A DNA stretch of 64,000 nucleotides from Streptomyces sp. NBC_01478 (GTDB lineage Bacteria; Actinomycetota; Actinomycetes; Streptomycetales; Streptomycetaceae), in the NCBI RefSeq assembly GCF_036227225.1, contig NZ_CP109444.1, forward strand, positions 11,327,501 through 11,391,500. Direction: 5' to 3'. This document shows positions 1 to 64,000 of the stretch, piece after piece (the first letter of the stretch is position 1; the number at the start of each line of letters is the position of its first letter). The translations under genes were made by a program, and so were the position numbers. The notes under the pieces were generated by a model, which saw nothing but the letters and a program-made list of their open reading frames with translations, was not told where the DNA came from and made no database searches.

Positions 1-26
1 CCGTCCCCACCCAAGGGAGATGTTCC

Positions 27-920
27 GTGAGCACCGAGCAGCAACAGACCCTCGACGCGATCCTGCGCCAGTCCGCCTTCCCCGTCGGCAGCTCCGTCGA
101 CGAACAGCGGCTCCAGCTCGGCAAGTTGACGTCGGCGCAGCCGCTGCCCCCCGAAATCACCGTGACATCACGCGCGTTGGGCGGTGTCCCCGTCGCCGAG
201 ATCACGGTCGACGGCGTCGAACCCCGGCACGTCGTCCTCTACTTCCACGGCGGCGTCTACGTCCTGGGCGACGCGGCCAGTGCCGCCGGCCTGGCCTCCC
301 AGGTCGGCCGACGGACCGGAGCCAGGGCCTACTCCGTCGACTACCGGCTCGCGCCCGAACACCCGTATCCGGCCGCGGTGGACGACGCGTTCGCCGCCTA
401 CGAAGCCCTCCTGCACGAAGGCGTCATCCCCTCGGACATCGTCTTCGCGGGCGAGTCCGCGGGCGGCGGACTCGCCGTCGCCACCCTGGTCAACGCCCGC
501 GACCACGGGCTGCCCCTGCCGGCCGCCGCCTACGTCATGTCGCCGTACGCCGACCTCACCCTCGCCGGTGCCTCCATCGACACCAAGGGTGCCGCCGATC
601 CGCTGCTCTCCCGGGAACTCCTCGAACCCCGGGTCACCAACTACACGGCGGGACGGGCCCCTTCGCTTCCACTGATCAGCCCCGTCTTCGCCGACCTCAC
701 GGGCCTGCCGCCCCTCCTCATCCAGGTCGGAAGCCACGAGGTCCTCCTCGACGACGCCGTACACCTCGCCCAACAGGCCGCCGCGGCAGACGTGTCGGTC
801 ACCCTGGAGGTCACCCCGGGCGTGCCGCACGTCTTCCAGGCCTACGGCCCGCTCCTCGACGAAGCGAGCGTCGCGCTGGACAGGGCCGGAGAGTTCCTGA
901 CGGCTCGGCTCCGCGGGTGA
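27..920 (+). CDS. HSL-type alpha/beta hydrolase (esterase/lipase)
   Basis: A 297-residue protein of the hormone-sensitive-lipase family, probably a cytoplasmic carboxylesterase acting on small acyl esters. The oxyanion motif HGG is at residues 74-76, the nucleophile elbow GESAGGG places the catalytic Ser at 144, and the likely Asp (242/243, LDD) and His268 (VPHVF) complete the triad. The GTG start is chosen because AGGGAG lies 7-8 nt upstream; an overlapping ATG seven bases earlier is in another frame. It is closely similar along its whole length to the hydrolase at 3841-4761, so the two are tandem paralogues. A GMC oxidoreductase follows 62 nt downstream on the same strand. The substrate cannot be told from sequence. 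Confidence 0.9.
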   Translation: MSTEQQQTLDAILRQSAFPVGSSVDEQRLQLGKLTSAQPLPPEITVTSRALGGVPVAEITVDGVEPRHVVLYFHGGVYVLGDAASAAGLASQVGRRTGARAYSVDYRLAPEHPYPAAVDDAFAAYEALLHEGVIPSDIVFAGESAGGGLAVATLVNARDHGLPLPAAAYVMSPYADLTLAGASIDTKGAADPLLSRELLEPRVTNYTAGRAPSLPLISPVFADLTGLPPLLIQVGSHEVLLDDAVHLAQQAAAADVSVTLEVTPGVPHVFQAYGPLLDEASVALDRAGEFLTARLRG

Positions 921-982
921 CGTCAACTCCCGCGCACCTTCGGTCCGTTCACCAACACCGCCCGTAACAGGAGGAGTTCGTC

Positions 983-2497
983 ATGGCCGACGCACCCGCC
1001 ACCGCCGATGTCGTGGTCGTCGGCGGAGGCTCCGCCGGCGCGGTCCGCGCGGCCCGCCTCAGCCAGGACCCCGCCCGCACGGTCCTGCTGCTCGAAGCCG
1101 GGCACGTCTACGCCGCCGACGCCTACCCGCCCGCCCTGCTCGACGCCGACAGGATCGCGGACCCGGAACACGACTGGGGCTACACCTCACGCGGCACCGA
1201 CCAGGGGTCTCAACTCCCCACCCCACGCGGCAAAGTACTCGGCGGCAGCTCCGCGGTGAACGCCTGCGTCGCGCTGCGCGCCCGCGCCGCCGACTTCGCC
1301 CGGTGGGGCGAGCACGGCGTCGAGGGCTGGTCCTACGACGACGTACTCCCGACCTTCAAACTCCTGGAGAACACCCCCACCGGCGACGACGCCTACCACG
1401 GGCGGACCGGTCCGCTGTCGATCCGGCAGCGCACGGACAGCGAACTGACGCCGTCCCTGCGGGGATTCGTCGAGGCGTCCGTCGCCCACGGCTTCAAGCG
1501 CGTGCACGACTTCAACGGCGCCGAGCAGAACGGCGCCGACGGCTACCCGGTCGACGTCGTCGACGGAGTCCGGCAGAACACGGGCCTCGTCTACCTCACC
1601 GCCGAGGTACGCCGACGCCCCAACCTCACCGTCCGCGGCGACGTGACCATCGACCGCGTGCTGTTCGACGGCGCGGCCGCCACCGGCGTCCTGGCCGCGG
1701 ACGGCACGGTGTACCGGGGGAGCGAAGTCGTCCTCTGCGGCGGCACCTACGGCAGTCCGGCCATCCTGCTGCGCTCCGGCGTCGGACCCGCGGCCGACCT
1801 CACCGCACTGGGCATCCCGGTCGTCGCCGACCTGCCCGTCGGGCAGCGCCTCCAGGACCAGGTGGGCTACTACAACGCCTACGCGCTGGCACCCGGCCAC
1901 CTGGAGATGACCCCCACGGTGGGCTCCCTCCTGTGGACGGCCTCCAGCGAGGCCGCCGCCGACGAACTGGACCTCCACGTCACCGCCACCCACCTGATGG
2001 ACGGCTCCTTCAGCCCCACCGGAGGCGCGATCGTCCTGATGGCCGCCCTCGTCCGGCCCGAGGCGACCGGCACACTGAGACTGGCCGGCCGCGACCCCGA
2101 CGACGCCCCGCTCATCGACGCCCGGTTCCTCGGCACCGACCGCGACGCCCGACGCATGCTCGAAGGCGTCAAACTCGGACGGGCCATCGCTCGGGACCCG
2201 GCCTTCGCGCGGTTCGTCGCGGCGGAGATGACACCCGGCGGCGAGGTGACCGACGACGCATCGCTGTCCCGGATCATCGCCGCGAACCCCGCCATCTACG
2301 GCCACCCCACCTCCACGGCACCGATGGGCGGCTCCGGCGACCCCTGGGCCCTCGTCGACTCCGACGGCGCCGTCAAGGGAGTGGACGGTCTGCGGGTCGT
2401 CGACGCGTCGATCATTCCCGAGGTCCCCTCGTCCACCACGAACGTCACCGTCATCATGGTGGCGGAACACATCTACCGGCGCGTCTACGCCAGTTGA
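983..2497 (+). CDS. GMC-family FAD-dependent oxidoreductase (choline dehydrogenase-like)
   Basis: A 504-residue flavoenzyme that should oxidise an alcohol using FAD. The N-terminal Rossmann motif GGGSAGAVRAARLS starts near residue 14 and an LLEAG element follows. The GMC signature is at GKVLGGSSAVN. The C-terminal catalytic pair is visible as His in YGHPTST and Asn in STTNVT. Length is normal for the family (about 500-560). AGGAGG lies 8-9 nt before the ATG. With the upstream esterase it may form a two-gene unit in which ester cleavage frees an alcohol for oxidation; that link is inference. It ends 10 nt from the convergent membrane-protein gene. Confidence 0.9.
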   Translation: MADAPATADVVVVGGGSAGAVRAARLSQDPARTVLLLEAGHVYAADAYPPALLDADRIADPEHDWGYTSRGTDQGSQLPTPRGKVLGGSSAVNACVALRARAADFARWGEHGVEGWSYDDVLPTFKLLENTPTGDDAYHGRTGPLSIRQRTDSELTPSLRGFVEASVAHGFKRVHDFNGAEQNGADGYPVDVVDGVRQNTGLVYLTAEVRRRPNLTVRGDVTIDRVLFDGAAATGVLAADGTVYRGSEVVLCGGTYGSPAILLRSGVGPAADLTALGIPVVADLPVGQRLQDQVGYYNAYALAPGHLEMTPTVGSLLWTASSEAAADELDLHVTATHLMDGSFSPTGGAIVLMAALVRPEATGTLRLAGRDPDDAPLIDARFLGTDRDARRMLEGVKLGRAIARDPAFARFVAAEMTPGGEVTDDASLSRIIAANPAIYGHPTSTAPMGGSGDPWALVDSDGAVKGVDGLRVVDASIIPEVPSSTTNVTVIMVAEHIYRRVYAS

Positions 2498-2507
2498 CCT
2501 CGGATGG

Positions 2508-3170
2508 TCAGTCCGCCGGGCCCTGCTGCGCGGAGCGGCTCCGCCGCCGGTCGACGACGGTGTCGGCGACCGGTACCACGATCCAGCACAGGTACGCCCA
2601 GTGCGTGACGAGCGAGACCGGGATCGAGACCAGGAAGCCGAGCGCCACCATGCCTATGCCCCGGATGGACCGGGTGAGGACCTCGGGCGGCGTGCCGGCG
2701 CGTTGGAGGCCGTCGCGGCGGACCTCGCGGACCATCAGGATGAACAGGAGACAGGACGCGAACTGCACGGCGGCGTAGAAGACGAACCGGGCCTGGAACG
2801 CTCCCTCGCCGCCGATCACGTCCGTCGCGAACGGGGTGATCACCAACGTGAGCAGCCAGTACATGGTCAGGGCCGTCAACCGGCTGTTGGTCGCCGTGAC
2901 GTAACGGAACACGCGGTGGTGCGAACGCCAGTGGGCGGCGATCACCACGAAACTGATCATGAACGCCAGATAGCTCTCGCGGTGTGACGTGGCCGAGTGC
3001 CACAACTCGGAGTTGGTCGACCCCTCCGGCACCGGCAGTTCCAGAGCCAGCAGCGTGAGCGCGATGGCGACCACCGCGTCCCCGAAGAACGTGAGCCGGT
3101 CACCGGAGACCGCCCGGATCTCCATGTCCTCGTCCTGGGACGGCAGTTCTTGATCAGTCGAGACATCCAT
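2508..3170 (-). CDS. TMEM175/DUF1211-like integral membrane protein
   Basis: About 220 residues with several hydrophobic segments. The first membrane helix carries RLTFFGDAVVAIALTLLALE, which matches the F-[SG]-D-x-V-x-A-I-A-x-T-L-L signature of TMEM175/DUF1211 proteins, some of which are potassium channels. A basic, cytoplasmic C-terminal tail (DRRRSR) follows the last helix. The ATG at 3170 is taken as start; a GTG at 3188 in the same frame is possible and neither has a clear ribosome site. Ion conduction is not shown by the sequence itself. Confidence 0.75.
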   Translation of the reverse strand: MDVSTDQELPSQDEDMEIRAVSGDRLTFFGDAVVAIALTLLALELPVPEGSTNSELWHSATSHRESYLAFMISFVVIAAHWRSHHRVFRYVTATNSRLTALTMYWLLTLVITPFATDVIGGEGAFQARFVFYAAVQFASCLLFILMVREVRRDGLQRAGTPPEVLTRSIRGIGMVALGFLVSIPVSLVTHWAYLCWIVVPVADTVVDRRRSRSAQQGPAD

Positions 3171-3317
3171 GGCAGCAGAGAATGCCACACGTGACGGGGA
3201 CTGGTACTGCTGGTCCTACCCGCACGGCTGGCGACCGGCGCGTGCGGAAGAGGATCATCGGAAGGACAGGGCACGGCCCCGACCGGAGACCGCTGACCGC
3301 GCAGAACGGACCGCCAC

Positions 3318-3785
3318 ATGACCATGGCCTACCTCGCACAGCCCGACCAGCAGCAGAAGCTCGAATGGCTCGACGGCGGCGAGTTCGCCGTCCTCCTGGA
3401 CGCCGCGGCCACCGGCGGACAGTTGACCGTGGGACGGTTCTCCGTCGCCAAGGGCGAGGCACCGCCGTACCACAAGCACACCCGTGAGGACGAGGTCTTC
3501 ATGCTCATCAAGGGGAGTGCGCTGCTGTGGTGCGACGACGAGGAGATGGAGCTGTCGGAGGGCGGCATCGTCTTCCTGCCGCGGAACGTGCCGCACGGCT
3601 ACCGGATCACCTCCGACACGGCCGACCTGCTGATGATCTGCACACCCGGCGGCATCGAGGGCATGTTCCGGCACGCGGGACGTGACCTCACGACCCCGCG
3701 CCCCGAGGGCTTCGAGATCTCGCGGGACATCATGGCCGAGGCCGCCGACCTGTACGGCCAGGTCATCGTCGGCCCGCCCCGCTGA
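3318..3785 (+). CDS. cupin-domain protein (quercetin-dioxygenase-like fold)
   Basis: A single-cupin protein of 155 residues. Cupin motif 1 is at residues 51-66 with metal ligands His52, His54 and Glu59 (PPYHKHTREDEVF), and motif 2 is at 83-96 with His93 (FLPRNVPHGY). All four usual ligands are present, so a metal-dependent dioxygenase or isomerase role is plausible. It lies 55 nt before the esterase paralogue at 3841 on the same strand and may be co-transcribed with it. A second in-frame ATG six bases later is an equally good start. Confidence 0.85.
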   Translation: MTMAYLAQPDQQQKLEWLDGGEFAVLLDAAATGGQLTVGRFSVAKGEAPPYHKHTREDEVFMLIKGSALLWCDDEEMELSEGGIVFLPRNVPHGYRITSDTADLLMICTPGGIEGMFRHAGRDLTTPRPEGFEISRDIMAEAADLYGQVIVGPPR

Positions 3786-3840
3786 CCCACGCCAGGCCCA
3801 CCGCTCCACCGCACCGACCGGAACCACGAAAGGCACCGCC

Positions 3841-4761
3841 ATGTCCCGGCAACAGCGCCAGGCCCTCGACGAGATGCTGCGGCACGGCCCGCTCGACCTC
3901 GGCGGGGACGTCGACCGGCAGCGCGCCCTCTTCCACGACATGATGACGTCCATCCCGCTGCCGCCCGACGTCTCGACCACCGAGGGCGAACTGGGCGGCG
4001 TACCGGTCGTCACCGTCGGGACGCCGGCGAACGACCCGGCGACCGTCCTGCTGTACCTGCACGGTGGCGCGTATGTCATCGGCTCCGCGGCCGACGCCGC
4101 CGGTCTGGCCGCCGAGGTCTCCCGGCGCACCGGTGCGCGCGCCGTCTGCGTCGACTACCGGCTGGCACCCGAGCACCCGTTTCCCGCGGCCGTCGACGAC
4201 GCCCTCGCCGTGTACCGGGCCCTGCTCGACGACGGAGTTCCCAGTTCCGCCATCGCCTTCGTCGGTGAGTCCGCGGGCGGCGGGCTCGTCGCCGCGACAC
4301 TGGTCGCCGCTAAGGACGCGGGGCTGCCCCAGCCCTCCTCGGCCGCGGTCTTCTCCCCGTGGGCCGACCTGACCGTGTCCGGCGACAGCGCGAAGAGCAA
4401 GGCCGACGTCGACGCCTCCCTCACCCCGGAAGGCCTGCGCACCCGTGCCCGCGACTACCTCGGCGACACGGACCCGACCGACCCGCATGCCAGCCCCGTC
4501 TTCGCCGAACTGACCGGCCTCGCGCCCCTGTTCATCCAGGTCGGCTCCTACGAGATCCTCCTGGACGACGCCGTACGGCTGGCAGCGCGCGCCGCCGAGC
4601 ACGACGTCCACGTGGAACTCCAGGTCTGGCCCCAAGTGCCGCACGTCTTCCAGGCGTTCGCCGCGATGCTCGACGAGGGTGCCGCCGCGCTCGACGCCGC
4701 CGGCGCTTTCATCCGGGCCCGGTGGGCCGACGTCGACGCATCGCGCGAAGCCGGCGAGTGA
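3841..4761 (+). CDS. HSL-type alpha/beta hydrolase, paralogue of 27-920
   Basis: A 306-residue esterase with the same architecture as the first gene of the window: HGGA at residues 74-77, GESAGGG with Ser144, LDD at 241-243 and VPHVF with His268. Spacing between catalytic motifs is identical to the paralogue, which points to a recent duplication. GAAAGG lies about 8 nt before the ATG; upstream in-frame codons back to 3682 overlap the cupin gene and are not needed. The substrate is unknown. Confidence 0.9.
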   Translation: MSRQQRQALDEMLRHGPLDLGGDVDRQRALFHDMMTSIPLPPDVSTTEGELGGVPVVTVGTPANDPATVLLYLHGGAYVIGSAADAAGLAAEVSRRTGARAVCVDYRLAPEHPFPAAVDDALAVYRALLDDGVPSSAIAFVGESAGGGLVAATLVAAKDAGLPQPSSAAVFSPWADLTVSGDSAKSKADVDASLTPEGLRTRARDYLGDTDPTDPHASPVFAELTGLAPLFIQVGSYEILLDDAVRLAARAAEHDVHVELQVWPQVPHVFQAFAAMLDEGAAALDAAGAFIRARWADVDASREAGE

Positions 4762-4864
4762 AGTCCGTGGGTGAGGGCGGCGCGTGAGAGTGGGGAGTAA
4801 AGACTCCGCCGTCCGGCGGCTGAACGGCCGTGTGCGGCACGCCAGTTGAACGACAATGTGCTCC

Positions 4865-5755
4865 ATGGCTACGACGAACCACTTCGGCATCGCTCTGCGG
4901 GGGTGGCGCGAGCGGGTGTCGCCGCAGGACAGCGGGCTGGAGGCGGGCGGGGACCGGCGTATCCCCGGGCTGCGCCGGGAGGAACTGGCCGGGCTGGCCG
5001 GCCTGTCGGTCGACTACGTGGTCCGGCTGGAACAGGGCCGCGCTCGCAACCCGTCGGTCCAGGTGGTCACCGCGCTGGCCAGGGCGCTGCGGCTCGAACC
5101 GTCCGAGCGCGACCATCTGTTCCGCTGCGCGCACCTCGCACCGCCCGCGGCCGGGAACGTGTCCTGGCACGTCCCCGCGCGGGTGCACCGGCTGGTGGGT
5201 CAACTGGCGGGCAGTCCCACCGCGGTGTTCGCCGCCGACTGGACCCTCGTGAGCTGGAACGACATGTGGTCCGAGGTGATCGGTGACCCCCGTACGTACG
5301 GCTGGGTCGAGCGCAATCTCGTGGCCGGCATGTTCCGGCCGAGGGGCGTACGGGGACGGGAGCCGATCGCGGCCTGGCCGGTGCGGTCCAGGGCGGGCGA
5401 CGAGGTCGAGGAGGAGGACCTCGTCGCCGACCTGCGGGTGACGGCGGCCGCCCATCCCCATGACGCGCGGCTCGCCGCCTTCGTCGACCGCATGCTGCAC
5501 GACAGCCCGCGCTTCGCCCATCTGTGGTCCAACGGCACCGCGCGCACCCATGTCGGCGACCGCAAGACCGTCGAACATCCCCGGGTGGGCGACCTAGACC
5601 TCGATCTCGACGTCGTGATGGCCGCGGGCACCGACCTCAGGATCGTCACGTACACGGCGGCGACCGGGACGACCGACGCGGAGAAGATGGACGCCCTGCG
5701 GACCGCCTGTCCACGGCAGGCCCGCACCATGTCGCGTACGGGCGGTCCGAGTTGA
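4865..5755 (+). CDS. XRE-family regulator with MmyB-like ligand-binding domain
   Basis: A 296-residue DNA-binding protein. An N-terminal XRE helix-turn-helix (IPGLRREELAGLAGLSVDYV, then VVRLEQGR) is followed by the MmyB-type sensor domain with the typical PTAVFAADWTLVSWN segment. Such proteins are common in Streptomyces, often next to an oxidoreductase or hydrolase whose promoter they control, so the esterase/GMC/cupin genes upstream are candidate targets (inference). An ATG at 4856 would add three residues. It is immediately followed by the cobalamin riboswitch. Confidence 0.85.
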   Translation: MATTNHFGIALRGWRERVSPQDSGLEAGGDRRIPGLRREELAGLAGLSVDYVVRLEQGRARNPSVQVVTALARALRLEPSERDHLFRCAHLAPPAAGNVSWHVPARVHRLVGQLAGSPTAVFAADWTLVSWNDMWSEVIGDPRTYGWVERNLVAGMFRPRGVRGREPIAAWPVRSRAGDEVEEEDLVADLRVTAAAHPHDARLAAFVDRMLHDSPRFAHLWSNGTARTHVGDRKTVEHPRVGDLDLDLDVVMAAGTDLRIVTYTAATGTTDAEKMDALRTACPRQARTMSRTGGPS

Positions 5756-5764
5756 GGGGTGCGG

Positions 5765-5935
5765 ATGAACCGGTTGCTCCGGTTTGTTGCGCTCCCCAGA
5801 CCTCCCGCGGGGGAAGTCCGGTGAGAGTCCGGCGCTGACCCGCGACGGTGTGCGTGGCGACCCCGGTCGTCGCGCGAGTCCGATCGTCCGTGGGTGGTGC
5901 GACCCGTTGACTGCTCGCCGTGGACTGCGAGAGGG
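5765..5935 (+). promoter_or_regulatory. cobalamin (B12) riboswitch
   Basis: The segment at 5807-5855 has the conserved cobalamin-riboswitch core: GGGGGAAGTCCGGTG, then GAGAGTCCGGCGCTG, then ACCCGCGACGGTGTG, which fits the consensus GGGAA..CCGGTGARARTCCGG.GC.G.CCCGC.AC.GT. A possible degenerate B12 box follows near 5876-5900. The next gene is a FecCD-type permease, the usual target for vitamin B12 or cobalt-complex uptake. Outer boundaries are approximate. Confidence 0.75.
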
Positions 5936-6016
5936 GACCGAGCGGCCGGCACGGTCGTCCGGGCTGTCTCCTCGATCGAGGCTCACCAGGCGGCCCCGGG
6001 TGAAGGACCGCCGATC

Positions 6017-6385
6017 GTGCGCCGAATACCCCTGCCGCCCTTGCTGCTCGGGCTTGTGCTCCTGCTCTGTGCGTCCCTGTTGTGCGGGGTCGGTCTCGGC
6101 GCCGCCGGGATCGGCACGGGGAACCTGTTCCGGTACCTGTGGGCCGGTGTCACCGGCGGGACCGTGCACTCCACCGACGCGGCCGCCTACACCGTCGTCT
6201 GGGAGATCCGGCTGCCGCGCGTCGTGCTCGCGGCCGTCGTCGGGGCGGGACTCTCGTCCGTCGGCGTGGCCGTGCAGGCCATGGTCCGCGACGCGCTCGC
6301 CGATCCCTTCGTGCTGGGCATCTCTTCGGGTGCGGCGGTGGGCGCCAACGCCGTCATCCTGCTGGGCGCGTTCGCGGGCGCCCCG
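6017..6385 (+). pseudogene. FecCD/BtuC-family ABC permease, 3'-truncated
   Basis: A GTG start with GAAGGA 9 nt upstream opens a FecCD permease. An N-terminal membrane helix is followed by the conserved stretches RLPRVVLAAVVGAGLSSVG, VQAMVRDALADPFVLG and ISSGAAVGANAVILLG. Homology stops near 6385, after about 120 of the usual 330-350 residues; the frame then runs to 6490 through antisense of a neighbouring lipoprotein gene. With the riboswitch upstream this was probably the permease of a B12 or corrinoid importer. No ATPase or binding-protein gene is nearby, so the operon has been cut and uptake by this locus is lost. Confidence 0.8.
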
Positions 6386-6920
6386 TCAGACGCTCACCCG
6401 GCCGCTGCGTCTGCTCCGTGCAGTCGAGGTCCTCCTCCAGCATCCGGGCCTGTTCCCACGAAGCGTCCAGCGCGGTGCGGTGCACGGTGACCGTCGCCGA
6501 CAGCCGCACGGCTCCCTTCGCGCCGGCGGCGGGCACCTGGAAGTGCCGGGTCAGCGTGGCCAGCGCGTCCCCGGGCAACGGCTCCAGCCGCCACAGACAG
6601 TCGTCGCCCAGCACCGCCCACTGTCCGGGGTCGCTCTCGTACGGCGTCGCCCGCGCCACGCCGGTCCCGAACAACTCCGGCCCGGAGATGACCCGTTCGA
6701 TCAGCATCCGGGCCTGCGCGGCGGTCTTCGGCTCCTTGCCCGGATCGGTCTCCGGGGTCGCCGACGCGGCAGACTGCGCGTCTGCGGTAGGGGCGCTGCT
6801 CCGGGACGCCCCGGACGTCGTCGACGGCGACGCGGAACCATCACCTCCCGTGCACCCCAGGACCAGCGCCCCGCAGACCGCCGCCACCCCGCCGACACGC
6901 ACTGCTCTGGCATACGCCAC
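6386..6920 (-). pseudogene. sensor-type lipoprotein, 3'-truncated at the permease junction
   Basis: A GTG at 6920 with GAGGGGG 8 nt upstream gives a lipoprotein signal peptide ending in LVLGC (Cys23), then a Ser/Thr/Ala-rich linker and the start of a globular domain that resembles the PknH-like extracellular or sensor lipoproteins of actinomycetes (LIERVISGPELFG, CLWRLEPLPG, LDCTEQTQRPGERLTG). The frame runs straight into the antisense of the truncated permease at about 6386, so the C-terminal part is missing. Exported and membrane-anchored if expressed. The family assignment is moderate; the truncation is inferred from the abrupt loss of lipoprotein-like sequence at the junction. Confidence 0.6.
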
Positions 6921-7106
6921 GACGTCGCCCCCTCTTCGGCCTGTCGTGCGGCCGAACCCATGCCCGTACCGATGCGCTCGGTCACGGGACGGTCCCCCGC
7001 CCTCCGCTTCTGTTTCCGGCTTCGCACAGGATGCGTACAGACACGTCGATCGTAGAGCCGGGCTCCTCAACTCCCGCTGGTCGAGGCGAAGTTCGCGGCG
7101 GCGCGC

Positions 7107-7973
7107 TCACCTGGCGAGTTCGGTCGACTCGTCGAGTTGCGTCAGCTTCTGCGGATTGCGCACCACGTAGATCGTGGTGACCCGGCCGTCCTCCACCACG
7201 AGACTGATCGCGGACGGCTCGCCGTCGACCTCCATCAGGCCCGCCGGCTCACCGTTGAGCCACACGGGCAAGGTGTCGAACGCGGCCACCGACCGATGCG
7301 CGCGGGCAAGGATCGGCGCCACCAGCTCGGCCCCGTGGATCGGGGCGAGCGCGGCGGCGACCACCCCGCCGCCGTCGGTCACCAGCACCACGTCCGGCGC
7401 CATCACCTCCAGCAGCTCCTGCAACTGCCCGGTCCGCAGCGCCCGCAGGAACCGCTCCACCACGGCCTGCTGCTCCGACCGGCTCACCCGCACCCGCGGC
7501 CGCCGCGCCGCCACATGCTCCCGGGCCCGCCGCGCGACCTGTCGTACGGCGGCCGCGGACTTCCCGACGACCTCGGCGATCTCGCCGTACGGCAGCTCGA
7601 AGACCTCGCGCAGCACGAACACCGCCCGCTCCGTGGGCCCGAGCGTCTCCAGTACGGTCAGCATCGCGAGCGAGACGTTCTCCGCGAGCTCGACGTCCTC
7701 GGCCACATCGGGACTGGTCAGCAACGGTTCCGGCAGCCACTCGCCCACATACTCCTCGCGGCGGCGCGACACCGTGCGCAGCCGGTTGAGCGCCTGCCGG
7801 GTGACGAGCCGGACGAGGTACGAGCGCGGGTCCCGCACCTGTGACCGGTCGACGTCGGCCCACCGCAGCCAGGACTCCTGCAGCACGTCCTCCGCGTCGG
7901 CCGCCGACCCGAGCATCTCGTAGGCGACGGTGAACAGCAGGCTGCGGTGGGCGACGAACGGGTCCTGGATCAT
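7107..7973 (-). CDS. ECF41-type (SigJ-like) sigma factor with SnoaL-like C-terminal domain
   Basis: A 288-residue ECF sigma factor. Region 2 (residues 1-70) includes LGSAADAEDVLQESWLRW, then comes the ECF41 linker GEWLPEPL, then region 4 (LGPTERAVFVLREVFELPY...). A fused SnoaL_2/NTF2-like domain of about 120 residues ends in VVRNPQKL, matching the NPDKL element known to control ECF41 activity in cis instead of an anti-sigma factor. It follows the carboxymuconolactone-decarboxylase gene with an ATGA overlap, the classic ECF41 operon, and is presumably transcribed from the TGTCACA-type promoter at 8601-8627, which would be autoregulation. Confidence 0.92.
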   Translation of the reverse strand: MIQDPFVAHRSLLFTVAYEMLGSAADAEDVLQESWLRWADVDRSQVRDPRSYLVRLVTRQALNRLRTVSRRREEYVGEWLPEPLLTSPDVAEDVELAENVSLAMLTVLETLGPTERAVFVLREVFELPYGEIAEVVGKSAAAVRQVARRAREHVAARRPRVRVSRSEQQAVVERFLRALRTGQLQELLEVMAPDVVLVTDGGGVVAAALAPIHGAELVAPILARAHRSVAAFDTLPVWLNGEPAGLMEVDGEPSAISLVVEDGRVTTIYVVRNPQKLTQLDESTELAR

Positions 7974-8554
7974 GCCGTCGACGCTACGTCGGCTCCGGCG
8001 TGCTCCGTCCGGAGGACCGGTGGAATCGCGCACGAGTCCGCGTAGCCCTGAGAGGTGATCCCGTGCGCGGTGTTGCACCTGGCCGCCATGTTGGCGAAGC
8101 CGATGAACACGGTGAGTTCGACCAGCGCCGCCGGGCCGAGCCGGTCGAGCAGGCTCTTCGACAGGGCGTCGGTCACGGTCGGCGGTGTGCTCGTCATGGC
8201 CTCCGCGTAGGCGAGCACGTCCCGCTCCAGCGGCGTGAACACCTCCGACTGCCGCCAGCGCGGCACCTCGCTCGCCTTGGGCAGGTCCAGGTTCTGGTTC
8301 AGCGCCTGGAAGTAGGTGATGTCGAGGCACCAACTGCAGCCGACCTGTGCGGCGACGGCCATGTGCGCGAACGTCTTCAGACTCGCGTCGGCCGCGTCCC
8401 ACGTGCCCACCTTGGCCGAGAACTCCTGGTTGGCCGCAGCGAGTTCGGGGTTGTTCCACAGCACTTCGACGGGCTCGGGAACGGCCCCGAGCTGCTTGAT
8501 CAGGTTCTCCCGCAGCGCGGCGGGAAGCTCGGCCTTCGGAACGCGAAGTGTCAC
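7970..8554 (-). CDS. carboxymuconolactone decarboxylase / AhpD-like protein (ECF41 partner)
   Basis: A 194-residue member of the CMD/AhpD fold. The active-site region is AAQVGCSWCLDITYFQA, with the CxxC pair intact but no His four residues later, as in many ECF41-linked homologues. GTG at 8554 is preceded by GGAGAA; the longer frame to 8605 lacks a ribosome site. The stop overlaps the sigma factor start (ATGA), so the two are translationally coupled. COE-type genes (CMD, oxidoreductase or epimerase) are the known direct targets of ECF41 sigma factors. A thiol-peroxidase-like or redox role is likely; the substrate is unknown. Confidence 0.88.
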   Translation of the reverse strand: MTLRVPKAELPAALRENLIKQLGAVPEPVEVLWNNPELAAANQEFSAKVGTWDAADASLKTFAHMAVAAQVGCSWCLDITYFQALNQNLDLPKASEVPRWRQSEVFTPLERDVLAYAEAMTSTPPTVTDALSKSLLDRLGPAALVELTVFIGFANMAARCNTAHGITSQGYADSCAIPPVLRTEHAGADVASTA

Positions 8555-8600
8555 GGTGTTCTCCTTGGTCTGTGCGCCAGGTCGGCGGCTCGGACATGAA

Positions 8601-8627
8601 GACACCGGCGGGCTCGCGGATGTGACA
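8601..8627 (-). promoter_or_regulatory. ECF41-type promoter for the CMD-sigma operon
   Basis: On the minus strand TGTCACA (8627-8621), 16 nt, then TGTC (8604-8601). It ends 46 nt before the GTG of the CMD gene. It fits the ECF41/SigJ promoter pattern (-35 TGTCACA, -10 CGTC) and the other sites in this window. Confidence 0.65.
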
Positions 8628-8695
8628 CCGGGACGAAGATCGGCAAAGGCCCGTCAGGACGACTGACGCCCCCGGCTCGGGGTACTCACCGCTCC

Positions 8696-9709
8696 ATGCG
8701 GATGAGCGTGGTGGACGTGGGGTCGAACACGGTTCGGCTCGTGGTGGCGGACCTGGTGGACGGCGTACCCCTCCCCGTGCACACGGCGAAGTGGAAGCTG
8801 CGGCTCTCCGAGCGTGTCGGGCAGCCGTACGGAGAGATCCCCGAGGACTCCGTACGCCACCTCGTGAAGGCGGTGTCCGCCGCCGCGGAGACCGCCCGGC
8901 GATGGGGCGCCGCAGGGCCACTCGCCTTTGCCACGGCGGTCGTTCGCGGCGCGCCGAACCGGCTCGACGTGCTGCGCACGGTGCGTGCCGAGACCGGCGT
9001 ACGGCTGTGCACGCTGCCGGGAGAGGTGGAGGGCGAGCTGACGTTCCTCGGCGCCCGGCGCTGGATGGGCTGGCGCGCGGGGCCGCTGGCCCTGTTCGAC
9101 ATCGGCGGCGGTACCTTCGAAGTCGCCTTCGGGCGGGGCCGGTTGCCCGATTTCGTGGCATCGCTGCCGCTCGGCGCGGGCCGGCTGACCCGGGACTTCC
9201 TCGACGGCCAGGGCCCGCCGCCCGAGCGCGCGGTCAAGGCGCTGCGTCGTGAGGCACGGCACCAACTGCGGGACGTGGCCGCACGGATCCGCTGGGAAGG
9301 GCCCCGGACCACGGTCGTGACGTCCCGTACCTTTCAGCAACTGGCCCGGCTCTGCGGCGCTGCTCCCGGACGCCAAGGTCCCTTTGTGGAAAGGCGGTTG
9401 GCGCGGTCGGAACTGCGCGCGGGCCTCGACCGGCTGGCCGCCCTCGAGGCCTCCGAGCGGGCCCTGCTCCCCGGTGTCTCGGCGCCACGGGCCGCGCAGA
9501 GCCTGGCCGGAGCCGTCGTCGGGCACACGGTCATGAAGCTCACGGGCATCAAGACCGTCACCGTCTGCCCCTGGGGCATCCGTGAAGGAGTGCTGTTGCG
9601 GTACGTCGAGGACGGCGGGTCCTGGTGGACGGAGATGACACGGCACAGCGACGACGCCGTAGCCGCGAGAGCGGTCGCCCTGCGTATCGCCCCGGTTCCG
9701 GGGAGTTGA
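8696..9709 (+). CDS. Ppx/GppA-family phosphatase (exopolyphosphatase-like)
   Basis: A 337-residue protein of the sugar kinase/Hsp70 ATPase fold. The N-terminal phosphate-1 motif VVDVGSNTVRLVVADL and the second phosphate motif LFDIGGGTFEVAFGRG (near residue 137) are intact. It probably hydrolyses polyphosphate or pppGpp and so touches the stringent/phosphate response. It is divergent from the ECF41 operon, with a 141-nt shared upstream region. Length matches the two-domain actinobacterial Ppx forms (about 310-340), which lack the C-terminal HD domain of E. coli Ppx. Confidence 0.88.
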   Translation: MRMSVVDVGSNTVRLVVADLVDGVPLPVHTAKWKLRLSERVGQPYGEIPEDSVRHLVKAVSAAAETARRWGAAGPLAFATAVVRGAPNRLDVLRTVRAETGVRLCTLPGEVEGELTFLGARRWMGWRAGPLALFDIGGGTFEVAFGRGRLPDFVASLPLGAGRLTRDFLDGQGPPPERAVKALRREARHQLRDVAARIRWEGPRTTVVTSRTFQQLARLCGAAPGRQGPFVERRLARSELRAGLDRLAALEASERALLPGVSAPRAAQSLAGAVVGHTVMKLTGIKTVTVCPWGIREGVLLRYVEDGGSWWTEMTRHSDDAVAARAVALRIAPVPGS

Positions 9710-9845
9710 TCCCGGCATCGCCATCGCGCTGGACCAGTCGTCCGACGACGAGGTCATCGTCGTCGACGTACCCTCAACAACGCGGAGCGCAGGGCCTGTT
9801 GAGCGATTCCGCTTCCGGTCGGGGCGAGGGCGTACGGACGTCCCG

Positions 9846-9859
9846 GCATACCGGTATGC
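9846..9859. promoter_or_regulatory. perfect 14-bp palindrome, candidate operator
   Basis: GCATACCGGTATGC is a perfect palindrome 71 nt upstream of the phosphatase/kinase/regulator operon start at 9931. Its right half overlaps a -10-like TATGCT (9855-9860). This would suit a repressor site; the regulator is unknown, though two MarR genes lie 4-7 kb downstream. Confidence 0.4.
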
Positions 9860-9930
9860 TCTCGACTGTTGTCTGACGGCAACTATGTCGCAAGGGTCGC
9901 GGGAGACCGTCCGGTGGGGAGGGCAGGGCC

Positions 9931-11157
9931 ATGGTGGTGCCACAGCCGCGGGCCGACGACCTGCTGTCGGTGGGTGGCGAAGAGGCCGGTCCGGAAACCT
10001 GGGTGGCCTGGCAGCCCGCCGTCCTGCTGGTCGAGGACGACGCGGGTGACGCGCTGCTGGTGGAGGAACTGGTCGCCGACAGCGCGCTGAAGATACGGCT
10101 GCAGTGGGTGCGGTCGATGGCCGAGGCCGCCGAGGTGCTCGCCGCCGACGTGCCGGACTGTGTCCTGCTCGACCTGCACCTGCCGGACGCGCAAGGGCTC
10201 GAGGCGCTCTCCCGGGTACGCGCGGGCGCCGAGCGGGCGGCTGTCGTGGTCCTCACCGGCCTCGCCGAGGAGGAGACCGGACTGGCCGCCGTCGCCGCCG
10301 GCGCGCAGGACTACCTGATCAAGGGCCGGGTCGAGCCGGGACTGTTCGGACGGGCCGTGCGCTACGCGATCCAGCGCAAGCAGGCCGAGCGGGCGGCCGT
10401 CGCGCTGCAGGCCAGCCGTATGCAGGCGCAGGAGAACGCCCGCCTGGAGCGGGGCCTGCTGCCCAGACCCCTGCTGCGCGGCGAGGGCGTGGAGGCGGTG
10501 ACCCGCTACCGCCCCGGGCGCGCGCAGGCCCTGCTCGGCGGCGACTTCTACGACATCGTGCAGAGCGTCGACGGCACCGTCCACGCGGTGGTCGGCGACG
10601 TTTCCGGACACGGTCCGGACGAGGCCGCCCTCGGCGTGGCCCTGCGGATCGCCTGGCGCACGCTGGTGCTCAGCGGTGTCACGGGCGCCGAACAGGTGGC
10701 CCGGCTGGAGGAACTCCTGGTCGCCGAGCGCGCTCGGAGCGAGGTCTTCGCGACCCTCGTCAGCCTGTCCGCCGCGCCCGGGGAGCGTACGGCCCGGGTG
10801 GTGCGCGCCGGGCACCACGGACTGCTGATGCGCGACGGCGGCGGCATGGAATGGGTCGAGGTGTCCGGCGGTCCGGCGCTGGGCGTGGTGCCCGGCCACG
10901 CGGACTGGCCGGTCGAGGAACTGGCCGTACCGGAGCACGCGGCCGTGGTGCTGTTCACCGACGGCCTGTTCGAGGGGCATGTCGGGCGGGGTTCGGAGCG
11001 GCTCGGGGAGGACGGGCTGCTGCGGCTCGCGCGGGAGCGGGCCGCGCTGGCTCCGGAGCCGTTCGTCGACGAACTGATCGCCTGCGCCGAGAGCCTGGCC
11101 GAGGCGCAGGGCGGCCTGGCCGACGACGTGGCCGTGATGCACCTGCGCTGGACATGA
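9931..11157 (+). CDS. response-regulator receiver fused to PP2C (SpoIIE/RsbU-type) phosphatase
   Basis: A 408-residue fusion. Residues about 30-150 form a receiver domain (VLLVEDDAGD acidic pocket, CVLLDLHLPD phospho-Asp, VVLTGLA, YLIKGR with the conserved Lys). A helical linker leads to a SpoIIE-type PP2C domain with metal motifs LLGGDFYDIV, VVGDVSGHGPDEAA, LFTDGLFEG and ADDVAVMHL, all intact, so it should be an active Ser/Thr phosphatase switched by phosphorylation. It is the first gene of a three-gene unit with a sensor kinase and a stand-alone response regulator. RsbU-like enzymes usually dephosphorylate an anti-sigma antagonist; no such STAS gene is in the window. Confidence 0.92.
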   Translation: MVVPQPRADDLLSVGGEEAGPETWVAWQPAVLLVEDDAGDALLVEELVADSALKIRLQWVRSMAEAAEVLAADVPDCVLLDLHLPDAQGLEALSRVRAGAERAAVVVLTGLAEEETGLAAVAAGAQDYLIKGRVEPGLFGRAVRYAIQRKQAERAAVALQASRMQAQENARLERGLLPRPLLRGEGVEAVTRYRPGRAQALLGGDFYDIVQSVDGTVHAVVGDVSGHGPDEAALGVALRIAWRTLVLSGVTGAEQVARLEELLVAERARSEVFATLVSLSAAPGERTARVVRAGHHGLLMRDGGGMEWVEVSGGPALGVVPGHADWPVEELAVPEHAAVVLFTDGLFEGHVGRGSERLGEDGLLRLARERAALAPEPFVDELIACAESLAEAQGGLADDVAVMHLRWT

Positions 11158-11173
11158 AGGGCCGGCCCCGGAC

Positions 11174-12925
11174 GTGATTCACCGCGCCGGAAATGAGCAG
11201 GTGGGACGAGAGGATGTCGAGGCGGGACGAACGGTGACGGGACGAACGATGAGGGACATGGCGGGCGGCACAGGGATCGGGCGCCGGTTGACGGTGCAGG
11301 GATGGTTCTTCCTGGCGCTGTCGCTCATGGTGCTGCTGGTGGTGATCGGCACCGCGATCGGCGCCAGCCTGCTCAGCCGGACGGCCACCGTCACCGACGA
11401 TCTGCTCCAGCGCGTCCAGCCCGCCCAGACGGAGGCGTACCGACTGCAGGCCGCCCTGGTCAACCAGGAGACCGGCGTCCGCGGCTACGCGATCGCCGCC
11501 GACCGGCAGTTCCTCACCCCCTACACCGGCGGCAAGCAGGACGAGGCCCGCTCGGCGGCGCGGCTGCGCGCACAGCTCCGGGACCGGCCCGAACTCCTCG
11601 CGGATCTGCGGGCGGTGGAGCGCGGGGCGGCCGCCTGGCGACAGGACTACGCCGAGCCCCTCGCCGCCGCCGTCAGCCCCGGCCGGCCGGGCGCCGTCGA
11701 CCAGGCCACCGTGGACAGCGGCAAGCACGAGTTCGACCACCTGCGCACCCTGTGGGCGAAGCAGAACGCCGACCTCGCGAAAGCGGTGAAGGAGGGCCGG
11801 GCCCACCTCGCCCACCAGCGGACGGTGCGCGACACCGTCCTGAGCGGCATGGTCGCCGCGTTCCTGCTGACCGGCGTCGCCCTCGCCGTACTCGTACGAC
11901 GGCTGGTGACCCGGCCCCTGGAGGGGCTGAGCAGAGCGTCGGAACGGGTCGCGGCGGGCGACTTCGCGCACCGCATCACCGGGGAGGGCCCGGCCGACCT
12001 CACCGCGGTGTCCGGAGCCGTCGAGGGCATGCGCAGACGGATCGTCGCCGAACTCGACGCCTCCCGCGAAAAGGAGGAGGTACTGGGCCGACAGGCCGCC
12101 GAGTTGGACGCCCAGGCCGTGGAACTGCGCCGGTCCAACGCCGAGTTGGAGCAGTTCGCCTACGTCGCCTCGCACGATCTGCAGGAGCCGCTGCGCAAGG
12201 TCGCCTCGTTCTGCCAGCTCCTGGAGAAACGCTACGGCGACCAACTGGACGCTCGCGGCCAGCAGTACATCGACTTCGCCGTCGACGGTGCCAAACGCAT
12301 GCAGGTCCTCATCAACGACCTGCTCACCTTCTCCCGCGTCGGGCGCCTCGACGACACCCGGGAGCGGGTCGGTCTCGGCCCCGCGCTGGACAAGGCGCTG
12401 CGGAACCTCGCGACGGCCGTCGAGGAGTCGGACGCCCGGATCGACCGACCCGAGGCCATGCCCGAGATCGTCGGCGACCCGACGCTGCTGACGATGCTCT
12501 GGCAGAACCTCGTCGGCAACGCCCTGAAGTTCCGCCACCCCGACCGCACCCCGCACGTCTCCGTCACCTGCGACCCCGACCCCGAGAACCCCGGCATGTG
12601 GCGCCTGAGCGTCACCGACAACGGCATCGGCATCCCCGAGGAGTTCAAGGACAAGGTCTTCGTCATCTTCCAACGGCTGCACAGCCGCGACGCCTACGGC
12701 GGCACCGGCATCGGACTCGCCCTCTGCAAGAAGATCGTCGAACACCACGGCGGCCGGATCTGGATCGACACCGAGGCAGGCGAGGGCGTCCGCTTCTGCT
12801 TCACGCTCCCCTCCGCCGAGGAGACCGCGGAAGCCACCGAAACCACGGAACCGACCGAGACCACGGAAACCGCCGAACCCGCTGAAGCCACTGAAATCAC
12901 CGACGACGAGAAGGCCCTGACATGA
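11174..12925 (+). CDS. sensor histidine kinase (CHASE3-like, HAMP, HisKA, HATPase)
   Basis: A membrane kinase of up to 583 residues. A first membrane helix (FFLALSLMVLLVVIGTAIGA) is followed by a roughly 150-residue extracytoplasmic helical region with NQETGVRGYAIA, typical of CHASE3 domains. Then come a second helix, HAMP (RLVTRPLEGLSRASERVAAG), a HisKA box with EQFAYVASHDLQEPLRKV and an ATPase domain (N-box WQNLVGNALKF, G-boxes DNGIGIPEEF and GGTGIGLALC). The tail is a low-complexity Glu/Thr repeat. It resembles phytochrome-type kinases that pair with Rcp1-like regulators, and the next gene is exactly that, with an ATGA overlap. The start is uncertain: GTG 11174 or the in-frame ATG at 11249. 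Confidence 0.92.
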   Translation: MIHRAGNEQVGREDVEAGRTVTGRTMRDMAGGTGIGRRLTVQGWFFLALSLMVLLVVIGTAIGASLLSRTATVTDDLLQRVQPAQTEAYRLQAALVNQETGVRGYAIAADRQFLTPYTGGKQDEARSAARLRAQLRDRPELLADLRAVERGAAAWRQDYAEPLAAAVSPGRPGAVDQATVDSGKHEFDHLRTLWAKQNADLAKAVKEGRAHLAHQRTVRDTVLSGMVAAFLLTGVALAVLVRRLVTRPLEGLSRASERVAAGDFAHRITGEGPADLTAVSGAVEGMRRRIVAELDASREKEEVLGRQAAELDAQAVELRRSNAELEQFAYVASHDLQEPLRKVASFCQLLEKRYGDQLDARGQQYIDFAVDGAKRMQVLINDLLTFSRVGRLDDTRERVGLGPALDKALRNLATAVEESDARIDRPEAMPEIVGDPTLLTMLWQNLVGNALKFRHPDRTPHVSVTCDPDPENPGMWRLSVTDNGIGIPEEFKDKVFVIFQRLHSRDAYGGTGIGLALCKKIVEHHGGRIWIDTEAGEGVRFCFTLPSAEETAEATETTEPTETTETAEPAEATEITDDEKALT

Positions 12926-13371
12926 CCCTCCCTGACGCGACCCCGATCGACGTGCTCCTGGTGGAGGACGATCCGGGCGACGAACTGATGACCCGGGAAG
13001 CCTTCGAGGACAACAAGATCGGCAACACCCTCCACGTCGTCCGGGACGGCGAGGAGGCCCTCGACTTCCTCTACAAGCGCGGCGAGCACACCGAAGCCCC
13101 CCAGCCCGACCTAATCCTTCTCGACCTCAACCTCCCGAAGTACGACGGCCGCCAGGTCCTGGAGAAGATCAAGTCCGACCCCGAGCTGGCGCACATCCCC
13201 GTGGTCGTCCTGACCACCTCGTCGGCCGAGGAGGACATTCTGCGCAGCTACAAACTGCACGCCAACGCCTATGTGACCAAGCCGGTCGACCTCGACCAGT
13301 TCATCGCCGCGGTCCGGCAGATCGACGACTTCTTCGTCCAGGTGGTCCGGCTGCCCCACCGCTTCGGTTGA
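12922..13371 (+). CDS. single-domain response regulator (Rcp1/CheY-like)
   Basis: A 149-residue receiver with no output domain. The acidic pair is in LLVEDDPGDELM, the phospho-Asp in LILLDLNLPKYDGR, the Thr/Ser in VVVLTTSS and the Lys in NAYVTKPVD. It overlaps the kinase gene by four bases (ATGA), so the pair should be translated together. It probably relays phosphate from the kinase to the receiver-PP2C fusion encoded first in the operon (inference). Confidence 0.92.
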   Translation: MTLPDATPIDVLLVEDDPGDELMTREAFEDNKIGNTLHVVRDGEEALDFLYKRGEHTEAPQPDLILLDLNLPKYDGRQVLEKIKSDPELAHIPVVVLTTSSAEEDILRSYKLHANAYVTKPVDLDQFIAAVRQIDDFFVQVVRLPHRFG

Positions 13372-13465
13372 GCCGCCGCGCCCGCTTGGGTGCCGGAATC
13401 TCGGGTAGGCCAACCGCATGAGCAGCGAATCACCACACTGCCGACTTCCCTGAGGTGTCGAGGTC

Positions 13466-13954
13466 GTGGCAGCGCACGGGGAAGCGGGCCGGATACCGGC
13501 GCGGGCGGACGGCACGGACGCCGTCGCGGGCCGGATCGCCGATGCCGTGGACGGTCTGGCCGACCTGTGGACCACGGCGGCGACCGAGGCGTCCGTACGA
13601 CTCTCCCCGCATCAACTGCGCGCCCTGCACGCCCTGGAGGCCACACCGGGCGCGAACCTGACCATGCTGGCGGACCGACTGGAGGCCGGGCTGCCCACGG
13701 TGAGCAGACTGTGCGACCGGCTGGAGGCGGCCGGGCTGCTGCTCCGGGAGGCCGCGGCGCACAACCGCAGGGAGATCCAACTGCGGCTCACCGCGCACGG
13801 CCGGGACGTCCTCGCGGAGGTCGCCGAACTCAGGTCCCGGGCGCTGACCGAGGTCGTACGCGGTATGGAACCGGACGACCGCGCGGCCCTGGAGCGCGGC
13901 CTGCGGGCGTTCGTCGCGGCGCGACGGCAGCGGCCGTCCGCCGAGGGCGGATGA
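13466..13954 (+). CDS. MarR-family transcriptional regulator
   Basis: A 162-residue winged-helix protein. The recognition helix region is TMLADRLEAGLPTVSRLCDR, followed by the wing (HNRREIQLRLTAHG). It starts at GTG 13466. It converges on the SpoIIE gene so tightly that the two stop codons abut (13954/13955). The same MarR plus SpoIIE-phosphatase pair occurs again at 15214-17010. The ligand is unknown. Confidence 0.85.
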   Translation: MAAHGEAGRIPARADGTDAVAGRIADAVDGLADLWTTAATEASVRLSPHQLRALHALEATPGANLTMLADRLEAGLPTVSRLCDRLEAAGLLLREAAAHNRREIQLRLTAHGRDVLAEVAELRSRALTEVVRGMEPDDRAALERGLRAFVAARRQRPSAEGG

Positions 13955-15139
13955 TCACGGCGTCGCGGGTTCGCGCCCGTTCCAGTCCAGGCAGACCACG
14001 GCGGCGTCTGCGGTCAGGTCCGTGCTGCCGAAGTGCTCGGACAGCCGCGCCACCACCGAGCGCGCGACCTCCTGCGGAGCCTGTGCCGGCCTCGCGTCGA
14101 GGGCCCGGCGCAGCGCCTCCTCACCGAACGGGGCGCCCCCCGGAGAGCGGGCCCCGTGGACGCCGGTGCTCACCGCCACGAGCCGGTCGCCGGGCCGTAC
14201 GCTGAAGATCTGCTCCTCGTAGGCGGTCTCCTCGAACATGCCGAGCGGGAGCTGTGCCTCCAGCTCGATGTGCTTCACCGTGTCGCCGCGCCGACGGTAG
14301 AGCCGGGGCGAGCCCGCGTCGACGGCCTGCACGGTGCCCGTCGCGAGGTCGAAGCGGAGCAGCAGGGTCGAGGCGTACACCTTGCCGCCGAACTGGGCGT
14401 AGACGGCCTGGTCGGCCAGCCGGGCCTGGTCCGCGAGGCCGAGGCCGGCCCGGCGGGCGTTGCGCAGGGCGCCCACCGTGACGCTGGTGAGCAGCGAGGC
14501 GTCGATGCCCCGGCCCATGCCGTCGGTCACCGTCACGGTCAGCCGGCTGCCGTCGGTGCTCCAGTCGAAGTTGTCGCCGCCGACGGTGTACGCGGGCTCC
14601 AGATGGGCGCCGATCACGAACTCCGGGCGATCGCAGCCGCGTCCCGGCAGGAGCTGCCACTGCATCTCGGCGGCGAGCGTGAGACGCCGGCTTCGGCGGG
14701 CCAGGAGGTAGAGGTCGGTGTCGCGTTCCGCCGTGCCGATCTCGTGGCCCAGCGCGGTGGCGAACTCGGCGAGCCCGCGCACGCCGGCCGGGTCGGTGCC
14801 GGCGGCGGGCAGTCGGGCGGAGAGGACACCGAGCCGGTCGCCGCGCACGGTGACCGGGACGTGCACGGTGCCCGTCCCGTCCGCCGACGGTTCGACGACG
14901 GGCGTCTGCGCGGTGAACGCCCGTCCCGCCGGGCCGTCGTAGGCGGACAGCGGTTCGTCGGCGCCCGGCAGCGGGGCGACCGGACGCAGTACTCGCAGGC
15001 CGTAGTCGGCGAGGAGGAGGGTGACCTCCCGGGCTCCGGCGCGGTCACCGAGCAGGCGGCGGGCCGTCTCCACCAGAGCGTTGGGCGGGGCCGACCGCAA
15101 CTCGCTCTCCACGGAGGGGAGCGGCTCAGAGGTGCTCAC
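13955..15139 (-). CDS. SpoIIE/PP2C-type phosphatase with N-terminal GAF-like region, motifs partly degenerate
   Basis: About 394 residues; GTG at 15139 has GGAAGG 9 nt upstream. The N-terminal 150 residues look GAF-like, then the PP2C domain begins at RRLTLAAEMQWQLLPGR. Motifs are VGGDNFDW, VTDGMGRGIDASLL, VSTGVHGAR and LTADAAVVCLDW. The third usually reads TDG; here the metal-binding Asp is missing (STG), so activity may be weakened or lost. The neighbouring paralogue (15214-16377) keeps this Asp. It probably acts in the same signalling network as the two MarR proteins and the kinase operon. Confidence 0.85.
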   Translation of the reverse strand: MSTSEPLPSVESELRSAPPNALVETARRLLGDRAGAREVTLLLADYGLRVLRPVAPLPGADEPLSAYDGPAGRAFTAQTPVVEPSADGTGTVHVPVTVRGDRLGVLSARLPAAGTDPAGVRGLAEFATALGHEIGTAERDTDLYLLARRSRRLTLAAEMQWQLLPGRGCDRPEFVIGAHLEPAYTVGGDNFDWSTDGSRLTVTVTDGMGRGIDASLLTSVTVGALRNARRAGLGLADQARLADQAVYAQFGGKVYASTLLLRFDLATGTVQAVDAGSPRLYRRRGDTVKHIELEAQLPLGMFEETAYEEQIFSVRPGDRLVAVSTGVHGARSPGGAPFGEEALRRALDARPAQAPQEVARSVVARLSEHFGSTDLTADAAVVCLDWNGREPATP

Positions 15140-15213
15140 GGCGTTCACCCTTCCGGCTCAGTGTCTTCACACTAGCGTCACGCCGCTGGGTGCGGGGTAC
15201 GACGGGGCGCACC

Positions 15214-16377
15214 TCACCGCCCCCGCCAGTCCAGGCACACCACCAAGGCGTCGTCGTCCGGAGTCGGCGTACCGCGATGGCCGGTCAGTTCACGCAGCAC
15301 GGCTCGTGGCACCTCGGCGGCGGGCAGCAGCCGCGTGTGCTGGATCGCCCGCGCCAGCGCCGAGTCCCCGTAGGCCTCGCCCTTGGGGGAGGCGACGGCG
15401 TACACCCCGTCGCTGACGAAGAGGAGCCGGTCCCCGGGCTCGACCAGGAAGTCCTGCTCGACGTAGTCGGTCTCCTCGAACATGCCCAGCGGCAACTGCG
15501 CCTCGAACGCGATCCGTTCCACCACCCCGTCGCGCAGCCGCAGCGTCTGCGGCGATCCCGCGTCCACCACCCGCGCCCGCCCGGTGGTGAGGTCGAAGTC
15601 GAACATCAACACGGACATATGGCTACGGCCCCGGTAGTGCGCGTACACGGCCTGGTCCGCGAGGGCCGCCTGGTCGCCGAGCGGGATGCCCGCCCGGCGT
15701 GCGTTGCGCAGGGCGTTGACCACGAGGTTCGTCAGGAGCGATGCCTCTATGCCCTCGCCCATGCCGTTCGAGACGTAGAGCGTGAGGTGGTCGGCCGTGG
15801 CGGACCAGTCGAAGTTGTCGCCGTGGATCGCGTACGCGGGCTCCAACTGCGCGCCCAGGTCGAACTCGGAGCGGGAGCACGAGCGGCCGGGCAGCAACTG
15901 CCACTGCATCTCCGCCGCGAGGGTGAGCCGGTCCTTGCGCCGGGCCCGCAGATACAGGTCGGTGTCGCGCTCGGCGACCAGCACCTCGTGCCCCAACACC
16001 TCGGCCAGCTCGGTCAGCTCGGGCAGACAGTCGCGTGCGTGGTCGCCGCCGGGCAGCGTCACCGAGAGCACGCCGAGCCGGTCCCCGCGCACGCTGATCG
16101 GCAGATGGACGCGCACGCTGCCGTCGCCGAAGTTGCCCTCCACGAACGGTTCCTGGGCTCCGAAGGCGCGGCCCGCCGGGGTGTTGTGCACGGAGAACGG
16201 CGGCAAGGTGTGCGGCAGGTCGGTCACGGGCTGCAGCACGGTCAGGCTGTAGTCGGCCACGAGCAGGTCCACGGAGTCCGCCGCGTACCGCAGGCCCAGC
16301 TCCCGGCCGACGACGTCGGGCAGTTCGTGGGGAGCCGCCGTGCGCAGCGCCCGCTCGACAGCCATGAATCTGTTCAC
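15214..16377 (-). CDS. SpoIIE/PP2C-type phosphatase, paralogue of the preceding gene
   Basis: A 387-residue protein collinear with its neighbour, from the GAF-like N-terminus (LLVADYSLTVLQPVTDLP) to the PP2C domain (RLTLAAEMQWQLLPGRSC, HGDNFDW, VSNGMGEGIEASLL, FVSDGVYAVAS, DDDALVVCLDW). It keeps the Asp of the SDG motif, but the second motif reads SNGMG where Asp is usual. It lies 74 nt upstream of its paralogue on the same strand, so they could be co-transcribed. It is divergent from the second MarR gene, whose product is a plausible regulator. Confidence 0.85.
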   Translation of the reverse strand: MNRFMAVERALRTAAPHELPDVVGRELGLRYAADSVDLLVADYSLTVLQPVTDLPHTLPPFSVHNTPAGRAFGAQEPFVEGNFGDGSVRVHLPISVRGDRLGVLSVTLPGGDHARDCLPELTELAEVLGHEVLVAERDTDLYLRARRKDRLTLAAEMQWQLLPGRSCSRSEFDLGAQLEPAYAIHGDNFDWSATADHLTLYVSNGMGEGIEASLLTNLVVNALRNARRAGIPLGDQAALADQAVYAHYRGRSHMSVLMFDFDLTTGRARVVDAGSPQTLRLRDGVVERIAFEAQLPLGMFEETDYVEQDFLVEPGDRLLFVSDGVYAVASPKGEAYGDSALARAIQHTRLLPAAEVPRAVLRELTGHRGTPTPDDDALVVCLDWRGR

Positions 16378-16524
16378 GATCGTAGGTATGCCAATCTCTC
16401 GCCGGGGGCAAGCGCTGCCCGCTCTGCGGTGGGCCGTACGGCCCCGTCGTCGCGTGTCGTCTCGTCCATCGGTGTCCGTCGCGCGTGCCTAGTAGGCTGG
16501 GGCCGTCCCTGTGCCTGCGAGAGT

Positions 16525-17010
16525 GTGACCGTGACGTCCTTCCACCCCCGCCCCGAACCCGCCGAGGTCGCGCGCGTCACCTCCACGGCCGCGGAACTAC
16601 TGGAAGTCCTGTGGGGGCGCGCCTCGACGGCGCCCGCGTCCGCCTCGCAACTGCGGGTCCTGTTCATCCTGGAACACCACGAGGGCATCAACCTGCGCAC
16701 CCTCGCCGACCACCTCGCCTCGACCCCGCCCTCGACCAGCCGGCTGTGCGACCGTCTGCAGGCCGCCGGTTTCGTCGACCGCGAGGTGAGCCCCACGGAC
16801 CGGCGCGAGGTGCGCCTGTACCTCAGCAGCCTGGGGCGGTCCTTCCTTTCGGACCTGCGGGCCCGGCGCGAGGAGGCGCTCGGTGCGGTGCTGGCGCAGA
16901 TGCCGGCCGCCGGGCGCAACGCGCTGCTGACCGGCCTGGAGGCGTTCTGCGCGGTGGCGTCGGCGCAGATACACGACCACGACGAGTCCTCCGGCAGCCG
17001 TACCGCCTGA
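16525..17010 (+). CDS. MarR-family transcriptional regulator, second copy
   Basis: About 161 residues; GTG at 16525 or 16531. The winged helix shows RTLADHLASTPPSTSRLCDR and TDRREVRLYLSSLGRSFL, aligning residue for residue with the MarR at 13466 (shared SRLCDRL.AAG). It is divergent from a SpoIIE phosphatase across a 147-nt gap. Together with the other pair the layout is MarR, phosphatase, phosphatase, MarR, as if a MarR-phosphatase module had been duplicated with one MarR displaced. Confidence 0.82.
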   Translation: MTVTSFHPRPEPAEVARVTSTAAELLEVLWGRASTAPASASQLRVLFILEHHEGINLRTLADHLASTPPSTSRLCDRLQAAGFVDREVSPTDRREVRLYLSSLGRSFLSDLRARREEALGAVLAQMPAAGRNALLTGLEAFCAVASAQIHDHDESSGSRTA

Positions 17011-17198
17011 CCGGTCCGCCCGACGACCGACCGCTCGGCGGCCGCCCGTTGTTCGTGGCCGGCGCACGGAGTGGCCCCCGCCGACCGGGACATCCCAGAT
17101 CCTTCCCCCTGCTGCGACGACACCCGATACTTTCTTGCCTCATGGCCATAGTTGTCAAACGGCAAGTGTTACGGGTGCCGACGCCGACGAGCGGTCGA

Positions 17199-17215
17199 GC
17201 GGGGGAAGTCCGGTG
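17199..17215 (+). other. possible fragment of a second cobalamin riboswitch
   Basis: GCGGGGGAAGTCCGGTG is identical to positions 5807-5823 inside the riboswitch described above. Homology stops right after it, next to the dps stop codon. It may be a truncated riboswitch left by rearrangement, or chance in GC-rich DNA. The whole 17011-17230 spacer otherwise shows no gene. Confidence 0.25.
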
Positions 17216-17230
17216 CAGGTGACGGACCGG

Positions 17231-17803
17231 TCAGCCGAGTCGGGCGCCCTGTGCCGCAGCCTCGGTCTCGGAGTGCGCGTCACCGGTGGCGAGCGTGCCG
17301 CCCGAGCTTTCCAGGTGCGCCCGCACGAACCACTGGAACTGCTCCAGGTCGCGCAGTTGCCCGATCAGCAGGTCCTCGGTCGCGGGGTCGATCTGGCCCG
17401 CCTCCTTGATCCCGGCGCGGAGGTCCTCGATCAACCCCGTGTAGACGAGGTCGAGCGCGCCGAGGTGGGCGATGGCGTCGGCCCGGCCGATGGAGTAGTC
17501 GTCCCAGGTGCGCTCGGCCACCAGGGCGCCCGGCGTACCCGGCGCGATCCCGCCGAGCGCGGCGATGCGCTCGGCCACGTCGTCGGCCATCTCCCGCACC
17601 CGGTCGACCTGCGGGTCGATCATCTCGTGTACGGCGATGAAGTGCGGCCCGACGACGTTCCAGTGCACGTGCTTCAACGTCAGGTGGAGATCGTTCAGGG
17701 AGTGGAGCCGCAGCCGCAGCACACCGATCAGCCGGCCCGCGTCCTCACGCTCGATGCCGGGAACGGTGTACTTCGGGGTCAGGTCCTTGATCTCCTCGGT
17801 CAT
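17231..17803 (-). CDS. dps: Dps-family DNA-binding ferritin
   Basis: A 190-residue starvation/oxidative-stress protein that stores iron and protects DNA. The ferroxidase signature is clear: LKHVHWNVVGPHFIAVHEMI, then D and the second helix residues VDRVREMADDVAERI. The C-terminal tail (about 20 residues, GDAHSETEAAAQGARLG) is acidic and short, unlike lysine-rich DNA-binding tails. No TGTCACA-type promoter is seen upstream, unlike several stress genes here. An imperfect inverted repeat at 17891-17906 lies 88 nt before the start. Confidence 0.9.
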   Translation of the reverse strand: MTEEIKDLTPKYTVPGIEREDAGRLIGVLRLRLHSLNDLHLTLKHVHWNVVGPHFIAVHEMIDPQVDRVREMADDVAERIAALGGIAPGTPGALVAERTWDDYSIGRADAIAHLGALDLVYTGLIEDLRAGIKEAGQIDPATEDLLIGQLRDLEQFQWFVRAHLESSGGTLATGDAHSETEAAAQGARLG

Positions 17804-17890
17804 GGTTCACCTCAGGTCGTTCGGTAGGGCGTGCGGTTCCTTACCTGCACTCGGGTGCCCGGGTCCGACGCGGTCAGACATGCCGTCGCT

Positions 17891-17906
17891 GCGTGATACG
17901 TCACGC
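17891..17906. promoter_or_regulatory. imperfect inverted repeat upstream of dps
   Basis: GCGTGA-TACG-TCACGC, a 6-bp inverted repeat with a 4-nt centre, 88 nt upstream of the dps start. Candidate operator; the half-site spacing is too short for a CRP site. Confidence 0.3.
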
Positions 17907-17984
17907 GCCGGACGCCGGGCCAAGACATGCCGAGGGCCGGAAGCCCTCGGCCTCCGGCCCTCGTCCGGCCCCTGTTCCCGCGAC

Positions 17985-18812
17985 TCAACTCCGGGCGAAT
18001 TCCAGCAGATCCGCGTTGAACCGCTCGGCGAACCCGGGCACCATCGCCAGGCCGTGCGGAGCGCCCGGATAGACCTTGTAGATCGCGTCCTTGACCAGCT
18101 TCGACGATTTGTCGCCGGAGGCCACGATGGGAACGATCTGGTCGTCGTCACCGTGCACGATCAGAGTGGGGACGTCGATCTTCTTCAGGTCCTCGGTGAG
18201 ATCGGTCTCGGAGAATGCCTTGACGCAGTCATAAGCGCCCTTGATTCCCACGGTCATGCTCCAGAGCCAGAACTCGTCACGGGTTCCCTGGGTGACGGTC
18301 GAGTCGTCGCGGTTGGCGCCGAAGAACGGGGCACTGAGATCTTTGTAGAACTGTGAACGGTCCGTCTCCACGCCCTTGCGGATCTCGTCGAAGACCTCGA
18401 TCGGCAGCCCCTCCGGATTGGCGTCCGTCTTGAGCATGAGCGGCGGGATCGCCCCGAGCAGCACGGCCTTGGCGACCCGGCCGGAGCCGTGCCGGCCGAG
18501 GTAGCGGGTGACCTCACCGCCGCCGGTCGAGTGCCCCACCAGGATCACGTCGTGAAGATCCAGGGTCTCGATGACCGATGCCAGGTCGTCGGCGTACGTG
18601 TCGAGGTTGTTGCCGTCCCAGGGCTGACCGGAACGGCCACCCCCGCGCCGGTCGTGGGCCACGGCCCGGAAGCCGTTGTCGGCCATCACCTTCAATTGGG
18701 GATCCCACGCGTCGGCGGTCAGCGGCCAGCCGTGGGAGAAGACGACGGGCTGTCCCGCTCCCCAGTCCTTGTAGAAGATCTGTGTGCCGTCCGTACTGGT
18801 GGCGAAGGGCAT
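17985..18812 (-). CDS. alpha/beta hydrolase of the non-haem chloroperoxidase/arylesterase family
   Basis: A 275-residue enzyme with the compact fold of cofactor-free haloperoxidases and perhydrolases. Catalytic motifs: [14 protein letters not shown] (oxyanion), [18 protein letters not shown] (Ser), [11 protein letters not shown] (Asp) and [10 protein letters not shown] (His). The [11 protein letters not shown] block is typical of this subgroup. The natural activity is probably ester or lactone hydrolysis; peroxidase naming is historical. It is divergent from the hydrolase at 19055 across 242 nt. Confidence 0.9.
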
Positions 18813-19054
18813 GGTGTTTTCCTCCCGAAATGCTCGGACTGCTCGAGTACGTCATACGGGGAATCGACGGAAAAGGGTCGGCGGCGAGAGCCGGCCGGAA
18901 TGGACACGTCGACCACAACACTCTAAGGGAGGCGAGGGGCTTCCGCGTGTCGAGCGAATTCCTCAGCCGCTTCCACCGTAACCCGGGGACCGAACGAAAA
19001 ACGTCGGACCGTGGTTCGATCTTTACCGCCCGTGCGGTGGCTACCGTTTCGGCC

Positions 19055-19951
19055 ATGCCAGAACTGACGGCGCGGAACGTCGGCCCGTCCGGAATCGAGA
19101 TCGCCTACGAACGTTTCGGTGACCCCGAGGCCACTCCGGTCCTGCTGATCATGGGAGCGGGTGCCCAGATGATCAACTGGCCGGAGGGATTCTGCCGGGC
19201 GCTGGTCGACCGGGGGCTGCACGTGATCCGCTTCGACACCCGCGACGCCGGCCGCTCGACCCACTTCCGCGACGCGCCCGTGCCGGACTTCGCGGCGGCC
19301 CTGGCCGGTGACCTCTCCACGGTGTCCTACACACTCTCCGACCTGGCGGCCGACACCGTCGGTCTGCTCGACGCGCTCGGCCTCACCGGTGTCCACCTCG
19401 TCGGCTCCTCGATGGGCGGGATGATGGCCCAGATGATCGCGATCGAGTACCCGGAGCGGGCCCGCTCGCTCACCTCGATGATGTCCACGACCGGCGAGCC
19501 CGGGGTGGGGGAGGCCGACTTCTCCGTGTTCGCAGAACTGGGCGCACCGCCGAAGGACCGGGAGGCCTTCGTCGAGTGGCAGGTGCGCGCCCTGCGGCTC
19601 GCGGCGTCCCCGGGCTTCGCGTTCGACGCGACCGCGGCGGCCGAGCGGGCCGGCCGGGTCTTCGACCGGGGTTACGACCCCCTCGGCATCCAGCGCCAGG
19701 GCCTCGCCGTCGTGGCCACGGGCGACCGTACCGAACGGCTGCGGTCACTGCGGGTGCCGACCCTGGTGGTGCACGGCACCGACGACCTGGTGTGCGACGT
19801 CAGCGGGGGTCGCGCCACGGCCGCCGCCGTCCCCGGCGCCGAACTGCTGATCCTGGGCGGAATGGGCCACGGCCTTCCGCGGGAACTGCGGCCCGAACTC
19901 ACCGACCGCATCAGCGAGTTCATCCACCACGCCGAGACGGTCACCGTCTGA
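19055..19951 (+). CDS. alpha/beta hydrolase (epoxide-hydrolase/DhmA-like)
   Basis: A 298-residue hydrolase: oxyanion region LLIMGAGAQMINWPEGFC, RFDTRDAGRST, nucleophile VGSSMGGMMAQMIA (Ser in G-S-S-M-G), acid in VVHGTDDLVCDVSGG and His in GGMGHGLPREL. The MGAGAQM...W and FD.RD.GRS features fit a group of esterases near aclacinomycin methylesterase (RdmC). The ATG at 19055 is chosen because upstream in-frame sequence is low quality. The end faces a convergent hypothetical gene 3 nt away. Confidence 0.85.
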   Translation: MPELTARNVGPSGIEIAYERFGDPEATPVLLIMGAGAQMINWPEGFCRALVDRGLHVIRFDTRDAGRSTHFRDAPVPDFAAALAGDLSTVSYTLSDLAADTVGLLDALGLTGVHLVGSSMGGMMAQMIAIEYPERARSLTSMMSTTGEPGVGEADFSVFAELGAPPKDREAFVEWQVRALRLAASPGFAFDATAAAERAGRVFDRGYDPLGIQRQGLAVVATGDRTERLRSLRVPTLVVHGTDDLVCDVSGGRATAAAVPGAELLILGGMGHGLPRELRPELTDRISEFIHHAETVTV

Positions 19952-19954
19952 CCG

Positions 19955-20278
19955 CTAACCCCGGTCCGCCTCGCCGCGCGCCCACTGCGCGGCCCGGACC
20001 TTCCCGTCCCTGATGTCCTGCTGGGGGAGTTGAAGACCGAGCGAGACCTCCAGAGCGTGGAAGTACAGCTCGAAGTCGTCGACCAGGTAGGGGTGGTCCA
20101 GTTCGGCGCGGCGCAACGCCCGGTTGAGGAAGTCGAGTTGGCCGCCCCGGTAGTAGGGGGCGCGGCCCCGTTCGTACCCGAGCAACTCCGGCGTGCCCCG
20201 GCCCTCGTCGATGCGACGACCCTCGCGCGTGTAGGTGAAGGAGTAGAGGCCCTTCGCGGAAGTGGCGGTCAGCCGCAC
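19955..20278 (-). CDS. hypothetical protein, possibly a 5'-truncated remnant
   Basis: A 107-residue product from GTG 20278 with no family I recognise. It is soluble with a Tyr/Arg-rich middle (SFTYTREGRR, YERGRAPYYRGGQLDFLNR). The open frame continues upstream of the GTG to a stop at 20347, encoding credible residues (DSAALALLGVTETV), but there is no start codon with a ribosome site. The visible part may therefore be the C-terminal half of a larger gene, or an exact start may be missed. The downstream stop is 3 nt from a convergent hydrolase gene. Confidence 0.4.
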   Translation of the reverse strand: MRLTATSAKGLYSFTYTREGRRIDEGRGTPELLGYERGRAPYYRGGQLDFLNRALRRAELDHPYLVDDFELYFHALEVSLGLQLPQQDIRDGKVRAAQWARGEADRG

Positions 20279-20381
20279 GGTCTCCGTGACTCCGAGCAGG
20301 GCGAGAGCGGCGCTGTCGGGCCGGGAGCCGGGTGTCGCGACCGATCAGGCCGGAGCCTGTGGCACGGGCTCGTCGAGCCCC

Positions 20382-21320
20382 TCATGGCAACGGGTCGCCC
20401 AGTCCCGCAGTCGCACCGTGGTGGGCACGGATCACCGCGATCACCGTGTCGGCGGTGCGGTCGAGGTAACTGCGGCCATCGGGCAACTGAGCCGTTGGGC
20501 TGATGTAGCTGCGCGGCCCGAAGTGAGTGGCCGGGTCGAGCCGATGCACGCTGATCTTCCCGGCGCGGCGGGCCCGGTTCCATCCGCTACGACGCAACAG
20601 CCTCCAGCGCTGGGGGAAGATCCAGGTACCGATCTGCTCGATCCGGTCGTTCGCGCTGGTGAGCTGATACAAGTGCTCGGCATGGGTGAGGTCGTTGGCG
20701 CCGTTGTGGAACCCACCGAGCGTGATCAGCAGGATCGGGCAGCGCAGCCTGGCGTGCAGTTCGTCGACCGCGCCGATGGCGACCTGGGCGCCCCCGCTGT
20801 AGCTGAGCAGCACCACGGGGATATCGCTGTCGGGCCGGTAGCCGGCGAGCCGGAGCTGAGTGGCGATCTGGGAGCCGACGGCCCGGTTGTACAGGGGGCG
20901 GTAGCGGTGGTCGGCGGCGACGAAGGTCTGCACGACATTGTGCAGGAACAGCAGCAGCCCGATATGTCGGCGCAGCCACGCCCACACCGGCCGGTCGGCG
21001 AGCGGGTCGGCCAGTGGTGAGTAGGGCTGCACCTGTCCCAGCACCCGTAGCTCCGGCGCTCCGGCGATCAGAGCCTTGACCAGCTGGCCGCCGTCCCGGC
21101 TGTCGCGGACGCGACGTTTCCCGATGCCGTCGAGGTACACCAGGTAGGCATCCGGGGGACTGTCAGGTGCCGCGCCCCGGGCGTAGGGAACGCCTTCCGG
21201 GAGCTTGTCGGCAGGGGCTCGCCAGCCTGCGCCGTAGGCAAGGATCTCGTAGCGGGCCAGCAGGGCTTCAGCCAGCAGAACAGGTCCGATCACGCAGGCC
21301 CAGAGCAAGAAGTCGTTCAT
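20382..21320 (-). CDS. membrane-anchored alpha/beta-hydrolase-like protein
   Basis: A 312-residue protein with an N-terminal signal-anchor (FLLWACVIGPVLLAEALLA) followed by a hydrolase-like domain. A nucleophile-elbow-like VVLLSYSGGAQVAIGAVDEL and a later His (DPATHFGPRSYIS) are visible, but the family is not certain. Last gene of a four-gene operon: its ATG overlaps the stop of the upstream membrane protein by four bases (ATGA). Its context with a patatin lipase and a glycosyltransferase suggests work on a membrane lipid or glycolipid. Confidence 0.7.
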   Translation of the reverse strand: MNDFLLWACVIGPVLLAEALLARYEILAYGAGWRAPADKLPEGVPYARGAAPDSPPDAYLVYLDGIGKRRVRDSRDGGQLVKALIAGAPELRVLGQVQPYSPLADPLADRPVWAWLRRHIGLLLFLHNVVQTFVAADHRYRPLYNRAVGSQIATQLRLAGYRPDSDIPVVLLSYSGGAQVAIGAVDELHARLRCPILLITLGGFHNGANDLTHAEHLYQLTSANDRIEQIGTWIFPQRWRLLRRSGWNRARRAGKISVHRLDPATHFGPRSYISPTAQLPDGRSYLDRTADTVIAVIRAHHGATAGLGDPLP

Positions 21321-21805
21321 GCGATCGACTCCAGCACTTCGGTCGCGCTGAACCTCACGACAAGACGTCGAACGGCCTCTACGGCGAGACCGAGCACAGT
21401 CCCCGCGGCGGCGACACAACCTGCGGCGCTCCACCAGCCCAGCCCGCTCGCCGTGGCGAGCGGGTCGACCAGACCGGCCCCCACCCCCACAAAGAGCAGG
21501 AAGTGGAGCAGGGGCCCGAGCAACGGGAACGCGAGGACGCCGGCGAGCACCATCGGGGCGACGAGGCTTGGTGTCCACACCACGCCGGTGCCCGGCGGTG
21601 GCGAGGAGAGCACCAGCTCGGCCATGGTCCAGGCGGTCAGTGGCCACAGCGCGAACACCACACCCTCGACAAGGCCGGCGGGCAGCAGCAACCCGGCCAC
21701 GAATGTCCGCGACATACCAGGCCGCCCTGCGACCAGCGGCAGGATGCGCCCGGCGGCCTCCGACACCCCGGCGAACAGCAGCAGGACAACGACGGCGAGT
21801 GACAT
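21317..21805 (-). CDS. small integral membrane protein, third gene of the patatin operon
   Basis: A 162-residue, strongly hydrophobic protein with about four membrane spans (MSLAVVVLLLFAGVSEAAG; VAGLLLPAGLVEGVVFALW; LVAPMVLAGVLAFPLLGPLL; a C-terminal AAGTVLGLAVEAV). No family recognised. ATG 21805 overlaps the TGA of the glycosyltransferase gene; a GTG at 21808 is also possible. The overlap with both neighbours means the stoichiometry is probably tied to them, as for a membrane partner or scaffold of the pathway. Confidence 0.7.
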   Translation of the reverse strand: MSLAVVVLLLFAGVSEAAGRILPLVAGRPGMSRTFVAGLLLPAGLVEGVVFALWPLTAWTMAELVLSSPPPGTGVVWTPSLVAPMVLAGVLAFPLLGPLLHFLLFVGVGAGLVDPLATASGLGWWSAAGCVAAAGTVLGLAVEAVRRLVVRFSATEVLESIA

Positions 21806-23031
21806 CACTCAGCCTCGCTGTGCCGGATCGACGGAGCCGACTCACTGACCGAGCCGGCCGTGTGCAGGTACCGTTCGAGTTCGTCGGCGGCGCGCCGATA
21901 TCCCCCCGCCTCGCGCTGCGCGACCTGAAGGGTGCCCGCGGCTGCCCGGAACCGGGATTCGTGCAGCAGGCGCCGGGCGAGGACGCGCACCGAGTCCTCT
22001 GCGACGTCCTGGGTGCGGATCGACAGGCCGGCGCCGAGTTCGACGACGCGCCGGGCCACCATCGGCTGATCGGCGCCCTGCGGGACCACCAGCAGCGGAA
22101 CCCCGGCGTACATGGCCTCGTTGACGCTGTTCATCCCGCCATGGGTGACGAACAGCGCCGCGCGGGCCAGCACCTCCGGTTGCGGCACGGAGCGGCGGGC
22201 GAGCACGTTGGCCGGCAACGGACCCAGCGCCTCGGGATCGGTCTGCCCGGTGGAGACGATCACGGTCCCGCCCAGCGGGGCGAGCGCGGTGGCCAGACCG
22301 CGCAGCAACCGCGGGTCGGCGTTGAACACCGTGCCCAGCGAGGCGTACAGCACCGGATCGCGCAGCCGGTCGGCCGGGAACGACGGGTCGACCGGCCGGG
22401 CACCGATGCTCGGGCCGACGAACCGGTAGGACCGGTCGAAGTCCTCGACGGCGGGCTGGAACGCCCGTGACGTATAGACCAGGTTGAGCGGCTGACGGAT
22501 GTTCGCCACGTCGAGCAGGGGCAACGCGCGTGCGTCGAAGCGGCGGTGCAGCGCCCAGCGGGACCGCAGGTAGCCCTGGACAGTACGGGGCTGAGCCGTC
22601 GCCGCAGTCAGCAGGTCCCAGGAGCCACGAGTGGGGCTGGGGACATGCCGGTTGAGGGCGAACGTGGTGAACGAGGAGGCGGCCGGCACCCCGAGTTCGC
22701 GGGCGGCCACCGCGGCCCACAGACAGGCACTGTCGTGGACGATCAGATCGGGTCGGTCGCGGCGCAGATCGGTGAGCACGGCGGGCAGCAGGCGGACGGC
22801 GGTGCTCGCGAGCGACTCCATCCACGAGACCGGCGTCGGCGGATCGGGGAGCGGCTGGTCGCCCCCGGGGTACAGGTACACCCTCGCGCCGGTCGCCTCG
22901 ATCTCCGTACGGAACGCGGGCGTGGTGTGATAAGTGACGGTGTGGCCGCGCCGGACGAGCTCGGCAACGACCGGCAGTGTCGGGTTGATGTGCCCGTGCA
23001 TGCCGATACTGAGGAACGCGATGGTGCTCAC
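21805..23031 (-). CDS. UDP-glycosyltransferase (macrolide-glycosyltransferase type, GT1)
   Basis: A 408-residue GT-B enzyme. The N-terminal acceptor domain opens with IAFLSIGMHGHINPTLPVV. The C-terminal nucleotide-sugar domain has VLYASLGTVF and the donor-binding signature VTHGGMNSVNEAMYAGVPLL with VVPQGADQ after it. Normal length for MGT-like enzymes. GTG 23031 overlaps the stop of the patatin gene (GTGA). It should transfer a sugar to a hydrophobic acceptor; with the lipase upstream, a lipid or polyketide-like acceptor is plausible but not proven. Confidence 0.9.
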   Translation of the reverse strand: MSTIAFLSIGMHGHINPTLPVVAELVRRGHTVTYHTTPAFRTEIEATGARVYLYPGGDQPLPDPPTPVSWMESLASTAVRLLPAVLTDLRRDRPDLIVHDSACLWAAVAARELGVPAASSFTTFALNRHVPSPTRGSWDLLTAATAQPRTVQGYLRSRWALHRRFDARALPLLDVANIRQPLNLVYTSRAFQPAVEDFDRSYRFVGPSIGARPVDPSFPADRLRDPVLYASLGTVFNADPRLLRGLATALAPLGGTVIVSTGQTDPEALGPLPANVLARRSVPQPEVLARAALFVTHGGMNSVNEAMYAGVPLLVVPQGADQPMVARRVVELGAGLSIRTQDVAEDSVRVLARRLLHESRFRAAAGTLQVAQREAGGYRRAADELERYLHTAGSVSESAPSIRHSEAE

Positions 23032-24026
23032 AGGCCGACCCCCGCCGTGGAAGAAATCGATGTCTCGCCCGGACTTGTGCAGGTCGCCGAAGAGTCGTTG
23101 ACCCGGTACAACCCCGGCCCGTTGATGTGTAGTTCGTCCAGGAAGCGCCCCGCCGTGCGGCATGCGGTGCTGATCAGCCGTTGGGAGTGGCCGAAGTCCC
23201 ACGGTGCGGGCCAGTCCTCGATGCCGGTCGGCAGCACGACGGTCGGAATGTGCTGGGCCACCTCACGCAGGTCACGCTCGATCTGGTGGTGCAACAGGAG
23301 CAGCCCTGCCCTGGCAGCGATCGCACCTGCACGTCGGCGCGTACTGGTGGGGCGCAACGGCGAGCTCTCCGGCCCCGTCGTCACCACCACCACGCTGGCC
23401 GCCCCGGCCTGCCGGGCCGCCAGTACCGGGACGTAGGCGATCACCCCGCCGTCGACGAGTGTCCGGCCCGCACGATCCACGGGGGGCAGCATCCCGGGAA
23501 TGGCCGCGCTGGCCAGCAGTGCGGACTGGAGGTCTCCTCGGTCGAGCAGCACTGGGGCGCCGGTGACCAGGTCCATGGCCACCGCGGTGAACGGGACCGC
23601 CAACTGCTCGATCCGCGAGGGCAGTTCAGCCCGGGCGATCAGTCGACGCAGGCCGCGATCGGTGAAGACGCTGGTCCGTGAGGACAGGTAGCCGAGCGGA
23701 TACACGTCACGGCGACGCAGTTGGGTCCACACGTGGTCCAACCACGGCGCGGCCCTGTCGGGGTGGGCGGCCGCGATGGCGCCGTTCAGGGCGCCCACCG
23801 ATGTTCCGATGATCATGTCCGGGACGAATCCACGGCGTTCCAGCGCGTACCCGACACCGATGTGCGCCGCTCCGAGCACACCACCGGCGCCCACCACCAC
23901 GGCCACGGGACGGGGGAGGGAGCGCAGACCCGCCGCGATCGGGTTTCCGGGCGGTCGGCCCGGGTCGACTCCACTGAAGCCGGAGTATTCCGATGAGACC
24001 GGTCTCCGGCGACGAGCAACCCTCAT
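23028..24026 (-). CDS. patatin-like phospholipase
   Basis: A 332-residue RssA-type patatin. Oxyanion glycine loop VGAGGVLGAAHIG, nucleophile elbow IIGTSVGALNGAI (Ser in GTSVG) and catalytic DGG (TLVDGGVIAYVP), so the Ser-Asp dyad is complete. The ATG at 24026 has GAGAAAGG 7-8 nt upstream; the frame extends to a TTG at 24032. First gene of a four-gene overlapping operon with a TGTCACA-type promoter at 24077-24103. It likely deacylates a lipid; the patatin-glycosyltransferase coupling is unusual. Confidence 0.88.
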   Translation of the reverse strand: MRVARRRRPVSSEYSGFSGVDPGRPPGNPIAAGLRSLPRPVAVVVGAGGVLGAAHIGVGYALERRGFVPDMIIGTSVGALNGAIAAAHPDRAAPWLDHVWTQLRRRDVYPLGYLSSRTSVFTDRGLRRLIARAELPSRIEQLAVPFTAVAMDLVTGAPVLLDRGDLQSALLASAAIPGMLPPVDRAGRTLVDGGVIAYVPVLAARQAGAASVVVVTTGPESSPLRPTSTRRRAGAIAARAGLLLLHHQIERDLREVAQHIPTVVLPTGIEDWPAPWDFGHSQRLISTACRTAGRFLDELHINGPGLYRVNDSSATCTSPGETSISSTAGVGL

Positions 24027-24076
24027 GATCAACCTTTCTCACCATGGGCACCGAATCGGATTGGTTCCCCCACTAG

Positions 24077-24103
24077 GACCGGACTGCCGCACCATGTGTG
24101 ACA
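24077..24103 (-). promoter_or_regulatory. ECF41-type promoter for the patatin/glycosyltransferase operon
   Basis: On the minus strand TGTCACA (24103-24097), 16 nt, GGTC (24080-24077), followed by CTAG. It ends 50 nt before the patatin ATG. Same spacing as the other sites in the window. The -35 sits inside a 41-nt inverted repeat. Confidence 0.65.
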
Positions 24104-24127
24104 CCGTTGGTGTGACGCATGGTGCGG
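24087..24127. terminator. 41-nt hairpin between the DUF5134 and patatin genes
   Basis: Arms at 24087-24105 and 24109-24127 are complementary with two mismatches around a 3-nt loop. It lies 14 nt past the stop of the DUF5134 gene (minus strand), so it could be its terminator. It also contains the -35 of the patatin promoter, so an operator role is possible. Confidence 0.45.
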
Positions 24128-24140
24128 ACCGGGTCCCGAG

Positions 24141-24698
24141 TCAGTGGTGCATGAGCAGCATGACGGCCGTGCCCATGGCGGTCGATCCGTGCCAGAAACG
24201 GTCGACGGGCCCGCCGATGCCGCTGGGAGCATCCGTGCCGTTCGAAGCTCCCTGGAACCCGGGCATGTCCCGGGTCAGTGACCGGAGGGCGTAGGCCAGG
24301 AGACAGAGCGTCAGCACGCCGGTGACCATCTCACCGGTCCGCGCGTCCGTGACGCCGCCGTGCCGCACCGGCATCCACGCCATGGCGACCATGCCGACCG
24401 AGGAGGGCAACCTCCGCGCGAGGCCGGTCAGTTCGGGGCCACGGCGGCCGAGGACCGCGGTCAACGGGAACCACAGTGCCGCGCCGGCGAAGAAGAGCGT
24501 CTGCCCCTGCGCCGGTACTTGACCGACCTCGTGCCACGGCATCACCGCCATGGCCGACGCCATGACGGTGTGCAGCAGACGGTCACCTCGGTCGCGCCAC
24601 CCGGAGCCTCGCAGCAGGACGGCATGCCACAGTGTGTGCACGGCCGCGGCCGCGAACAGCACGGTCAGCATGCCGGGCACGACATCAGCGGCGCCCAT
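24141..24698 (-). CDS. DUF5134-like membrane protein
   Basis: A 185-residue protein with about five hydrophobic segments. The pattern HTLWHAVLL...DRLLHTVMASAMAVMPW (conserved His, Asp and Trp near helix ends) fits DUF5134, a family of unknown function found in actinomycetes. His residues at helix ends hint at metal or haem contact, but this is inference. It sits between the cupin (upstream, 73 nt) and the patatin operon on the same strand, so it may be read from the cupin promoter. Confidence 0.65.
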   Translation of the reverse strand: MGAADVVPGMLTVLFAAAAVHTLWHAVLLRGSGWRDRGDRLLHTVMASAMAVMPWHEVGQVPAQGQTLFFAGAALWFPLTAVLGRRGPELTGLARRLPSSVGMVAMAWMPVRHGGVTDARTGEMVTGVLTLCLLAYALRSLTRDMPGFQGASNGTDAPSGIGGPVDRFWHGSTAMGTAVMLLMHH

Positions 24699-24771
24699 GC
24701 CTCACCACATCCTCCCCCGGAGCGGACGGACCCCGTTCACAACCGCCTTGTACGGGGCGGGCGGTGGACAG

Positions 24772-25215
24772 TCAGTCGGTGGGGCGCGGGGCGCGGAGAT
24801 GGGCCCGCTGGGCCAGTTCCTCCTTCTCGACCAGTTCGAGCATGGGTTTGCCCGGTGCGCACAGCATCGTCACGACGAACCGGGTGCGCGCGTCGGACAG
24901 CGCGTTGCCGTCCTGGTAGTGGATCGGGTCGCCGCCCGGCTCCCAGAACGTCCCGCCCGCCTCGACCACGCGCTCGGGCTCGCCCTCCATCTCGAAGCGG
25001 ACGGCGCCCTCGAGGACGTAACCGAACGCCGGTCCCGAGTGGCGGTGCGGCGGGCTTCCCGGGTCTCCGGGCTCCCACTCGACGAAAATGGTCATCCCCG
25101 ACGCGCCCTCGGGGACGGTGAGCGGTGCGGTCTCCTGCACCATCTTCGCTGCCGTCTTCCATCCCTCCGGGTGGGTCTGCGGTTCGGTGCCGTGCGTTGT
25201 GTCCGTGTTCGACAT
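24772..25215 (-). CDS. cupin-domain protein, paralogue of 49885-50325
   Basis: A 147-residue single cupin. Motif 1 is PGSPPHRHSGPAFGYVLEG (His-x-His, with Gly/Tyr where many cupins have Glu) and motif 2 is FWEPGGDPIHYQDGNALSD with one His. The C-terminal RAHLRAPRP is shared word for word with the cupin at 49885. Both have an ECF41-type promoter, so they look like duplicated members of one regulon. Probably metal-binding; catalytic role unknown. It is divergent from the NmrA-like gene at 25427. Confidence 0.85.
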   Translation of the reverse strand: MSNTDTTHGTEPQTHPEGWKTAAKMVQETAPLTVPEGASGMTIFVEWEPGDPGSPPHRHSGPAFGYVLEGAVRFEMEGEPERVVEAGGTFWEPGGDPIHYQDGNALSDARTRFVVTMLCAPGKPMLELVEKEELAQRAHLRAPRPTD

Positions 25216-25271
25216 GGGTCGGCCTCCCTTGGATTCACCCGGCCATGGTCGCCATGGCCGTCTTCAGTGAT

Positions 25272-25298
25272 GACCGGGTTCCGGACGGATCTGTGACA
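25272..25298 (-). promoter_or_regulatory. ECF41-type promoter for the cupin at 24772
   Basis: On the minus strand TGTCACA (25298-25292), 16 nt, GGTC (25275-25272). Its -35 forms an inverted repeat with the -35 of the divergent promoter at 25315-25341 (TGTGACAC...GTGTCACA). Confidence 0.65.
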
Positions 25299-25314
25299 CC
25301 CGGAACGGCATCAG

Positions 25315-25341
25315 TGTCACAACGTTGGTGGGAGTCCTGTC
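25315..25341 (+). promoter_or_regulatory. ECF41-type promoter for the NmrA-like gene at 25427
   Basis: TGTCACA (25315-25321), 16 nt, TGTC (25338-25341), then CTAG. It ends 85 nt upstream of the ATG. TGTC as the -10 is shared with the CMD-sigma operon promoter. Confidence 0.65.
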
Positions 25342-25426
25342 CTAGATGGTGTGAGGGGCCGGCGTCACCGCCGCCTCACGAAGCCATCAGCGGGGTCACC
25401 GACCTCTCGACGGGAAGGGGCCCGAA

Positions 25427-26167
25427 ATGCGGGTCGTTGTAGCAGGAGCCACTGGTGTGATCGGTTCCAGGACGGTTGCCAGGCTTCGGGACCATGGTGT
25501 GGAGGTCGTGCGCGTATCGCGTCACGAGGGCGTCGACGTCACGACCGGAAAGGGCCTGGCCGAGGCCGTGTGCGGCGCCGATGTGGTGGTGGACGTGACC
25601 GATACGCCCTCCCGCGGGGAGCTGGAGAGCCTGGAGTTCTTCGGCGCTGCGACCCACAACCTGCTGGAGGCGGCGGCGAAGGCGGGCGCGGAACACCACG
25701 TGATCCTGTCCATCGTGGGGGCCGAGCGTCTGCAGGCGGGTTACTTCCGGGCGAAGGCACTGCAGGAGGAACAGGTGCGGCGCTCGCCCATGCCCTACTC
25801 CATCGTGCGCGCCACGCCGTTCTTCGAGTCGGTGGAGTACATGTCGCGCGCGGCGACGTACGGGGACGCCGTCCATGTCGCGCCCGTACTGATCCGCCCG
25901 GTGTCGGCCGACGACGTCGCCGTCGAGATCGCCCATGTCGCCGTGGGACTACCGCTGTTCGGTGTCCTGGAGGTGGCCGGTCCGGAGGAGCACCGCCTCG
26001 ACGACCTCACCGCGAAGCTGCTGGCCGCGCGCGGCTACATGCCGGACGTGGTCTCCGACGCCCACACCCCCTTCTTCGGGGCGACGCTCGGGCAGCGGGC
26101 GCTGCTGCCCCGGGCGGACGCCCATCTGGGGCACGAGACCTTCTCCGAGTGGCTCGCGCGGCGATGA
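25427..26167 (+). CDS. NAD(P)-binding NmrA/SDR-like reductase
   Basis: A 246-residue Rossmann protein of the atypical short-chain (NmrA-like, epimerase) type. The nucleotide motif is [18 protein letters not shown] (GATGVIG), a VVVDVTDTP segment follows, and the substrate region has [11 protein letters not shown] with the active-site-like Tyr/Lys spacing blurred. GGGAAGGGG lies upstream of the ATG. It shares most of its length with the gene at 30912. NmrA/epimerase-like oxidoreductases are a recognised partner type for ECF41 sigma factors, and the promoter at 25315 supports that. Confidence 0.88.
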
Positions 26168-26219
26168 CGCCGCCGGCACCCAACCGTCTCCCCGCCTCAC
26201 GCCCGGACAGGAAACAGTC

Positions 26220-28874
26220 ATGAGTGAGCTCGACCAACTACCCGACCAGGACGCCGAGGAGACCGCCGAATGGCAGGCGTCGCTCGACGCCGTCGTGCGG
26301 AACGCGGGGCCGGACCGCGCCGTGTACCTGCTGCGACGCGTGCACGAGTTCGCGGCCCGGTCCGGCGTGTCCCTGCCCGGGCTCCTGACCTCCGACTACA
26401 TCAACACGATCCCGGCGTCGGCGCAGCCCGCCTTTCCCGGTGACGTCGCCATGGAGTCCAGGATCACCGCCCTGAACCGGTGGAACGCGGCGGCGATGGT
26501 GACCCGCGGCGCCCGCTTCGGGCTCGGCGGCCACATATCGACCTATGCCTCGGCGGCCTGGTTGTACGAGATCGGGTTCCACCACTTCTTCCAGGGCAAG
26601 GACGGCGGGGGCGGCTCGGGCGACCAGCTCTACTTCCAGGGGCATGCCTCACCCGGCATCTACGCCCGCGTCTTTCTCGAAGGGCGCCTGAGTGAGGCGC
26701 AGTTGGACGGTTTCCGTCGGGAGGCCGACGGCCATGGACTCCCGTCCTACCCGCACCCCCGACGTCTGCCGTGGCTGTGGGAGTTCCCGACCGTCTCCAT
26801 GGGCCTCGGCCCGCTCGGCGCCATCCACCAGGCCCGGTTCAACCGGTATCTGCACGCCCGGGGCATCAAGGACACCTCCGCATCGCGCGTGTGGGCCTTC
26901 CTCGGGGACGGCGAGACGGACGAGCCGGAATCGACGGCCGCGCTGGCGCTCGCCGCCCGGGAGCAGCTCGACAACCTCACCTTCGTCGTCAACTGCAACC
27001 TCCAGCGCCTGGACGGGCCGGTGCGGCCGAACTCCAAGATCGTGCAGGAGCTGGAGGCCAGGTTCCGCGGAGCGGGCTGGAACGTGGTCAAGTCCCTCTG
27101 GGGCGAGGCCTGGGACCCCGTCCTGGGGCAGGACACCACGGGCGCCCTGGTCCACCGTCTCGGCGAGGTGCCCGACGCCCAGTTGCAGACGTACGCCGCC
27201 CGGGACGCCACGTACATCCGCGATCACTTCTTCACGGGCGACGCGCTCTCCGCTCTCGCCGCCGGGCTGAGCGACAGCCGGCTGACCGACCTGTTCGGCA
27301 GCTCCCGGGGCGGGCACGAACCGCTCAAGGTCTACGCCGCCTACCGGGCAGCCGTCGAGCACCGGGGCGCGCCGACGGTCGTCCTCGCCCAGACGGTGAA
27401 AGGGCACACGCTCGGCTCGGCCTTCGAGTCGCGCAACGCCAACCACCAGATGAAGAAGCTGACCATGGGGCAGTTCCGCGAGATGCGTGACCTGCTCGAA
27501 CTCCCCATCCCCGACAGCGCGTTGAGCGGCGACCTGGTGCCGTACTGGCACCCGGGCGAGAACTCGGAGGAGGTGCGGTACCTGCGCGAGCGACGGGCGG
27601 CGCTGGGCGGTCCCGCCCCGGTGCGCAGGGTGGTCCCGAAACCGCTGAGGCAGCCGTCGGCCCGCGCGTTCGAAACCCTGGAGAAGGGCTTCGGCCATCA
27701 GGAGGTGGCCACCACCATGGCTCTGGTCCGCCTGGTCAAGGACCTGATGCGCGACGAGGAGACGGGACGGCGCTGGGTGCCGATCATCCCGGACGAGGCC
27801 CGCACGTTCGGCATGGAGTCCCTGTTCCCGACGGCCGGGATCTACTCGCCGGACGGCCAGACCTACGAACCGGTCGACGCGGACCAGTTGCTGTACTACC
27901 GGGAGGCCAAGAACGGCCAGCTGATCGACGAAGGCATCACCGAAGCCGGTTCCATGGCCGAGTTCACCGCCGCGGCGACCTCGTACGCCACCCACGGCGA
28001 ACCCATGATCCCGTTCTACATCTTCTACGCCATGTTCGGTTTCCAGCGCACCGGCGACCAGTTCTGGGCGCTCGCCGACCAGATGGGGCGTGGGTTCGTC
28101 ATCGGGGCGACGGCGGGCCGCACCACGATGACGGGCGAGGGACTTCAGCACGCCGACGGCCACTCCCAGCTGCTGGCGTCCACGAATCCGGCCGCCGTGT
28201 CCTACGACCCGGCCTTCGCGTACGAGATCGCGGTGATCGTGCGGGAGGGGCTGCGCCGTATGTACGGTGACCGGCCCGAGGACGTCTTCTACTACCTGAC
28301 GGTCTACAACGAACCCAAGGAGCAGCCGGCGATGCCCGCCGGACCGGGCGTCGAGGAAGGCATCGTGCGGGGCATCTACCTGTTCCGACAGGCCGAGCCC
28401 GCTGTGACAGGACGACGAATCCAGCTACTGGCCTCCGGTACGGCCATCCACTGGGCGCTCGGCGCCCAGGAGTTGCTGCTGTCCCAGTGGGGCGTCCACG
28501 CCGACGTCTGGTCGGTGACGTCCTGGACGGAGCTGCGACGCGATGCGTTGGACACCGACCGGGCACGGCTGCGAGGTGAGGAACGCGTTCCCTTTGTGAC
28601 GGCGGCGCTGGCGGACGCGCCCGGGCCGGTGCTGGCGGTCAGCGACTGGATGCGGCAGGTGCCCGACCAGATCAGCCAGTGGGTCGGCCACGACTACTCG
28701 TCGCTGGGAACGGACGGCTTCGGGCTGTCGGACACCCGGGACGCCGTACGGCGCTACTTCCACGTGGACGCGGAGTCGATCGTCGTCGCCGCCCTGGACG
28801 GGTTGGCGCGTGCCGGCGCGATCGGTCCGGAGACGGTCGTGCGGGCGCGCGACCGGTATGGATGGCGCGGGTGA
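26220..28874 (+). CDS. aceE: pyruvate dehydrogenase E1 component, homodimeric (AceE)
   Basis: An 884-residue thiamine-diphosphate enzyme that decarboxylates pyruvate and acetylates the lipoyl group of E2. The TPP motif is complete ([11 protein letters not shown] ... [20 protein letters not shown]), and the pyrimidine-domain elements [17 protein letters not shown] and [13 protein letters not shown] are typical of AceE. Length is normal (about 890). ATG 26220 has ACAGGA upstream, and the gene starts 52 nt after the NmrA-like gene, so they may be co-transcribed. No E2 or E3 gene is near; it would need those encoded elsewhere. It is probably a second, stress-linked aceE copy (inference). Confidence 0.93.
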
Positions 28875-29638
28875 CCGTCGTGACCTCGCCGCCGGTCGAC
28901 TCTCCCGGACGGGACCACCAGGACGCCTATGCGGTCAGTGCGGAGTTCTACGACCTGCTGCAGGCGGAGCGGGACGAGGCCCGGGTGCGCTCGCTCTACC
29001 GCGACGATGTCGGCAGGGCCCGGGTCGGTGTGGTCGACGTCGGCGCGGGCACCGGGTGTGTCACCCTGATGAGTCTCTTGGAGTCACGCGTTCCCGTGCA
29101 CGCGGTGGAGCCCGCCCGGTGCATGCGCACCCCGCTGATGACGCGACTGGCGTCCCTGAGCGCGGAGTTGACGACGCGGGTGACCGTGCACCCGTACGCG
29201 CTCGACGAGGCGGGGCTGCACGGGGTCGCGGACGTGGCCGTGTGCCACAACACCGTCGCCTGTCTCCATCCGGCGGCGCGCCGTGCGCTGTGGCCCGCCG
29301 TCGCCGAGGCGCTGGTGCCCACTGGGGTGCTGCTCGTCCAGCTCCCGCCGGCTCGCCTCCCACGTCACGAGACCACCCATGCGTTGCCGATCCGGACGGT
29401 CGGCCGGCACGAGTACGGGGGACGCATGGTGACGTCCGCCGACGTCGACAGGATCCGGGCACGGTTCGAGTACTGGGTGCGCGACGACGGGCGGGTGCTG
29501 CGCCGGCACGACGAGACGTTCTGGATGTGGCCGGCCACCCGTACGGAGATGATCGCGGAACTGGAGAGAGGCGGTTTCATCCCGCTGCCCGAACGGTCGG
29601 ACCCTTCCGTCCTGGCTGTACGACGCACACGGCCATGA
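28862..29638 (+). CDS. class I SAM-dependent methyltransferase
   Basis: A 258-residue protein overlapping the end of aceE by 13 nt (an alternative GTG start at 28871 would give GTGA overlap). SAM motif I is [13 protein letters not shown], with acidic motif II in [12 protein letters not shown]-terminal domain ([25 protein letters not shown]) resembles small-molecule N- or O-methyltransferases. The substrate is unknown. The overlap implies co-expression with aceE. A possible terminator follows. Confidence 0.82.
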
Positions 29639-29648
29639 CGCGCAGAGG

Positions 29649-29667
29649 CATGGCCCGCACGGCCATG
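29649..29667 (+). terminator. possible terminator after the methyltransferase gene
   Basis: CATGGCC-CGCAC-GGCCATG, a 7-bp perfect stem with a 5-nt loop 10 nt past the stop. No T-tract, as is usual in Streptomyces. Confidence 0.35.
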
Positions 29668-29708
29668 ACGCCCTCTGCCAGGTGGTGCGCCCGTCCGCCG
29701 TAACATGG

Positions 29709-29720
29709 GCAAGCGCTTGC
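29709..29720. promoter_or_regulatory. LacI-family-type operator palindrome
   Basis: GCAAGCGCTTGC is a perfect 12-bp palindrome of the kind bound by LacI/GalR repressors of carbohydrate genes in actinomycetes. The only frame after it is a 21-codon one at 29751, so the target gene may be lost. Confidence 0.45.
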
Positions 29721-29829
29721 GCGAAGGGGGTCGGAACGAAGGCGGCACGCATGGGTATCGGTGACCTGGCACCTTATGTGGCCTCTCTGGACGGCGACAC
29801 CACGTTCTCCTCCTGAAGGCCGCCCTGTG

Positions 29830-29856
29830 CGTCACAAGAGCGTCTGCTCGTCGGTC
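29830..29856 (+). promoter_or_regulatory. ECF41-type promoter for ohr (one mismatch)
   Basis: CGTCACA (29830-29836), 16 nt, GGTC (29853-29856). One base differs from TGTCACA; spacing and -10 match the other sites. It lies 102 nt before the ohr GTG. Confidence 0.5.
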
Positions 29857-29958
29857 ATCCAGTCGTCCGGTATCCGGGACGCCACGACGCAAAGGTGCGC
29901 TCACCATGGAATGCAGCACAGTTGATCCGGCACGTCGCAGCGCCACGAGGGCCACGCG

Positions 29959-30456
29959 GTGACCGAGCCGATCCAGCCGCCCGACCTGTCCACCGAGCAG
30001 GACTTCGCCGGAGCGGCCTTCGCTCCCCTCTACACCACGACGGTGACCGTGGCCGGCGGGACGGCGGCCCACGGGAGAGCTTCGGGGAGGGCACGCTCGG
30101 ACGACGGAGTCCTCGACCTCGACCTGCGCCTGCCCGCCGAACTGGGCGGAGACGGCCGCGGAACCAACCCCGAGCAACTGTTCGCCGCCGGGTTCGCGGC
30201 CTGCTTCCACGGGGCGTTGAGCCTCATCGCACGACAGGCCGCGCTCGATCCCGCCGCGATATCCGTCGAGGCGACCGTGGCGTTCGGCCGCAATCCGCAG
30301 GACGGCGGCTACGTCCTGCACATCGACATGGTTGTCAGATGGCCGGGCGTCGCCCGTGACGTCGCCACCGAGCTCCTGCGGCGGGCCGACGTGCTGTGCC
30401 CGTACGCGAGGATGGCCTGGCACGGCACGCCGACCACCATCACGCTGGCCAGCTAG
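29959..30456 (+). CDS. ohr: organic hydroperoxide reductase (Ohr/OsmC family)
   Basis: A 165-residue Ohr-type peroxidase that reduces organic and fatty-acid hydroperoxides using two Cys. The first Cys lies in GFAACFHGALSLIA and the second in DVLCPYARMAW, both in the standard context, with NPEQLFAAG before the first. Slightly longer than usual at the N-terminus (normal about 140). GTG start with GAGG upstream. No OhrR gene is adjacent, whereas ohr is often controlled by it; a TGTCACA-like promoter is present instead. Confidence 0.92.
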   Translation: MTEPIQPPDLSTEQDFAGAAFAPLYTTTVTVAGGTAAHGRASGRARSDDGVLDLDLRLPAELGGDGRGTNPEQLFAAGFAACFHGALSLIARQAALDPAAISVEATVAFGRNPQDGGYVLHIDMVVRWPGVARDVATELLRRADVLCPYARMAWHGTPTTITLAS

Positions 30457-30599
30457 GACCTGTCCGGCGGATCCTGTCGCAGACGCGGGGCGTGATGTGC
30501 GCAGCTACGGAGTCGTCGTCGGTCGCCGACTCCTCCACGCTCGAACAACCTCGCGCGGGGGACCCCCATCGCGTCGCCGCCCTCCTCCGCCTTGCAGAT
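30457..30599. other. spacer with inverted repeat, no gene seen
   Basis: GC-rich DNA after ohr. GGAGTCG (30509-30515) and CGACTCC (30527-30533) can pair over an 11-nt loop, a possible ohr terminator. The block ends where the flavoprotein remnant begins, which may mark an old junction. Confidence 0.35.
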
Positions 30600-30809
30600 G
30601 CACGCTCCACTCTCGAATCGGCGCTGGAGCGCCGTGAGACGCGTGGCTGCCACAACCGCAGCGATTATCCCGGCCTGGATTCCGCACTGCGGGTGAATCT
30701 CGTGTGGTCCCCGACGACGGGCGTCACCCGCGAGGACATTCCGGCGGTCCCCGACGAGATCTCCGCCCTGATGACGGACGTGTCGACTGCGGGAAAACTC
30801 GTCGAATAG
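30600..30809 (+). pseudogene. C-terminal fragment of a fumarate reductase/succinate dehydrogenase-like flavoprotein
   Basis: An open frame ends with LESALERRETRGCHNRSDYP and, after GLDSALRVNLVW, EDIPAVPDEISALM up to GKLVE and a stop. The RRE-[ST]-RG-[AC]-H-x-R-x-D-[FY]-P block is the signature of the C-terminal helical domain of SdhA/FrdA/NadB-type flavoproteins. Only about 65 of 500-600 residues remain; everything upstream of about 30600 is unrelated. A relic with no likely function. Confidence 0.75.
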
Positions 30810-30837
30810 CCACTGTCATAGGCACTGTCGCAGGCGC

Positions 30838-30864
30838 TGTCACAAACAAAGCCGGTGCCCGGTC
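30838..30864 (+). promoter_or_regulatory. ECF41-type promoter for the NmrA-like gene at 30912
   Basis: TGTCACA (30838-30844), 16 nt, GGTC (30861-30864). It ends 47 nt before the ATG. Confidence 0.65.
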
Positions 30865-30911
30865 ACTACTGATACAGGCAGGCATCAGGCAAATCCGAAA
30901 GGAATTCCGTC

Positions 30912-31658
30912 ATGAAGGTCGTAGTGATCGGTGGCACCGGGCTCATCGGCTCGAAGGTGGTCGCCGGGCTCGGCGAGCACGGGCACGAGGTGGTCGCGGC
31001 GGCGCCCAGCACCGGTGTCGACACGCTGACGGGCGAGGGACTGGCCGAGGTCCTGAAGGGTGCGTCGGTGGTGGTCGACGTGTCGAACTCGCCCTCGTTC
31101 GAGGACCAGGCGGTCATGGACTTCTTCCGCGTCTCGACGGCGAATCTGCTGAAGGCGGAGACCGAGGCGGGCGTCGCGCATCACGTGGCGCTGTCCGTGG
31201 TCGGTACCGAACGCCTCCAGGGGAGCGGGTACTTCCGCGCCAAGCAGGCCCAGGAAGACCTGATCAAGGCGTCCGGCAACCCCTACTCCATCGTCCACGC
31301 CACCCAGTTCTTCGAGTTCGCGAAGGGACTCGCCGACGGGGTCACCCAGGGCGACACCGTGCACCTGCCCGACGCGAAGATCCAGCCCATCGTCTCCGAC
31401 GACGTGGCCGAGGCCGTCGCCCGCACGGCGGTCGGGGACCCGGTGGGCGGCGTGGTGGAGGTCGCCGGTCCCGAGGCGTTCCCGCTGGAGGAGTTCATCC
31501 GCATGGGACTCAGCGCCCAGGACGACCCCCGCAAGATCGTCACGGACCCGCAGGCGACGTACTGGGGTGCGGAGTTGGAGGAGAACACACTCCTGCCGGG
31601 TCCGGACGCACAGATCGCCGGGACGAAGTTCGCCGACTGGCTCTCGCGGCAGAAGTAG
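30912..31658 (+). CDS. NAD(P)-binding NmrA/SDR-like reductase, paralogue of 25427-26167
   Basis: A 248-residue Rossmann protein: VVVIGGTGLIGSKVVAGL at the N-terminus, VVVDVSNSP, GSGYFRAKQAQEDLI, and a C-terminal block ending LPGPDAQIAGTKFADWL that parallels [17 protein letters not shown] in the paralogue. Start ATG is preceded by AAAGGAA. Read from a TGTCACA-N16-GGTC promoter like its paralogue, so both belong to the predicted ECF41 regulon. Substrate unknown. Confidence 0.88.
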   Translation: MKVVVIGGTGLIGSKVVAGLGEHGHEVVAAAPSTGVDTLTGEGLAEVLKGASVVVDVSNSPSFEDQAVMDFFRVSTANLLKAETEAGVAHHVALSVVGTERLQGSGYFRAKQAQEDLIKASGNPYSIVHATQFFEFAKGLADGVTQGDTVHLPDAKIQPIVSDDVAEAVARTAVGDPVGGVVEVAGPEAFPLEEFIRMGLSAQDDPRKIVTDPQATYWGAELEENTLLPGPDAQIAGTKFADWLSRQK

Positions 31659-31668
31659 AGATCGTTTC

Positions 31669-31699
31669 GGTTGGCCCCTTTTCGGAGGAAAGGGCAACC
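31669..31699 (+). terminator. possible terminator after the NmrA-like gene
   Basis: Arms at 31669-31682 and 31689-31699 pair with one bulge (GGTTGGCCCCTTTT / AAAGGGCAACC). It begins 11 nt after the stop. Confidence 0.4.
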
Positions 31700-31799
31700 C
31701 GAATCCCTTCAGAAAAAGTTCGCCGGATTTCCTTGCAAGGCAACCGGAATGTGTCGTCGGCCGCCGCACGAGAATGCCGGCGACAGCACAAGGAGCACG

Positions 31800-31967
31800 A
31801 TGACCGAAACCCATGAGCGACGCACCGACATCGTGGTGACCGTCATGGCACTGGCCGCCGAAGCCGCCGAACTGCAGACCCGTGTCACCGAACTGCGGCA
31901 GGAACTGGTGGATGTCGACAACTGCATGGCAGCCGTCTCGACGGCTCTGCGCCGGCTTTCGCCCTGA
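31800..31967 (+). CDS. small coiled-coil protein, hypothetical
   Basis: A 55-residue protein; AAGGAG lies 6-7 nt before the ATG, which argues it is real. It is one long helix with heptad-like spacing (ALAAEAAELQTRVTELRQEL) and could dimerise or act as an adaptor. No family recognised. It resembles in style the N-terminal coiled coil of the protein at 41067. A strong hairpin follows. Confidence 0.6.
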   Translation: MTETHERRTDIVVTVMALAAEAAELQTRVTELRQELVDVDNCMAAVSTALRRLSP

Positions 31968-32334
31968 TGACGTCCGCAGCTCTCGACACCTTGGTGAACA
32001 ATTCAGGCGTCGTGCGCAGTCGTCCGCTCCTCGAGGCGGACACCGAGGAGCGGACGTGAAGGGTCGGCACCGACCGCCTTGGGGTCGATTCAACCGAGGG
32101 CATCGCCGACGCCGCTCTGCACGCCGTCGCCCAGCCCGAACGTGACTGACCCCAGGACACGCCGACCCGCATGGAGGCCGAGGCGTTCGCCGCCTGGCGG
32201 CTCGCTGAAAGGCGGTCGGCCTGCCAGCGATCCGTCGGCGGGTCAACGTCCTCTCTGGGCCCTCCTACGCGACGGACGGACCTACGAACTCGTGCCACCC
32301 ACCGCGCACGCGGCTTGACAGGCCGCATTAGGAA
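31968..32334. other. gap with a bidirectional terminator, no gene seen
   Basis: Between the small coiled-coil gene and the end of a minus-strand sigma gene. Only the hairpin at 32021-32056 stands out. Several open frames of 70-90 codons are present in both strands but lack ribosome sites and family features. Confidence 0.5.
32021..32056. terminator. strong hairpin terminator, probably bidirectional
   Basis: Perfect 13-bp stem (32021-32033 with 32044-32056) and a 10-nt loop. It lies 54 nt beyond the plus-strand small gene and downstream of the minus-strand sigma gene. Confidence 0.6.
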
Positions 32335-33057
32335 TCACAGACGACTGCTCGCTCGTCTTGCGGGCATCGGCTCAAAGGCGGGTGGGTGGCCGGCGTCGTC
32401 GGAAAGGACCCTTTCCAATTGCGCAAGGTCGCCGGACTGGGCTGCTGCGAGGAACGCCTGGACGAGACGCCGATACGCGACGGAGTCCACTGGCTGCCTG
32501 CGGCGGTCCGTGGTGAGACGGTTCTGGGCGCGTGACACCTGCTGCCTCGCGTTCACGACGCTCAGGCGCAGGATCCCGGAGATCCGGGTGTACGGGTAGT
32601 CGAAACCCTCCCGCAGGACGTACGCGGCCCGTTGCCTCGGCGTCAGGGCCTCCATCAGCAGGAGAACCGCCCGTTCAACAGCTTCCAGCCTCTCGGCCGC
32701 CGCTTCCGGGCTCGCCTCGGTGTCCGCCGGTTCCGGAAGCCAGGTGCTGGCGCAGGACTCCCGACGTCTCCAGGCGGACTGGACGACGTTGATGGCCAGC
32801 CGGACGGTGGTGGTCCTGAGCAGCGCCGACGGGTTCAGGACGACCGTGCGGTCTGTGCCCTGCCACCGGAGCCATGCCTCTTGGATGACGTCTTCGGCCT
32901 CGCCGGCGTCTCCGACGATCCGGTTGGCGATCCTGAGAAGTCCTGGCCGGGCACGGACGAACACCGACGTCGCGCTGTCCAGTTCACCGATCGTCGGGCT
33001 GGCCGTCATGCCCGCCATCTCCCGACCTCGCGTGGCTGCGACCGTTTGTGTGTCCAC
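32335..33057 (-). CDS. ECF sigma factor (SigJ-like) with truncated C-terminal domain
   Basis: A 240-residue sigma factor; GTG at 33057 has GAGGAG 6 nt upstream. Region 2 is clear (RIANRIVGDAGEAEDVIQEA), the linker reads STWLPEPADTEASP, and region 4 has LTPRQRAAYVLREGFDYPYT. The SnoaL-like domain normally continues for about 120 residues after VQAFLAAAQSGDLAQLERVL, but here the protein ends about 20 residues later. In ECF41 proteins deletion of this domain alters activity, so this copy may be constitutively different or non-functional. No TGTCACA site upstream. Divergent from the LAL gene at 33436. Confidence 0.8.
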   Translation of the reverse strand: MDTQTVAATRGREMAGMTASPTIGELDSATSVFVRARPGLLRIANRIVGDAGEAEDVIQEAWLRWQGTDRTVVLNPSALLRTTTVRLAINVVQSAWRRRESCASTWLPEPADTEASPEAAAERLEAVERAVLLLMEALTPRQRAAYVLREGFDYPYTRISGILRLSVVNARQQVSRAQNRLTTDRRRQPVDSVAYRRLVQAFLAAAQSGDLAQLERVLSDDAGHPPAFEPMPARRASSRL

Positions 33058-33435
33058 GACCGGCTCCTCTGCTCCGTAGGTCAGTCGCTTGAAAGGCGGC
33101 CGAAACCAACATCGCGCCCAGGGGCAGCCGATCGCCCCTGTGAAAGCCGTAGGGGACTCCGTGGTTGTGCCGTGGCAGGTCCGTGACCGAGCCCCGAAGC
33201 CGCCCCGCCCGGCAGCGCTAAGAGGCAGGTCGGAGCCGTTTCGCCGACGCACGAACAGTGCCGTTCTGTGCCTGTACCGCCACCGGTGCCGACGGCGACG
33301 CCGAACCAGGTCGGCCACCGGCGGCAACCGCCGACGGAGCCGCCGCCAGGGCACTGTCGGCCCACGAACACCGCCGCAGCGGTCCGGAGCCGTACCTACG
33401 AACGCTGGTCTATTCTGATGATCAGGGAGGCTGCC
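33058..33435. other. divergent intergenic region, sigma factor / LAL regulator
   Basis: 378 nt of GC-rich DNA with no gene and no TGTCACA motif. It must hold the promoters of both flanking genes; a -10-like TATTCT lies at about 33411, 20 nt before the LAL ribosome site. Confidence 0.4.
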
Positions 33436-36204
33436 ATGACGAGCCGCGGTTCATTTGCCGGACTCCTCGGGCGGCGAAGCGAGTGCCGGGTCCTCGACGA
33501 CCTGTTGGCAGGCGCCAGGTCGGGGCGAAGTGGGGTCGTGGTCCTGCGCGGTGAGGCAGGGATCGGGAAGACCGAGCTGCTGAACTACGTCTGCGAGCGT
33601 GCCACCGGATGTCGCATTGTCAGGGCTGCCGGCGTCCAGTCCGAGATGGAGCTGTCCTACGCCGGCCTGCATCAGCTCTGCGCCCCTCTGCTGGGCGGCA
33701 TCGACGATCTTCCCGAGCCTCAACGCGACGCCCTCTGCACGGCGTTCGGGCTGCGTGGTGGTGATACACCCGACCGGTTCCTCGTGGGCCTCGCCACGCT
33801 GAGCCTTCTTGCGCACGTCGGCGGGGACCAGCCGCTGGTGTGCCTCGTCGACGACGCGCAGTGGCTGGACGACGTGTCGGCGCAGACTTTGGAGTTCGTC
33901 GCCCGTCGGTTGTTCGCCGAGTCGGTCGTGCTCGTCTTCGCCGTCCGCGAGCCCACCGCCCGCAAGTCGATTGCCGGCCTGCCCGAGCTGCCCGTGAGGG
34001 GCCTGACCGAGAGCGACTCCCGGAAACTCCTCGACTCGGTCGTCACCGGCCCGCTCGACGACCGAGTACGCAGCCGTATCGTCGCCGAGACGCGCGGCAA
34101 TCCGCTGGCCCTGCTCGAACTGCCCGGCGGGTTGGCCCCGGTGGACCTGACCGACGCCTTCGTGCGACCCGACGCGCGGCCGTTGTCGAGCCACATCGAG
34201 CAGGGTTTCCTTCGCCGTGTCCAGTCCCTCCCGGCCGAGACGCAGCGGCTGCTGGTCACCGCCGCCGCCGAGCCGGTCGGCGACGTGACGCTGTTGAGAC
34301 GTGCGGCCGGGCGGCTCGGGATCGCCGTGGACGCTGCTGTGGAGCACGCAGAGACGTCGGGATTGATCACTTTCGGCACGTGGGTGCGCTTCCGGCACCC
34401 GCTGGTGCGCTCGGCGGCGTATCGCGCGGGGGGTCCGGACGGCCGTCGCGAGGCGCACAAGGCGTTGGCAGACGCGACCGACACCCAACTCGATCCCGAT
34501 CGTCGGGCGTGGCATCTGGCCTGTGCGACGGCCGGACCGGACGAGACAGTGGCCGCAGAGCTGGAGCGCTCGGCGGACCGGGCGCAGGCGCGTGGCGGAA
34601 TCGCCGCAGCAGCGGCCTTTCTCGATCGGGCTGCCGAGCTGACCCCGGATCCCGCACGCCGCGGAGCAAGGGCGTTGGCAGCGGCGCAGGCCAAATACCA
34701 GGCCGGCGCGTTCGACGCCGCGCGAGAGCTGGCGGACGCGGCGGAGCTGGGCCCCCTCGACGGTCTCGGCGCTGCGCAGTCGACATTGCTGCGCGGCCAG
34801 ATCATGTCCGCATCGAAGAGTGCCAGCGCAGGTCTGCCACTGCTGCTGGAGGCGGCCAAGCGGTTCGAGCCGCTTGATCCCAGGCGCGCCCGCGAGACCT
34901 ACCGCGACGCGATCTACGCGGCTCTCACCGCCGGCCGGCTCCCGAAGGGCGGCGTCCGCGAAGTGGCGAAGGCCGTACTGAGCGCATCGAGGCCCGCTGA
35001 GCCGACACGCGACGACCTCCTTCTGACGGGTCTTGCACGGGTGGCCACGCAGGGCTACGCCGCGGGCACGCCGATGCTGCTCAAGGCGCTGGCCGCATTT
35101 CGCACCGACGAGATCTCGGGGGCGGAGGGGCTCGGCTGGCTCCCGCTCGCCTGCCGCTTGGCGCACAGCGCCTGGGACTTCGAGAGCTGGTCCCTGCTCT
35201 CGGCGCGATTGGTCGACCTGGCACGCGAGACCGGAGCTCTGTCCGTACTGCCGTCGGCTCTGCTGCTGCGTCTGTCGAATCGGGTCTTCGCGGGCAACCT
35301 CGCCGGAGCCGACTCCCTCGTCGTGGAGGCGACCGCGATCGGCGAGGCGACCGGCAGCAGGTTCTTCGCGCACTACGGGGCGCTCGTCGTCGAGCCGTGG
35401 AGGGGCCGGGAGTCCGAGACCCGGCAGGCGATCGAGGCAATCACCCAAGACTCCCTTCTGCGAGGAGAGGGCAAGGTGACAACCGCCACGCAATGGGCGG
35501 CGGCGGTGCTCTACAACGGCCTCGGTCGATACGAGGAGGCCTATGCGGCCGCCAAGCGCGGTTGCGAGAACCCACAGGAGCTCGGCCTGTACCTGCAGTC
35601 GATGGTTGAGCTCATCGAGGCAGCAGCACGACTCGGAAGACCGGAAGACGCAGCGGAGACAGTCCGGACGATCCACGACATGACGCAGGCCAGTGGCACC
35701 GACTGGGCTCTTGGCACCTCGGCCAGGGCCCGTGCGCTGGTGAGCGACGGCCAGGCCGCCGACGCTTTGTACCGCGAGGCGATCGAGCGACTCGGCAACA
35801 CCGAGGTCAAGACGGAGCTGGCACGTGCCCAACTTCTCTACGGCGAGTGGCTTCGCCGCGAGAACCGCGGCGCGGACGCCCGTGCTCACCTGGCCGCCGC
35901 CCACGAAATGCTCGGACAGATCGGGGCCGAGGCTTTCGTGGAACGTGCGCGACGCGAGCTGCAGGCCACGGGAGCGAAGGTTCGTAAACGCAGCGCCGCG
36001 ACGCACGAAGCCCTCACTCCGCAGGAGGCGCAGATCGCCCGTCGCGCCGCCGACGGGCTCACGAACCCCGAGATCGGCGCCCAGTTGTTCATCAGTCCCC
36101 ACACGGTCGAATGGCACCTCCGCAAGGTGTTCTCGAAGCTCGGCATTTCCTCCCGCAAGGAGATCCGCACCATGCGGCTCGAAGGCGAGGCGACGTCGGC
36201 CTAG
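33436..36204 (+). CDS. LuxR-family transcriptional regulator, LAL type (AAA ATPase + LuxR HTH)
   Basis: A 922-residue regulator; AGGGAGG precedes ATG 33436. The N-terminal STAND/AAA-type ATPase has Walker A GEAGIGKT at residues 39-46 and Walker B VCLVDDAQWLDD near 140. A long TPR-like helical middle follows, and the C-terminal LuxR helix-turn-helix is LTPQEAQIARRAADGLTNPE with the recognition segment ISPHTVEWHLRKVFSKLGIS. LAL proteins act as ligand-gated activators, often of secondary-metabolite or catabolic genes. Same subtype as the gene at 59985 (both near 920 residues, GAQLFISP/TVEWHL). Next to an ECF sigma gene, as is the 59985 copy next to a sigma pseudogene. Confidence 0.92.
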   Translation: MTSRGSFAGLLGRRSECRVLDDLLAGARSGRSGVVVLRGEAGIGKTELLNYVCERATGCRIVRAAGVQSEMELSYAGLHQLCAPLLGGIDDLPEPQRDALCTAFGLRGGDTPDRFLVGLATLSLLAHVGGDQPLVCLVDDAQWLDDVSAQTLEFVARRLFAESVVLVFAVREPTARKSIAGLPELPVRGLTESDSRKLLDSVVTGPLDDRVRSRIVAETRGNPLALLELPGGLAPVDLTDAFVRPDARPLSSHIEQGFLRRVQSLPAETQRLLVTAAAEPVGDVTLLRRAAGRLGIAVDAAVEHAETSGLITFGTWVRFRHPLVRSAAYRAGGPDGRREAHKALADATDTQLDPDRRAWHLACATAGPDETVAAELERSADRAQARGGIAAAAAFLDRAAELTPDPARRGARALAAAQAKYQAGAFDAARELADAAELGPLDGLGAAQSTLLRGQIMSASKSASAGLPLLLEAAKRFEPLDPRRARETYRDAIYAALTAGRLPKGGVREVAKAVLSASRPAEPTRDDLLLTGLARVATQGYAAGTPMLLKALAAFRTDEISGAEGLGWLPLACRLAHSAWDFESWSLLSARLVDLARETGALSVLPSALLLRLSNRVFAGNLAGADSLVVEATAIGEATGSRFFAHYGALVVEPWRGRESETRQAIEAITQDSLLRGEGKVTTATQWAAAVLYNGLGRYEEAYAAAKRGCENPQELGLYLQSMVELIEAAARLGRPEDAAETVRTIHDMTQASGTDWALGTSARARALVSDGQAADALYREAIERLGNTEVKTELARAQLLYGEWLRRENRGADARAHLAAAHEMLGQIGAEAFVERARRELQATGAKVRKRSAATHEALTPQEAQIARRAADGLTNPEIGAQLFISPHTVEWHLRKVFSKLGISSRKEIRTMRLEGEATSA

Positions 36205-36238
36205 GCCGTGAGGCGCCGTGAACCGGCCGACGATGGTA

Positions 36239-36922
36239 CTAATATTCGACGAACGTGACCGTCTCATCGAGCGGCGCCCTGCCCGTACGGGCGTGGTCGA
36301 TCGAGACGTCCTCGTATCCGATCGACATGCCGCAGAAGAGCATGAGCTCGTCCGGCGGTGCCAGGACCTCCGCGACGCTCCTGCGGAACTTCGCCCACGC
36401 CATCTGCGGGCAACTGTGCAGCCCCTCGGCGCGGAGCAGCAGCATGACGGTCTGCAGATACATGCCGGCGTCGGACCACTGGGCCGGGCCCAGATCGCGG
36501 TCGATGTAGCAGAACAGGGCGGTGGGCGCACCGAAACAGTCCCAGTTCGCGGAAGCGCCCCTCTGGCGCGCCTCCACGTCCTCGCGCGGAATGCCGAGTG
36601 CGCCGTAGCGCTGCTCACCGAAGGCGGACCGACGCTCGTGGTAGGGGGATTTGAGTGCGGGCGGGTACTGCTCGTACTCCGGTTCGTCCCAGACGTCACC
36701 CGCGGCTAATCGCTTGCCGGCGTTCTTCTTGAGCCTGGCCAGTGGCCCGCCGGTCACCACATAGGCGCGCCACGGCTGGATGTTCGATCCGGACGGCGCC
36801 CAAGCCGCAGCGGACAACACGCGCTCCAGCACCTCCCTCGGGACAAGCCGGTCGGTGAATCCGCGCACCGCCCGGCGGCTCGTGACCGCCTCGTAGACGT
36901 CCAAGATCGCCCACCTCCCCAT
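36239..36922 (-). CDS. nitroreductase-family FMN oxidoreductase with a TTA codon
   Basis: About 227 residues. FMN-binding features: SRRAVRGFTDRLVPREVLE, AAWAPSGSNIQPWRAYVV and PQMAWAKF with a later GMSIGYED. Reduces nitro groups, quinones or flavins with NAD(P)H. Start at ATG 36922; a TTG just downstream after GGGGAGG is also possible. It contains a TTA leucine codon (36709-36707, in KRLAAG), the codon read by the developmental tRNA bldA in Streptomyces, so translation may be growth-phase dependent. It is 56 nt downstream of qcrB on the same strand, likely one operon. Confidence 0.88.
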   Translation of the reverse strand: MGRWAILDVYEAVTSRRAVRGFTDRLVPREVLERVLSAAAWAPSGSNIQPWRAYVVTGGPLARLKKNAGKRLAAGDVWDEPEYEQYPPALKSPYHERRSAFGEQRYGALGIPREDVEARQRGASANWDCFGAPTALFCYIDRDLGPAQWSDAGMYLQTVMLLLRAEGLHSCPQMAWAKFRRSVAEVLAPPDELMLFCGMSIGYEDVSIDHARTGRAPLDETVTFVEY

Positions 36923-36978
36923 CTGGTCAACGCGTCGGCTTCGGTTCCGACGTGCCGCAGGCTCGAGAACGGGTCTGG

Positions 36979-38577
36979 TCACCGGTGAACTCCTTTGACC
37001 GGAGTTTTCTTGTCCTTGTATTCCTGCACCGTCGGTTTGGTGATCTGCGCCCCCTCGCCGTACAGGCTTTTGCTGAGCCGGGCACGCAGTTGCCGGGAAA
37101 GGCGGAACACGGTGTTCGGATTCGCCGCTCCGTTCGCTGTGCCAGGGTCGATCGGCCGGTACTGCTCATGCTGGGTGAGAAGGTGGAGTTGCTCCTGACC
37201 GAGCGGCTGGTGCACCTCGACGAATTCGCCGTCGGGGAGGCGTTTGATGATGCCGGTCTCGCGTCCGTGGAGTACCTTTTCGCGGTCGCCGCGCTGAAGT
37301 CCGAGTGCCCATCGTTTCGTCACGGAGTACGCCGCGACGGGCACGACGAACAGACCGATGCGGACGGCCCACGTCACCGACTCGACCGGGACATGGAAGC
37401 GGACGGCGATGATGTCGTTCCCGGCGCCGATCAGGGCCACCGCGTAGAAACTGAGCCAGGAGACGCCAAGTGCCGTGCGCACCGGCCGATTTCGGGGTCG
37501 GTCCAGCAGGTTCTGCTCGCGTGCGTCCCGGGTCACCCAGGACTCGATGAACGGATACACGCCCAGGGCGAGGAAGAAGCCGACACCCGCGGTGAGCGGA
37601 ATCAGGTTGTCGAGCGCCAGGGTGTGACCCCAGAAGGTGATCTCCCAGCCCGGCATCACCCGCAGCAGCCCGTCCGCCACGCCCATGTACCAGTCGGGCT
37701 GCGACCCGGCCGAGACCTGGTCGGCACGGTAAGGCCCGTACTGCCAGACGGGGTTGATCTGCGCGATCGCGGCGACGACGAAGACGGTGCCGGTCACCAG
37801 CAGGAAATACCCGGCGGACTTGACCGCACGTACCTTGGCCGGCACGCCCACGACATTGCCGTTGGTGCGGCCACGGCCCGGGTACTGGGTGTGCCCGTGG
37901 TGGAGCACCAGGGCCAGATGCGCGGTCACGAGTGCCACCATGAGGGCGGGGATGAGCAGCACATGGATGGTGTTGAAGCGCGCCACCAGGTCATGGCCCG
38001 GGAACTCGCCCCCGAAGAGGAACATCGACAGATACGTTCCGACGATGGGGACGGACAGGATCGTTCCGTTCACGACGGCGAGGCCGGTCCCGGAGAGCAG
38101 ATCGTCCGGGAGGTCGTATCCCGTCAGTCCCGCGAACATGGCGAGGACCAACAGCAGGAATCCGAACAGCCAGTTGACCTCGCGCGGCTTGCGGAAGGCG
38201 CCCGTGAAGAACACCCGCATCATGTGCGCGAGCAGGGAGGCCACGAAGACCAGCGCCGCCCAGTGGTGGGCCTGCCGGATCAGCAGACCGCCGCGCACGT
38301 CGAAGGAAATGCGCAGGGTCGACGCGAACGCCTCCGACATCATCTGGCCGCGCAGCGGTACGTAACTGCCGTCGTACCGCACCTCGTTCATCGACGGATG
38401 GAAGTAGAAGGTCAGATACACGCCCGTGACGACGAGAATCACGAAACTGTAGAGGCAGATCTCCCCGAGCAGGAACGACCAGTGGTCCGGAAAAGCCCGT
38501 CGGGCCTTTTCTCTGACGAGGCGGGGGACGCCCAGTCGTCCGTTTGCCCAATCGGCCACCCTTTCACCCTTGCCCAT
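36979..38577 (-). CDS. cytochrome bc1-type cytochrome b subunit (QcrB-like), orphan copy
   Basis: A 532-residue membrane protein with the actinobacterial QcrB layout. Haem ligands appear as two pairs: RQAHHWAALVFVASLLAHMM and HVLLIPALMVALVTAHLALV. The quinone-site loop (PGWEITFWGHTLALDNLIP) follows. Length is normal (about 540). The usual partners qcrC and qcrA are absent, and it follows a whiB gene by 14 nt instead. So it is probably a second copy used under particular conditions, or it works with other electron carriers such as the downstream nitroreductase. The start may also be GTG 38595. Confidence 0.92.
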   Translation of the reverse strand: MGKGERVADWANGRLGVPRLVREKARRAFPDHWSFLLGEICLYSFVILVVTGVYLTFYFHPSMNEVRYDGSYVPLRGQMMSEAFASTLRISFDVRGGLLIRQAHHWAALVFVASLLAHMMRVFFTGAFRKPREVNWLFGFLLLVLAMFAGLTGYDLPDDLLSGTGLAVVNGTILSVPIVGTYLSMFLFGGEFPGHDLVARFNTIHVLLIPALMVALVTAHLALVLHHGHTQYPGRGRTNGNVVGVPAKVRAVKSAGYFLLVTGTVFVVAAIAQINPVWQYGPYRADQVSAGSQPDWYMGVADGLLRVMPGWEITFWGHTLALDNLIPLTAGVGFFLALGVYPFIESWVTRDAREQNLLDRPRNRPVRTALGVSWLSFYAVALIGAGNDIIAVRFHVPVESVTWAVRIGLFVVPVAAYSVTKRWALGLQRGDREKVLHGRETGIIKRLPDGEFVEVHQPLGQEQLHLLTQHEQYRPIDPGTANGAANPNTVFRLSRQLRARLSKSLYGEGAQITKPTVQEYKDKKTPVKGVHR

Positions 38578-38591
38578 GTTGCTGCCGCTCG

Positions 38592-38852
38592 TCACAGATC
38601 GCTCGGGCAGGGTTGCGCCCGCTGAGTATCGAGTCCGCGCATCGCACGGCGTTCCCATTCCGTCGTTCCGCCCCAGATGCCGTCCGCCTGCCCCACTCGT
38701 ACGGCCCATTCGAGACACTGCTCCGCGACGGGACAACGGCCGCACACGGCCTTCGCCTCGTCGATCTGCCGAAGTAGGGGACCGCTGTTCGATATGGGGA
38801 AGAAGAGCTCGGGGTCTACGTGCAGGCAAGCTGCCCGTTCACGCCATTGCAT
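38592..38852 (-). CDS. WhiB-like iron-sulfur transcription factor
   Basis: An 86-residue Wbl protein. Four Cys ligands for a [4Fe-4S] cluster: one in RAACLHVDPELFFP and three in VCGRCPVAEQCLEWA; the GIWGGTTEWERR turn and basic tail follow. ATG 38852 has GAGGTG 9 nt upstream. It is the first gene of a whiB-qcrB-nitroreductase unit. Wbl clusters sense oxygen or NO, so it may tune its own respiratory operon. An ECF41-type promoter precedes it. Confidence 0.93.
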   Translation of the reverse strand: MQWRERAACLHVDPELFFPISNSGPLLRQIDEAKAVCGRCPVAEQCLEWAVRVGQADGIWGGTTEWERRAMRGLDTQRAQPCPSDL

Positions 38853-38904
38853 GGCATGGTCACCTCGTTCGGCAGTCAAGGAAAAAAGCGGTGCTGTCCT
38901 GTAC

Positions 38905-38931
38905 GACCGGGCAGCCGCCGTATGTGTGACA
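38905..38931 (-). promoter_or_regulatory. ECF41-type promoter for whiB-qcrB
   Basis: On the minus strand TGTCACA (38931-38925), 16 nt, GGTC (38908-38905). It ends 52 nt before the whiB ATG. A divergent copy begins 20 nt away. Confidence 0.65.
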
Positions 38932-38950
38932 CACGGTCGCGGCGAGCCCG

Positions 38951-38977
38951 TGTCACAAGATCCGGGGGGTCCCGGTC
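38951..38977 (+). promoter_or_regulatory. ECF41-type promoter for the sigma factor at 39040
   Basis: TGTCACA (38951-38957), 16 nt, GGTC (38974-38977), then TTAG. It ends 62 nt before the ATG. Back-to-back with the whiB promoter. Confidence 0.65.
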
Positions 38978-39039
38978 TTAGGGGGTAAGCCGACGCCCCG
39001 CCATGTGTGGGGCCGTGCGAGCGAGAGGGAGGATGCCCA

Positions 39040-39918
39040 ATGGACCAGGGCGATGCGGTACCGATCGCCGAGCTGTGGGAGGAGCGTCGGTTCCTGCTCG
39101 ATGTCGCCCGCTGGATGCTGGGTGACCCGGGTGCGGCGGAGAGCGTCGTCGACGAGGCGTATCAGCGGTGGTACGGGCTGTCCGACGCGGCGCGCCGACA
39201 GATCACCGTCCCCCGGTCCTGGCTGGCGAAGACCGTGGGTGGAATCTGCCTGGGCCGGCTCGCACTGCCCGGCCGGGGCGCGGCCGGCCCGGAGGTGGAG
39301 GATGGACGGCCGTCGGAGGTGGAGGAGGAGGCCGGCCGGGTCGTACTGAACGCGCTGGAGTCGTTGTCGACGGCCGAGCGCGCGGCGTTCGTGCTCCGCG
39401 CTTTCGGTTTGGCGCCGGGCGCGGTCGCCGACATCGTGGGCCGCACGGAGCCCGAGCTCGCCGAGCTCGCCGAACGGGCCAGGCAGTGGCTGCAGTTGCA
39501 GCGCACCCGCTCCACAACGCCACAACAGCATGACGCCGCCGTCCGCGCTGTGTGCCGGGCGTGCGTCACGGAAGACGGCGAACTGCTCACGTCGTTGCTG
39601 TGTCCGGACGTCACGGCGTTCTTCGACGGGGGCGGCAAGGTGCGGGCACTGACCGGACCGGTCCACGGCAGTCGGCCGGTCACCGACAGTCTGCTGACCC
39701 TCCTGGCCCGCCGCCCACGCACCACGTTGACGACCCATTCCGTCAACGGCCGGACCGGCCTCGTCGCCCGCTACGGCCGCCAGGTCGCCGCCGTCATCAG
39801 CCTCGACGTCGCGAACGACCGGGTCGCCCAGCTCTGGGTCATGCTCAATCCCGACAAACTTCGATCCTGGAACCAGCCCCGCACCGACGGTGGCGCAGGC
39901 TCGGTCGCGAGCCCGTGA
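39040..39918 (+). CDS. ECF41-type sigma factor, divergent sigma-2 region
   Basis: A 292-residue sigma factor; GAGGGAGG lies 7 nt before ATG 39040. Region 2 is divergent (LLDVARWMLGDPGAAESVVD) and the WLPEP linker is missing, replaced by an acidic segment (PEVEDGRPSEVEEEAG). Region 4 has LSTAERAAFVLRAFGLAPGA. The SnoaL domain is complete and ends in VMLNPDKL, the ECF41 hallmark. So the regulatory domain is intact while the core is atypical. Predicted to be autoregulated from the promoter at 38951. Convergent with the next sigma gene, 25 nt apart. Confidence 0.82.
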   Translation: MDQGDAVPIAELWEERRFLLDVARWMLGDPGAAESVVDEAYQRWYGLSDAARRQITVPRSWLAKTVGGICLGRLALPGRGAAGPEVEDGRPSEVEEEAGRVVLNALESLSTAERAAFVLRAFGLAPGAVADIVGRTEPELAELAERARQWLQLQRTRSTTPQQHDAAVRAVCRACVTEDGELLTSLLCPDVTAFFDGGGKVRALTGPVHGSRPVTDSLLTLLARRPRTTLTTHSVNGRTGLVARYGRQVAAVISLDVANDRVAQLWVMLNPDKLRSWNQPRTDGGAGSVASP

Positions 39919-39943
39919 CAGCAAGGAGGACCTCACGCCGCCG

Positions 39944-40879
39944 TCACACACCGTCCGGCACGGCGTCGAGGGACCTCGCGAGACGGGAACGCGAATCGAG
40001 GAAGCCGGCGATCTTGCTCGGAGTGAACACCCACAGCACCTGGTGAATGCCGTACTTCGAGGCGGTGGCGGTCATGAAAGCGAGGGTCCGCCCGTCCCGG
40101 CGGACCAGCACGCCCGTAGCACCGTTGGCATCGACCAGCTCGAGCTCCGCCTCCCGCCAGAGGTGCCGATAGGCCGAGAGTCTGGCCACCCGGGCGCGGC
40201 CCAGCACGGGCACCCGGGCACAGCCCCGCATTCCGTTGCCGTCGGAGAGGCTGACGACACCGGGTGCGAGCAGGGCCTCCAGTGATGCCACGTCTCCCGT
40301 CCGGGCCGCTGAGACGAAGGCGGTCAGCAGGCGTCGGTGCTCGGCCGCGTCCACGCTCTCCCGTCGCTCGTCCAGCAGGTGACGACGAGCACGGCTCACG
40401 ATCTTCCGCACATTGACGACGCTGAGTTCGAGCATGTCGGCGATCTCGGCGTAGGCGTAGTCGAACGCCTCACGGAGTACATAGACGGCACGCTCGACGG
40501 GAGTCAGCTTCTCCAGCACCAGCAGCAGGGCCAGCTCCACCGCCTCAGCGCGCTGAGCACCGACCTCCGGGTCCGCGCTCGTGTCGACTGGCTCCGGCAG
40601 CCACGGTCCGATGTACGTCTCCCGGCGCACGCGCGCCGACTGCGCGACGTTGATGGCCAGACGAGTCGTCGCGCTCGAAAGGAAGCCCGCGGGATTGGCC
40701 ACCACCGAGCGGTCGGTCTTCTGCCAGCGCAGCCACACCTCCTGGACCACGTCCTCGGCCTCGACCGCGCTGCCGAGTACGCGGTAGGCGATCCCGAAGA
40801 GCCGCTTGCGATGGAGTACGAAGACGGCGACGGCCCCGTCGAGATCGTCGGGTGGGGTGGGGGACGGTTCGACATACAT
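39944..40879 (-). CDS. ECF sigma factor (SigJ/ECF41-like) with SnoaL domain
   Basis: A 311-residue sigma factor. Region 2: RLFGIAYRVLGSAVEAEDVV, then QEVWLRW. Linker: GPWLPEPVDTSADPEVGA. Region 4: LTPVERAVYVLREAFDYAYA with SVVNVRKIVSRARRHL. The SnoaL-like domain runs to the end (VLWVFTPSKIAGF), where TPSKI replaces the NPDKL motif. ATG 40879 has GGAGG 10 nt upstream; the longer frame to 41107 overlaps the divergent gene. A TGTCACA-N16-GGTC promoter precedes it, implying autoregulation or cross-control. Confidence 0.9.
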   Translation of the reverse strand: MYVEPSPTPPDDLDGAVAVFVLHRKRLFGIAYRVLGSAVEAEDVVQEVWLRWQKTDRSVVANPAGFLSSATTRLAINVAQSARVRRETYIGPWLPEPVDTSADPEVGAQRAEAVELALLLVLEKLTPVERAVYVLREAFDYAYAEIADMLELSVVNVRKIVSRARRHLLDERRESVDAAEHRRLLTAFVSAARTGDVASLEALLAPGVVSLSDGNGMRGCARVPVLGRARVARLSAYRHLWREAELELVDANGATGVLVRRDGRTLAFMTATASKYGIHQVLWVFTPSKIAGFLDSRSRLARSLDAVPDGV

Positions 40880-40919
40880 GATCCATTGGCCTCCGTTGCT
40901 CCGTTTCATCCGCTGCATA

Positions 40920-40946
40920 GACCGCGGCCGACTGGTGCCTGTGACA
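40920..40946 (-). promoter_or_regulatory. ECF41-type promoter for the sigma factor at 39944-40879
   Basis: On the minus strand TGTCACA (40946-40940), 16 nt, GGTC (40923-40920), then TATG. It ends 40 nt before the ATG. Confidence 0.65.
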
Positions 40947-41066
40947 GGGCCGGACAATGTTTTTTCACGAGCCGCCGGAATCCCACTGTTCGGCACACTG
41001 AGATGTTCTGTCTGGCACCCGAAGCACTGCATATGATGTCGACAAGGGTTGAGGAGGGGAGAAAAC

Positions 41067-41528
41067 ATGGTCTCTACGAGCCGAACAGCGCACAGCATCG
41101 AGGTCACCGCCGAGGGCCTTCAGGAGGAACTGGCCCGGCTGCAGATCCAGAAGCAGGCGCTGGAAAGGGAGCTGGCCGCCGTCGTGGCACATCTCGGGTC
41201 GGTCCAGCGTGCTCTCGGGGCCCTGGCCAGCGTGATCGGCGCTCCGGCCGATGAGGCGCCGGAGGATGAGGACATCGCGCCCGCCACCTCCCGGCCGGAC
41301 CATGACGAGGACGCGCACAAGCAGTACGGCAGGCTCACCGAGCAGATCATGAAGTACTTCACCGAGGTCGGCGACGTCGACGTGCGGGCCCGTGATGTCG
41401 CGGCGGCGCTCGACCGTGACGCCGACAGCGCAAGCATCAACGCGGTCCGCAGCACACTCGACCGTCTCGTCGCTTCCTCCCGTGTCCAGCGCGCCGGCAG
41501 GGGCCTGTATCGCGCCGGGCGTTCCTAG
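41067..41528 (+). CDS. coiled-coil / winged-helix protein, hypothetical
   Basis: A 153-residue protein with GGAGGGGAG before the ATG. Residues 15-55 form a coiled coil (LQEELARLQIQKQALERELA), an acidic linker follows (DEAPEDEDIAPA), and the C-terminal 70 residues look like a winged helix (IMKYFTEVGDVDVRARDVAA, then a wing ending GRGLYRAGRS). This is probably a small dimeric DNA-binding or chromatin-associated protein. No named family recognised. Divergent from the sigma gene, convergent with the NDH-2 operon. Confidence 0.65.
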   Translation: MVSTSRTAHSIEVTAEGLQEELARLQIQKQALERELAAVVAHLGSVQRALGALASVIGAPADEAPEDEDIAPATSRPDHDEDAHKQYGRLTEQIMKYFTEVGDVDVRARDVAAALDRDADSASINAVRSTLDRLVASSRVQRAGRGLYRAGRS

Positions 41529-41540
41529 GCGGCGCCTCGG

Positions 41541-41921
41541 TCAGTGCGACGATCCCAGGATCACCACGACGCAGACGGTCATCGCGAGGGTGATCAGGAC
41601 CATGGCGGTGAGTGTTCCCCGCAGCCATTGTCGGATCCGGACCTGGTGCTGCGCCTCCATCGCGTCGACGCGCTCGGCGATGTGGTCGGTCACCATGCGG
41701 GCGACGTGTCTCTGCTCATCGACGTACCACCTTCCGATGTCCCGCTTCTGCTCGGGAGTGAGCCCCTCCACGCGCGCGGTGAGGGCCGCCACGCGGCGGT
41801 GCGTCGCTCCCATGTGAGCCTCCTGGTACAGGTAGCCCTCGATGTCGGGCAGGCCGCGAGCGGCCTCCTCGCGTGCGGCCATGGCGTACCCCCGGTGGAA
41901 ACGAGAACCCCACATGGTCAT
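41541..41921 (-). CDS. small C-terminally anchored membrane protein, NDH-2 partner
   Basis: A 126-residue protein: a soluble helical part (RVAALTARVEGLTPEQKRDI, His/Arg-rich) and a single C-terminal membrane helix (TAMVLITLAMTVCVVVIL). GGAAGG is 9 nt before ATG 41921, which overlaps the NDH-2 stop by four bases (ATGA). Such coupling suggests it helps place or regulate the dehydrogenase. Family unknown. Confidence 0.7.
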   Translation of the reverse strand: MTMWGSRFHRGYAMAAREEAARGLPDIEGYLYQEAHMGATHRRVAALTARVEGLTPEQKRDIGRWYVDEQRHVARMVTDHIAERVDAMEAQHQVRIRQWLRGTLTAMVLITLAMTVCVVVILGSSH

Positions 41922-43273
41922 GCCGAACTGCCTTCCTTCGCCCGGTCGGCCTCCGGGTCCTGGGTGCGCCCGTTCGTGACGAAGGCGTCCCGCGGATGCT
42001 GCACGGAGGCGAGGGAGACGAGGTCCCGGCCCGTCAGGGCCGCCGTGAGCCAGACCGCCAGGACGCGGATCTTCCGCTCCCAACTGGGCACCGCCAGCAC
42101 GTGATAGCCCCGGTGCATCAGCCAGGCCGGGAAGCCCTTGATGACGATGCCCTTGTACTGGAAGATGCCCCGCCCGAGCCCCAGCGTCGCCACCACGCCC
42201 AGGCTGCCGTGGCGGTAGTCCCGCACGCGCCGCCCGCGCAGATCGGCCACGAGGTTCCTGGCGAGGAGCCTGCCCTGTCGTACGGCGTGCTGGGCGTTCG
42301 GCACCGTGCGGGCGCCCGGTACCGGCGAGGCCAGGTCGGGCACGGTCGCGTCGTCCCCGGCCGCCCACACGTCCGGCACCGGTGCGCTGTCCGTGCCCAC
42401 GCGCAGATCGGGCCGGACCAGCAGCAGGCCGCGCTCGTCGACCGGCAGGTCCGTGTGGTTGTGCACGACCGGGTTCGAGGCGTTGCCTGCGGCCCAGACG
42501 ATCAGCGTGGAGTCGTACTCCTGGCCGTCGGAGAGGACGACGTGGCCGTCCTCGGCGGACAGCAACTGCGTGTTCAGGTGGACGTGCGCGCCACGGCGTT
42601 CCAGGTGGCGCACCACCCACGCACCCGGCCTGTCGCTCACCTCGGGCAGGATGCGGCCGCGGGCCTCGACGAGGTGGAACGACAGGTCGTCCAGGGCCAG
42701 TTCGGGATAGGACTTGAGCATCGCGGTCGCCAGCGACAGCAGTTCGCCGAAGCCCTCGACGCCGGAGAACCCGCCTCCGACGAACGTGACGGTGAGCAGC
42801 TTTCGCCGCTCGGGGCCGGGCAGCAGCGACGCGGCCTGGTCGAACGCGGTCATCAGCCGGTCCCGGATCGCCACGGCCTCCTCCACGTGCTTGAGACCGA
42901 TGGCCCGCTGCGCGAGTCCGGGGATCGGGAAGGTACGGGTCACGGCACCGGCGGTGACCACGAGGATGTCGTAGCGCAGCTCGTAGGCGTCGCCGCGCAC
43001 CGGGCGGACGGTCACCGTACGGTCCGCGTCACGGATCTCGGTCACGGTCCCCGCGATCAGCCGGGTACGGCCGAGATGGCGCCGCAGCGAGACGACGGCG
43101 TGCCGTGCCTCCACCGAACCGGCCGCCACCTCCGGCAGGAACGGCTGATAGGTCATGTACGGGCGCGGGTCGACGACCGTGACCCGCGCCTCACCCGGAC
43201 GCAGCCTCTTCTGCAGACCCCATGCGGTGTAGAAGCCCGCGTAGCCGCCGCCGACGATCAGAATCTGTCGCAT
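41918..43273 (-). CDS. ndh: type II NADH dehydrogenase (NDH-2)
   Basis: A 451-residue FAD enzyme that feeds electrons from NADH to quinone without pumping protons. The FAD motif is ILIVGGGYAGFYTAWGL, the NADH motif VTFVGGGFSGVEGFGELLSL and the second FAD contact VWAAGDDATVPDLASP; the quinone-site-like block PNAQHAVRQGRLLARNL is present. ATG 43273 has AGAGGG upstream. Read from an ECF41-type promoter, with a small membrane protein as second gene. With qcrB nearby it could form part of an alternative respiratory chain. Confidence 0.92.
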   Translation of the reverse strand: MRQILIVGGGYAGFYTAWGLQKRLRPGEARVTVVDPRPYMTYQPFLPEVAAGSVEARHAVVSLRRHLGRTRLIAGTVTEIRDADRTVTVRPVRGDAYELRYDILVVTAGAVTRTFPIPGLAQRAIGLKHVEEAVAIRDRLMTAFDQAASLLPGPERRKLLTVTFVGGGFSGVEGFGELLSLATAMLKSYPELALDDLSFHLVEARGRILPEVSDRPGAWVVRHLERRGAHVHLNTQLLSAEDGHVVLSDGQEYDSTLIVWAAGNASNPVVHNHTDLPVDERGLLLVRPDLRVGTDSAPVPDVWAAGDDATVPDLASPVPGARTVPNAQHAVRQGRLLARNLVADLRGRRVRDYRHGSLGVVATLGLGRGIFQYKGIVIKGFPAWLMHRGYHVLAVPSWERKIRVLAVWLTAALTGRDLVSLASVQHPRDAFVTNGRTQDPEADRAKEGSSA

Positions 43274-43306
43274 GATTCCCTCTGCTTCGTTGTCCGTCAC
43301 CACGTA

Positions 43307-43333
43307 GACCGCGCAGGCCGCGCCGATGTGACA
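43307..43333 (-). promoter_or_regulatory. ECF41-type promoter for the NDH-2 operon
   Basis: On the minus strand TGTCACA (43333-43327), 16 nt, GGTC (43310-43307), then TACG. It ends 33 nt before the ATG. Confidence 0.65.
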
Positions 43334-43387
43334 TGCGCGCCGGGGACGGGGTTCGCGGTGCCGGTCCGTCGGGCTCGGAAAGGGCTC

Positions 43388-43837
43388 CTACCGAAGCGAC
43401 CCGCCCGGATCGCTCAGGAGCTGGTGGACGGCTGCATCCATGTCCAGGTGGCGTTCCTCGGTGCCGGCGGGCACCATCGCGAGGGTTCGTCGCAGGAAGG
43501 CTTCCAGGGCTCGTGCCGAGACGGTCACGACGACCGCCTCCTGCCTGGGACACGGGCACAGCGCGATGTGAACCCTGCCCGCCCATGGGAGCCGGGAGGG
43601 CCACACCTGGATGTCGCCGACGCCGGTGAGCTTCTCCAGCCCGTCGAGGAGGAGATCGCGGCCGACCACCCAACGCACGGTCGCGTCGGTGCACATGTGG
43701 AACGTCAAGGACACCGCGTAGGGATCGGCTGTGTCGTAGGAAAGATCGAGCATCAATGGCCGGTCCACTCCTTCGGCGACGACCAGGCGGACCAGCATCC
43801 GGCACACCGCCAGGGTGCAACTGTCAGGTTCTCTCAT
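43388..43837 (-). CDS. SsgA-like (SALP) sporulation/cell-division regulator
   Basis: A 149-residue protein of the SsgA family, which is confined to morphologically complex actinomycetes and controls septation and spore-wall remodelling. Diagnostic segments: DTADPYAVSLTFHM, VRWVVGRDLLLDGLEKLTGV, GDIQVWPSRL and AFLRRTLAMVPAGTE. Normal length (about 140). GTG 43840 is an alternative start. It lies upstream of NDH-2 on the same strand, but the NDH-2 promoter sits between them. Confidence 0.9.
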   Translation of the reverse strand: MREPDSCTLAVCRMLVRLVVAEGVDRPLMLDLSYDTADPYAVSLTFHMCTDATVRWVVGRDLLLDGLEKLTGVGDIQVWPSRLPWAGRVHIALCPCPRQEAVVVTVSARALEAFLRRTLAMVPAGTEERHLDMDAAVHQLLSDPGGSLR

Positions 43838-44093
43838 CACATCACCGCTCGGTAAACCGGTGGGATCAAGGGGGGCTCGGAGGGCACACGGTGTGATGCG
43901 TCATGCGCCCGGTCGTGTGATTCAGGGACAACACGATTCTGCGAGGCACCGGTGTGCCCGCACCATCAGTCAAATGACCCGCGAGTCGCCGTGCAGTCAC
44001 GTTACTGATGTTTGTCCTCGCGGGCCGGGTGCACGGTGATCCCAAGTCTTCCCGCCGTGCAGCGGGGAGGAGGGCGCGACGTACGGAGTACCC

Positions 44094-47006
44094 ATGTCAC
44101 TCGGCTCGAGCGCCGAACGGCTGCCCCGGCCCCCTTCTGGACACCTGCCCTCACGATGGTCGCAGCACCGTCCTGTACCGGCATCGCGCAGGGCCGTGCC
44201 CGAACCGTCGGGTGGGACCGTGCGGTTGGCCGCGGACGGCGGTCGGCCCCCTGAGGTGGTGGGCCGTGCGCGGCAAGTCCAGGAGATCAAGGCGTTGCTC
44301 GGGCCGGGAACGGCCACGGGCCGTGCCCTGTTGCTCTCCGGGGAGCCGGGGGTGGGCAAGAGCGTGCTGCTCGGCGAGGTCGCCAGGGGCATGTCCGGGG
44401 CGGGTGCCCGGGTGCTGTCGGCCGTCGGTGTCCGGTTCGAGGCCGAACTCGCCTACGCCGGTCTTCACCAGTTGCTGTTGCCGCTGAACGACCGGTTCGA
44501 GAGCTTGGGAGACCCACATCGGAAGGTTCTGCGCAGTGCGCTGGGCTACGGCGGCGATCCGGTGCCCGACGGGCCTCACGTCTCCCACTCGGTGCTCCTG
44601 CTGCTGCGCCGAGCGTCAGCCGAACGCCCTGTGTTCATCGTCGTGGACGACCTCGCCCGGCTCGACCGGGCCAGTTCGGCGGTGCTGGGCTTCGCCGCCC
44701 GTCGGCTGGCGGGCAGTCGTATCGGATTCCTCGCCGCCGCCAGGTCGGGAGCCGGGACCTTCTTCGATCGGGACGGGCTCACCCGGTACGAGGTGCCGCC
44801 GCTGGATCGCGACGCGGCCGCGGAACTGCTCGGAGCCCGCTTTCCGGGGCTGGCCGCATCTGTCCGGGACCGCGTCCTGGAGCAGGCGCAGGGCAATCCG
44901 CTGGCGCTCGTGGAGCTGCCCGCCGCGCTGAGCAGCGCGCAGCGCGGCGCGCTGGCCGGTCTGCCCGACGTACTGCCCCTCTCCCCACGTCTTCGGAGCC
45001 GCCACGCCTCGCGCGTGGCCGGCCTGTCGGCAGAATCGCGCCGACTCCTGCTGCTCCTCGCCCTCGACGACACCGGAGATCCGGGTGTCCTCCATACAGG
45101 GACGCAGGACCCGAACGCTCTTACGGCGCTGGCAGCGGCGGAATCGGACAGCCTGATCACCGTCGACGGCACGAACGGCCGGGTCGCCTTCCGCCATCCG
45201 CTGATGAGGGCCGCGATCGTCGACACCAGTACCCTGACCGAGCGCTGTCAGGCTCATCGCGCACTCGCCGAGATCCGCGCGGAGACACCTGAGCGGCGTG
45301 CCTGGCACCTGGGCCGGGCAACCCTCGTTCCCGACGAGCGTGTTGCCGCCCTGCTTGAGGAGGCCGGGCATCGCGCCGCCCGACGAGGTGACGCCTCAGC
45401 GGCCGTCGCCACCTTCACCAGGGCCGCCGAGCTGAGCGCCCGTTCCGCGGACCGAGGACGCCGGCTGACCCGGGCCGCCTACCTCGGTGCGGACGCGACC
45501 GGTGAGGTGCGCTCGGCGTCGGAGCTCCTCGACCGTGCCCGGCGCGCGGACCCGGACCTCACCAGGTCTCCGCTCGCTGCCGCCACCGGGGCGCTCCTCC
45601 TGCTCAACGGCGGTGACGGTGACATCGACATGGCTCACCGCCTCCTGGTGTCAGCCATCGAGAACGGCACCCACGGGTACGACGCCGGGGACGACGCCCT
45701 CATCGAGGCACTGCGTGTGCTGCTGCTCGTGTGCTGGTCCGGTGGTCGCGACGCCCTGTGGGAACCCTTCCACGCCGCCCTCGACCGTCTGAAGCCGACT
45801 GCTCCGCCCATACTCTCCGCCTATGGCAAGAGGCCGGCGGACCCGGTCGGCACCGGCTCGGCCGGCCGTCAGCAGCTCGACTCGGTCCTCGACGGCATCC
45901 GGAACGGCGAGGACCCGGGGCAGATCGTCCGCATCGGTACGGGCCCCGTCCACGCCGACCGGCTCGCGGAGCTACGGGACGTCTCCTGGCACGCGGTCCG
46001 TCAAGGCCGCCGGGGCGGCCACGTCCGCCGGCACATCGACGCGCTCATGCACCTGTGCCTGCAGGCGTTCCCGACAGGCCGGTGGGAGGAGACCGGAACG
46101 CTGGCCGACGAGGGACTGAGAATCTGCGACGAGCGCCAGTACCCCTTCTACGCCTGGTACTTCGAGTACCACCAGGCTCTGCTCGCCGCCGTCCACGGGC
46201 ACTTCGAGGAGAGCCGGAGCCTGGCCGACCGGATCACGCAGTGGGCCGTGCCCCGTGGGGTTCTGGGGGCGGCGGCCTTCGCCGACCACGCCCGGGGCCT
46301 CGCCGAACTCGGTGCGGGCGACTACGAATGCGCATATCGCCACGCTGTGGCGATCAGCCCAGCCGGCCACCTCGCGTCCCACGCTCCGCACGTGCTGTGG
46401 GCCGGCATGGACCTCGTGGAGGCGGCGGTGCACACCCGGCGCACCGGTGAGGCAGAAGCACACGTGCGTGCGATGCGGGAAGCCGGTGCCGCGGCGCTCT
46501 CCCCGCGGCTGGCGCTGCTGGTGGCGGGCTCCGCCGCACTCGTCGCACCCGCTGACGGCGCGATCGTCGGCTTCGAGCAGGCACTGGCCGTCCCAGGCGC
46601 GCGGGGCTGGCCCTTCGACCTGGCCCGGATACGGCTGGCCTACGGTGAGCGACTGCGGCGCATGCGCTTCGTCACGGAGGCCCGGACCCAACTGGACGCG
46701 GCGGCCGAGGCGTTCGAGCGTCTGGGCGCCCGGCCGTGGGCCGACCGGGCAGCGGGCGAACTACGCGCCACCCGTCGGTCCCGGACCGGGACGAAGCACG
46801 GCTCCGTGACTCTCACCGCGCAGGAACAGGAGATCGCCGCACTCGCGGCTTCCGGGATGACCAACAAGCAGATCGGTGAACGTCTCCACCTTTCGCCCCG
46901 AACCGTGGGCTCGCACCTCTATCAGCTGTTCCCGAAACTCGGAATCGCCTCACGCGCGGCACTCAGGGACGCACTCGCGTCTCTTCCCCCGAGTACCGCG
47001 TTCTAG
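44094..47006 (+). CDS. LuxR-family LAL regulator (pair member 1)
   Basis: Up to 970 residues. Walker A GEPGVGKS at residues 83-90, Walker B FIVVDDLARLDR, and C-terminal LuxR HTH (LTAQEQEIAALAASGMTNKQ, then LSPRTVGSHLYQLFPKLGIA). The first 50 residues are Pro/Arg-rich and unlike the family, so the true start may be a later GTG near 44220. It converges on the 47003-49831 gene with the stop codons overlapping (47003-47006), and the two share ASGMTNKQIGERL and domain order, so they are an inverted duplicate pair. Confidence 0.9.
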   Translation: MSLGSSAERLPRPPSGHLPSRWSQHRPVPASRRAVPEPSGGTVRLAADGGRPPEVVGRARQVQEIKALLGPGTATGRALLLSGEPGVGKSVLLGEVARGMSGAGARVLSAVGVRFEAELAYAGLHQLLLPLNDRFESLGDPHRKVLRSALGYGGDPVPDGPHVSHSVLLLLRRASAERPVFIVVDDLARLDRASSAVLGFAARRLAGSRIGFLAAARSGAGTFFDRDGLTRYEVPPLDRDAAAELLGARFPGLAASVRDRVLEQAQGNPLALVELPAALSSAQRGALAGLPDVLPLSPRLRSRHASRVAGLSAESRRLLLLLALDDTGDPGVLHTGTQDPNALTALAAAESDSLITVDGTNGRVAFRHPLMRAAIVDTSTLTERCQAHRALAEIRAETPERRAWHLGRATLVPDERVAALLEEAGHRAARRGDASAAVATFTRAAELSARSADRGRRLTRAAYLGADATGEVRSASELLDRARRADPDLTRSPLAAATGALLLLNGGDGDIDMAHRLLVSAIENGTHGYDAGDDALIEALRVLLLVCWSGGRDALWEPFHAALDRLKPTAPPILSAYGKRPADPVGTGSAGRQQLDSVLDGIRNGEDPGQIVRIGTGPVHADRLAELRDVSWHAVRQGRRGGHVRRHIDALMHLCLQAFPTGRWEETGTLADEGLRICDERQYPFYAWYFEYHQALLAAVHGHFEESRSLADRITQWAVPRGVLGAAAFADHARGLAELGAGDYECAYRHAVAISPAGHLASHAPHVLWAGMDLVEAAVHTRRTGEAEAHVRAMREAGAAALSPRLALLVAGSAALVAPADGAIVGFEQALAVPGARGWPFDLARIRLAYGERLRRMRFVTEARTQLDAAAEAFERLGARPWADRAAGELRATRRSRTGTKHGSVTLTAQEQEIAALAASGMTNKQIGERLHLSPRTVGSHLYQLFPKLGIASRAALRDALASLPPSTAF

Positions 47007-49831
47007 GGCTGCGACGAGGTGGGAGACCGCTCCGCCCGGGGCCGCTCCGGCGGCAGTGCGGCGAGGGCCTCGCCGAGGGTGACACGAGAGGTGATGCCGA
47101 GCTTCGGGAAGATCCGGTGCAGGTGGGCCCCCACGGTTCGGTGGGAGAGAAACAGACGTTCGCCGATCTGTTTGTTGGTCATTCCGGAGGCGGCGAGTGC
47201 GGCGATCCGGTGTTCCTGTTCCGTGAGCTGGATGGTCCCCAGGTCCTGGCGGGCCCGCGTGGCGGTACGGCCGGTGGCCCGCAGTTCCTCCGCCGCTCGC
47301 GCGGTCCATGGTGCGGCCCCGAGACGGCGGAAGGTTGTGAGGGCGGCGGCGAGGTGCACCCGGGCTTCCCTGACGGCCCGTGTGCGACGCAGGTGCTGCC
47401 CGTAGGCCAGACGGACCCGCGCGAGGTCGAAGGGCCAGCGCTCGGCACCGGGAACGGTGAGCGCTTCCTCGAAGTAGTCGGCGGCCCGGTCCTCCGAGGC
47501 GGCGATCGCGGCCGAACCGGCGGTGACCAGTGCCAGGCGGGCGGAGACGCCGGGCAGACCCGTCTGCCGCATCGCGGCGACATGCGCGAGTGCCTCGGCC
47601 CGCCGCCCGCTGCGGACGGCGGCTTCCACGAGGTCCATGGGAACCCACAGGGCCAGCGGGGCATGGGGGGCCAGCACACCTGAAGGGCTGATCGCCGATG
47701 CAGCGAGGTAGGCCTCCTCGTGGTCCTCGCGTCCAAGGGCGGCCAGTGCCGTCATGTGCAGTGCGAAGTGCTCGATGGTTCGGGCGCCGCGGGACACCGC
47801 CCACTCCGTGATCCCCTGCGCCAGTTCCCGCACCGTGCCGCCGTCGCCCCGCGCCGCGGCGAGCAGGCCCTGGGCCCGGTGGAACTGCTGGGCCAGCAGT
47901 TGATAGCCGTGGGCTTCGCACAGCGCCAGCCCCTCTGCCGCGAGACGGCCGCACTCGTCCCACCGACCCGTCATGAAGTCGTCCAGGCACAGCACCACCA
48001 GTGCGATGAGGGCCGAGGTGACCGCGCCGCCCTCGCGCCCGTCGTCGACGACGGGCCAGAGAGCCGCACGGCACCCCGTCGCCCGGTCCACGAAGAGCGC
48101 CGCCATCGAGATCCGTTCGATCCGGCTCGGGTCCGACTCCAGGTGCAGGTCGCGGATCACCGCGTCGAGCAGGCCGAGGGAGGCCGCGGAGGAACGTGCC
48201 GGGTCCGCGTAGACGTCGCCGAGCACTTCCTGGAGGGGAGGCATCGGCACGGTCAGCTGGGACATGGCCGCGTGATACGTACCCCAGAGCTCGGATCTGC
48301 CCGCGCACAGACACACCCTGCGCAGGGTGCACAGCGCCTCGAAGAGCGACTCGTCGTCACCGTCGGACCTGCCCTCGCGGGTCGTGATCGCACCGACGAG
48401 CAGCCGGTGCGCGGTGTTGACGTCACCGTCGCGGTTGAGCAGTACGTGGGAGGCCGCGGCCGCCGCCCGCAGCGATCCCCTCAGGTCCGGGTCGGCGCGC
48501 CGGGCCTCGACCAGCAGTTCCGCCGCCGTGCGCAGCTCTCCGGCGACATCCGCGCCCACGAAGGCGGCTTCGGCCAGCCGTCGGCTGCGGTCCGCGGGAT
48601 CGGGAGTGAGGTCGGCGGCCCGTACCAGCGCGTTGAACGCGCCGACGGCGTCGCCGCGCCGGCGGACCCGATGGGCGGTGTGCTCCAGGAGTGCCGCGAC
48701 CCGCTCGTCCGGATCGGGCGTGGCCTCTGCCAGGTGCCATGCCCGGCGATCGGGCTGATCGGTCAGTGCCCGGGCCAGAGCGTGGTGGGCACCCAGGCGC
48801 TGACCGCCGGTCGAGCCCGACACGATCGTCGCGCGGATCAGTGGATGGCGGAAGGACAGCCGCCCCAGGCCGCCGTGCTCGACCCGCAGCAACTGTGCCC
48901 GCTCCGCGGGGGCGAGCAGGGACAGTACGTCCTCGCCTGGGGCGGCGGCCCGCAGGACCGGCAGGTCGCCGCTGTCCTCCAGCGCGGCCAGAAGCAGCAG
49001 GCGGCGGGAACTTGCCGGCATCTCCGCGACCCGGGAGGCATAGAGGTCCTGCAGCCGACGGCTGAGCGGGAGCACCTCGGACAGCACCACTCCCGCGCTG
49101 CCCCGCGAGTCGTCGAGTGCGACCGGCAGTTCCAGCAGGGCCAGCGGATTGCCCTGGGCCTGTGCGAGGACATGCCGCAGCTCCCGCCCGGCGAGCATCG
49201 GGAACCGGGTGCCGACCAGGTCGGTCGCGGCCTCGTCGTTCAGCGGCGACACGGTGAGTTCGGGAAGTCCCGCACGTTCGAAGAAACTCTCGAACCCCGG
49301 CCGTGAGGCGGCGAGAAGGCCCACCCGGCTCCCGGTCAGCCGCCGGGCGACGAACGCGAGCGCCGAGGCGCTGGCCCGGTCGATCCACTGCAGGTCGTCG
49401 ATGACCAACAGAACCGGACGGATGCTCGCGACCCTGCGGAGCAGCGCCAGTACGGCCCCGTAGGCGACCAGCCGATCCACTGTGGCCCCGTCACGTGCGC
49501 CCAGCACGACGGTCAGGGCCTCGCGGTGTGCCGGGTCGAGTCCGTCGTACTCGTGCAGCAGGGGTTCGAGTACGTGGTTCAGTCCGGAGAAGCTCAGATC
49601 CGCGAGGAACTCGACCCCGGCCGAGCGCAACACCAGCGCACCGGCCGTCGTCGCCGCCTTCGCCGCGGCATCCAGGAGAACGGACTTGCCGACGCCCGGC
49701 TCCCCGGACAGCAACAGCACCCCACCGCGGACGAGCACCTGGTCGACGTACGACCGGAGCAGCTCCAGCTCCCGGTCGCGTCCCACCAGCCCCTCGGTCG
49801 TACTGTGCGACATCGATCCATCACCGGCCAC
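47003..49831 (-). CDS. LuxR-family LAL regulator (pair member 2)
   Basis: A 942-residue regulator; GTG 49831 has GAAGGGGG 7 nt upstream. Walker A GEPGVGKS near residue 45, Walker B LLVIDDLQWIDRASA, then a helical-repeat middle and the HTH (LTEQEHRIAALAASGMTNKQ, LSHRTVGAHLHRIFPKLGIT). Tail-to-tail with its paralogue. Downstream of nothing and upstream of a cupin gene 53 nt away that is transcribed on the same strand, so the cupin promoter could read into it. Confidence 0.92.
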   Translation of the reverse strand: MAGDGSMSHSTTEGLVGRDRELELLRSYVDQVLVRGGVLLLSGEPGVGKSVLLDAAAKAATTAGALVLRSAGVEFLADLSFSGLNHVLEPLLHEYDGLDPAHREALTVVLGARDGATVDRLVAYGAVLALLRRVASIRPVLLVIDDLQWIDRASASALAFVARRLTGSRVGLLAASRPGFESFFERAGLPELTVSPLNDEAATDLVGTRFPMLAGRELRHVLAQAQGNPLALLELPVALDDSRGSAGVVLSEVLPLSRRLQDLYASRVAEMPASSRRLLLLAALEDSGDLPVLRAAAPGEDVLSLLAPAERAQLLRVEHGGLGRLSFRHPLIRATIVSGSTGGQRLGAHHALARALTDQPDRRAWHLAEATPDPDERVAALLEHTAHRVRRRGDAVGAFNALVRAADLTPDPADRSRRLAEAAFVGADVAGELRTAAELLVEARRADPDLRGSLRAAAAASHVLLNRDGDVNTAHRLLVGAITTREGRSDGDDESLFEALCTLRRVCLCAGRSELWGTYHAAMSQLTVPMPPLQEVLGDVYADPARSSAASLGLLDAVIRDLHLESDPSRIERISMAALFVDRATGCRAALWPVVDDGREGGAVTSALIALVVLCLDDFMTGRWDECGRLAAEGLALCEAHGYQLLAQQFHRAQGLLAAARGDGGTVRELAQGITEWAVSRGARTIEHFALHMTALAALGREDHEEAYLAASAISPSGVLAPHAPLALWVPMDLVEAAVRSGRRAEALAHVAAMRQTGLPGVSARLALVTAGSAAIAASEDRAADYFEEALTVPGAERWPFDLARVRLAYGQHLRRTRAVREARVHLAAALTTFRRLGAAPWTARAAEELRATGRTATRARQDLGTIQLTEQEHRIAALAASGMTNKQIGERLFLSHRTVGAHLHRIFPKLGITSRVTLGEALAALPPERPRAERSPTSSQP

Positions 49832-49884
49832 AGTGGCCCCCTTCGAGAACTGCCGTGACGAACTCAGCGTCTCCGAGCGGTGGT

Positions 49885-50325
49885 TCAGTCGGCGGAAGGC
49901 CGCGGGGCACGCAGATGGGCCCGCTTCTCCAGCTCGTCCTCGTCGACCGGCGTGAGCATCGGCCGGCCGGGGGCGCCCAACATGACGACGACGTACTTGG
50001 CCGGCGTGTCCGACAGGGCGTTGCCGTTCTGGTAATGGATCACGTCACCGCCCGGCTCCCAGAACGTCTCACCGGCCTTGATCACACGCTCGGGCTCGCC
50101 TTCGAGTTCCCACCGGACGGCACCTTCGGCGACGTAGCCGAGACACGGCCCCGAGTGCCGATGCGGTGGCGTACCGGGATGGCCCGGCGGCCACTCGACC
50201 AGCACGGTCATCGCCGAAGCACCCTCCGGCACGAAGGGCGGCCTGACGTTCGCCAGCATCCTGGGGCCGGTCGCTTGCCGGCCCTCGCGCTCGCCGTTGC
50301 CGCCCGTTGATTCCGTCTCCAACAC
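49885..50325 (-). CDS. cupin-domain protein, paralogue of 24772-25215
   Basis: A 146-residue single cupin; GTG 50325 with GGAGG about 11 nt upstream. PGTPPHRHSGPCLGYVAEG and FWEPGGDVIHYQNGNALSD match the paralogue almost residue by residue, as does the ending RAHLRAPRP. Both have TGTCACA-N16-GGTC promoters. They may bind the same metal or ligand in two branches of the regulon. Confidence 0.87.
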   Translation of the reverse strand: MLETESTGGNGEREGRQATGPRMLANVRPPFVPEGASAMTVLVEWPPGHPGTPPHRHSGPCLGYVAEGAVRWELEGEPERVIKAGETFWEPGGDVIHYQNGNALSDTPAKYVVVMLGAPGRPMLTPVDEDELEKRAHLRAPRPSAD

Positions 50326-50681
50326 CGTGTGACACCTCCGTCAATCTGCTTGCCTCACGGGAGGAGACCGGGCACGGCCCGCATGTGTGACACGGCGGGC
50401 GGACGAAATCCAGGACGCAGTCGAATGACTCAAGCAACTCGACGCCGGATCGCGGAAGCTGAGGCAGTCCCTGGATCGGCAGCGAACCGTCACCTTCGGG
50501 GTGCCGAAGCCACCTGCCCGGCGTTCCGGATGGTGATGAGCCGACTCTCCTTCCTTTCCTTCACATGGCAAAACAACGTTAGGAACCACACCATGTTTCT
50601 CCTTTTCGTCGACCTGGAGCGGTCAGGTGGACACACACGTCGCCACGCGCCCCACGAGTTCGACCGCGTGGACGGTGCCGC
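50326..50681. other. divergent region between cupin and glucokinase genes
   Basis: 356 nt without a gene. It holds the cupin promoter (50366-50392). The half nearer the glucokinase gene is AT-richer than average (around 50555-50610), likely its promoter, with no clear operator. Confidence 0.45.
50366..50392 (-). promoter_or_regulatory. ECF41-type promoter for the cupin at 49885
   Basis: On the minus strand TGTCACA (50392-50386), 16 nt, GGTC (50369-50366). It ends 40 nt before the start. A second TGTCACA overlaps the cupin ribosome site but has no -10. Confidence 0.65.
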
Positions 50682-51671
50682 ATGAACGAACAGAACGGCG
50701 GTCTGACCGTCGGCGTCGATCTCGGCGGCACGAAGATCGCCGCAGGGGCGGTCGACCCGGCAGGGGAGGTGGTCTCCCGTGTGCGCATCCCCACCCCGCA
50801 CGATCCGGACCGGATCGCCGAGGCGGTCGCCGAGGCGGTACAGAGGGTCCGCGCGGGTCGGTACGAGGTCCGGGCGGTCGGCGTCGGAGCCGCCGGATAC
50901 GTGGACGCGGACCGCTCGACGGTGCGCTTCGCGCCCAACCTGGGCTGGCACGACAAGGCGATCCGAGACATCGTCCAGGAGGCCACCGGGCTTCCGGTCG
51001 TCGTCGAGAACGACGCGAACGCGGCCGCATGGGGCGAGTTCATCCACGGAGCCGGTGCCGGGCACGACGACATGCTGATGGTCATGGCGGGCACCGGCCT
51101 CGGTGGAGGCATCATCAGCCGCGGCCGGCTCTTCCGAGGCCGCTTCGGCATGGCGGGCGAGATCGGCCACTACCGGGCGGTCCCCGACGGCCTGCCATGC
51201 CCCTGCGGCCAGCACGGCTGTATGGAGCAGTACGCCAGCGGAGCTGCCCACACGCGCCGCGCCCGCGAGATGGCGGTCGCCGATCCGGCACGGGCCGCGG
51301 CGGTGCTCGCCCTGGGCGACGGCACCCCCTCCGGCCTTGAGGGCCACCATGTGACCAAGGCCGCCCTCGGCGGCGACCCCTTCTCCCTCGACGTGTTCGC
51401 GCAGTCGGGCCGCTGGCTGGGCCAGGCTCTCGCCGACCTCGCGTCCATCCTCGATCCGTCCGTCATCGTCATCGGCGGCGGCCTCGGCGACACCGGCGAA
51501 CTGATCAGGCGTCCGGCCGAGATCTCCTACCGTCGGGCCCTCGGCGGCGGGGAGCACCGTGTCTACGCCGAGGTCCGCACCGCCACCGCCGGATCGGATG
51601 CCGGCCTTGTCGGCGCGGCCAACCTGGCGCGCCTCCACGAACTGCTCTCGTCCCCGGCCTCCGTTCTCTGA
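50682..51671 (+). CDS. ROK-family glucokinase
   Basis: A 329-residue sugar kinase that phosphorylates glucose with ATP. Phosphate-1 motif LTVGVDLGGTKIAAG; catalytic Asp in VVVENDANAAAWGE; ATP glycine motif MVMAGTGLGGGI; ROK zinc motif CPCGQHGCMEQYASG (three Cys), with EIGHYRA before it. This resembles the GlkA type that also mediates glucose repression in Streptomyces. The next gene is a sugar porter, giving uptake plus phosphorylation. Confidence 0.92.
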   Translation: MNEQNGGLTVGVDLGGTKIAAGAVDPAGEVVSRVRIPTPHDPDRIAEAVAEAVQRVRAGRYEVRAVGVGAAGYVDADRSTVRFAPNLGWHDKAIRDIVQEATGLPVVVENDANAAAWGEFIHGAGAGHDDMLMVMAGTGLGGGIISRGRLFRGRFGMAGEIGHYRAVPDGLPCPCGQHGCMEQYASGAAHTRRAREMAVADPARAAAVLALGDGTPSGLEGHHVTKAALGGDPFSLDVFAQSGRWLGQALADLASILDPSVIVIGGGLGDTGELIRRPAEISYRRALGGGEHRVYAEVRTATAGSDAGLVGAANLARLHELLSSPASVL

Positions 51672-51808
51672 CCCGCGACGGGCTCGCCCGCAGGCCCGAA
51701 GAGCGGCCCAGGGGCGCCGGCGCAGTCGTCCTCCCGATCCGCGTCCTCTACGACCGGTGCTCCCGCCCGCGAGTCCGGGCACCCGGTCCCGTGAAGGAGT
51801 GCTTGTCC

Positions 51809-53242
51809 ATGACCTCGAACGCCTCTTCCGCGGAGTCGGCCCACTCAAGGGCCGCGCTCCGCCCGACCAACCTCCGGCGCATCACCTACATATCGGCGGC
51901 CGCGTCGATCGGTGGCTTCCTGTTCGGCTACGACAGTGCCGTCATCAACGGCGCCGTCACCGGAATCCAGCACCGGTTCGATGTCACCTCCAGTGAGACG
52001 GGCACCATCGTCGCCTCCGCCCTGCTCGGTTCCGCCTTCGGTGCGGCCGTCGCCGGGCGTCTCGCCGACCGCGTCGGCCGTCGGCGCGTGATGCACCTGG
52101 CAGCGGTTCTCTTCGCGATCAGTGCGCTCGGCTCGTCCATGCCCTTCTCCGCCTGGGACCTGGGAGCCTGGCGCGTCATCGGCGGTATGGCGATCGGCCT
52201 CGCCTCACTGATCGGCCCCACCTACATCGCCGAGGTTGCGCCGCCCGACCACCGCGGTCGGCTTGCCTCGTTCCAACAGGCGGCCATCGTGCTCGGCATC
52301 ACCGCCTCCCAGCTGGTCAACTGGGGTATCGCCCAAGGGGCCGACGGCAAGAGCGAAAACTCGTTGGGTGCCCTGCATGCCTGGCAGTGGATGCTCATGG
52401 CCGCCGTCGTACCGGCACTCGCCTACTTGCTCCTGACTCTGCGCATCCCTGAGTCGCCGCACTTCCTCGTCGCCACGGGCCGCGAAGTCCAGGCCCTCGC
52501 CGTAGTGCGTGACCTGCAGGGCACAAACGCCGGCGCCGAGGACCGGATCGCCGAGATCCAGCACGCGCTCAGGACCGACCACAAGCCGCGGGTACGCGAT
52601 CTGCTCGACGGCCGCTTCGGGCTGCTGCCGATCGTGTGGGTCGGCATCGGGATGGCCGTGTTCCAGCAACTCGTGGGCATCAACGTCATCTTCTACTACT
52701 CGTCGCTGCTGTGGCAGTCGGTGGGCATCGACCAGGCCAGCTCCCTGCTGATCAGCCTTTCCACGTCCATCATCAACATCGTCGGAACCGTCGTGGCGAT
52801 GCTGCTGATCGACCGGATCGGCCGCAAACCGCTCGCGCTGACCGGCTCGGCCGGCATGGCCGTGTCGCTGGCTCTGGCCAGCTGGGCGTTCTCGTACCGG
52901 ACAGGCAGTGGCAGCAGTCTGTCCATCCCGGACACTCAGGGCACCGTGGCACTGGTCGCCGCCCACGCCTTCGTCTTCTTCTTCGCGGTCTCCTGGGGTG
53001 TGGTGCTCTGGGTGATGGTCGGCGAGATGTTCCCGCTGCGCATCCGCGCCGCCGCGATGTCGGTCGCGACCGCCGCCAACTGGATCGCCAACTGGGCCGT
53101 CACCGAGAGTTTCCCCCGCATGTCGGACTGGAACCTGTCGTCCACCTACGCCGTCTACGCGGGCTTCGCCGTGCTGTCCTTCGTCTTCGTCGCGGTACGG
53201 GTGCGTGAGACCAACGGCAAGAAGCTGGAGGAGATGGGATGA
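51809..53242 (+). CDS. MFS sugar porter (GlcP-like)
   Basis: A 477-residue, 12-helix major-facilitator transporter. Sugar-porter signatures: SIGGFLFGYDSAVINGA (helix 1), GRLADRVGRRRV, PESPHFLVATGR after helix 6, QQLVGINVIFYYSS (helix 7), DRIGRKPL, and GEMFPLRIRA after helix 10. ATG 51809 has AAGGAG 11 nt upstream; an in-frame GTG at 51791 precedes that site and is less likely. It should import glucose or a similar hexose by proton symport for the adjacent kinase. Confidence 0.93.
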   Translation: MTSNASSAESAHSRAALRPTNLRRITYISAAASIGGFLFGYDSAVINGAVTGIQHRFDVTSSETGTIVASALLGSAFGAAVAGRLADRVGRRRVMHLAAVLFAISALGSSMPFSAWDLGAWRVIGGMAIGLASLIGPTYIAEVAPPDHRGRLASFQQAAIVLGITASQLVNWGIAQGADGKSENSLGALHAWQWMLMAAVVPALAYLLLTLRIPESPHFLVATGREVQALAVVRDLQGTNAGAEDRIAEIQHALRTDHKPRVRDLLDGRFGLLPIVWVGIGMAVFQQLVGINVIFYYSSLLWQSVGIDQASSLLISLSTSIINIVGTVVAMLLIDRIGRKPLALTGSAGMAVSLALASWAFSYRTGSGSSLSIPDTQGTVALVAAHAFVFFFAVSWGVVLWVMVGEMFPLRIRAAAMSVATAANWIANWAVTESFPRMSDWNLSSTYAVYAGFAVLSFVFVAVRVRETNGKKLEEMG

Positions 53243-53532
53243 CAGCGCCGCGCACCCCTCGGCTGAACAACCGTGCCCTGCCTGTCCGTTCGGTGGCGGG
53301 TTGGTGGCTTGTCGCGTCCTGCCGCGGCGCCGACATCGAGACCTTCTTCCCTCCTCCGGGCGACCTGGCGACCGTCCGACGGGCGCTGATGATCTGCGAT
53401 CGGTGCCCGGTACGGGTTCCGTGTCGCCGGTACGCGCTCGACCACCGGGAACGGCACGGGATCTGGGGCGGTCTGACCGAGGAGACACGCGAAACCCTCA
53501 TCCGCATGGGACCCACGAAGTGTCCCTCCTGA
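53239..53532 (+). CDS. WhiB-like protein, second copy
   Basis: A 97-residue Wbl protein overlapping the transporter stop (ATGA). Cys ligands in VASCRGADIETFFPP and ICDRCPVRVPCRRYA (four in all), then GIWGGLTEET. The N-terminal 25 residues are extra. It is the last gene of a glucokinase-porter-whiB unit, an unexpected partner for sugar uptake, and is closed off by a very strong terminator. Confidence 0.9.
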   Translation: MTAPRTPRLNNRALPVRSVAGWWLVASCRGADIETFFPPPGDLATVRRALMICDRCPVRVPCRRYALDHRERHGIWGGLTEETRETLIRMGPTKCPS

Positions 53533-53552
53533 CGCCGAACTGAACCCAACAG

Positions 53553-53613
53553 CGCCGTCATCGACAGAACCCGCCGGAGACCACCATCCCGGCGGGTTCT
53601 GTCGATGACGGCG
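53553..53613 (+). terminator. very strong hairpin terminator after the sugar/WhiB operon
   Basis: Perfect 25-bp stem (53553-53577 with 53589-53613) and an 11-nt loop, 20 nt after the whiB stop. No T-tract. The length and perfection are striking; it could also act on the opposite strand. Confidence 0.75.
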
Positions 53614-53749
53614 TCTTCGAATCCCGGCCCCGGCGCGGCAGTACCGACGAGGTCGAGTCGTTTGACTGATGCTGCGGGCGCACCGAGGGCGTAATGAGGC
53701 GCGATTAGAATGCCGTGCGACGTGACCTTCTGCACGGAGGAAGCCGCAC

Positions 53750-53806
53750 ATGGTCAGCCCAGCAGTCGGAGCCTTCCCGAGGCCGAACCCGGCACCCGCG
53801 CGATGA
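53750..53806 (+). CDS. 18-residue leader peptide coupled to the LAL gene
   Basis: An ATG at 53750 has a strong ribosome site (GGAGGAAG at 53736-53743, 9 nt from GGAGG to ATG) and encodes MVSPAVGAFPRPNPAPAR, then TGA. The TGA overlaps the ATG at 53803 of the LAL regulator (ATGA), which has no ribosome site of its own. It is Pro-rich (5 of 18), so ribosome speed here could set LAL expression. If the LAL gene really starts at 53710 this frame would be fortuitous. Confidence 0.5.
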   Translation: MVSPAVGAFPRPNPAPAR

Positions 53807-56547
53807 TCGGCCGGGACGAGGAGCTGCGTATCCTGCGCACGCTGCTGGCGGACGCGGCGGACGGACACGGTGGTGCGCTGTTGATGCACGGCCCCGCCGG
53901 CGTCGGCAAGTCGGCGCTGCTGCGCACCGTCGGCGCCGACGGCACCGAGGGCGGATTCAACGTGCTGAGCGCGGCCGGTGTGGAGACCGAGCTGTGGCTG
54001 CCGTTCGCGGCCCTGCAACTGCTGCTGCGACCGGTCGCCCACGGCATCGAGAAGCTGCCGACCCCGCACCGGACCGCGCTGGTCGACGCGTTCAGCGCCA
54101 CGCAGACCGAACCCCACATCTTCCGGGTCGCGCTCGCCGTACTCGAACTGCTCGCCGACGAGGCCGACCGGGAGCCGCTCCTGCTGATCGTCGACGATCT
54201 GCAGTGGATCGACGCACCGAGTCGGGACGTCCTCAGATTCGTGGCCCGGCGCACCCGCGACCTCCCCGTACTGATCATCGCCGCGTCCCGGGTCCGCTCT
54301 CCAGAGTCCTACGACCCGAGCGCGCAACCGGACCTCCCTCTGCAGCCACTCGGGTCGTCGGCTGCCGCCGAACTGCTCGATACGGCCGCGCCGGACCTGT
54401 CGGCGCCGATCCGGGCCTTCATCCTGGAACGCGCCGCGGGCAACCCGCTGGCCCTGGTCGAGCTGCCCAAGACGGTGCAGGACTTGGCACCGCAGATGGA
54501 CGATCTGCCGCTGACCCAGCGCCTGGAGGACGCGTTCGCCGCGCGTACGGACTCGGTGAGCCCGGAGTGCCGCAGGCTCCTGCTGGCCCTGGCCGCCGAG
54601 CCCAACGCGCCACTGAACCGGCTGCTGGACGTGTCGAGTCGTCTGACAGGCACGGCGGTTTCCGTGAAGGCGGTGCAGGAGGCGGTCGACGCGGGTCTGG
54701 TCGTTCTGGTCGGCCGTACTCTTGAGTTCCGGCATCCGCTGATGCGTTCGGCGATCTATACCCGTGCCAGCGTCTCCGATCGGCTGGACACTCACCGCGC
54801 CGTCGCAGAGGCCATGGCCGACACACCCGAGCACCAGCTTCTTCACCTGGCCGCCGCATCGCTCGGTCCGGACGAGGAACTCGCCGTCAGGCTGGAACGT
54901 TTCGCCGACACGGCGCTGGCCCGGGGCAAGGTGGCGTCGGCCGTTCCGGCCCTGCGTCAGGCGGCCGAGCTGGTCCAGGACCCGCGCCGCAGGACCGAGA
55001 TCCTGGTGCGGGCAGTGGAGTCGGCCAGCGAGATCAACGACCGGGTTCACACCCAGCTGTTGCTGGACCGGGCCGACATGAGCGAACTCGGCCCACTGGA
55101 ACGGGCTCGTCTTATGGTCGTGTCCGACAAGGCGGCGTTCGAACCCGACGAGCCGCACCGCCGGATCGAGGACATGGTGACCACGGCGGCCGGCGCGTTC
55201 GACGCAGGCGGTGTGCGGGTCGCCGAGAACCTGTTGTGGCGGGCCGCCGCCCGGTGCTTCTTCCAGGACGGCGACGCACGGGTGCGCACGCTGGCCTCGG
55301 CCGAGCTGGACCGATGGAACCCTGATCCGGACGCTCCCGTCGTCCTGGCGGTACGGGCGTACACCGAGCCGTACCGGTACGGCGCCGAGGTGATCGCACT
55401 GCTCGACGGCCTCCGCCCGGACCACGAGGACGGCCGGATCACGCATTTCCTCGGCAGCGGCGCGATGGTCCTGGGCGACGTCACCCGCGCCGCCCGGTAC
55501 CTGTCGCTGGCGGCCGCGGCGTGGCGGTCGCAGGGCAGGCTCGGGCTGCTCGCCCGGTCACTTGCCGGGAGTTGGCCGCGGGTGTACCTCGGTCAGCTAG
55601 ATCGGGCCCGCGAGGAGTCCGGCGAAGGACTCGCCCTGGCCGAGGAGAGCGGGGAATGGATCGTCTGGCTGGGGGTGAAGGCGACGGGGAGTCTGGTGGC
55701 GGCGCTGCGCGGCGAGTCCGAGGCCGCGGCGCGGATGCTCGGCGAGCTCCGTGCCCACCGGCTGTTCCCCGGCATGCCGTTCGCCGCCGTGATGGCGCAG
55801 CAGGTCGAGGGCCTGCTGGCGCTCTTCGACGGCCGCGCGACCGAGGCGTACGACGCCATCTCCCGCGCGTTCGATCCCGCCGACCCGCACTACCACTCGG
55901 TCAGTCGCTGGCTGCTCGCACCGGACCTGGCGGACGCCGCGGTGTCCGCGGGCACCGTGCAGCAGGCCCGGGAACTACTCGACGGACTCCCCGAGTTGGC
56001 CGCCAGGCTGCCCTCGGAAATGATGGTGGTGGCCCAGGCCTACACGGAGGCGGTGCTGGCGCCGGACGACACGGCGGAGGAGCGCTACACCGCGGCGCTG
56101 GCCGCGCTGCCCGCCGGCTGGGCCCTGGCGCGAGCCCGGCTGCACCTGCACCACGGCCGCCGGCTGCGTCGGCAACGGCGCAACGTCGACGCCCGGAGTC
56201 CGCTGCGCACCGCGCGCGACGAGTTCGACCGGATCGGCGCGCGGCCCTGGGCCGAGACGGCTCGTGAGCAACTGCGCGCCGCCGGCGAGTCGAGCGGTCG
56301 GCGGCAGGCGAACACCAGCGACCGGCTGTCGGCCCAGGAGATGCAGATCGCGGTGCTGGCGTCGCAGGGGCTGAGCAACCGGGAGATCGCCCAGCGCCTG
56401 TTCATCTCGCACCGCACCGTCGGAGCCCATCTGTACCGCATCTATCCCCGCTTGGGCATCACCAGCCGCGGCAGGCTCGCCGCCGCGCTCGCCGCACTCC
56501 ACGACGAACACCCGACGGCCGATTCGCCAGGGGCCAACACCGGCTGA
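53803..56547 (+). CDS. LuxR-family LAL regulator (third subtype)
   Basis: A 914-residue regulator from ATG 53803 (in-frame ATG 53710 would add 31 residues). Walker A HGPAGVGKSALL, Walker B LLLIVDDLQWIDAPS, helical middle, and LuxR HTH (LSAQEMQIAVLASQGLSNRE, then ISHRTVGAHLYRIYPRLGIT). It differs from the two pairs in the region after Walker B and lacks their conserved middle blocks. Likely translated by coupling to the leader peptide. No obvious target operon; the glucose operon lies just upstream behind a terminator. Confidence 0.9.
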   Translation: MIGRDEELRILRTLLADAADGHGGALLMHGPAGVGKSALLRTVGADGTEGGFNVLSAAGVETELWLPFAALQLLLRPVAHGIEKLPTPHRTALVDAFSATQTEPHIFRVALAVLELLADEADREPLLLIVDDLQWIDAPSRDVLRFVARRTRDLPVLIIAASRVRSPESYDPSAQPDLPLQPLGSSAAAELLDTAAPDLSAPIRAFILERAAGNPLALVELPKTVQDLAPQMDDLPLTQRLEDAFAARTDSVSPECRRLLLALAAEPNAPLNRLLDVSSRLTGTAVSVKAVQEAVDAGLVVLVGRTLEFRHPLMRSAIYTRASVSDRLDTHRAVAEAMADTPEHQLLHLAAASLGPDEELAVRLERFADTALARGKVASAVPALRQAAELVQDPRRRTEILVRAVESASEINDRVHTQLLLDRADMSELGPLERARLMVVSDKAAFEPDEPHRRIEDMVTTAAGAFDAGGVRVAENLLWRAAARCFFQDGDARVRTLASAELDRWNPDPDAPVVLAVRAYTEPYRYGAEVIALLDGLRPDHEDGRITHFLGSGAMVLGDVTRAARYLSLAAAAWRSQGRLGLLARSLAGSWPRVYLGQLDRAREESGEGLALAEESGEWIVWLGVKATGSLVAALRGESEAAARMLGELRAHRLFPGMPFAAVMAQQVEGLLALFDGRATEAYDAISRAFDPADPHYHSVSRWLLAPDLADAAVSAGTVQQARELLDGLPELAARLPSEMMVVAQAYTEAVLAPDDTAEERYTAALAALPAGWALARARLHLHHGRRLRRQRRNVDARSPLRTARDEFDRIGARPWAETAREQLRAAGESSGRRQANTSDRLSAQEMQIAVLASQGLSNREIAQRLFISHRTVGAHLYRIYPRLGITSRGRLAAALAALHDEHPTADSPGANTG

Positions 56548-56694
56548 CGGCGCGTCGGCCCCAGACGGTGTCCAGCGTGGGTCGGCCGGAGGAATCGTCG
56601 GTAGCAGCGGAGAGCTGCAGCCAGGCCGAGAAGGGTCAGGTGGTTGCGGGGGAACCTCGCACGAAGGATGCCCCGCCGTGAGGGACGGCATCGC

Positions 56695-58971
56695 TCACTC
56701 GAAGCGGATGTTCTCCGGGTGCGAGGACCGCCACAATGTGGGGAGCGTCAGCACGGTCACGGCGACGCTGGCGGCAGCTCCGATGCCTGCTATCGCCAGC
56801 ATGCTGTTCCAGTCGTAGACCGCTGTCCTGCCGATGAGACCGAGCAGCGCGCTGCCGAGGGCGGTTCCCACCACTCCTGCGACGAGTAGTCCTGTCGCGA
56901 CCGGCAACGCGGTCTGCCACAGGATCGAGTGGATGAGGGTGCGCCGCGGGGTGCCGAAGGTGACGAGCACAGCCAGGACGCGTTTGCGGTCCCGGAGTTG
57001 TTCGATCGTACCGAGCAGCAAACTTGCCGCGATCAGCAGCAGGACGGCGGTCACCCCGGCCAGCAGGTCCCGCCTGATCCCGTCGAGAGCCATGTCGCCC
57101 TTGGCCTGTGTGGGGAAATCGACGGTGAAGGAAGGGTCCAGCCGGGCGGCTGCCGTGCGAAGCCGGTCCTGGATGTCTTCACTGGACGTCGAGTACCTGA
57201 TGCTGATGGTGCTCACAGCGTCCGCCATCGTCGAGGAGCCGGCTGCTCGGGGGGTGGCGAGCAGCATTTTCTCGGGGAAGGCACCTTGTGGATCGCTGCT
57301 CCTGGCCTCGACGGTGGCGGTGATGTGCGGCACCTTCCACAGGGGGCCTTTCATGTCCAAGCGCATCGTGCTGCCCGACTTCCACACGGTCGTGTCGGCG
57401 GAGCTGGGGCTGTTCCGCGGGGTGACGACGAAGGCATCTCCATCGGTGCAGCCGGGCAGCGAGGCAAGCAGTGTCAGCTGGCCGCATCCTGCGACGCGGA
57501 CCGTCTGCGGGAAATCGTCATCGGACCCGCTGACGGACAACTCCGCGTAGCCGATCGCTTGTTGCACGCCGGGCGTTGCGGAGAACACTGAGGCGTACCG
57601 ATCCCTGTACCCCTTGTCGTCGTCGAGACTGGCGACGCCGATATGCGTGCTCGGCGTGGAACTGTTCCTGGCTGCCCCGCTGCCGCCGTTCTGACCGTGC
57701 GCGATCCCGGTGAAGAGGGTCTGCAGTGCTACGGCACCGGCCACGGCGACGACGATACCGTTGACCGAGCGGGTGGAGGCTTCGCTGCTCAACTGCAACC
57801 GACGGACGGCCAGTTGCCAGGAGAGGGGACCGAATCCGCCGGAGACCCTGGTGAGTTGCTCCAGGATCCAGGGCAGAATGGCGGTCACGCCGACGAGCAA
57901 CGCCAGCATGCCGACAACGATCAGAATGACGCTGGTGGCACTGCGTAGGTCGGATCCGCCCCGCGCTGACGTCCGTAGCAGAAGCAGTCCGAGTACGGGC
58001 ACAGCGATGCGCCACCACAGCCGTCGTGTGGCACCACCGGACTTGCGAACCACCCCGAGGGGTTCGACCACCACCCCGTTCATCGCCAGCCTCGTTACGG
58101 CGAGAGACAGCACGACCACGCCGACCACCGTGAGTGCCGCCAGAACGGGCTGCGGGCTGAGGTCCTCGGTGAACACACTGAGTCCCGGTATGTCCATCAA
58201 CCCGATGAACTGTCGGCCGAACAGGAACAGGACCGCGCCCAGGGCGACGCCGAGCAGCGCGCTGACCAGCGTCTCGCCTGCGGCGATACGGGCGGTCATC
58301 CGACGGTCCGCGCCTACCAGCCGTAGCGCGGCCAGCCTTCGGTCGCGGTGTTCGCCGCCGAACCGGACGGCTGCGGCGATGAACACCGCGACCGGGGCGA
58401 GCAGCACGACCATCCCGACGATACTCAGCAGCGCGAGCTCGGGGTCGAGCGGTTTCGCTGGATAGGCCTTGCCGAAGTGGTCCAGTCGACGGGCTCCTGC
58501 GACACCGTCCGCCATGTGTTCGCCGCCCAGATAGAAGGCGTATTCGCCGGGCCCGACCAGACCCCGGTCCGCGACTTCTCCCGTGATGGGATGGTCGAGG
58601 CGCTCGCGAAGCAAGTCACTCCCGGGCGCGGCCAGCAGCTTCCGGAGTGCCGGTGAGACGACCATCTCCCCGGGACGCGGGAATCGCGTGACTCCGGGAG
58701 GCAGCGGCGCCGCAGGCCCCTCGGGTTCCAGCATCCTTCCCCGGATTTCCCTGCCTCGGAACACCGTGTCAATTTCACTGAGCAACACCGTGCTGCGAGA
58801 GGGTGTGATGACCCGGTCGTCGAGATTGATGTCGATCCGGTTGTGGATCCGTTCGTCTCGGTGGTGTCTGGCAGTGGGTACGCACGAGGCCAGCAGCAGC
58901 AGTGCGACCCCCAGTCCGATGCCCACGGCCATCAGGACGGTACGCACCAAACCGTCCCGGCCGCCGGTCAT
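56695..58971 (-). CDS. FtsX/MacB-like ABC transporter permease, no ATPase partner
   Basis: A 758-residue permease (up to about 87 nt longer at the 5' end). A first helix (LMAVGIGLGVALLLLASCV), a roughly 200-residue extracytoplasmic region, then two FtsX-like domains with multiple helices (IAAAVRFGGEHRDRRLAALR, TLVSALLGVALGAVLFLFG; LEQLTRVSGGFGPLSWQLAV; a C-terminal block LRDRKRVLAVLVTFGTPRRT). Proteins like this export lipids, peptides or drugs with a separate ATPase. Such an ATPase, and the PadR regulator often found with it, are absent here, so the operon may be partial. Confidence 0.82.
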   Translation of the reverse strand: MTGGRDGLVRTVLMAVGIGLGVALLLLASCVPTARHHRDERIHNRIDINLDDRVITPSRSTVLLSEIDTVFRGREIRGRMLEPEGPAAPLPPGVTRFPRPGEMVVSPALRKLLAAPGSDLLRERLDHPITGEVADRGLVGPGEYAFYLGGEHMADGVAGARRLDHFGKAYPAKPLDPELALLSIVGMVVLLAPVAVFIAAAVRFGGEHRDRRLAALRLVGADRRMTARIAAGETLVSALLGVALGAVLFLFGRQFIGLMDIPGLSVFTEDLSPQPVLAALTVVGVVVLSLAVTRLAMNGVVVEPLGVVRKSGGATRRLWWRIAVPVLGLLLLRTSARGGSDLRSATSVILIVVGMLALLVGVTAILPWILEQLTRVSGGFGPLSWQLAVRRLQLSSEASTRSVNGIVVAVAGAVALQTLFTGIAHGQNGGSGAARNSSTPSTHIGVASLDDDKGYRDRYASVFSATPGVQQAIGYAELSVSGSDDDFPQTVRVAGCGQLTLLASLPGCTDGDAFVVTPRNSPSSADTTVWKSGSTMRLDMKGPLWKVPHITATVEARSSDPQGAFPEKMLLATPRAAGSSTMADAVSTISIRYSTSSEDIQDRLRTAAARLDPSFTVDFPTQAKGDMALDGIRRDLLAGVTAVLLLIAASLLLGTIEQLRDRKRVLAVLVTFGTPRRTLIHSILWQTALPVATGLLVAGVVGTALGSALLGLIGRTAVYDWNSMLAIAGIGAAASVAVTVLTLPTLWRSSHPENIRFE

Positions 58972-59287
58972 GGCGAGCCGTGCGCCGAAGCCGAGAGCGC
59001 GAAGACTTCCGAATTGCTGTCGACGACGTGGGGCCGATGGGGAGACGGCCTGTCGCACATGCTGCAGACGTGGGTTCACTGGCAACCTCTCGTGCTGGGC
59101 GCGGAGCGCCGACGACCATGCCTCTGGCCGTGGGGTGACAAACCACCCAAGGTGTGCCCGCAAGAGCCTTTGAAGGGCCGATGCCTGAAGCTTCTGACCT
59201 ACAAGCCATGCTGTACGGCAACACACCTTGTGTGCATCGAGGCATTGAACAGTTGGCGGCCGAAAGTGCCGCCTGACACGGTGCGGA
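58972..59287. other. leader region of the FtsX-like gene, no gene seen
   Basis: 316 nt between the permease ATG and the operator-like palindrome. The permease frame stays open through it, with residues RALGFGARLAMTGG just before the chosen ATG looking family-like, so the true start may be a GTG near 59058. Codon use farther upstream (Cys, His, Gln rich) looks non-coding. Confidence 0.4.
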
Positions 59288-59306
59288 CTATACATCGCAT
59301 GTATAG
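59288..59306. promoter_or_regulatory. operator-like palindrome (8-3-8), PadR/TetR style
   Basis: CTATACAT-CGC-ATGTATAG is a perfect 8-bp inverted repeat and the most AT-rich spot nearby. It resembles the ATAC/GTAT-type sites of PadR-like repressors, which often control ABC exporters with FtsX-like permeases. The gene it would control is the minus-strand permease. Confidence 0.5.
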
Positions 59307-59359
59307 ATACCGGAAAGCGGTCGGCGGGGCATCCGGATCACCTCGGATCCTCGTGGCGG

Positions 59360-59815
59360 CCTCGGGCGGCGAGGGCGGCGGTTTCCCACCGTGTCGTTTG
59401 GGCCCCCTCGTTCCGAGGTTGCGCTCGCGCTCGCCGAGAGGCTGGTGTCGGCAAGGGGAGTCCGGAACGAGATCGCGCAGCCGCCGATCCGGCGCACGAG
59501 GCCGAACCCGGGGAGGTGCTCAAGTGCGCGGTCCGGCTCCTGACGGAACGGTTCTCTCCAGCCGAACGTGCCGTGTGCGTACTTCGTCAGGCGTTCGAAT
59601 AGTCGTTCCAATAGATCGTCGGCATGCTCGAACTCGGCGAGGTCGACGCGCGGTAACTGGCGCTCCGAGCGCACGGGCATCTCGCCCGACAGCGGTGCGA
59701 ACCATTCGATTCAGTGGAGCGTGACGAGCTGCTCGAAGCCGTCCTGGGCGTAGCGCGAGTCGGCGACATGGCGCAGCTCATCAATCTGCAACAGGGGCTT
59801 CGCGCCGTGTCGTAA
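59360..59815 (+). pseudogene. ECF (SigJ-like) sigma factor pseudogene with in-frame stops
   Basis: Reading one plus-strand frame (CTC at 59519) gives ARARREAGVGKGSPE, then KCAVRLLTERFSPAERAVCV, LRQAFE, then stop (TAG 59600), SFQ, stop (TAG 59612), IVGMLELGEVDAR, stop (TAA 59654), RAHGHLARQRCEPFDSVERD, ELLEAVLGVARVGDMAQL, and a final TAA at 59813. This aligns with region 4 and the start of the SnoaL domain of the sigma factor at 39944 (LTPVERAVYVLREAFDYAYA; RRESVDAAEHRRLLTAFV). Region 2 is missing. Three internal stops show it is dead. Confidence 0.82.
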
Positions 59816-59984
59816 CCCCGATGATCTCCCTTGGCAATGGTCCGGCAACCAAGATGTGGAGAGCCGTCGGCAGGGTGCCGACAGTGGTCGTCCGGCGATT
59901 GTCCGTGCCACGCGCAGGAGCGCATGATGGGGCGATCCGAGTTGATCAGGATCAGGCTCTTCTTATCTGTGCGGTGGGTGGTGG

Positions 59985-62744
59985 ATGTCGAGCAGTGTTC
60001 CTCGGCGCGGGCTGCGCGGCCGGCGTGGCGAGTGCGGAGCGCTGGACCAGGTGGTGGCCGACACCAGGGCCGGCCGGAGCCAGGTACTGGTGCTGCGCGG
60101 CGAGCCCGGGGTCGGCAAGTCCGCGTTGTTGGAGTACCTCGTGGGCAGTGCGACAGGGTGTCAGATCCTCCGGGCCACAGGCGTCGAGTCCGAGATGGAG
60201 CTGGCGTTCGCCGGGTTGCACCAGCTGTGCGTGCCGGTGATGGGGCAGCTCGATCGCCTTCCCGGCCCGCAGCGTGATGCCTTGGCCGTCGCGTTCGGTC
60301 TGCGTGCAGGAAGCGCGCCGGACCGATTCATGGTCGGGCTGGCGGTGCTCAGCCTGCTGGCCGAGGCGGCGGAGGAGCAGCCGCTCGTGTGCGTGGTGGA
60401 CGACGCCCAGTGGCTGGATCGGGTCTCCGCACAGACCCTGAGCTTCGTCGCGCGCCGACTGCTCGCGGAGCGGGTGGCGCTGGTCTTCGCGGTGCGTACG
60501 TCGACGCTTCCCCGGGGGGACAACCCGTGGGCGGCGCTGAAGGAGCTTGTGGTCCGGGGTCTGCGTGACGACGATGCGCGTGCGCTTCTGGACTCGGTGG
60601 TCCCCGGTCGGCTGGACGAACGCGTCCGGGACCGGATCGTCGCCGAGACCCGCGGCAACCCGCTGGCTCTGCTGGAACTGACGCGGGGATTGACCACGAC
60701 GGAGCTGGCAGGCGGATTCGGGCGTCCGGACACCCGGCCGTTGGCGAGTCAGATCGAGCAGAGTTTCCTGCGGCGCATCACGTCGCTCCCGGATGCGGCG
60801 CAACGGCTGCTGCTGGCGGCGGCGGCCGAGCCGGTGGGAGACGTGCCGCTGTTGCGGCGGGTGGCCGAGCAGCTCGAAATCGGGCCGGACGCCGCGGGGG
60901 AGGCCGAGCGGGCGGGGCTGATCGAGTTCGGGGCGCAGGTACGGTTTCGTCATCCGTTGGTGCGCTCGGCGGCCTATCGCGCGGCTGACCCCGGAGTACG
61001 CCGGGACGTGCATCGCGCACTGGCCGAGGCGACCGATCCGGAGTTCGACTCGGATCGCCGAGCCTGGCATCGTGCCCACGCGGCGGTCGAACCCGACGAG
61101 GCCCTGGCGGGCGAGCTGGAGCGCTCGGCAGCCAGGGCCCAGTCCCGCGGCGGTATCGCGGCGGAGGCCGCGTTTCTGAGACGCGCGACAGAGCTGACGC
61201 CCGATCCGGCCGTACGAGGAACGAGAGCGGTGGCCGCGGCGCAGGCCACCTTCGAGGCCGGGGCTCCCGACGCGGCGCTGGACCTCCTCGCCGCCGCGGA
61301 GATGGGCCCATTGGACGAAGCCCAGCGCGCGCGGCTGACCCGGTTGCGCGCCCAGATCGTCTTCGCGCGCAGGCGTGGTGGTGAAGCTCTGCCGTTGTTG
61401 CTCGACGCGGCCGGCCGACTGGAGGGGGTCGACGACGGACAGGCGCGTGAGGCGTACCTCGAAGCACTCGGCTCCGCGGTCGTGGCGGGCCGCCTGTGCG
61501 GACATGGCGGAGTGCGGGCGGTGGCCGAGGCCGCCCGTGCCGCACCGCGCGGTCCGCAGCCTCCCCGGCTGGCTGACGCACTGCTCGACGGCCTGGCGAC
61601 GCGGTTCGTCGAGGGCTACGTCGAAGGTGCGTCGCTGTTGAGGCCCACGCTGCGGGCGCTCCGGCAAGCCGCCGGCCACGACAAGGACGACGTCATGCGC
61701 TGGCTCTGGCTGACGTGGCTGGTCGCCGGCGACCTGTGGGACGACGAGACCTGGCACGAACTGACCACGCACGCGGTCCGGGCGGCCCGCGAGACCGGTG
61801 CGCTCAATTTCCTTCCGCTGGCCCTCTGCTATCGGGCGGTCGTGCATGTGCACGCCGGAGAGTTCGACCTTGCCGCGGCCTTGATCGACGAGTCCGACAC
61901 TCTCACGGAGGTGACCGGCAACTCGCGCCTCGGGTACCCCACGGCTCTGCTCATGGTCTGGCGCGGCGATCTCCGGGCGCTGGAGGTGATCGAGGCCGGC
62001 ACACGCGACGGGACCGCTTGGGGCGAGGGGCGGACGATCGGTCTGCGCTCGTACATGTTGGCGATTCTGTACAACGGCCTCGGCCAGTACCAGGACGCCC
62101 TGGCCCACGCCGAAGAGGCCGGGGAGTACGAGGATTTCGCGGGCACCGGGTTCTCCCTCGTCGAGCTCGTCGAGGCGGGCGCTCGCAGTGACGCCCCCGA
62201 GGCGGCAGAGTCGGCCCTGCGCCGCCTTGAGGAACAAGCCGACGCCGCGGGCACGGACTGGGCCCTTGGCGTTCTGGCCCGGTCGAAAGCACTGCTCTGC
62301 GACGGCCGGGCCGCCGACCCGCTGTACCGCGAGGCCATCGAGCGCCTCCAGCGCAGCCGGGTCACCGTCCACCTCGCGCGCACCCATCTGGTGTACGGCG
62401 AGTGGCTACGCCGGGAGAACCGGCGTATCGACGCGCGCGAGCAGCTGCGCATCGCCTACGAAATGCTGCACCGGTTCGGGGCAAGCGCCTTTGCCGAGCG
62501 CGCCCGTCGCGAACTCCTGGCCACCGGCGAGTCGGTACGGCAGCACGCGACCGACGTACCTGAAGCCCTCACCGCGCAGGAAGCCCAGATCGCTGGACTG
62601 GCCGCCGGCGGAAAGACGAACTCCGAGATCGGCGCCGAGCTGTTCATCAGCCCCCGCACGGTGGAATGGCACCTGCACAAGGTGTTCACCAAGCTCGACG
62701 TCAACTCGCGGAACAAGCTCCGCTCAGTGCTGGATCGCACCTGA
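59985..62744 (+). CDS. LuxR-family LAL regulator, paralogue of 33436-36204
   Basis: A 919-residue regulator. Walker A GEPGVGKSALLEYL, Walker B CVVDDAQWLDRVSAQT, then a helical middle and HTH (LTAQEAQIAGLAAGGKTNSE with ISPRTVEWHLHKVFTKLDVN). It is collinear with the 33436 gene (shared ATGCxIxRAxGVxSEMEL, RFRHPLVRSAAYR, YGEWLRREN), so a duplicate. The 33436 copy has an ECF sigma gene beside it, and here a sigma pseudogene sits just upstream, consistent with duplication of a sigma-LAL module followed by decay. Confidence 0.92.
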   Translation: MSSSVPRRGLRGRRGECGALDQVVADTRAGRSQVLVLRGEPGVGKSALLEYLVGSATGCQILRATGVESEMELAFAGLHQLCVPVMGQLDRLPGPQRDALAVAFGLRAGSAPDRFMVGLAVLSLLAEAAEEQPLVCVVDDAQWLDRVSAQTLSFVARRLLAERVALVFAVRTSTLPRGDNPWAALKELVVRGLRDDDARALLDSVVPGRLDERVRDRIVAETRGNPLALLELTRGLTTTELAGGFGRPDTRPLASQIEQSFLRRITSLPDAAQRLLLAAAAEPVGDVPLLRRVAEQLEIGPDAAGEAERAGLIEFGAQVRFRHPLVRSAAYRAADPGVRRDVHRALAEATDPEFDSDRRAWHRAHAAVEPDEALAGELERSAARAQSRGGIAAEAAFLRRATELTPDPAVRGTRAVAAAQATFEAGAPDAALDLLAAAEMGPLDEAQRARLTRLRAQIVFARRRGGEALPLLLDAAGRLEGVDDGQAREAYLEALGSAVVAGRLCGHGGVRAVAEAARAAPRGPQPPRLADALLDGLATRFVEGYVEGASLLRPTLRALRQAAGHDKDDVMRWLWLTWLVAGDLWDDETWHELTTHAVRAARETGALNFLPLALCYRAVVHVHAGEFDLAAALIDESDTLTEVTGNSRLGYPTALLMVWRGDLRALEVIEAGTRDGTAWGEGRTIGLRSYMLAILYNGLGQYQDALAHAEEAGEYEDFAGTGFSLVELVEAGARSDAPEAAESALRRLEEQADAAGTDWALGVLARSKALLCDGRAADPLYREAIERLQRSRVTVHLARTHLVYGEWLRRENRRIDAREQLRIAYEMLHRFGASAFAERARRELLATGESVRQHATDVPEALTAQEAQIAGLAAGGKTNSEIGAELFISPRTVEWHLHKVFTKLDVNSRNKLRSVLDRT

Positions 62745-62890
62745 CAGCCGGGAGTTCATCCGACGAAGACGGTGCCGTCGCGACCGGGTTCAGCGCGCCG
62801 TCGGCCGGGCGGGTGCAGCGGCAGGTGCCGGTCGTCCGAGGGCGCACGTGAGGTCGAAGACGGCCGGCCGGTGGCGAGGAAGGCGTTGGC

Positions 62891-63101
62891 AGATTCGGAG
62901 CCGCTCGCGAGGAGTCGACGCCGTGGTCTGTCTCGACGACCACATCGGCGGCGGAACACCTCCGCTTGCGTGGGGACACACGGCCCGTCACCAGTTGGCC
63001 GACGCCGAGTGGGGAACATCCCTACGGATGCGGGGGAGTACGACGACGAGCCGGTCAACGGCTCCGGAGCCAGGGAAAATTGTGGCGAGCGCGGGGAGCG
63101 G
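62891..63101. CRISPR. degenerate type I-E-like CRISPR remnant (four candidate repeats)
   Basis: Two repeat-like units, CGGAACACCTCCGCTTGCGT (from 62952, continuing GGGGACAC) and GGGAACATCCCTACGGATGC (from 63012, continuing GGGGGAGTAC), resemble actinobacterial type I-E repeats (ends GGAACA, GCGGGG core). They lie 60 nt apart. Weaker copies fit the same register: CCGCTCGCGAGGAG at 62901, exactly 61 nt before the matching part, and GGGAAAATTG...GCGGGGAGC at 63073, exactly 61 nt after. That is the 29+32 period of I-E arrays. No cas genes; repeats are too divergent to be active. Confidence 0.35.
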
Positions 63102-63324
63102 GTGTTGATAGGCGCCCAAGAGATCGAGGACCTCCGCCAGCGGTGTCAACGGGTCGAGCGCTGCCCACGGGTATTCGGCGGGTCGATGCGCTCATGATCG
63201 GTCGGCTCGCGAGGTGATGTTCTCCGGTGCCAATTGGTCCGCGACTGGTCCGGGTGGAATGCCACGGAACGCCGTGGAGTAATGAGAACAATCCGAATCG
63301 TTACGTTGCGTGGCAGTCGTGTCG

Positions 63325-63359
63325 GGTTGCCCGGAGCGCGACGATGCCTCCGGGCAACC
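63325..63359 (-). terminator. hairpin downstream of the aldehyde dehydrogenase remnant
   Basis: Perfect 12-bp stem (GGTTGCCCGGAG, 63325-63336, with 63348-63359) and an 11-nt loop, 11 nt beyond the remnant's TAG on the minus strand. Probably the gene's original terminator. Confidence 0.55.
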
Positions 63360-63370
63360 GACTTCAGGCT

Positions 63371-63436
63371 CTAGAAGAAGCCCGGCTTCTTCGGTGAGTA
63401 CGACATCAGCAGGTTCTTGGTCTGTTGGTGGTACAC
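63371..63436 (-). pseudogene. C-terminal tail of an aldehyde dehydrogenase
   Basis: On the minus strand the frame reads YHQQTKNLLMSYSPKKPGFF and then TAG. This is the typical end of NAD-dependent aldehyde dehydrogenases (HYQQTKNLLVSYS.K.LGFF). Upstream of about 63436 the match ends and a stop follows in frame, so the remaining roughly 480 residues are missing. Confidence 0.65.
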
Positions 63437-64000
63437 GGGCTACACGTCGCTGACCAGCGCAAATCGTGCCCACCCGAGCTCAGAGTGGTTTGCTGGCCCG
63501 GGAATGGTCCGGATCTTGCTCGCGGGCGGTTCCTCGGCATCGGCGAGTCTCGCCTGCGCAGGCAACTTGTTGGGAGCTGCAGACGCCGATCACTGGGGTG
63601 GGACCCGCCAGGTAGACCAGGGGTTCGACCGCCGCCGGTGGGGTGCCGATGGACGCAGCAGAGTATTGACGCGGGCACCGGGCGGGGCGTTTGCGATGGC
63701 GGTCGGTTCGGAGCGACTCGTAGAGGCCAGTCCCGGGCCGGATTCCTGATCACCCGACGCCGGTGGACTTCGTCGTGAAGTCGTCTACTAGGTGGCACTG
63801 ACCTGCGAGGATGCTGTTGCGTTCACGCCTGACGTGCGCGTATGGATCTTTCAGTGACTTTCAGGGTCGTGCCAAGTTATGAGATCCGTTCTCCCTACGC
63901 GCTCCCCAACGCTGCCCGTACTCCCCAGATCCTCCCCAGGGACGGTCAGTGTCGCGGGTAGGAATGACCTGGGGAGCCAGTCCATCTGAGAGGCACTCGC

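Follow-up and report, generated by a model that had tools for sequence, protein, structure and literature searches.

We found eleven copies of the pattern TGTCACA-N16-GGTC/TGTC in the window, the 64,000-nt stretch of Streptomyces sp. NBC_01478 DNA that was analyzed as a whole. A sequence-only reading had listed all eleven, and their coordinates and strands were borne out: Ten match exactly and one (29830-29856) has a single mismatch to TGTCACA-N16-[GT]GTC. The same reading placed gene starts 30-105 nt from the sites, in agreement with the 33-102 nt that we measure between GTC and each assigned start codon. It counted three ECF41 sigma factors; the window has four ECF41-derived ORFs, 32335-33009 having been missed. 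The features are as follows.

7107..7973 (-): canonical ECF41/SigJ-type sigma of a separate unit (sigma 7107; NCBIfam models)
7970..8554 (-): CMD gene of the separate unit (PF02627; start checked)
8601..8627 (-): canonical ECF41 promoter, 46 nt before CMD, outside the island (matrices and conservation)
21805..23031 (-): EryCIII-like glycosyltransferase (PF06722/PF00201; GTG start at 23031; likely operon with patatin)
23028..24026 (-): patatin-like phospholipase gene (PF01734; start checked)
24077..24103 (-): island-class site, 50 nt before patatin (matrix score 33.1 island, -2.6 canonical)
24772..25215 (-): cupin A gene (PF07883)
25272..25298 (-): island-class site, 56 nt before cupin A
25315..25341 (+): island-class site (TGTC), 85 nt before NmrA1; forms a back-to-back pair with the 25272 site
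25427..26167 (+): NmrA/epimerase-like gene 1, NmrA1 (PF13460 and PF01370)
26220..28874 (+): pyruvate dehydrogenase E1-like gene (PF17831; likely operon with NmrA1)
28871..29638 (+): methyltransferase-like gene (PF08242 just under cut-off; likely operon with NmrA1)
29830..29856 (+): weak island-class site, one mismatch, 102 nt before Ohr (matrix score 14.3)
29959..30456 (+): Ohr organic hydroperoxide resistance gene (PF02566; TIGR03561)
30838..30864 (+): island-class site, 47 nt before NmrA2; same 27-mer present in the second island
30912..31658 (+): NmrA-like gene 2, NmrA2 (PF13460)
32335..33009 (-): SnoaL-less ECF41-derived sigma (PF04542 and PF08281), without upstream site
36239..36982 (-): nitroreductase-family gene (PF00881)
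36979..38577 (-): QcrB, cytochrome b of the bc1 complex (NF050120, 724.9 vs. cut-off 500)
38592..38852 (-): WhiB-family regulator gene (PF02467)
38905..38931 (-): island-class site, 52 nt before WhiB
38951..38977 (+): island-class site, 62 nt before P; forms a back-to-back pair with the 38905 site
39040..39918 (+): P, ECF41-derived protein without WLPEP, with degenerate sigma-4 and intact NPDKL-SnoaL domain
39944..40879 (-): sigma A, complete ECF41-like sigma (Pfam), tail to tail with P across a 25-nt gap
40920..40946 (-): island-class site, 40 nt before sigma A
41918..43273 (-): NDH-2-like pyridine nucleotide-disulfide oxidoreductase (PF07992; start checked)
43307..43333 (-): island-class site, 33 nt before the NDH-2-like gene
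49885..50325 (-): cupin B gene (PF07883)
50366..50392 (-): island-class site, 40 nt before cupin B

The NDH-2-like start was set at 43273 because a start at 43303 would leave only 3 nt from the site. An earlier assignment of this gene as NDH-2 holds as far as a pyridine nucleotide-disulfide oxidoreductase; the protein passes no NCBIfam cut-off, and NDH-2-like is the safer name. The Ohr assignment is confirmed (TIGR03561, 120.7 bits against a cut-off of 88.85).

Against the ten exact matches in the window, 100 dinucleotide shuffles predict 0.07, and no shuffle contained more than one. A genome-wide enrichment check, proposed by the sequence-only reading, gave 17 matches to TGTCACA-N16-[GT]GTC across the 12.12-Mb genome and none for the reversed control. 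Under a looser pattern (NGTC after a spacer of 13-19), the genome lists 68 matches, 23 of them at N16 (17 with G/T and six with A/C); no spacer other than N16 peaks, and the reversed control for this looser pattern gives 25. At 39 sigma-A loci (two of them from S. brasiliensis), the base at the first position of the -10 at N16 is G in 189 sites, T in 27, C in three, and A in one, with zero matches in the reversed control and just one to three matches at each spacer of 12-15 and 17-21. A gene start lies 5-150 nt downstream from 198 of 262 sites, compared with 14.8% at random; since genes were called with a simple script based on GC frame, site counts based on homology carry more weight. The shuffle, reversed-control, spacer, and gene-start tests rule out chance as the origin of the sites, and a promoter array is well supported by the sequence.

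The eleven sites fall into two promoter classes. The ten between 24077 and 50392 have a common extended -10, CCCGGTC; the 8601 site has CGGTGTC instead. Weight matrices favor the island class by +15.6 to +46.5 bits for the ten and score the 8601 site at 49.3 canonical versus 13.3 island (island minus canonical, -36.0 bits). The CGGTGTC promoter is kept at 17 of 18 orthologous loci of the sigma 7107 unit, and sigma 7107 itself scores above both NCBIfam cut-offs (SigX4, 345.1 vs. 323.25; SigJ, 310.5 vs. 271), has a CMD partner, and has a promoter before CMD with TGTC as its -10. The 8601 site is therefore rejected as an array member, given its matrix scores and the 17 conserved loci; judged by these features, it is part of an ordinary ECF41 unit of CMD and sigma 7107.

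Within islands, the site follows particular gene families. Among island relatives it precedes FrdA-like genes in 32 of 32 cases, WhiB in 25 of 25, and cupin A in 18 of 19, and we found none before the neighboring LAL (0/21) or HTH (0/28) genes. Retention is lower elsewhere: The exact site is absent in 12 of 41 NmrA2 relatives and in 52 of 80 A/B-type sigmas, and is present at 32 of 49 P relatives. Ohr relatives carry it exactly in five of 15 cases and with one mismatch in nine of 15; as the Ohr site in the window scores 14.3, its place in the array rests on these relatives. The pyruvate dehydrogenase E1-like gene, which likely shares the NmrA1 operon, has a site of its own in one of 10 island relatives.

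Exact island-class sites in this genome occur in two islands only, the one in the window and another 3.4 Mb away, so the regulon is, counting exact matches only, literally local, as had been claimed. Two gene-plus-promoter segments are 98.4%-98.8% identical between these islands. The exact matches at C1:8123091 and C1:11174756, outside the islands, were rejected as island promoters (scores 7.8 and 12.6; the nine exact island sites in the window range from 23.7 to 35.5). Across Streptomyces the islands are patchy, the largest arrays counting about 20 sites within 50-75 kb, and their occurrence tracks relatives of P and sigma A. Among 199 genomes, the 27 with P (cut at E 3.1e-50, leaving out a partial match in genome G147) have a median of 14 sites and the other 172 a median of one, kinship being ignored in this comparison. 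P is not obligatory for the array: Genomes G168 (26 sites) and G120 (12) are site-rich without a P match among the best 12 candidates scored per genome, and a close P, looked for in five sigma-A genomes, was absent from two. A linear 2.35-Mb Streptomyces plasmid carries a sigma-A relative (75.9%) and, over the 40.9 kb read, six sites.

Sigma A is a complete sigma factor by its domains (PF04542 and PF08281 above cut-off) and matches the SigJ structure 5xe7 with an E of 4e-37. It falls just under both NCBIfam cut-offs (SigX4, 317.4 vs. 323.25; SigJ, 250.8 vs. 271), and we call it ECF41-like for that reason. All 42 sigma A proteins have the WLPEP linker and a SnoaL-like extension with D[GS][GN]G. 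The exact NPDKL motif occurs in none of the 42, and the looser NPxK is found in 18 of them and in 58 of 67 clade-B sigmas; since these sigmas keep NPxK, their own lock may still work. The sites combine the ECF41 -35, the 16-nt spacing, and COE-type genes with GGTC in place of the published CGTC -10. The SnoaL-less 32335 family has a dN/dS of 0.20-0.47, and no site was found upstream of 10 out of 10 sigmas of this type. A frameshift was rejected as the source of the short sigmas, as no SnoaL remnant lies downstream in 18 of 18 rows. We infer that sigma A is the likelier driver of the island sites, perhaps together with sigma 32335.

P has a SnoaL/NTF2-type fold, with SigJ 5xe7 as its nearest solved structure, a SigX4 score of 137.5 (under the 323.25 cut-off), and no Pfam match at 1e-3, sigma-2 and sigma-4 included. 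Its motifs are the reciprocal of those in sigma A: WLPEP is absent throughout the family (0/57), and 54 of 57 members retain NPDKL. Sigma-2 and SnoaL are present in all 57 members, and much of sigma-4 is missing in 13. Selection differs among the parts, with a dN/dS of 0.25 in sigma-2, 0.29 in SnoaL, and 0.93 in the linker; among close relatives, sigma-4 also remains under constraint (0.35). In 30 of 34 adjacent pairs, A and P lie tail to tail. Taken from these sequence features, P is probably not a promoter-reading sigma.

The reading that we favor, with a probability of roughly 0.6, is that the ten island-class sites (24077-50392) are predicted ECF41-type promoters of a regulon coextensive with one island, with sigma A as driver and P tuning it in trans. 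Sigma A, perhaps with sigma 32335, would read TGTCACA-N16-CCCGGTC, and in the second island a related clade-B sigma might join in. The targets turned on would be NmrA and cupin proteins, the NDH-2-like oxidoreductase, Ohr, and WhiB-QcrB-nitroreductase, to which relatives' islands add an FrdA-like flavoprotein and a ferredoxin; by their annotation these targets point to redox or respiratory stress. Sigma A would also activate itself and its neighbor P. P descends from an ECF41 sigma and has retained mainly sigma-2 and SnoaL with NPDKL. The DNA itself displays which genes carry the site, how they are linked, and how the domains of P have decayed; that P restrains or tunes sigma A by docking on its WLPEP linker, the contact that a classical ECF41 makes within one chain, is our hypothesis.

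The sequence-only reading had all window ECF41 sigmas (7107, 39040, and 39944) using one pool of eleven promoters. A regulon broader than one sigma, one target is likely, as it proposed; the shared pool is not supported, as 7107 has its own promoter class and 39040 lacks WLPEP, its sigma-4 being degenerate or shortened. All eleven sites do have TGTCACA and the 16-nt spacing in common, and ECF41-type sigmas may cross-talk at the -35, but the opposite matrix preferences of the 8601 site and the other ten, the CGGTGTC kept with the 7107 unit, and the loss of WLPEP in 57 of 57 P proteins and of much of sigma-4 in 13 make such sharing unlikely. It is possible, if doubtful, that the same island regulon is run by a sigma A governed by its own SnoaL, with P a decaying paralog without regulatory role. 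Sigma A retains its SnoaL domain and in part NPxK, the P linker evolves almost freely, and P is missing from some islands or sigma-A genomes; however, sigma-2 and SnoaL of P are constrained and universally present, NPDKL is retained, P stays beside A, and P itself often carries the exact site.

The motif might instead be an operator for an island DNA-binding regulator (a LAL, WhiB, or HTH protein) and not a sigma promoter. LAL and HTH genes do recur in islands (21 and 28 genes examined), yet the motif is directional, with a gap fixed at 16 nt and a short distance to gene starts, and its -35 and spacing match ECF41 promoters mapped by 5'RACE in the available sections of PMC3426412; we regard an operator as highly improbable. 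That the sites are mostly non-functional copies hitch-hiking with duplicated gene cassettes is suggested by the near-identical segments in the two islands, but the same gene families keep the site at many loci while the spacer sequences vary, and site-bearing targets span many unrelated families, which leaves this explanation very unlikely as well.

For the preferred reading, in which sigma A drives the island, the published ECF41 systems are the natural comparison. As far as the available sections of PMC3426412 go, ECF41 factors control one target gene or operon each (a general finding and not a definition), from a promoter with a TGTCACA -35, a 16-nt spacing, and a CGTC -10 mapped by 5'RACE; the targets are of COE type (CMD, oxidoreductase, epimerase/NmrA, sometimes cupin), and the group is widespread, with no phenotype found in that main study. 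S. meliloti RpoE9 is a one-target case (PMC6180224). The island resembles the systems of Ecf41Bli, Ecf41Rsp, RpoE9, and M. tuberculosis SigJ, as described in the accessible parts of these accounts, in its -35, spacing, WLPEP, SnoaL extension, and COE-type targets. It differs from them, within the same sources, in the number of sites (ten in the window, about 20 in certain relatives, versus a single target gene or operon), in the GGTC -10, in the degenerate paralog next to the sigma, and in the SnoaL-less sigmas. Judged by site counts, the island regulon probably reaches well beyond the single-gene control described for ECF41, and islands in culturable Streptomyces, with loci seen in S. canus DSM 40017 and S. 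olivochromogenes DSM 40451 among others, give a target set from which ECF41 signal and function could be read. A broader role, in motility, was reportedly described by Dubey in 2020 for one Azospirillum ECF41 factor.

A separate regulator beside a SnoaL-bearing sigma has a parallel in SigG1-RsfG (ECF56) of Streptomyces tsukubaensis, whose protein regulator is encoded adjacently (PMC7730460, in its available part). The arrangement is like that of sigma A and the candidate regulator P; by the same partial account, SigG1 differs in lacking NPDKL and in belonging to another ECF group, and P, unlike anything stated there for RsfG, is a relative of sigma factors. Action of P in trans would show how a sigma-factor regulator can arise from a sigma factor itself. 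More speculatively, the ECF41 one-protein switch may have been split into a reader with a WLPEP keyhole (A or A-short) and P, with a dead sigma-4 and a SnoaL-NPDKL key, as an anti-sigma made from a sigma; the pair would run a self-contained redox island with between ten and about 20 promoters, and gene-plus-promoter units would be exchanged between islands. The short sigmas (32335 family and A-short) stop beyond sigma-4 at roughly the point, compared by position and not by alignment, where the laboratory-truncated Ecf41Bli 1-204 and Ecf41Rsp 1-206 stop; unlike those truncations, they are natural, recurrent, and under purifying selection.

The site array claimed in the sequence-only reading is borne out: TGTCACA-N16-[GT]GTC has 10 exact matches in the 64-kb window, against 0.07 expected, and the further match at 29830 differs by a single mismatch. 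A genome-wide search, proposed in the same reading, found 17 exact matches in the single 12.12-Mb contig (C1) versus 0 for the reversed pattern. Ten of the 17 lie in the window (C1:11327501-11391500), five in a second cluster 3.4 Mb away (C1:7948272-7955511) and two elsewhere. A relaxed pattern (spacers 13-19, any first -10 base) listed 68 matches, 23 of them with spacer 16. Three ECF41 sigma genes had been named as drivers (7107, 39040, 39944); all are ECF41-derived, but the window contains four such ORFs, 32335 being the extra one:

7107: canonical ECF41 sigma beside a CMD gene
32335-33009 (-): sigma lacking most of the SnoaL domain
39040-39918 (+): P, ECF41-derived and probably a pseudo-sigma
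39944-40879 (-): sigma A, a complete ECF41-like protein

The best 80 of a larger number of matches in a scan with a sigma-A alignment represent 79 loci (L032-L110). With a 68% identity cut, 39 of these were classed as A loci (every one has a Streptomyces title, and one species supplies two) and 40 as loci of a related clade, B, from mixed organisms. There is a median of six sites per A locus (0-10) and two per B locus (0-11). In the A loci, the first -10 base at the 16-nt spacer is G in 189 cases, T in 27, C in three, and A in one; spacers 12-15 and 17-21 have one to three matches each, and the reversed pattern none. Spacer 11 has 39 matches, which we read as GTC five bases ahead of the same -10, individual sites being unchecked. 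C is frequent at the three bases preceding GGTC, T/A follows, and G stands 7 nt further; ECF41 transcripts begin at G in two other bacteria (PMC3426412, consulted portions).

All eleven window sites had been assigned to one regulon. Ten do form a single class, but the 8601 site belongs to another. With the window left out, we built one weight matrix from 212 distinct sites at the 39 sigma-A loci (island class, CCCGGTC -10) and a second from 16 sites at 7107-unit loci (CGGTGTC -10). The 8601 site favors the 7107-class matrix by 36.0 bits, and all of the other ten favor the island class, with differences of 15.6 to 46.5 bits. Island-class scores are low (12.6 and 7.8) for the two exact genome matches outside both clusters. 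TGTCAC[AG]-N16 with a CGGTGTC end occurs at 17 of 18 loci carrying a 7107 relative (at least 72% identity; window's included), and such relatives are present in 56 of 121 genomes (E 1e-90), many without an island. On sequence grounds, these results indicate that the 8601 site is part of an ordinary ECF41-CMD unit that happens to be near the island, which spans about 21.8 to 50.4 kb of the window.

Site position agrees with promoter function as originally proposed: across 47 loci, a called gene begins 5-150 nt 3′ of 198 of the 262 sites (14.8% for random positions), and the motif is not equally frequent inside genes, with only 29 of 262 in gene cores versus 66% at random. For target genes identified by homology, we scored exact sites within about 330 nt upstream; the background was 5.0% for random 360-nt stretches and 0/3000 for shuffled sequence.

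Genes with an exact upstream site (68 island loci)
FrdA-like: 32/32
WhiB: 25/25
Cupin A: 18/19
NDH-2-like (41918-43273 in the window): 18/23, plus three one-mismatch
Ferredoxin: 13/15
NmrA2: 29/41
NmrA1: 6/6
Ohr: 5/15, plus nine one-mismatch
P: 32/49
A/B-type sigmas: 28/80
QcrB (in the window, behind WhiB): 11/18
PDH E1 (behind NmrA1): 1/10

In the same loci, the neighbors LAL33268 (0/21) and HTH41049 (0/28) and the 32335 family (0/10) have no exact upstream site, and DUF41541, classed as a nontarget, has one in 15. The three large LAL-type (AAA + LuxR) regulators inside the island (33418-36204, 44094-47006, and 47003-49831) likewise showed no upstream site in this homology-based test; a related match lies beyond the island, at 60030. 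An SsgA-like sporulation protein (43388-43840) is encoded immediately upstream of the NDH-2-like gene's promoter. Two divergent site pairs in the window, 25272-25341 and 38905-38977, stand back to back with gaps of 16 and 19 nt; 49 such pairs <150 nt apart occur among 343 sites at 67 loci.

At B loci the usual site carrier is NmrA2 (28/36), and the sigma gene itself has no exact upstream site (0/42). This arrangement suggests that the island expanded from an older, one-target ECF41-NmrA unit. CMD, Pyr_redox, FAD_binding_2, NmrA, and cupin are among the neighbor classes listed for single ECF41 factors in the portions consulted of PMC3426412.

The array recurs elsewhere. Among 41 related genomes, one contig (G020:C45) has 20 sites within 52 kb, G011 has eight within 17 kb, and G038, from a different family, seven within 7.6 kb; 22 of 26 sites are concentrated in 74 kb in single-contig G133, and 21 of 23 in 59 kb in G155. 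A slightly narrower pattern has 0-3 matches in 159 of 199 Streptomyces genomes and at least five in 32. Site counts are higher where P has a relative: the median is 14 (3-39) in the 27 genomes with a P match at E 3.1e-50 or better, versus one (0-26) in the 172 without (P = 4.9e-17, Mann-Whitney, kinship ignored); exceptions are G168 (26 sites) and G120 (12), which have no P match at that threshold. A sigma-A relative and six sites in 40.9 kb also occur on a plasmid (NZ_CP109481.1; linear, 2.35 Mb, typed as mobilizable).

P relatives form one clade (14 sequences, support 0.999, in a tree of chosen sequences). All 57 P proteins >200 aa have sigma-2 and SnoaL; in 13, sigma-4 is reduced to at most 29 of 55 positions, and three further relatives are scarcely more than a SnoaL domain. 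The second-island copy (L018:13399-14157) keeps sigma-2, SnoaL, and 10 of the 55 sigma-4 positions. Mean pairwise identity over 35 loci is 0.64 for P sigma-2, 0.20 for the linker, 0.43 for sigma-4, and 0.65 for SnoaL; the corresponding values for A are 0.88, 0.87, 0.81, and 0.72. Among close relatives, linker dN/dS is 0.93 in P and 0.08 in A; that of P sigma-4 is 0.35, which indicates that this domain is still under constraint. The P AlphaFold model (mean pLDDT 77.7, pTM 0.48) has a confident SnoaL domain, a low-confidence linker, and unreliable domain placement; in structure comparison it matches SigJ (5xe7) and SigG1 best, followed by folds of the epoxide-hydrolase and ketosteroid-isomerase type.

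WLPEP is present in 42/42 A, 64/67 B, and 0/57 P proteins, and NPDKL in 0/42, 1/67, and 54/57 (looser NPxK[LIFN]: 18/42, 58/67, and 56/57). In classical ECF41 factors, NPDKL ties SnoaL to the YVGPWLPEP linker (PMC7730460, consulted portions), and by extension P might provide the NPDKL key in trans. Of 34 adjacent A and P gene pairs, 30 converge tail to tail and the ends overlap in ten of these, so their transcripts (39040-40879 in the window, and relatives) could pair as antisense. Three of four A-short genes (A-type sigmas naturally lacking SnoaL) beside P lie downstream of it on the same strand, and in Herbiconiux a B-sigma gene shares 4 nt with the gene of a P relative (35%). Neither the islands nor P are described in the literature searched, including the portions consulted of PMC3426412, PMC7730460, PMC8999054, PMC9205884, and PMC6180224; subscription papers were mostly outside the search.

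Pairwise dN/dS is 0.17-0.30 for seven A-short proteins and 0.20-0.47 for eight of 32335 type (214-229 aa, window's included). A-short sequences are scattered at several positions among A in the tree of chosen sequences, which suggests repeated SnoaL loss. The laboratory truncations Ecf41Bli 1-204 and Ecf41Rsp 1-206, with an end point similar to these natural SnoaL-less sigmas, increased activity about 20- and 120-fold, and removal of the whole extension abolished it (PMC3426412, portions consulted).

Two segments are nearly identical between the islands: 30607-31664 of the window (NmrA2 and its promoter) matches C1:7949862-7950919 at 98.8%, and 41916-43333 (the NDH-2-like gene and its promoter) matches C1:7954094-7955511 at 98.4%. 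The remaining matching parts have 67-92% identity, and this pattern indicates that gene-plus-promoter units were recently copied or converted between the islands.
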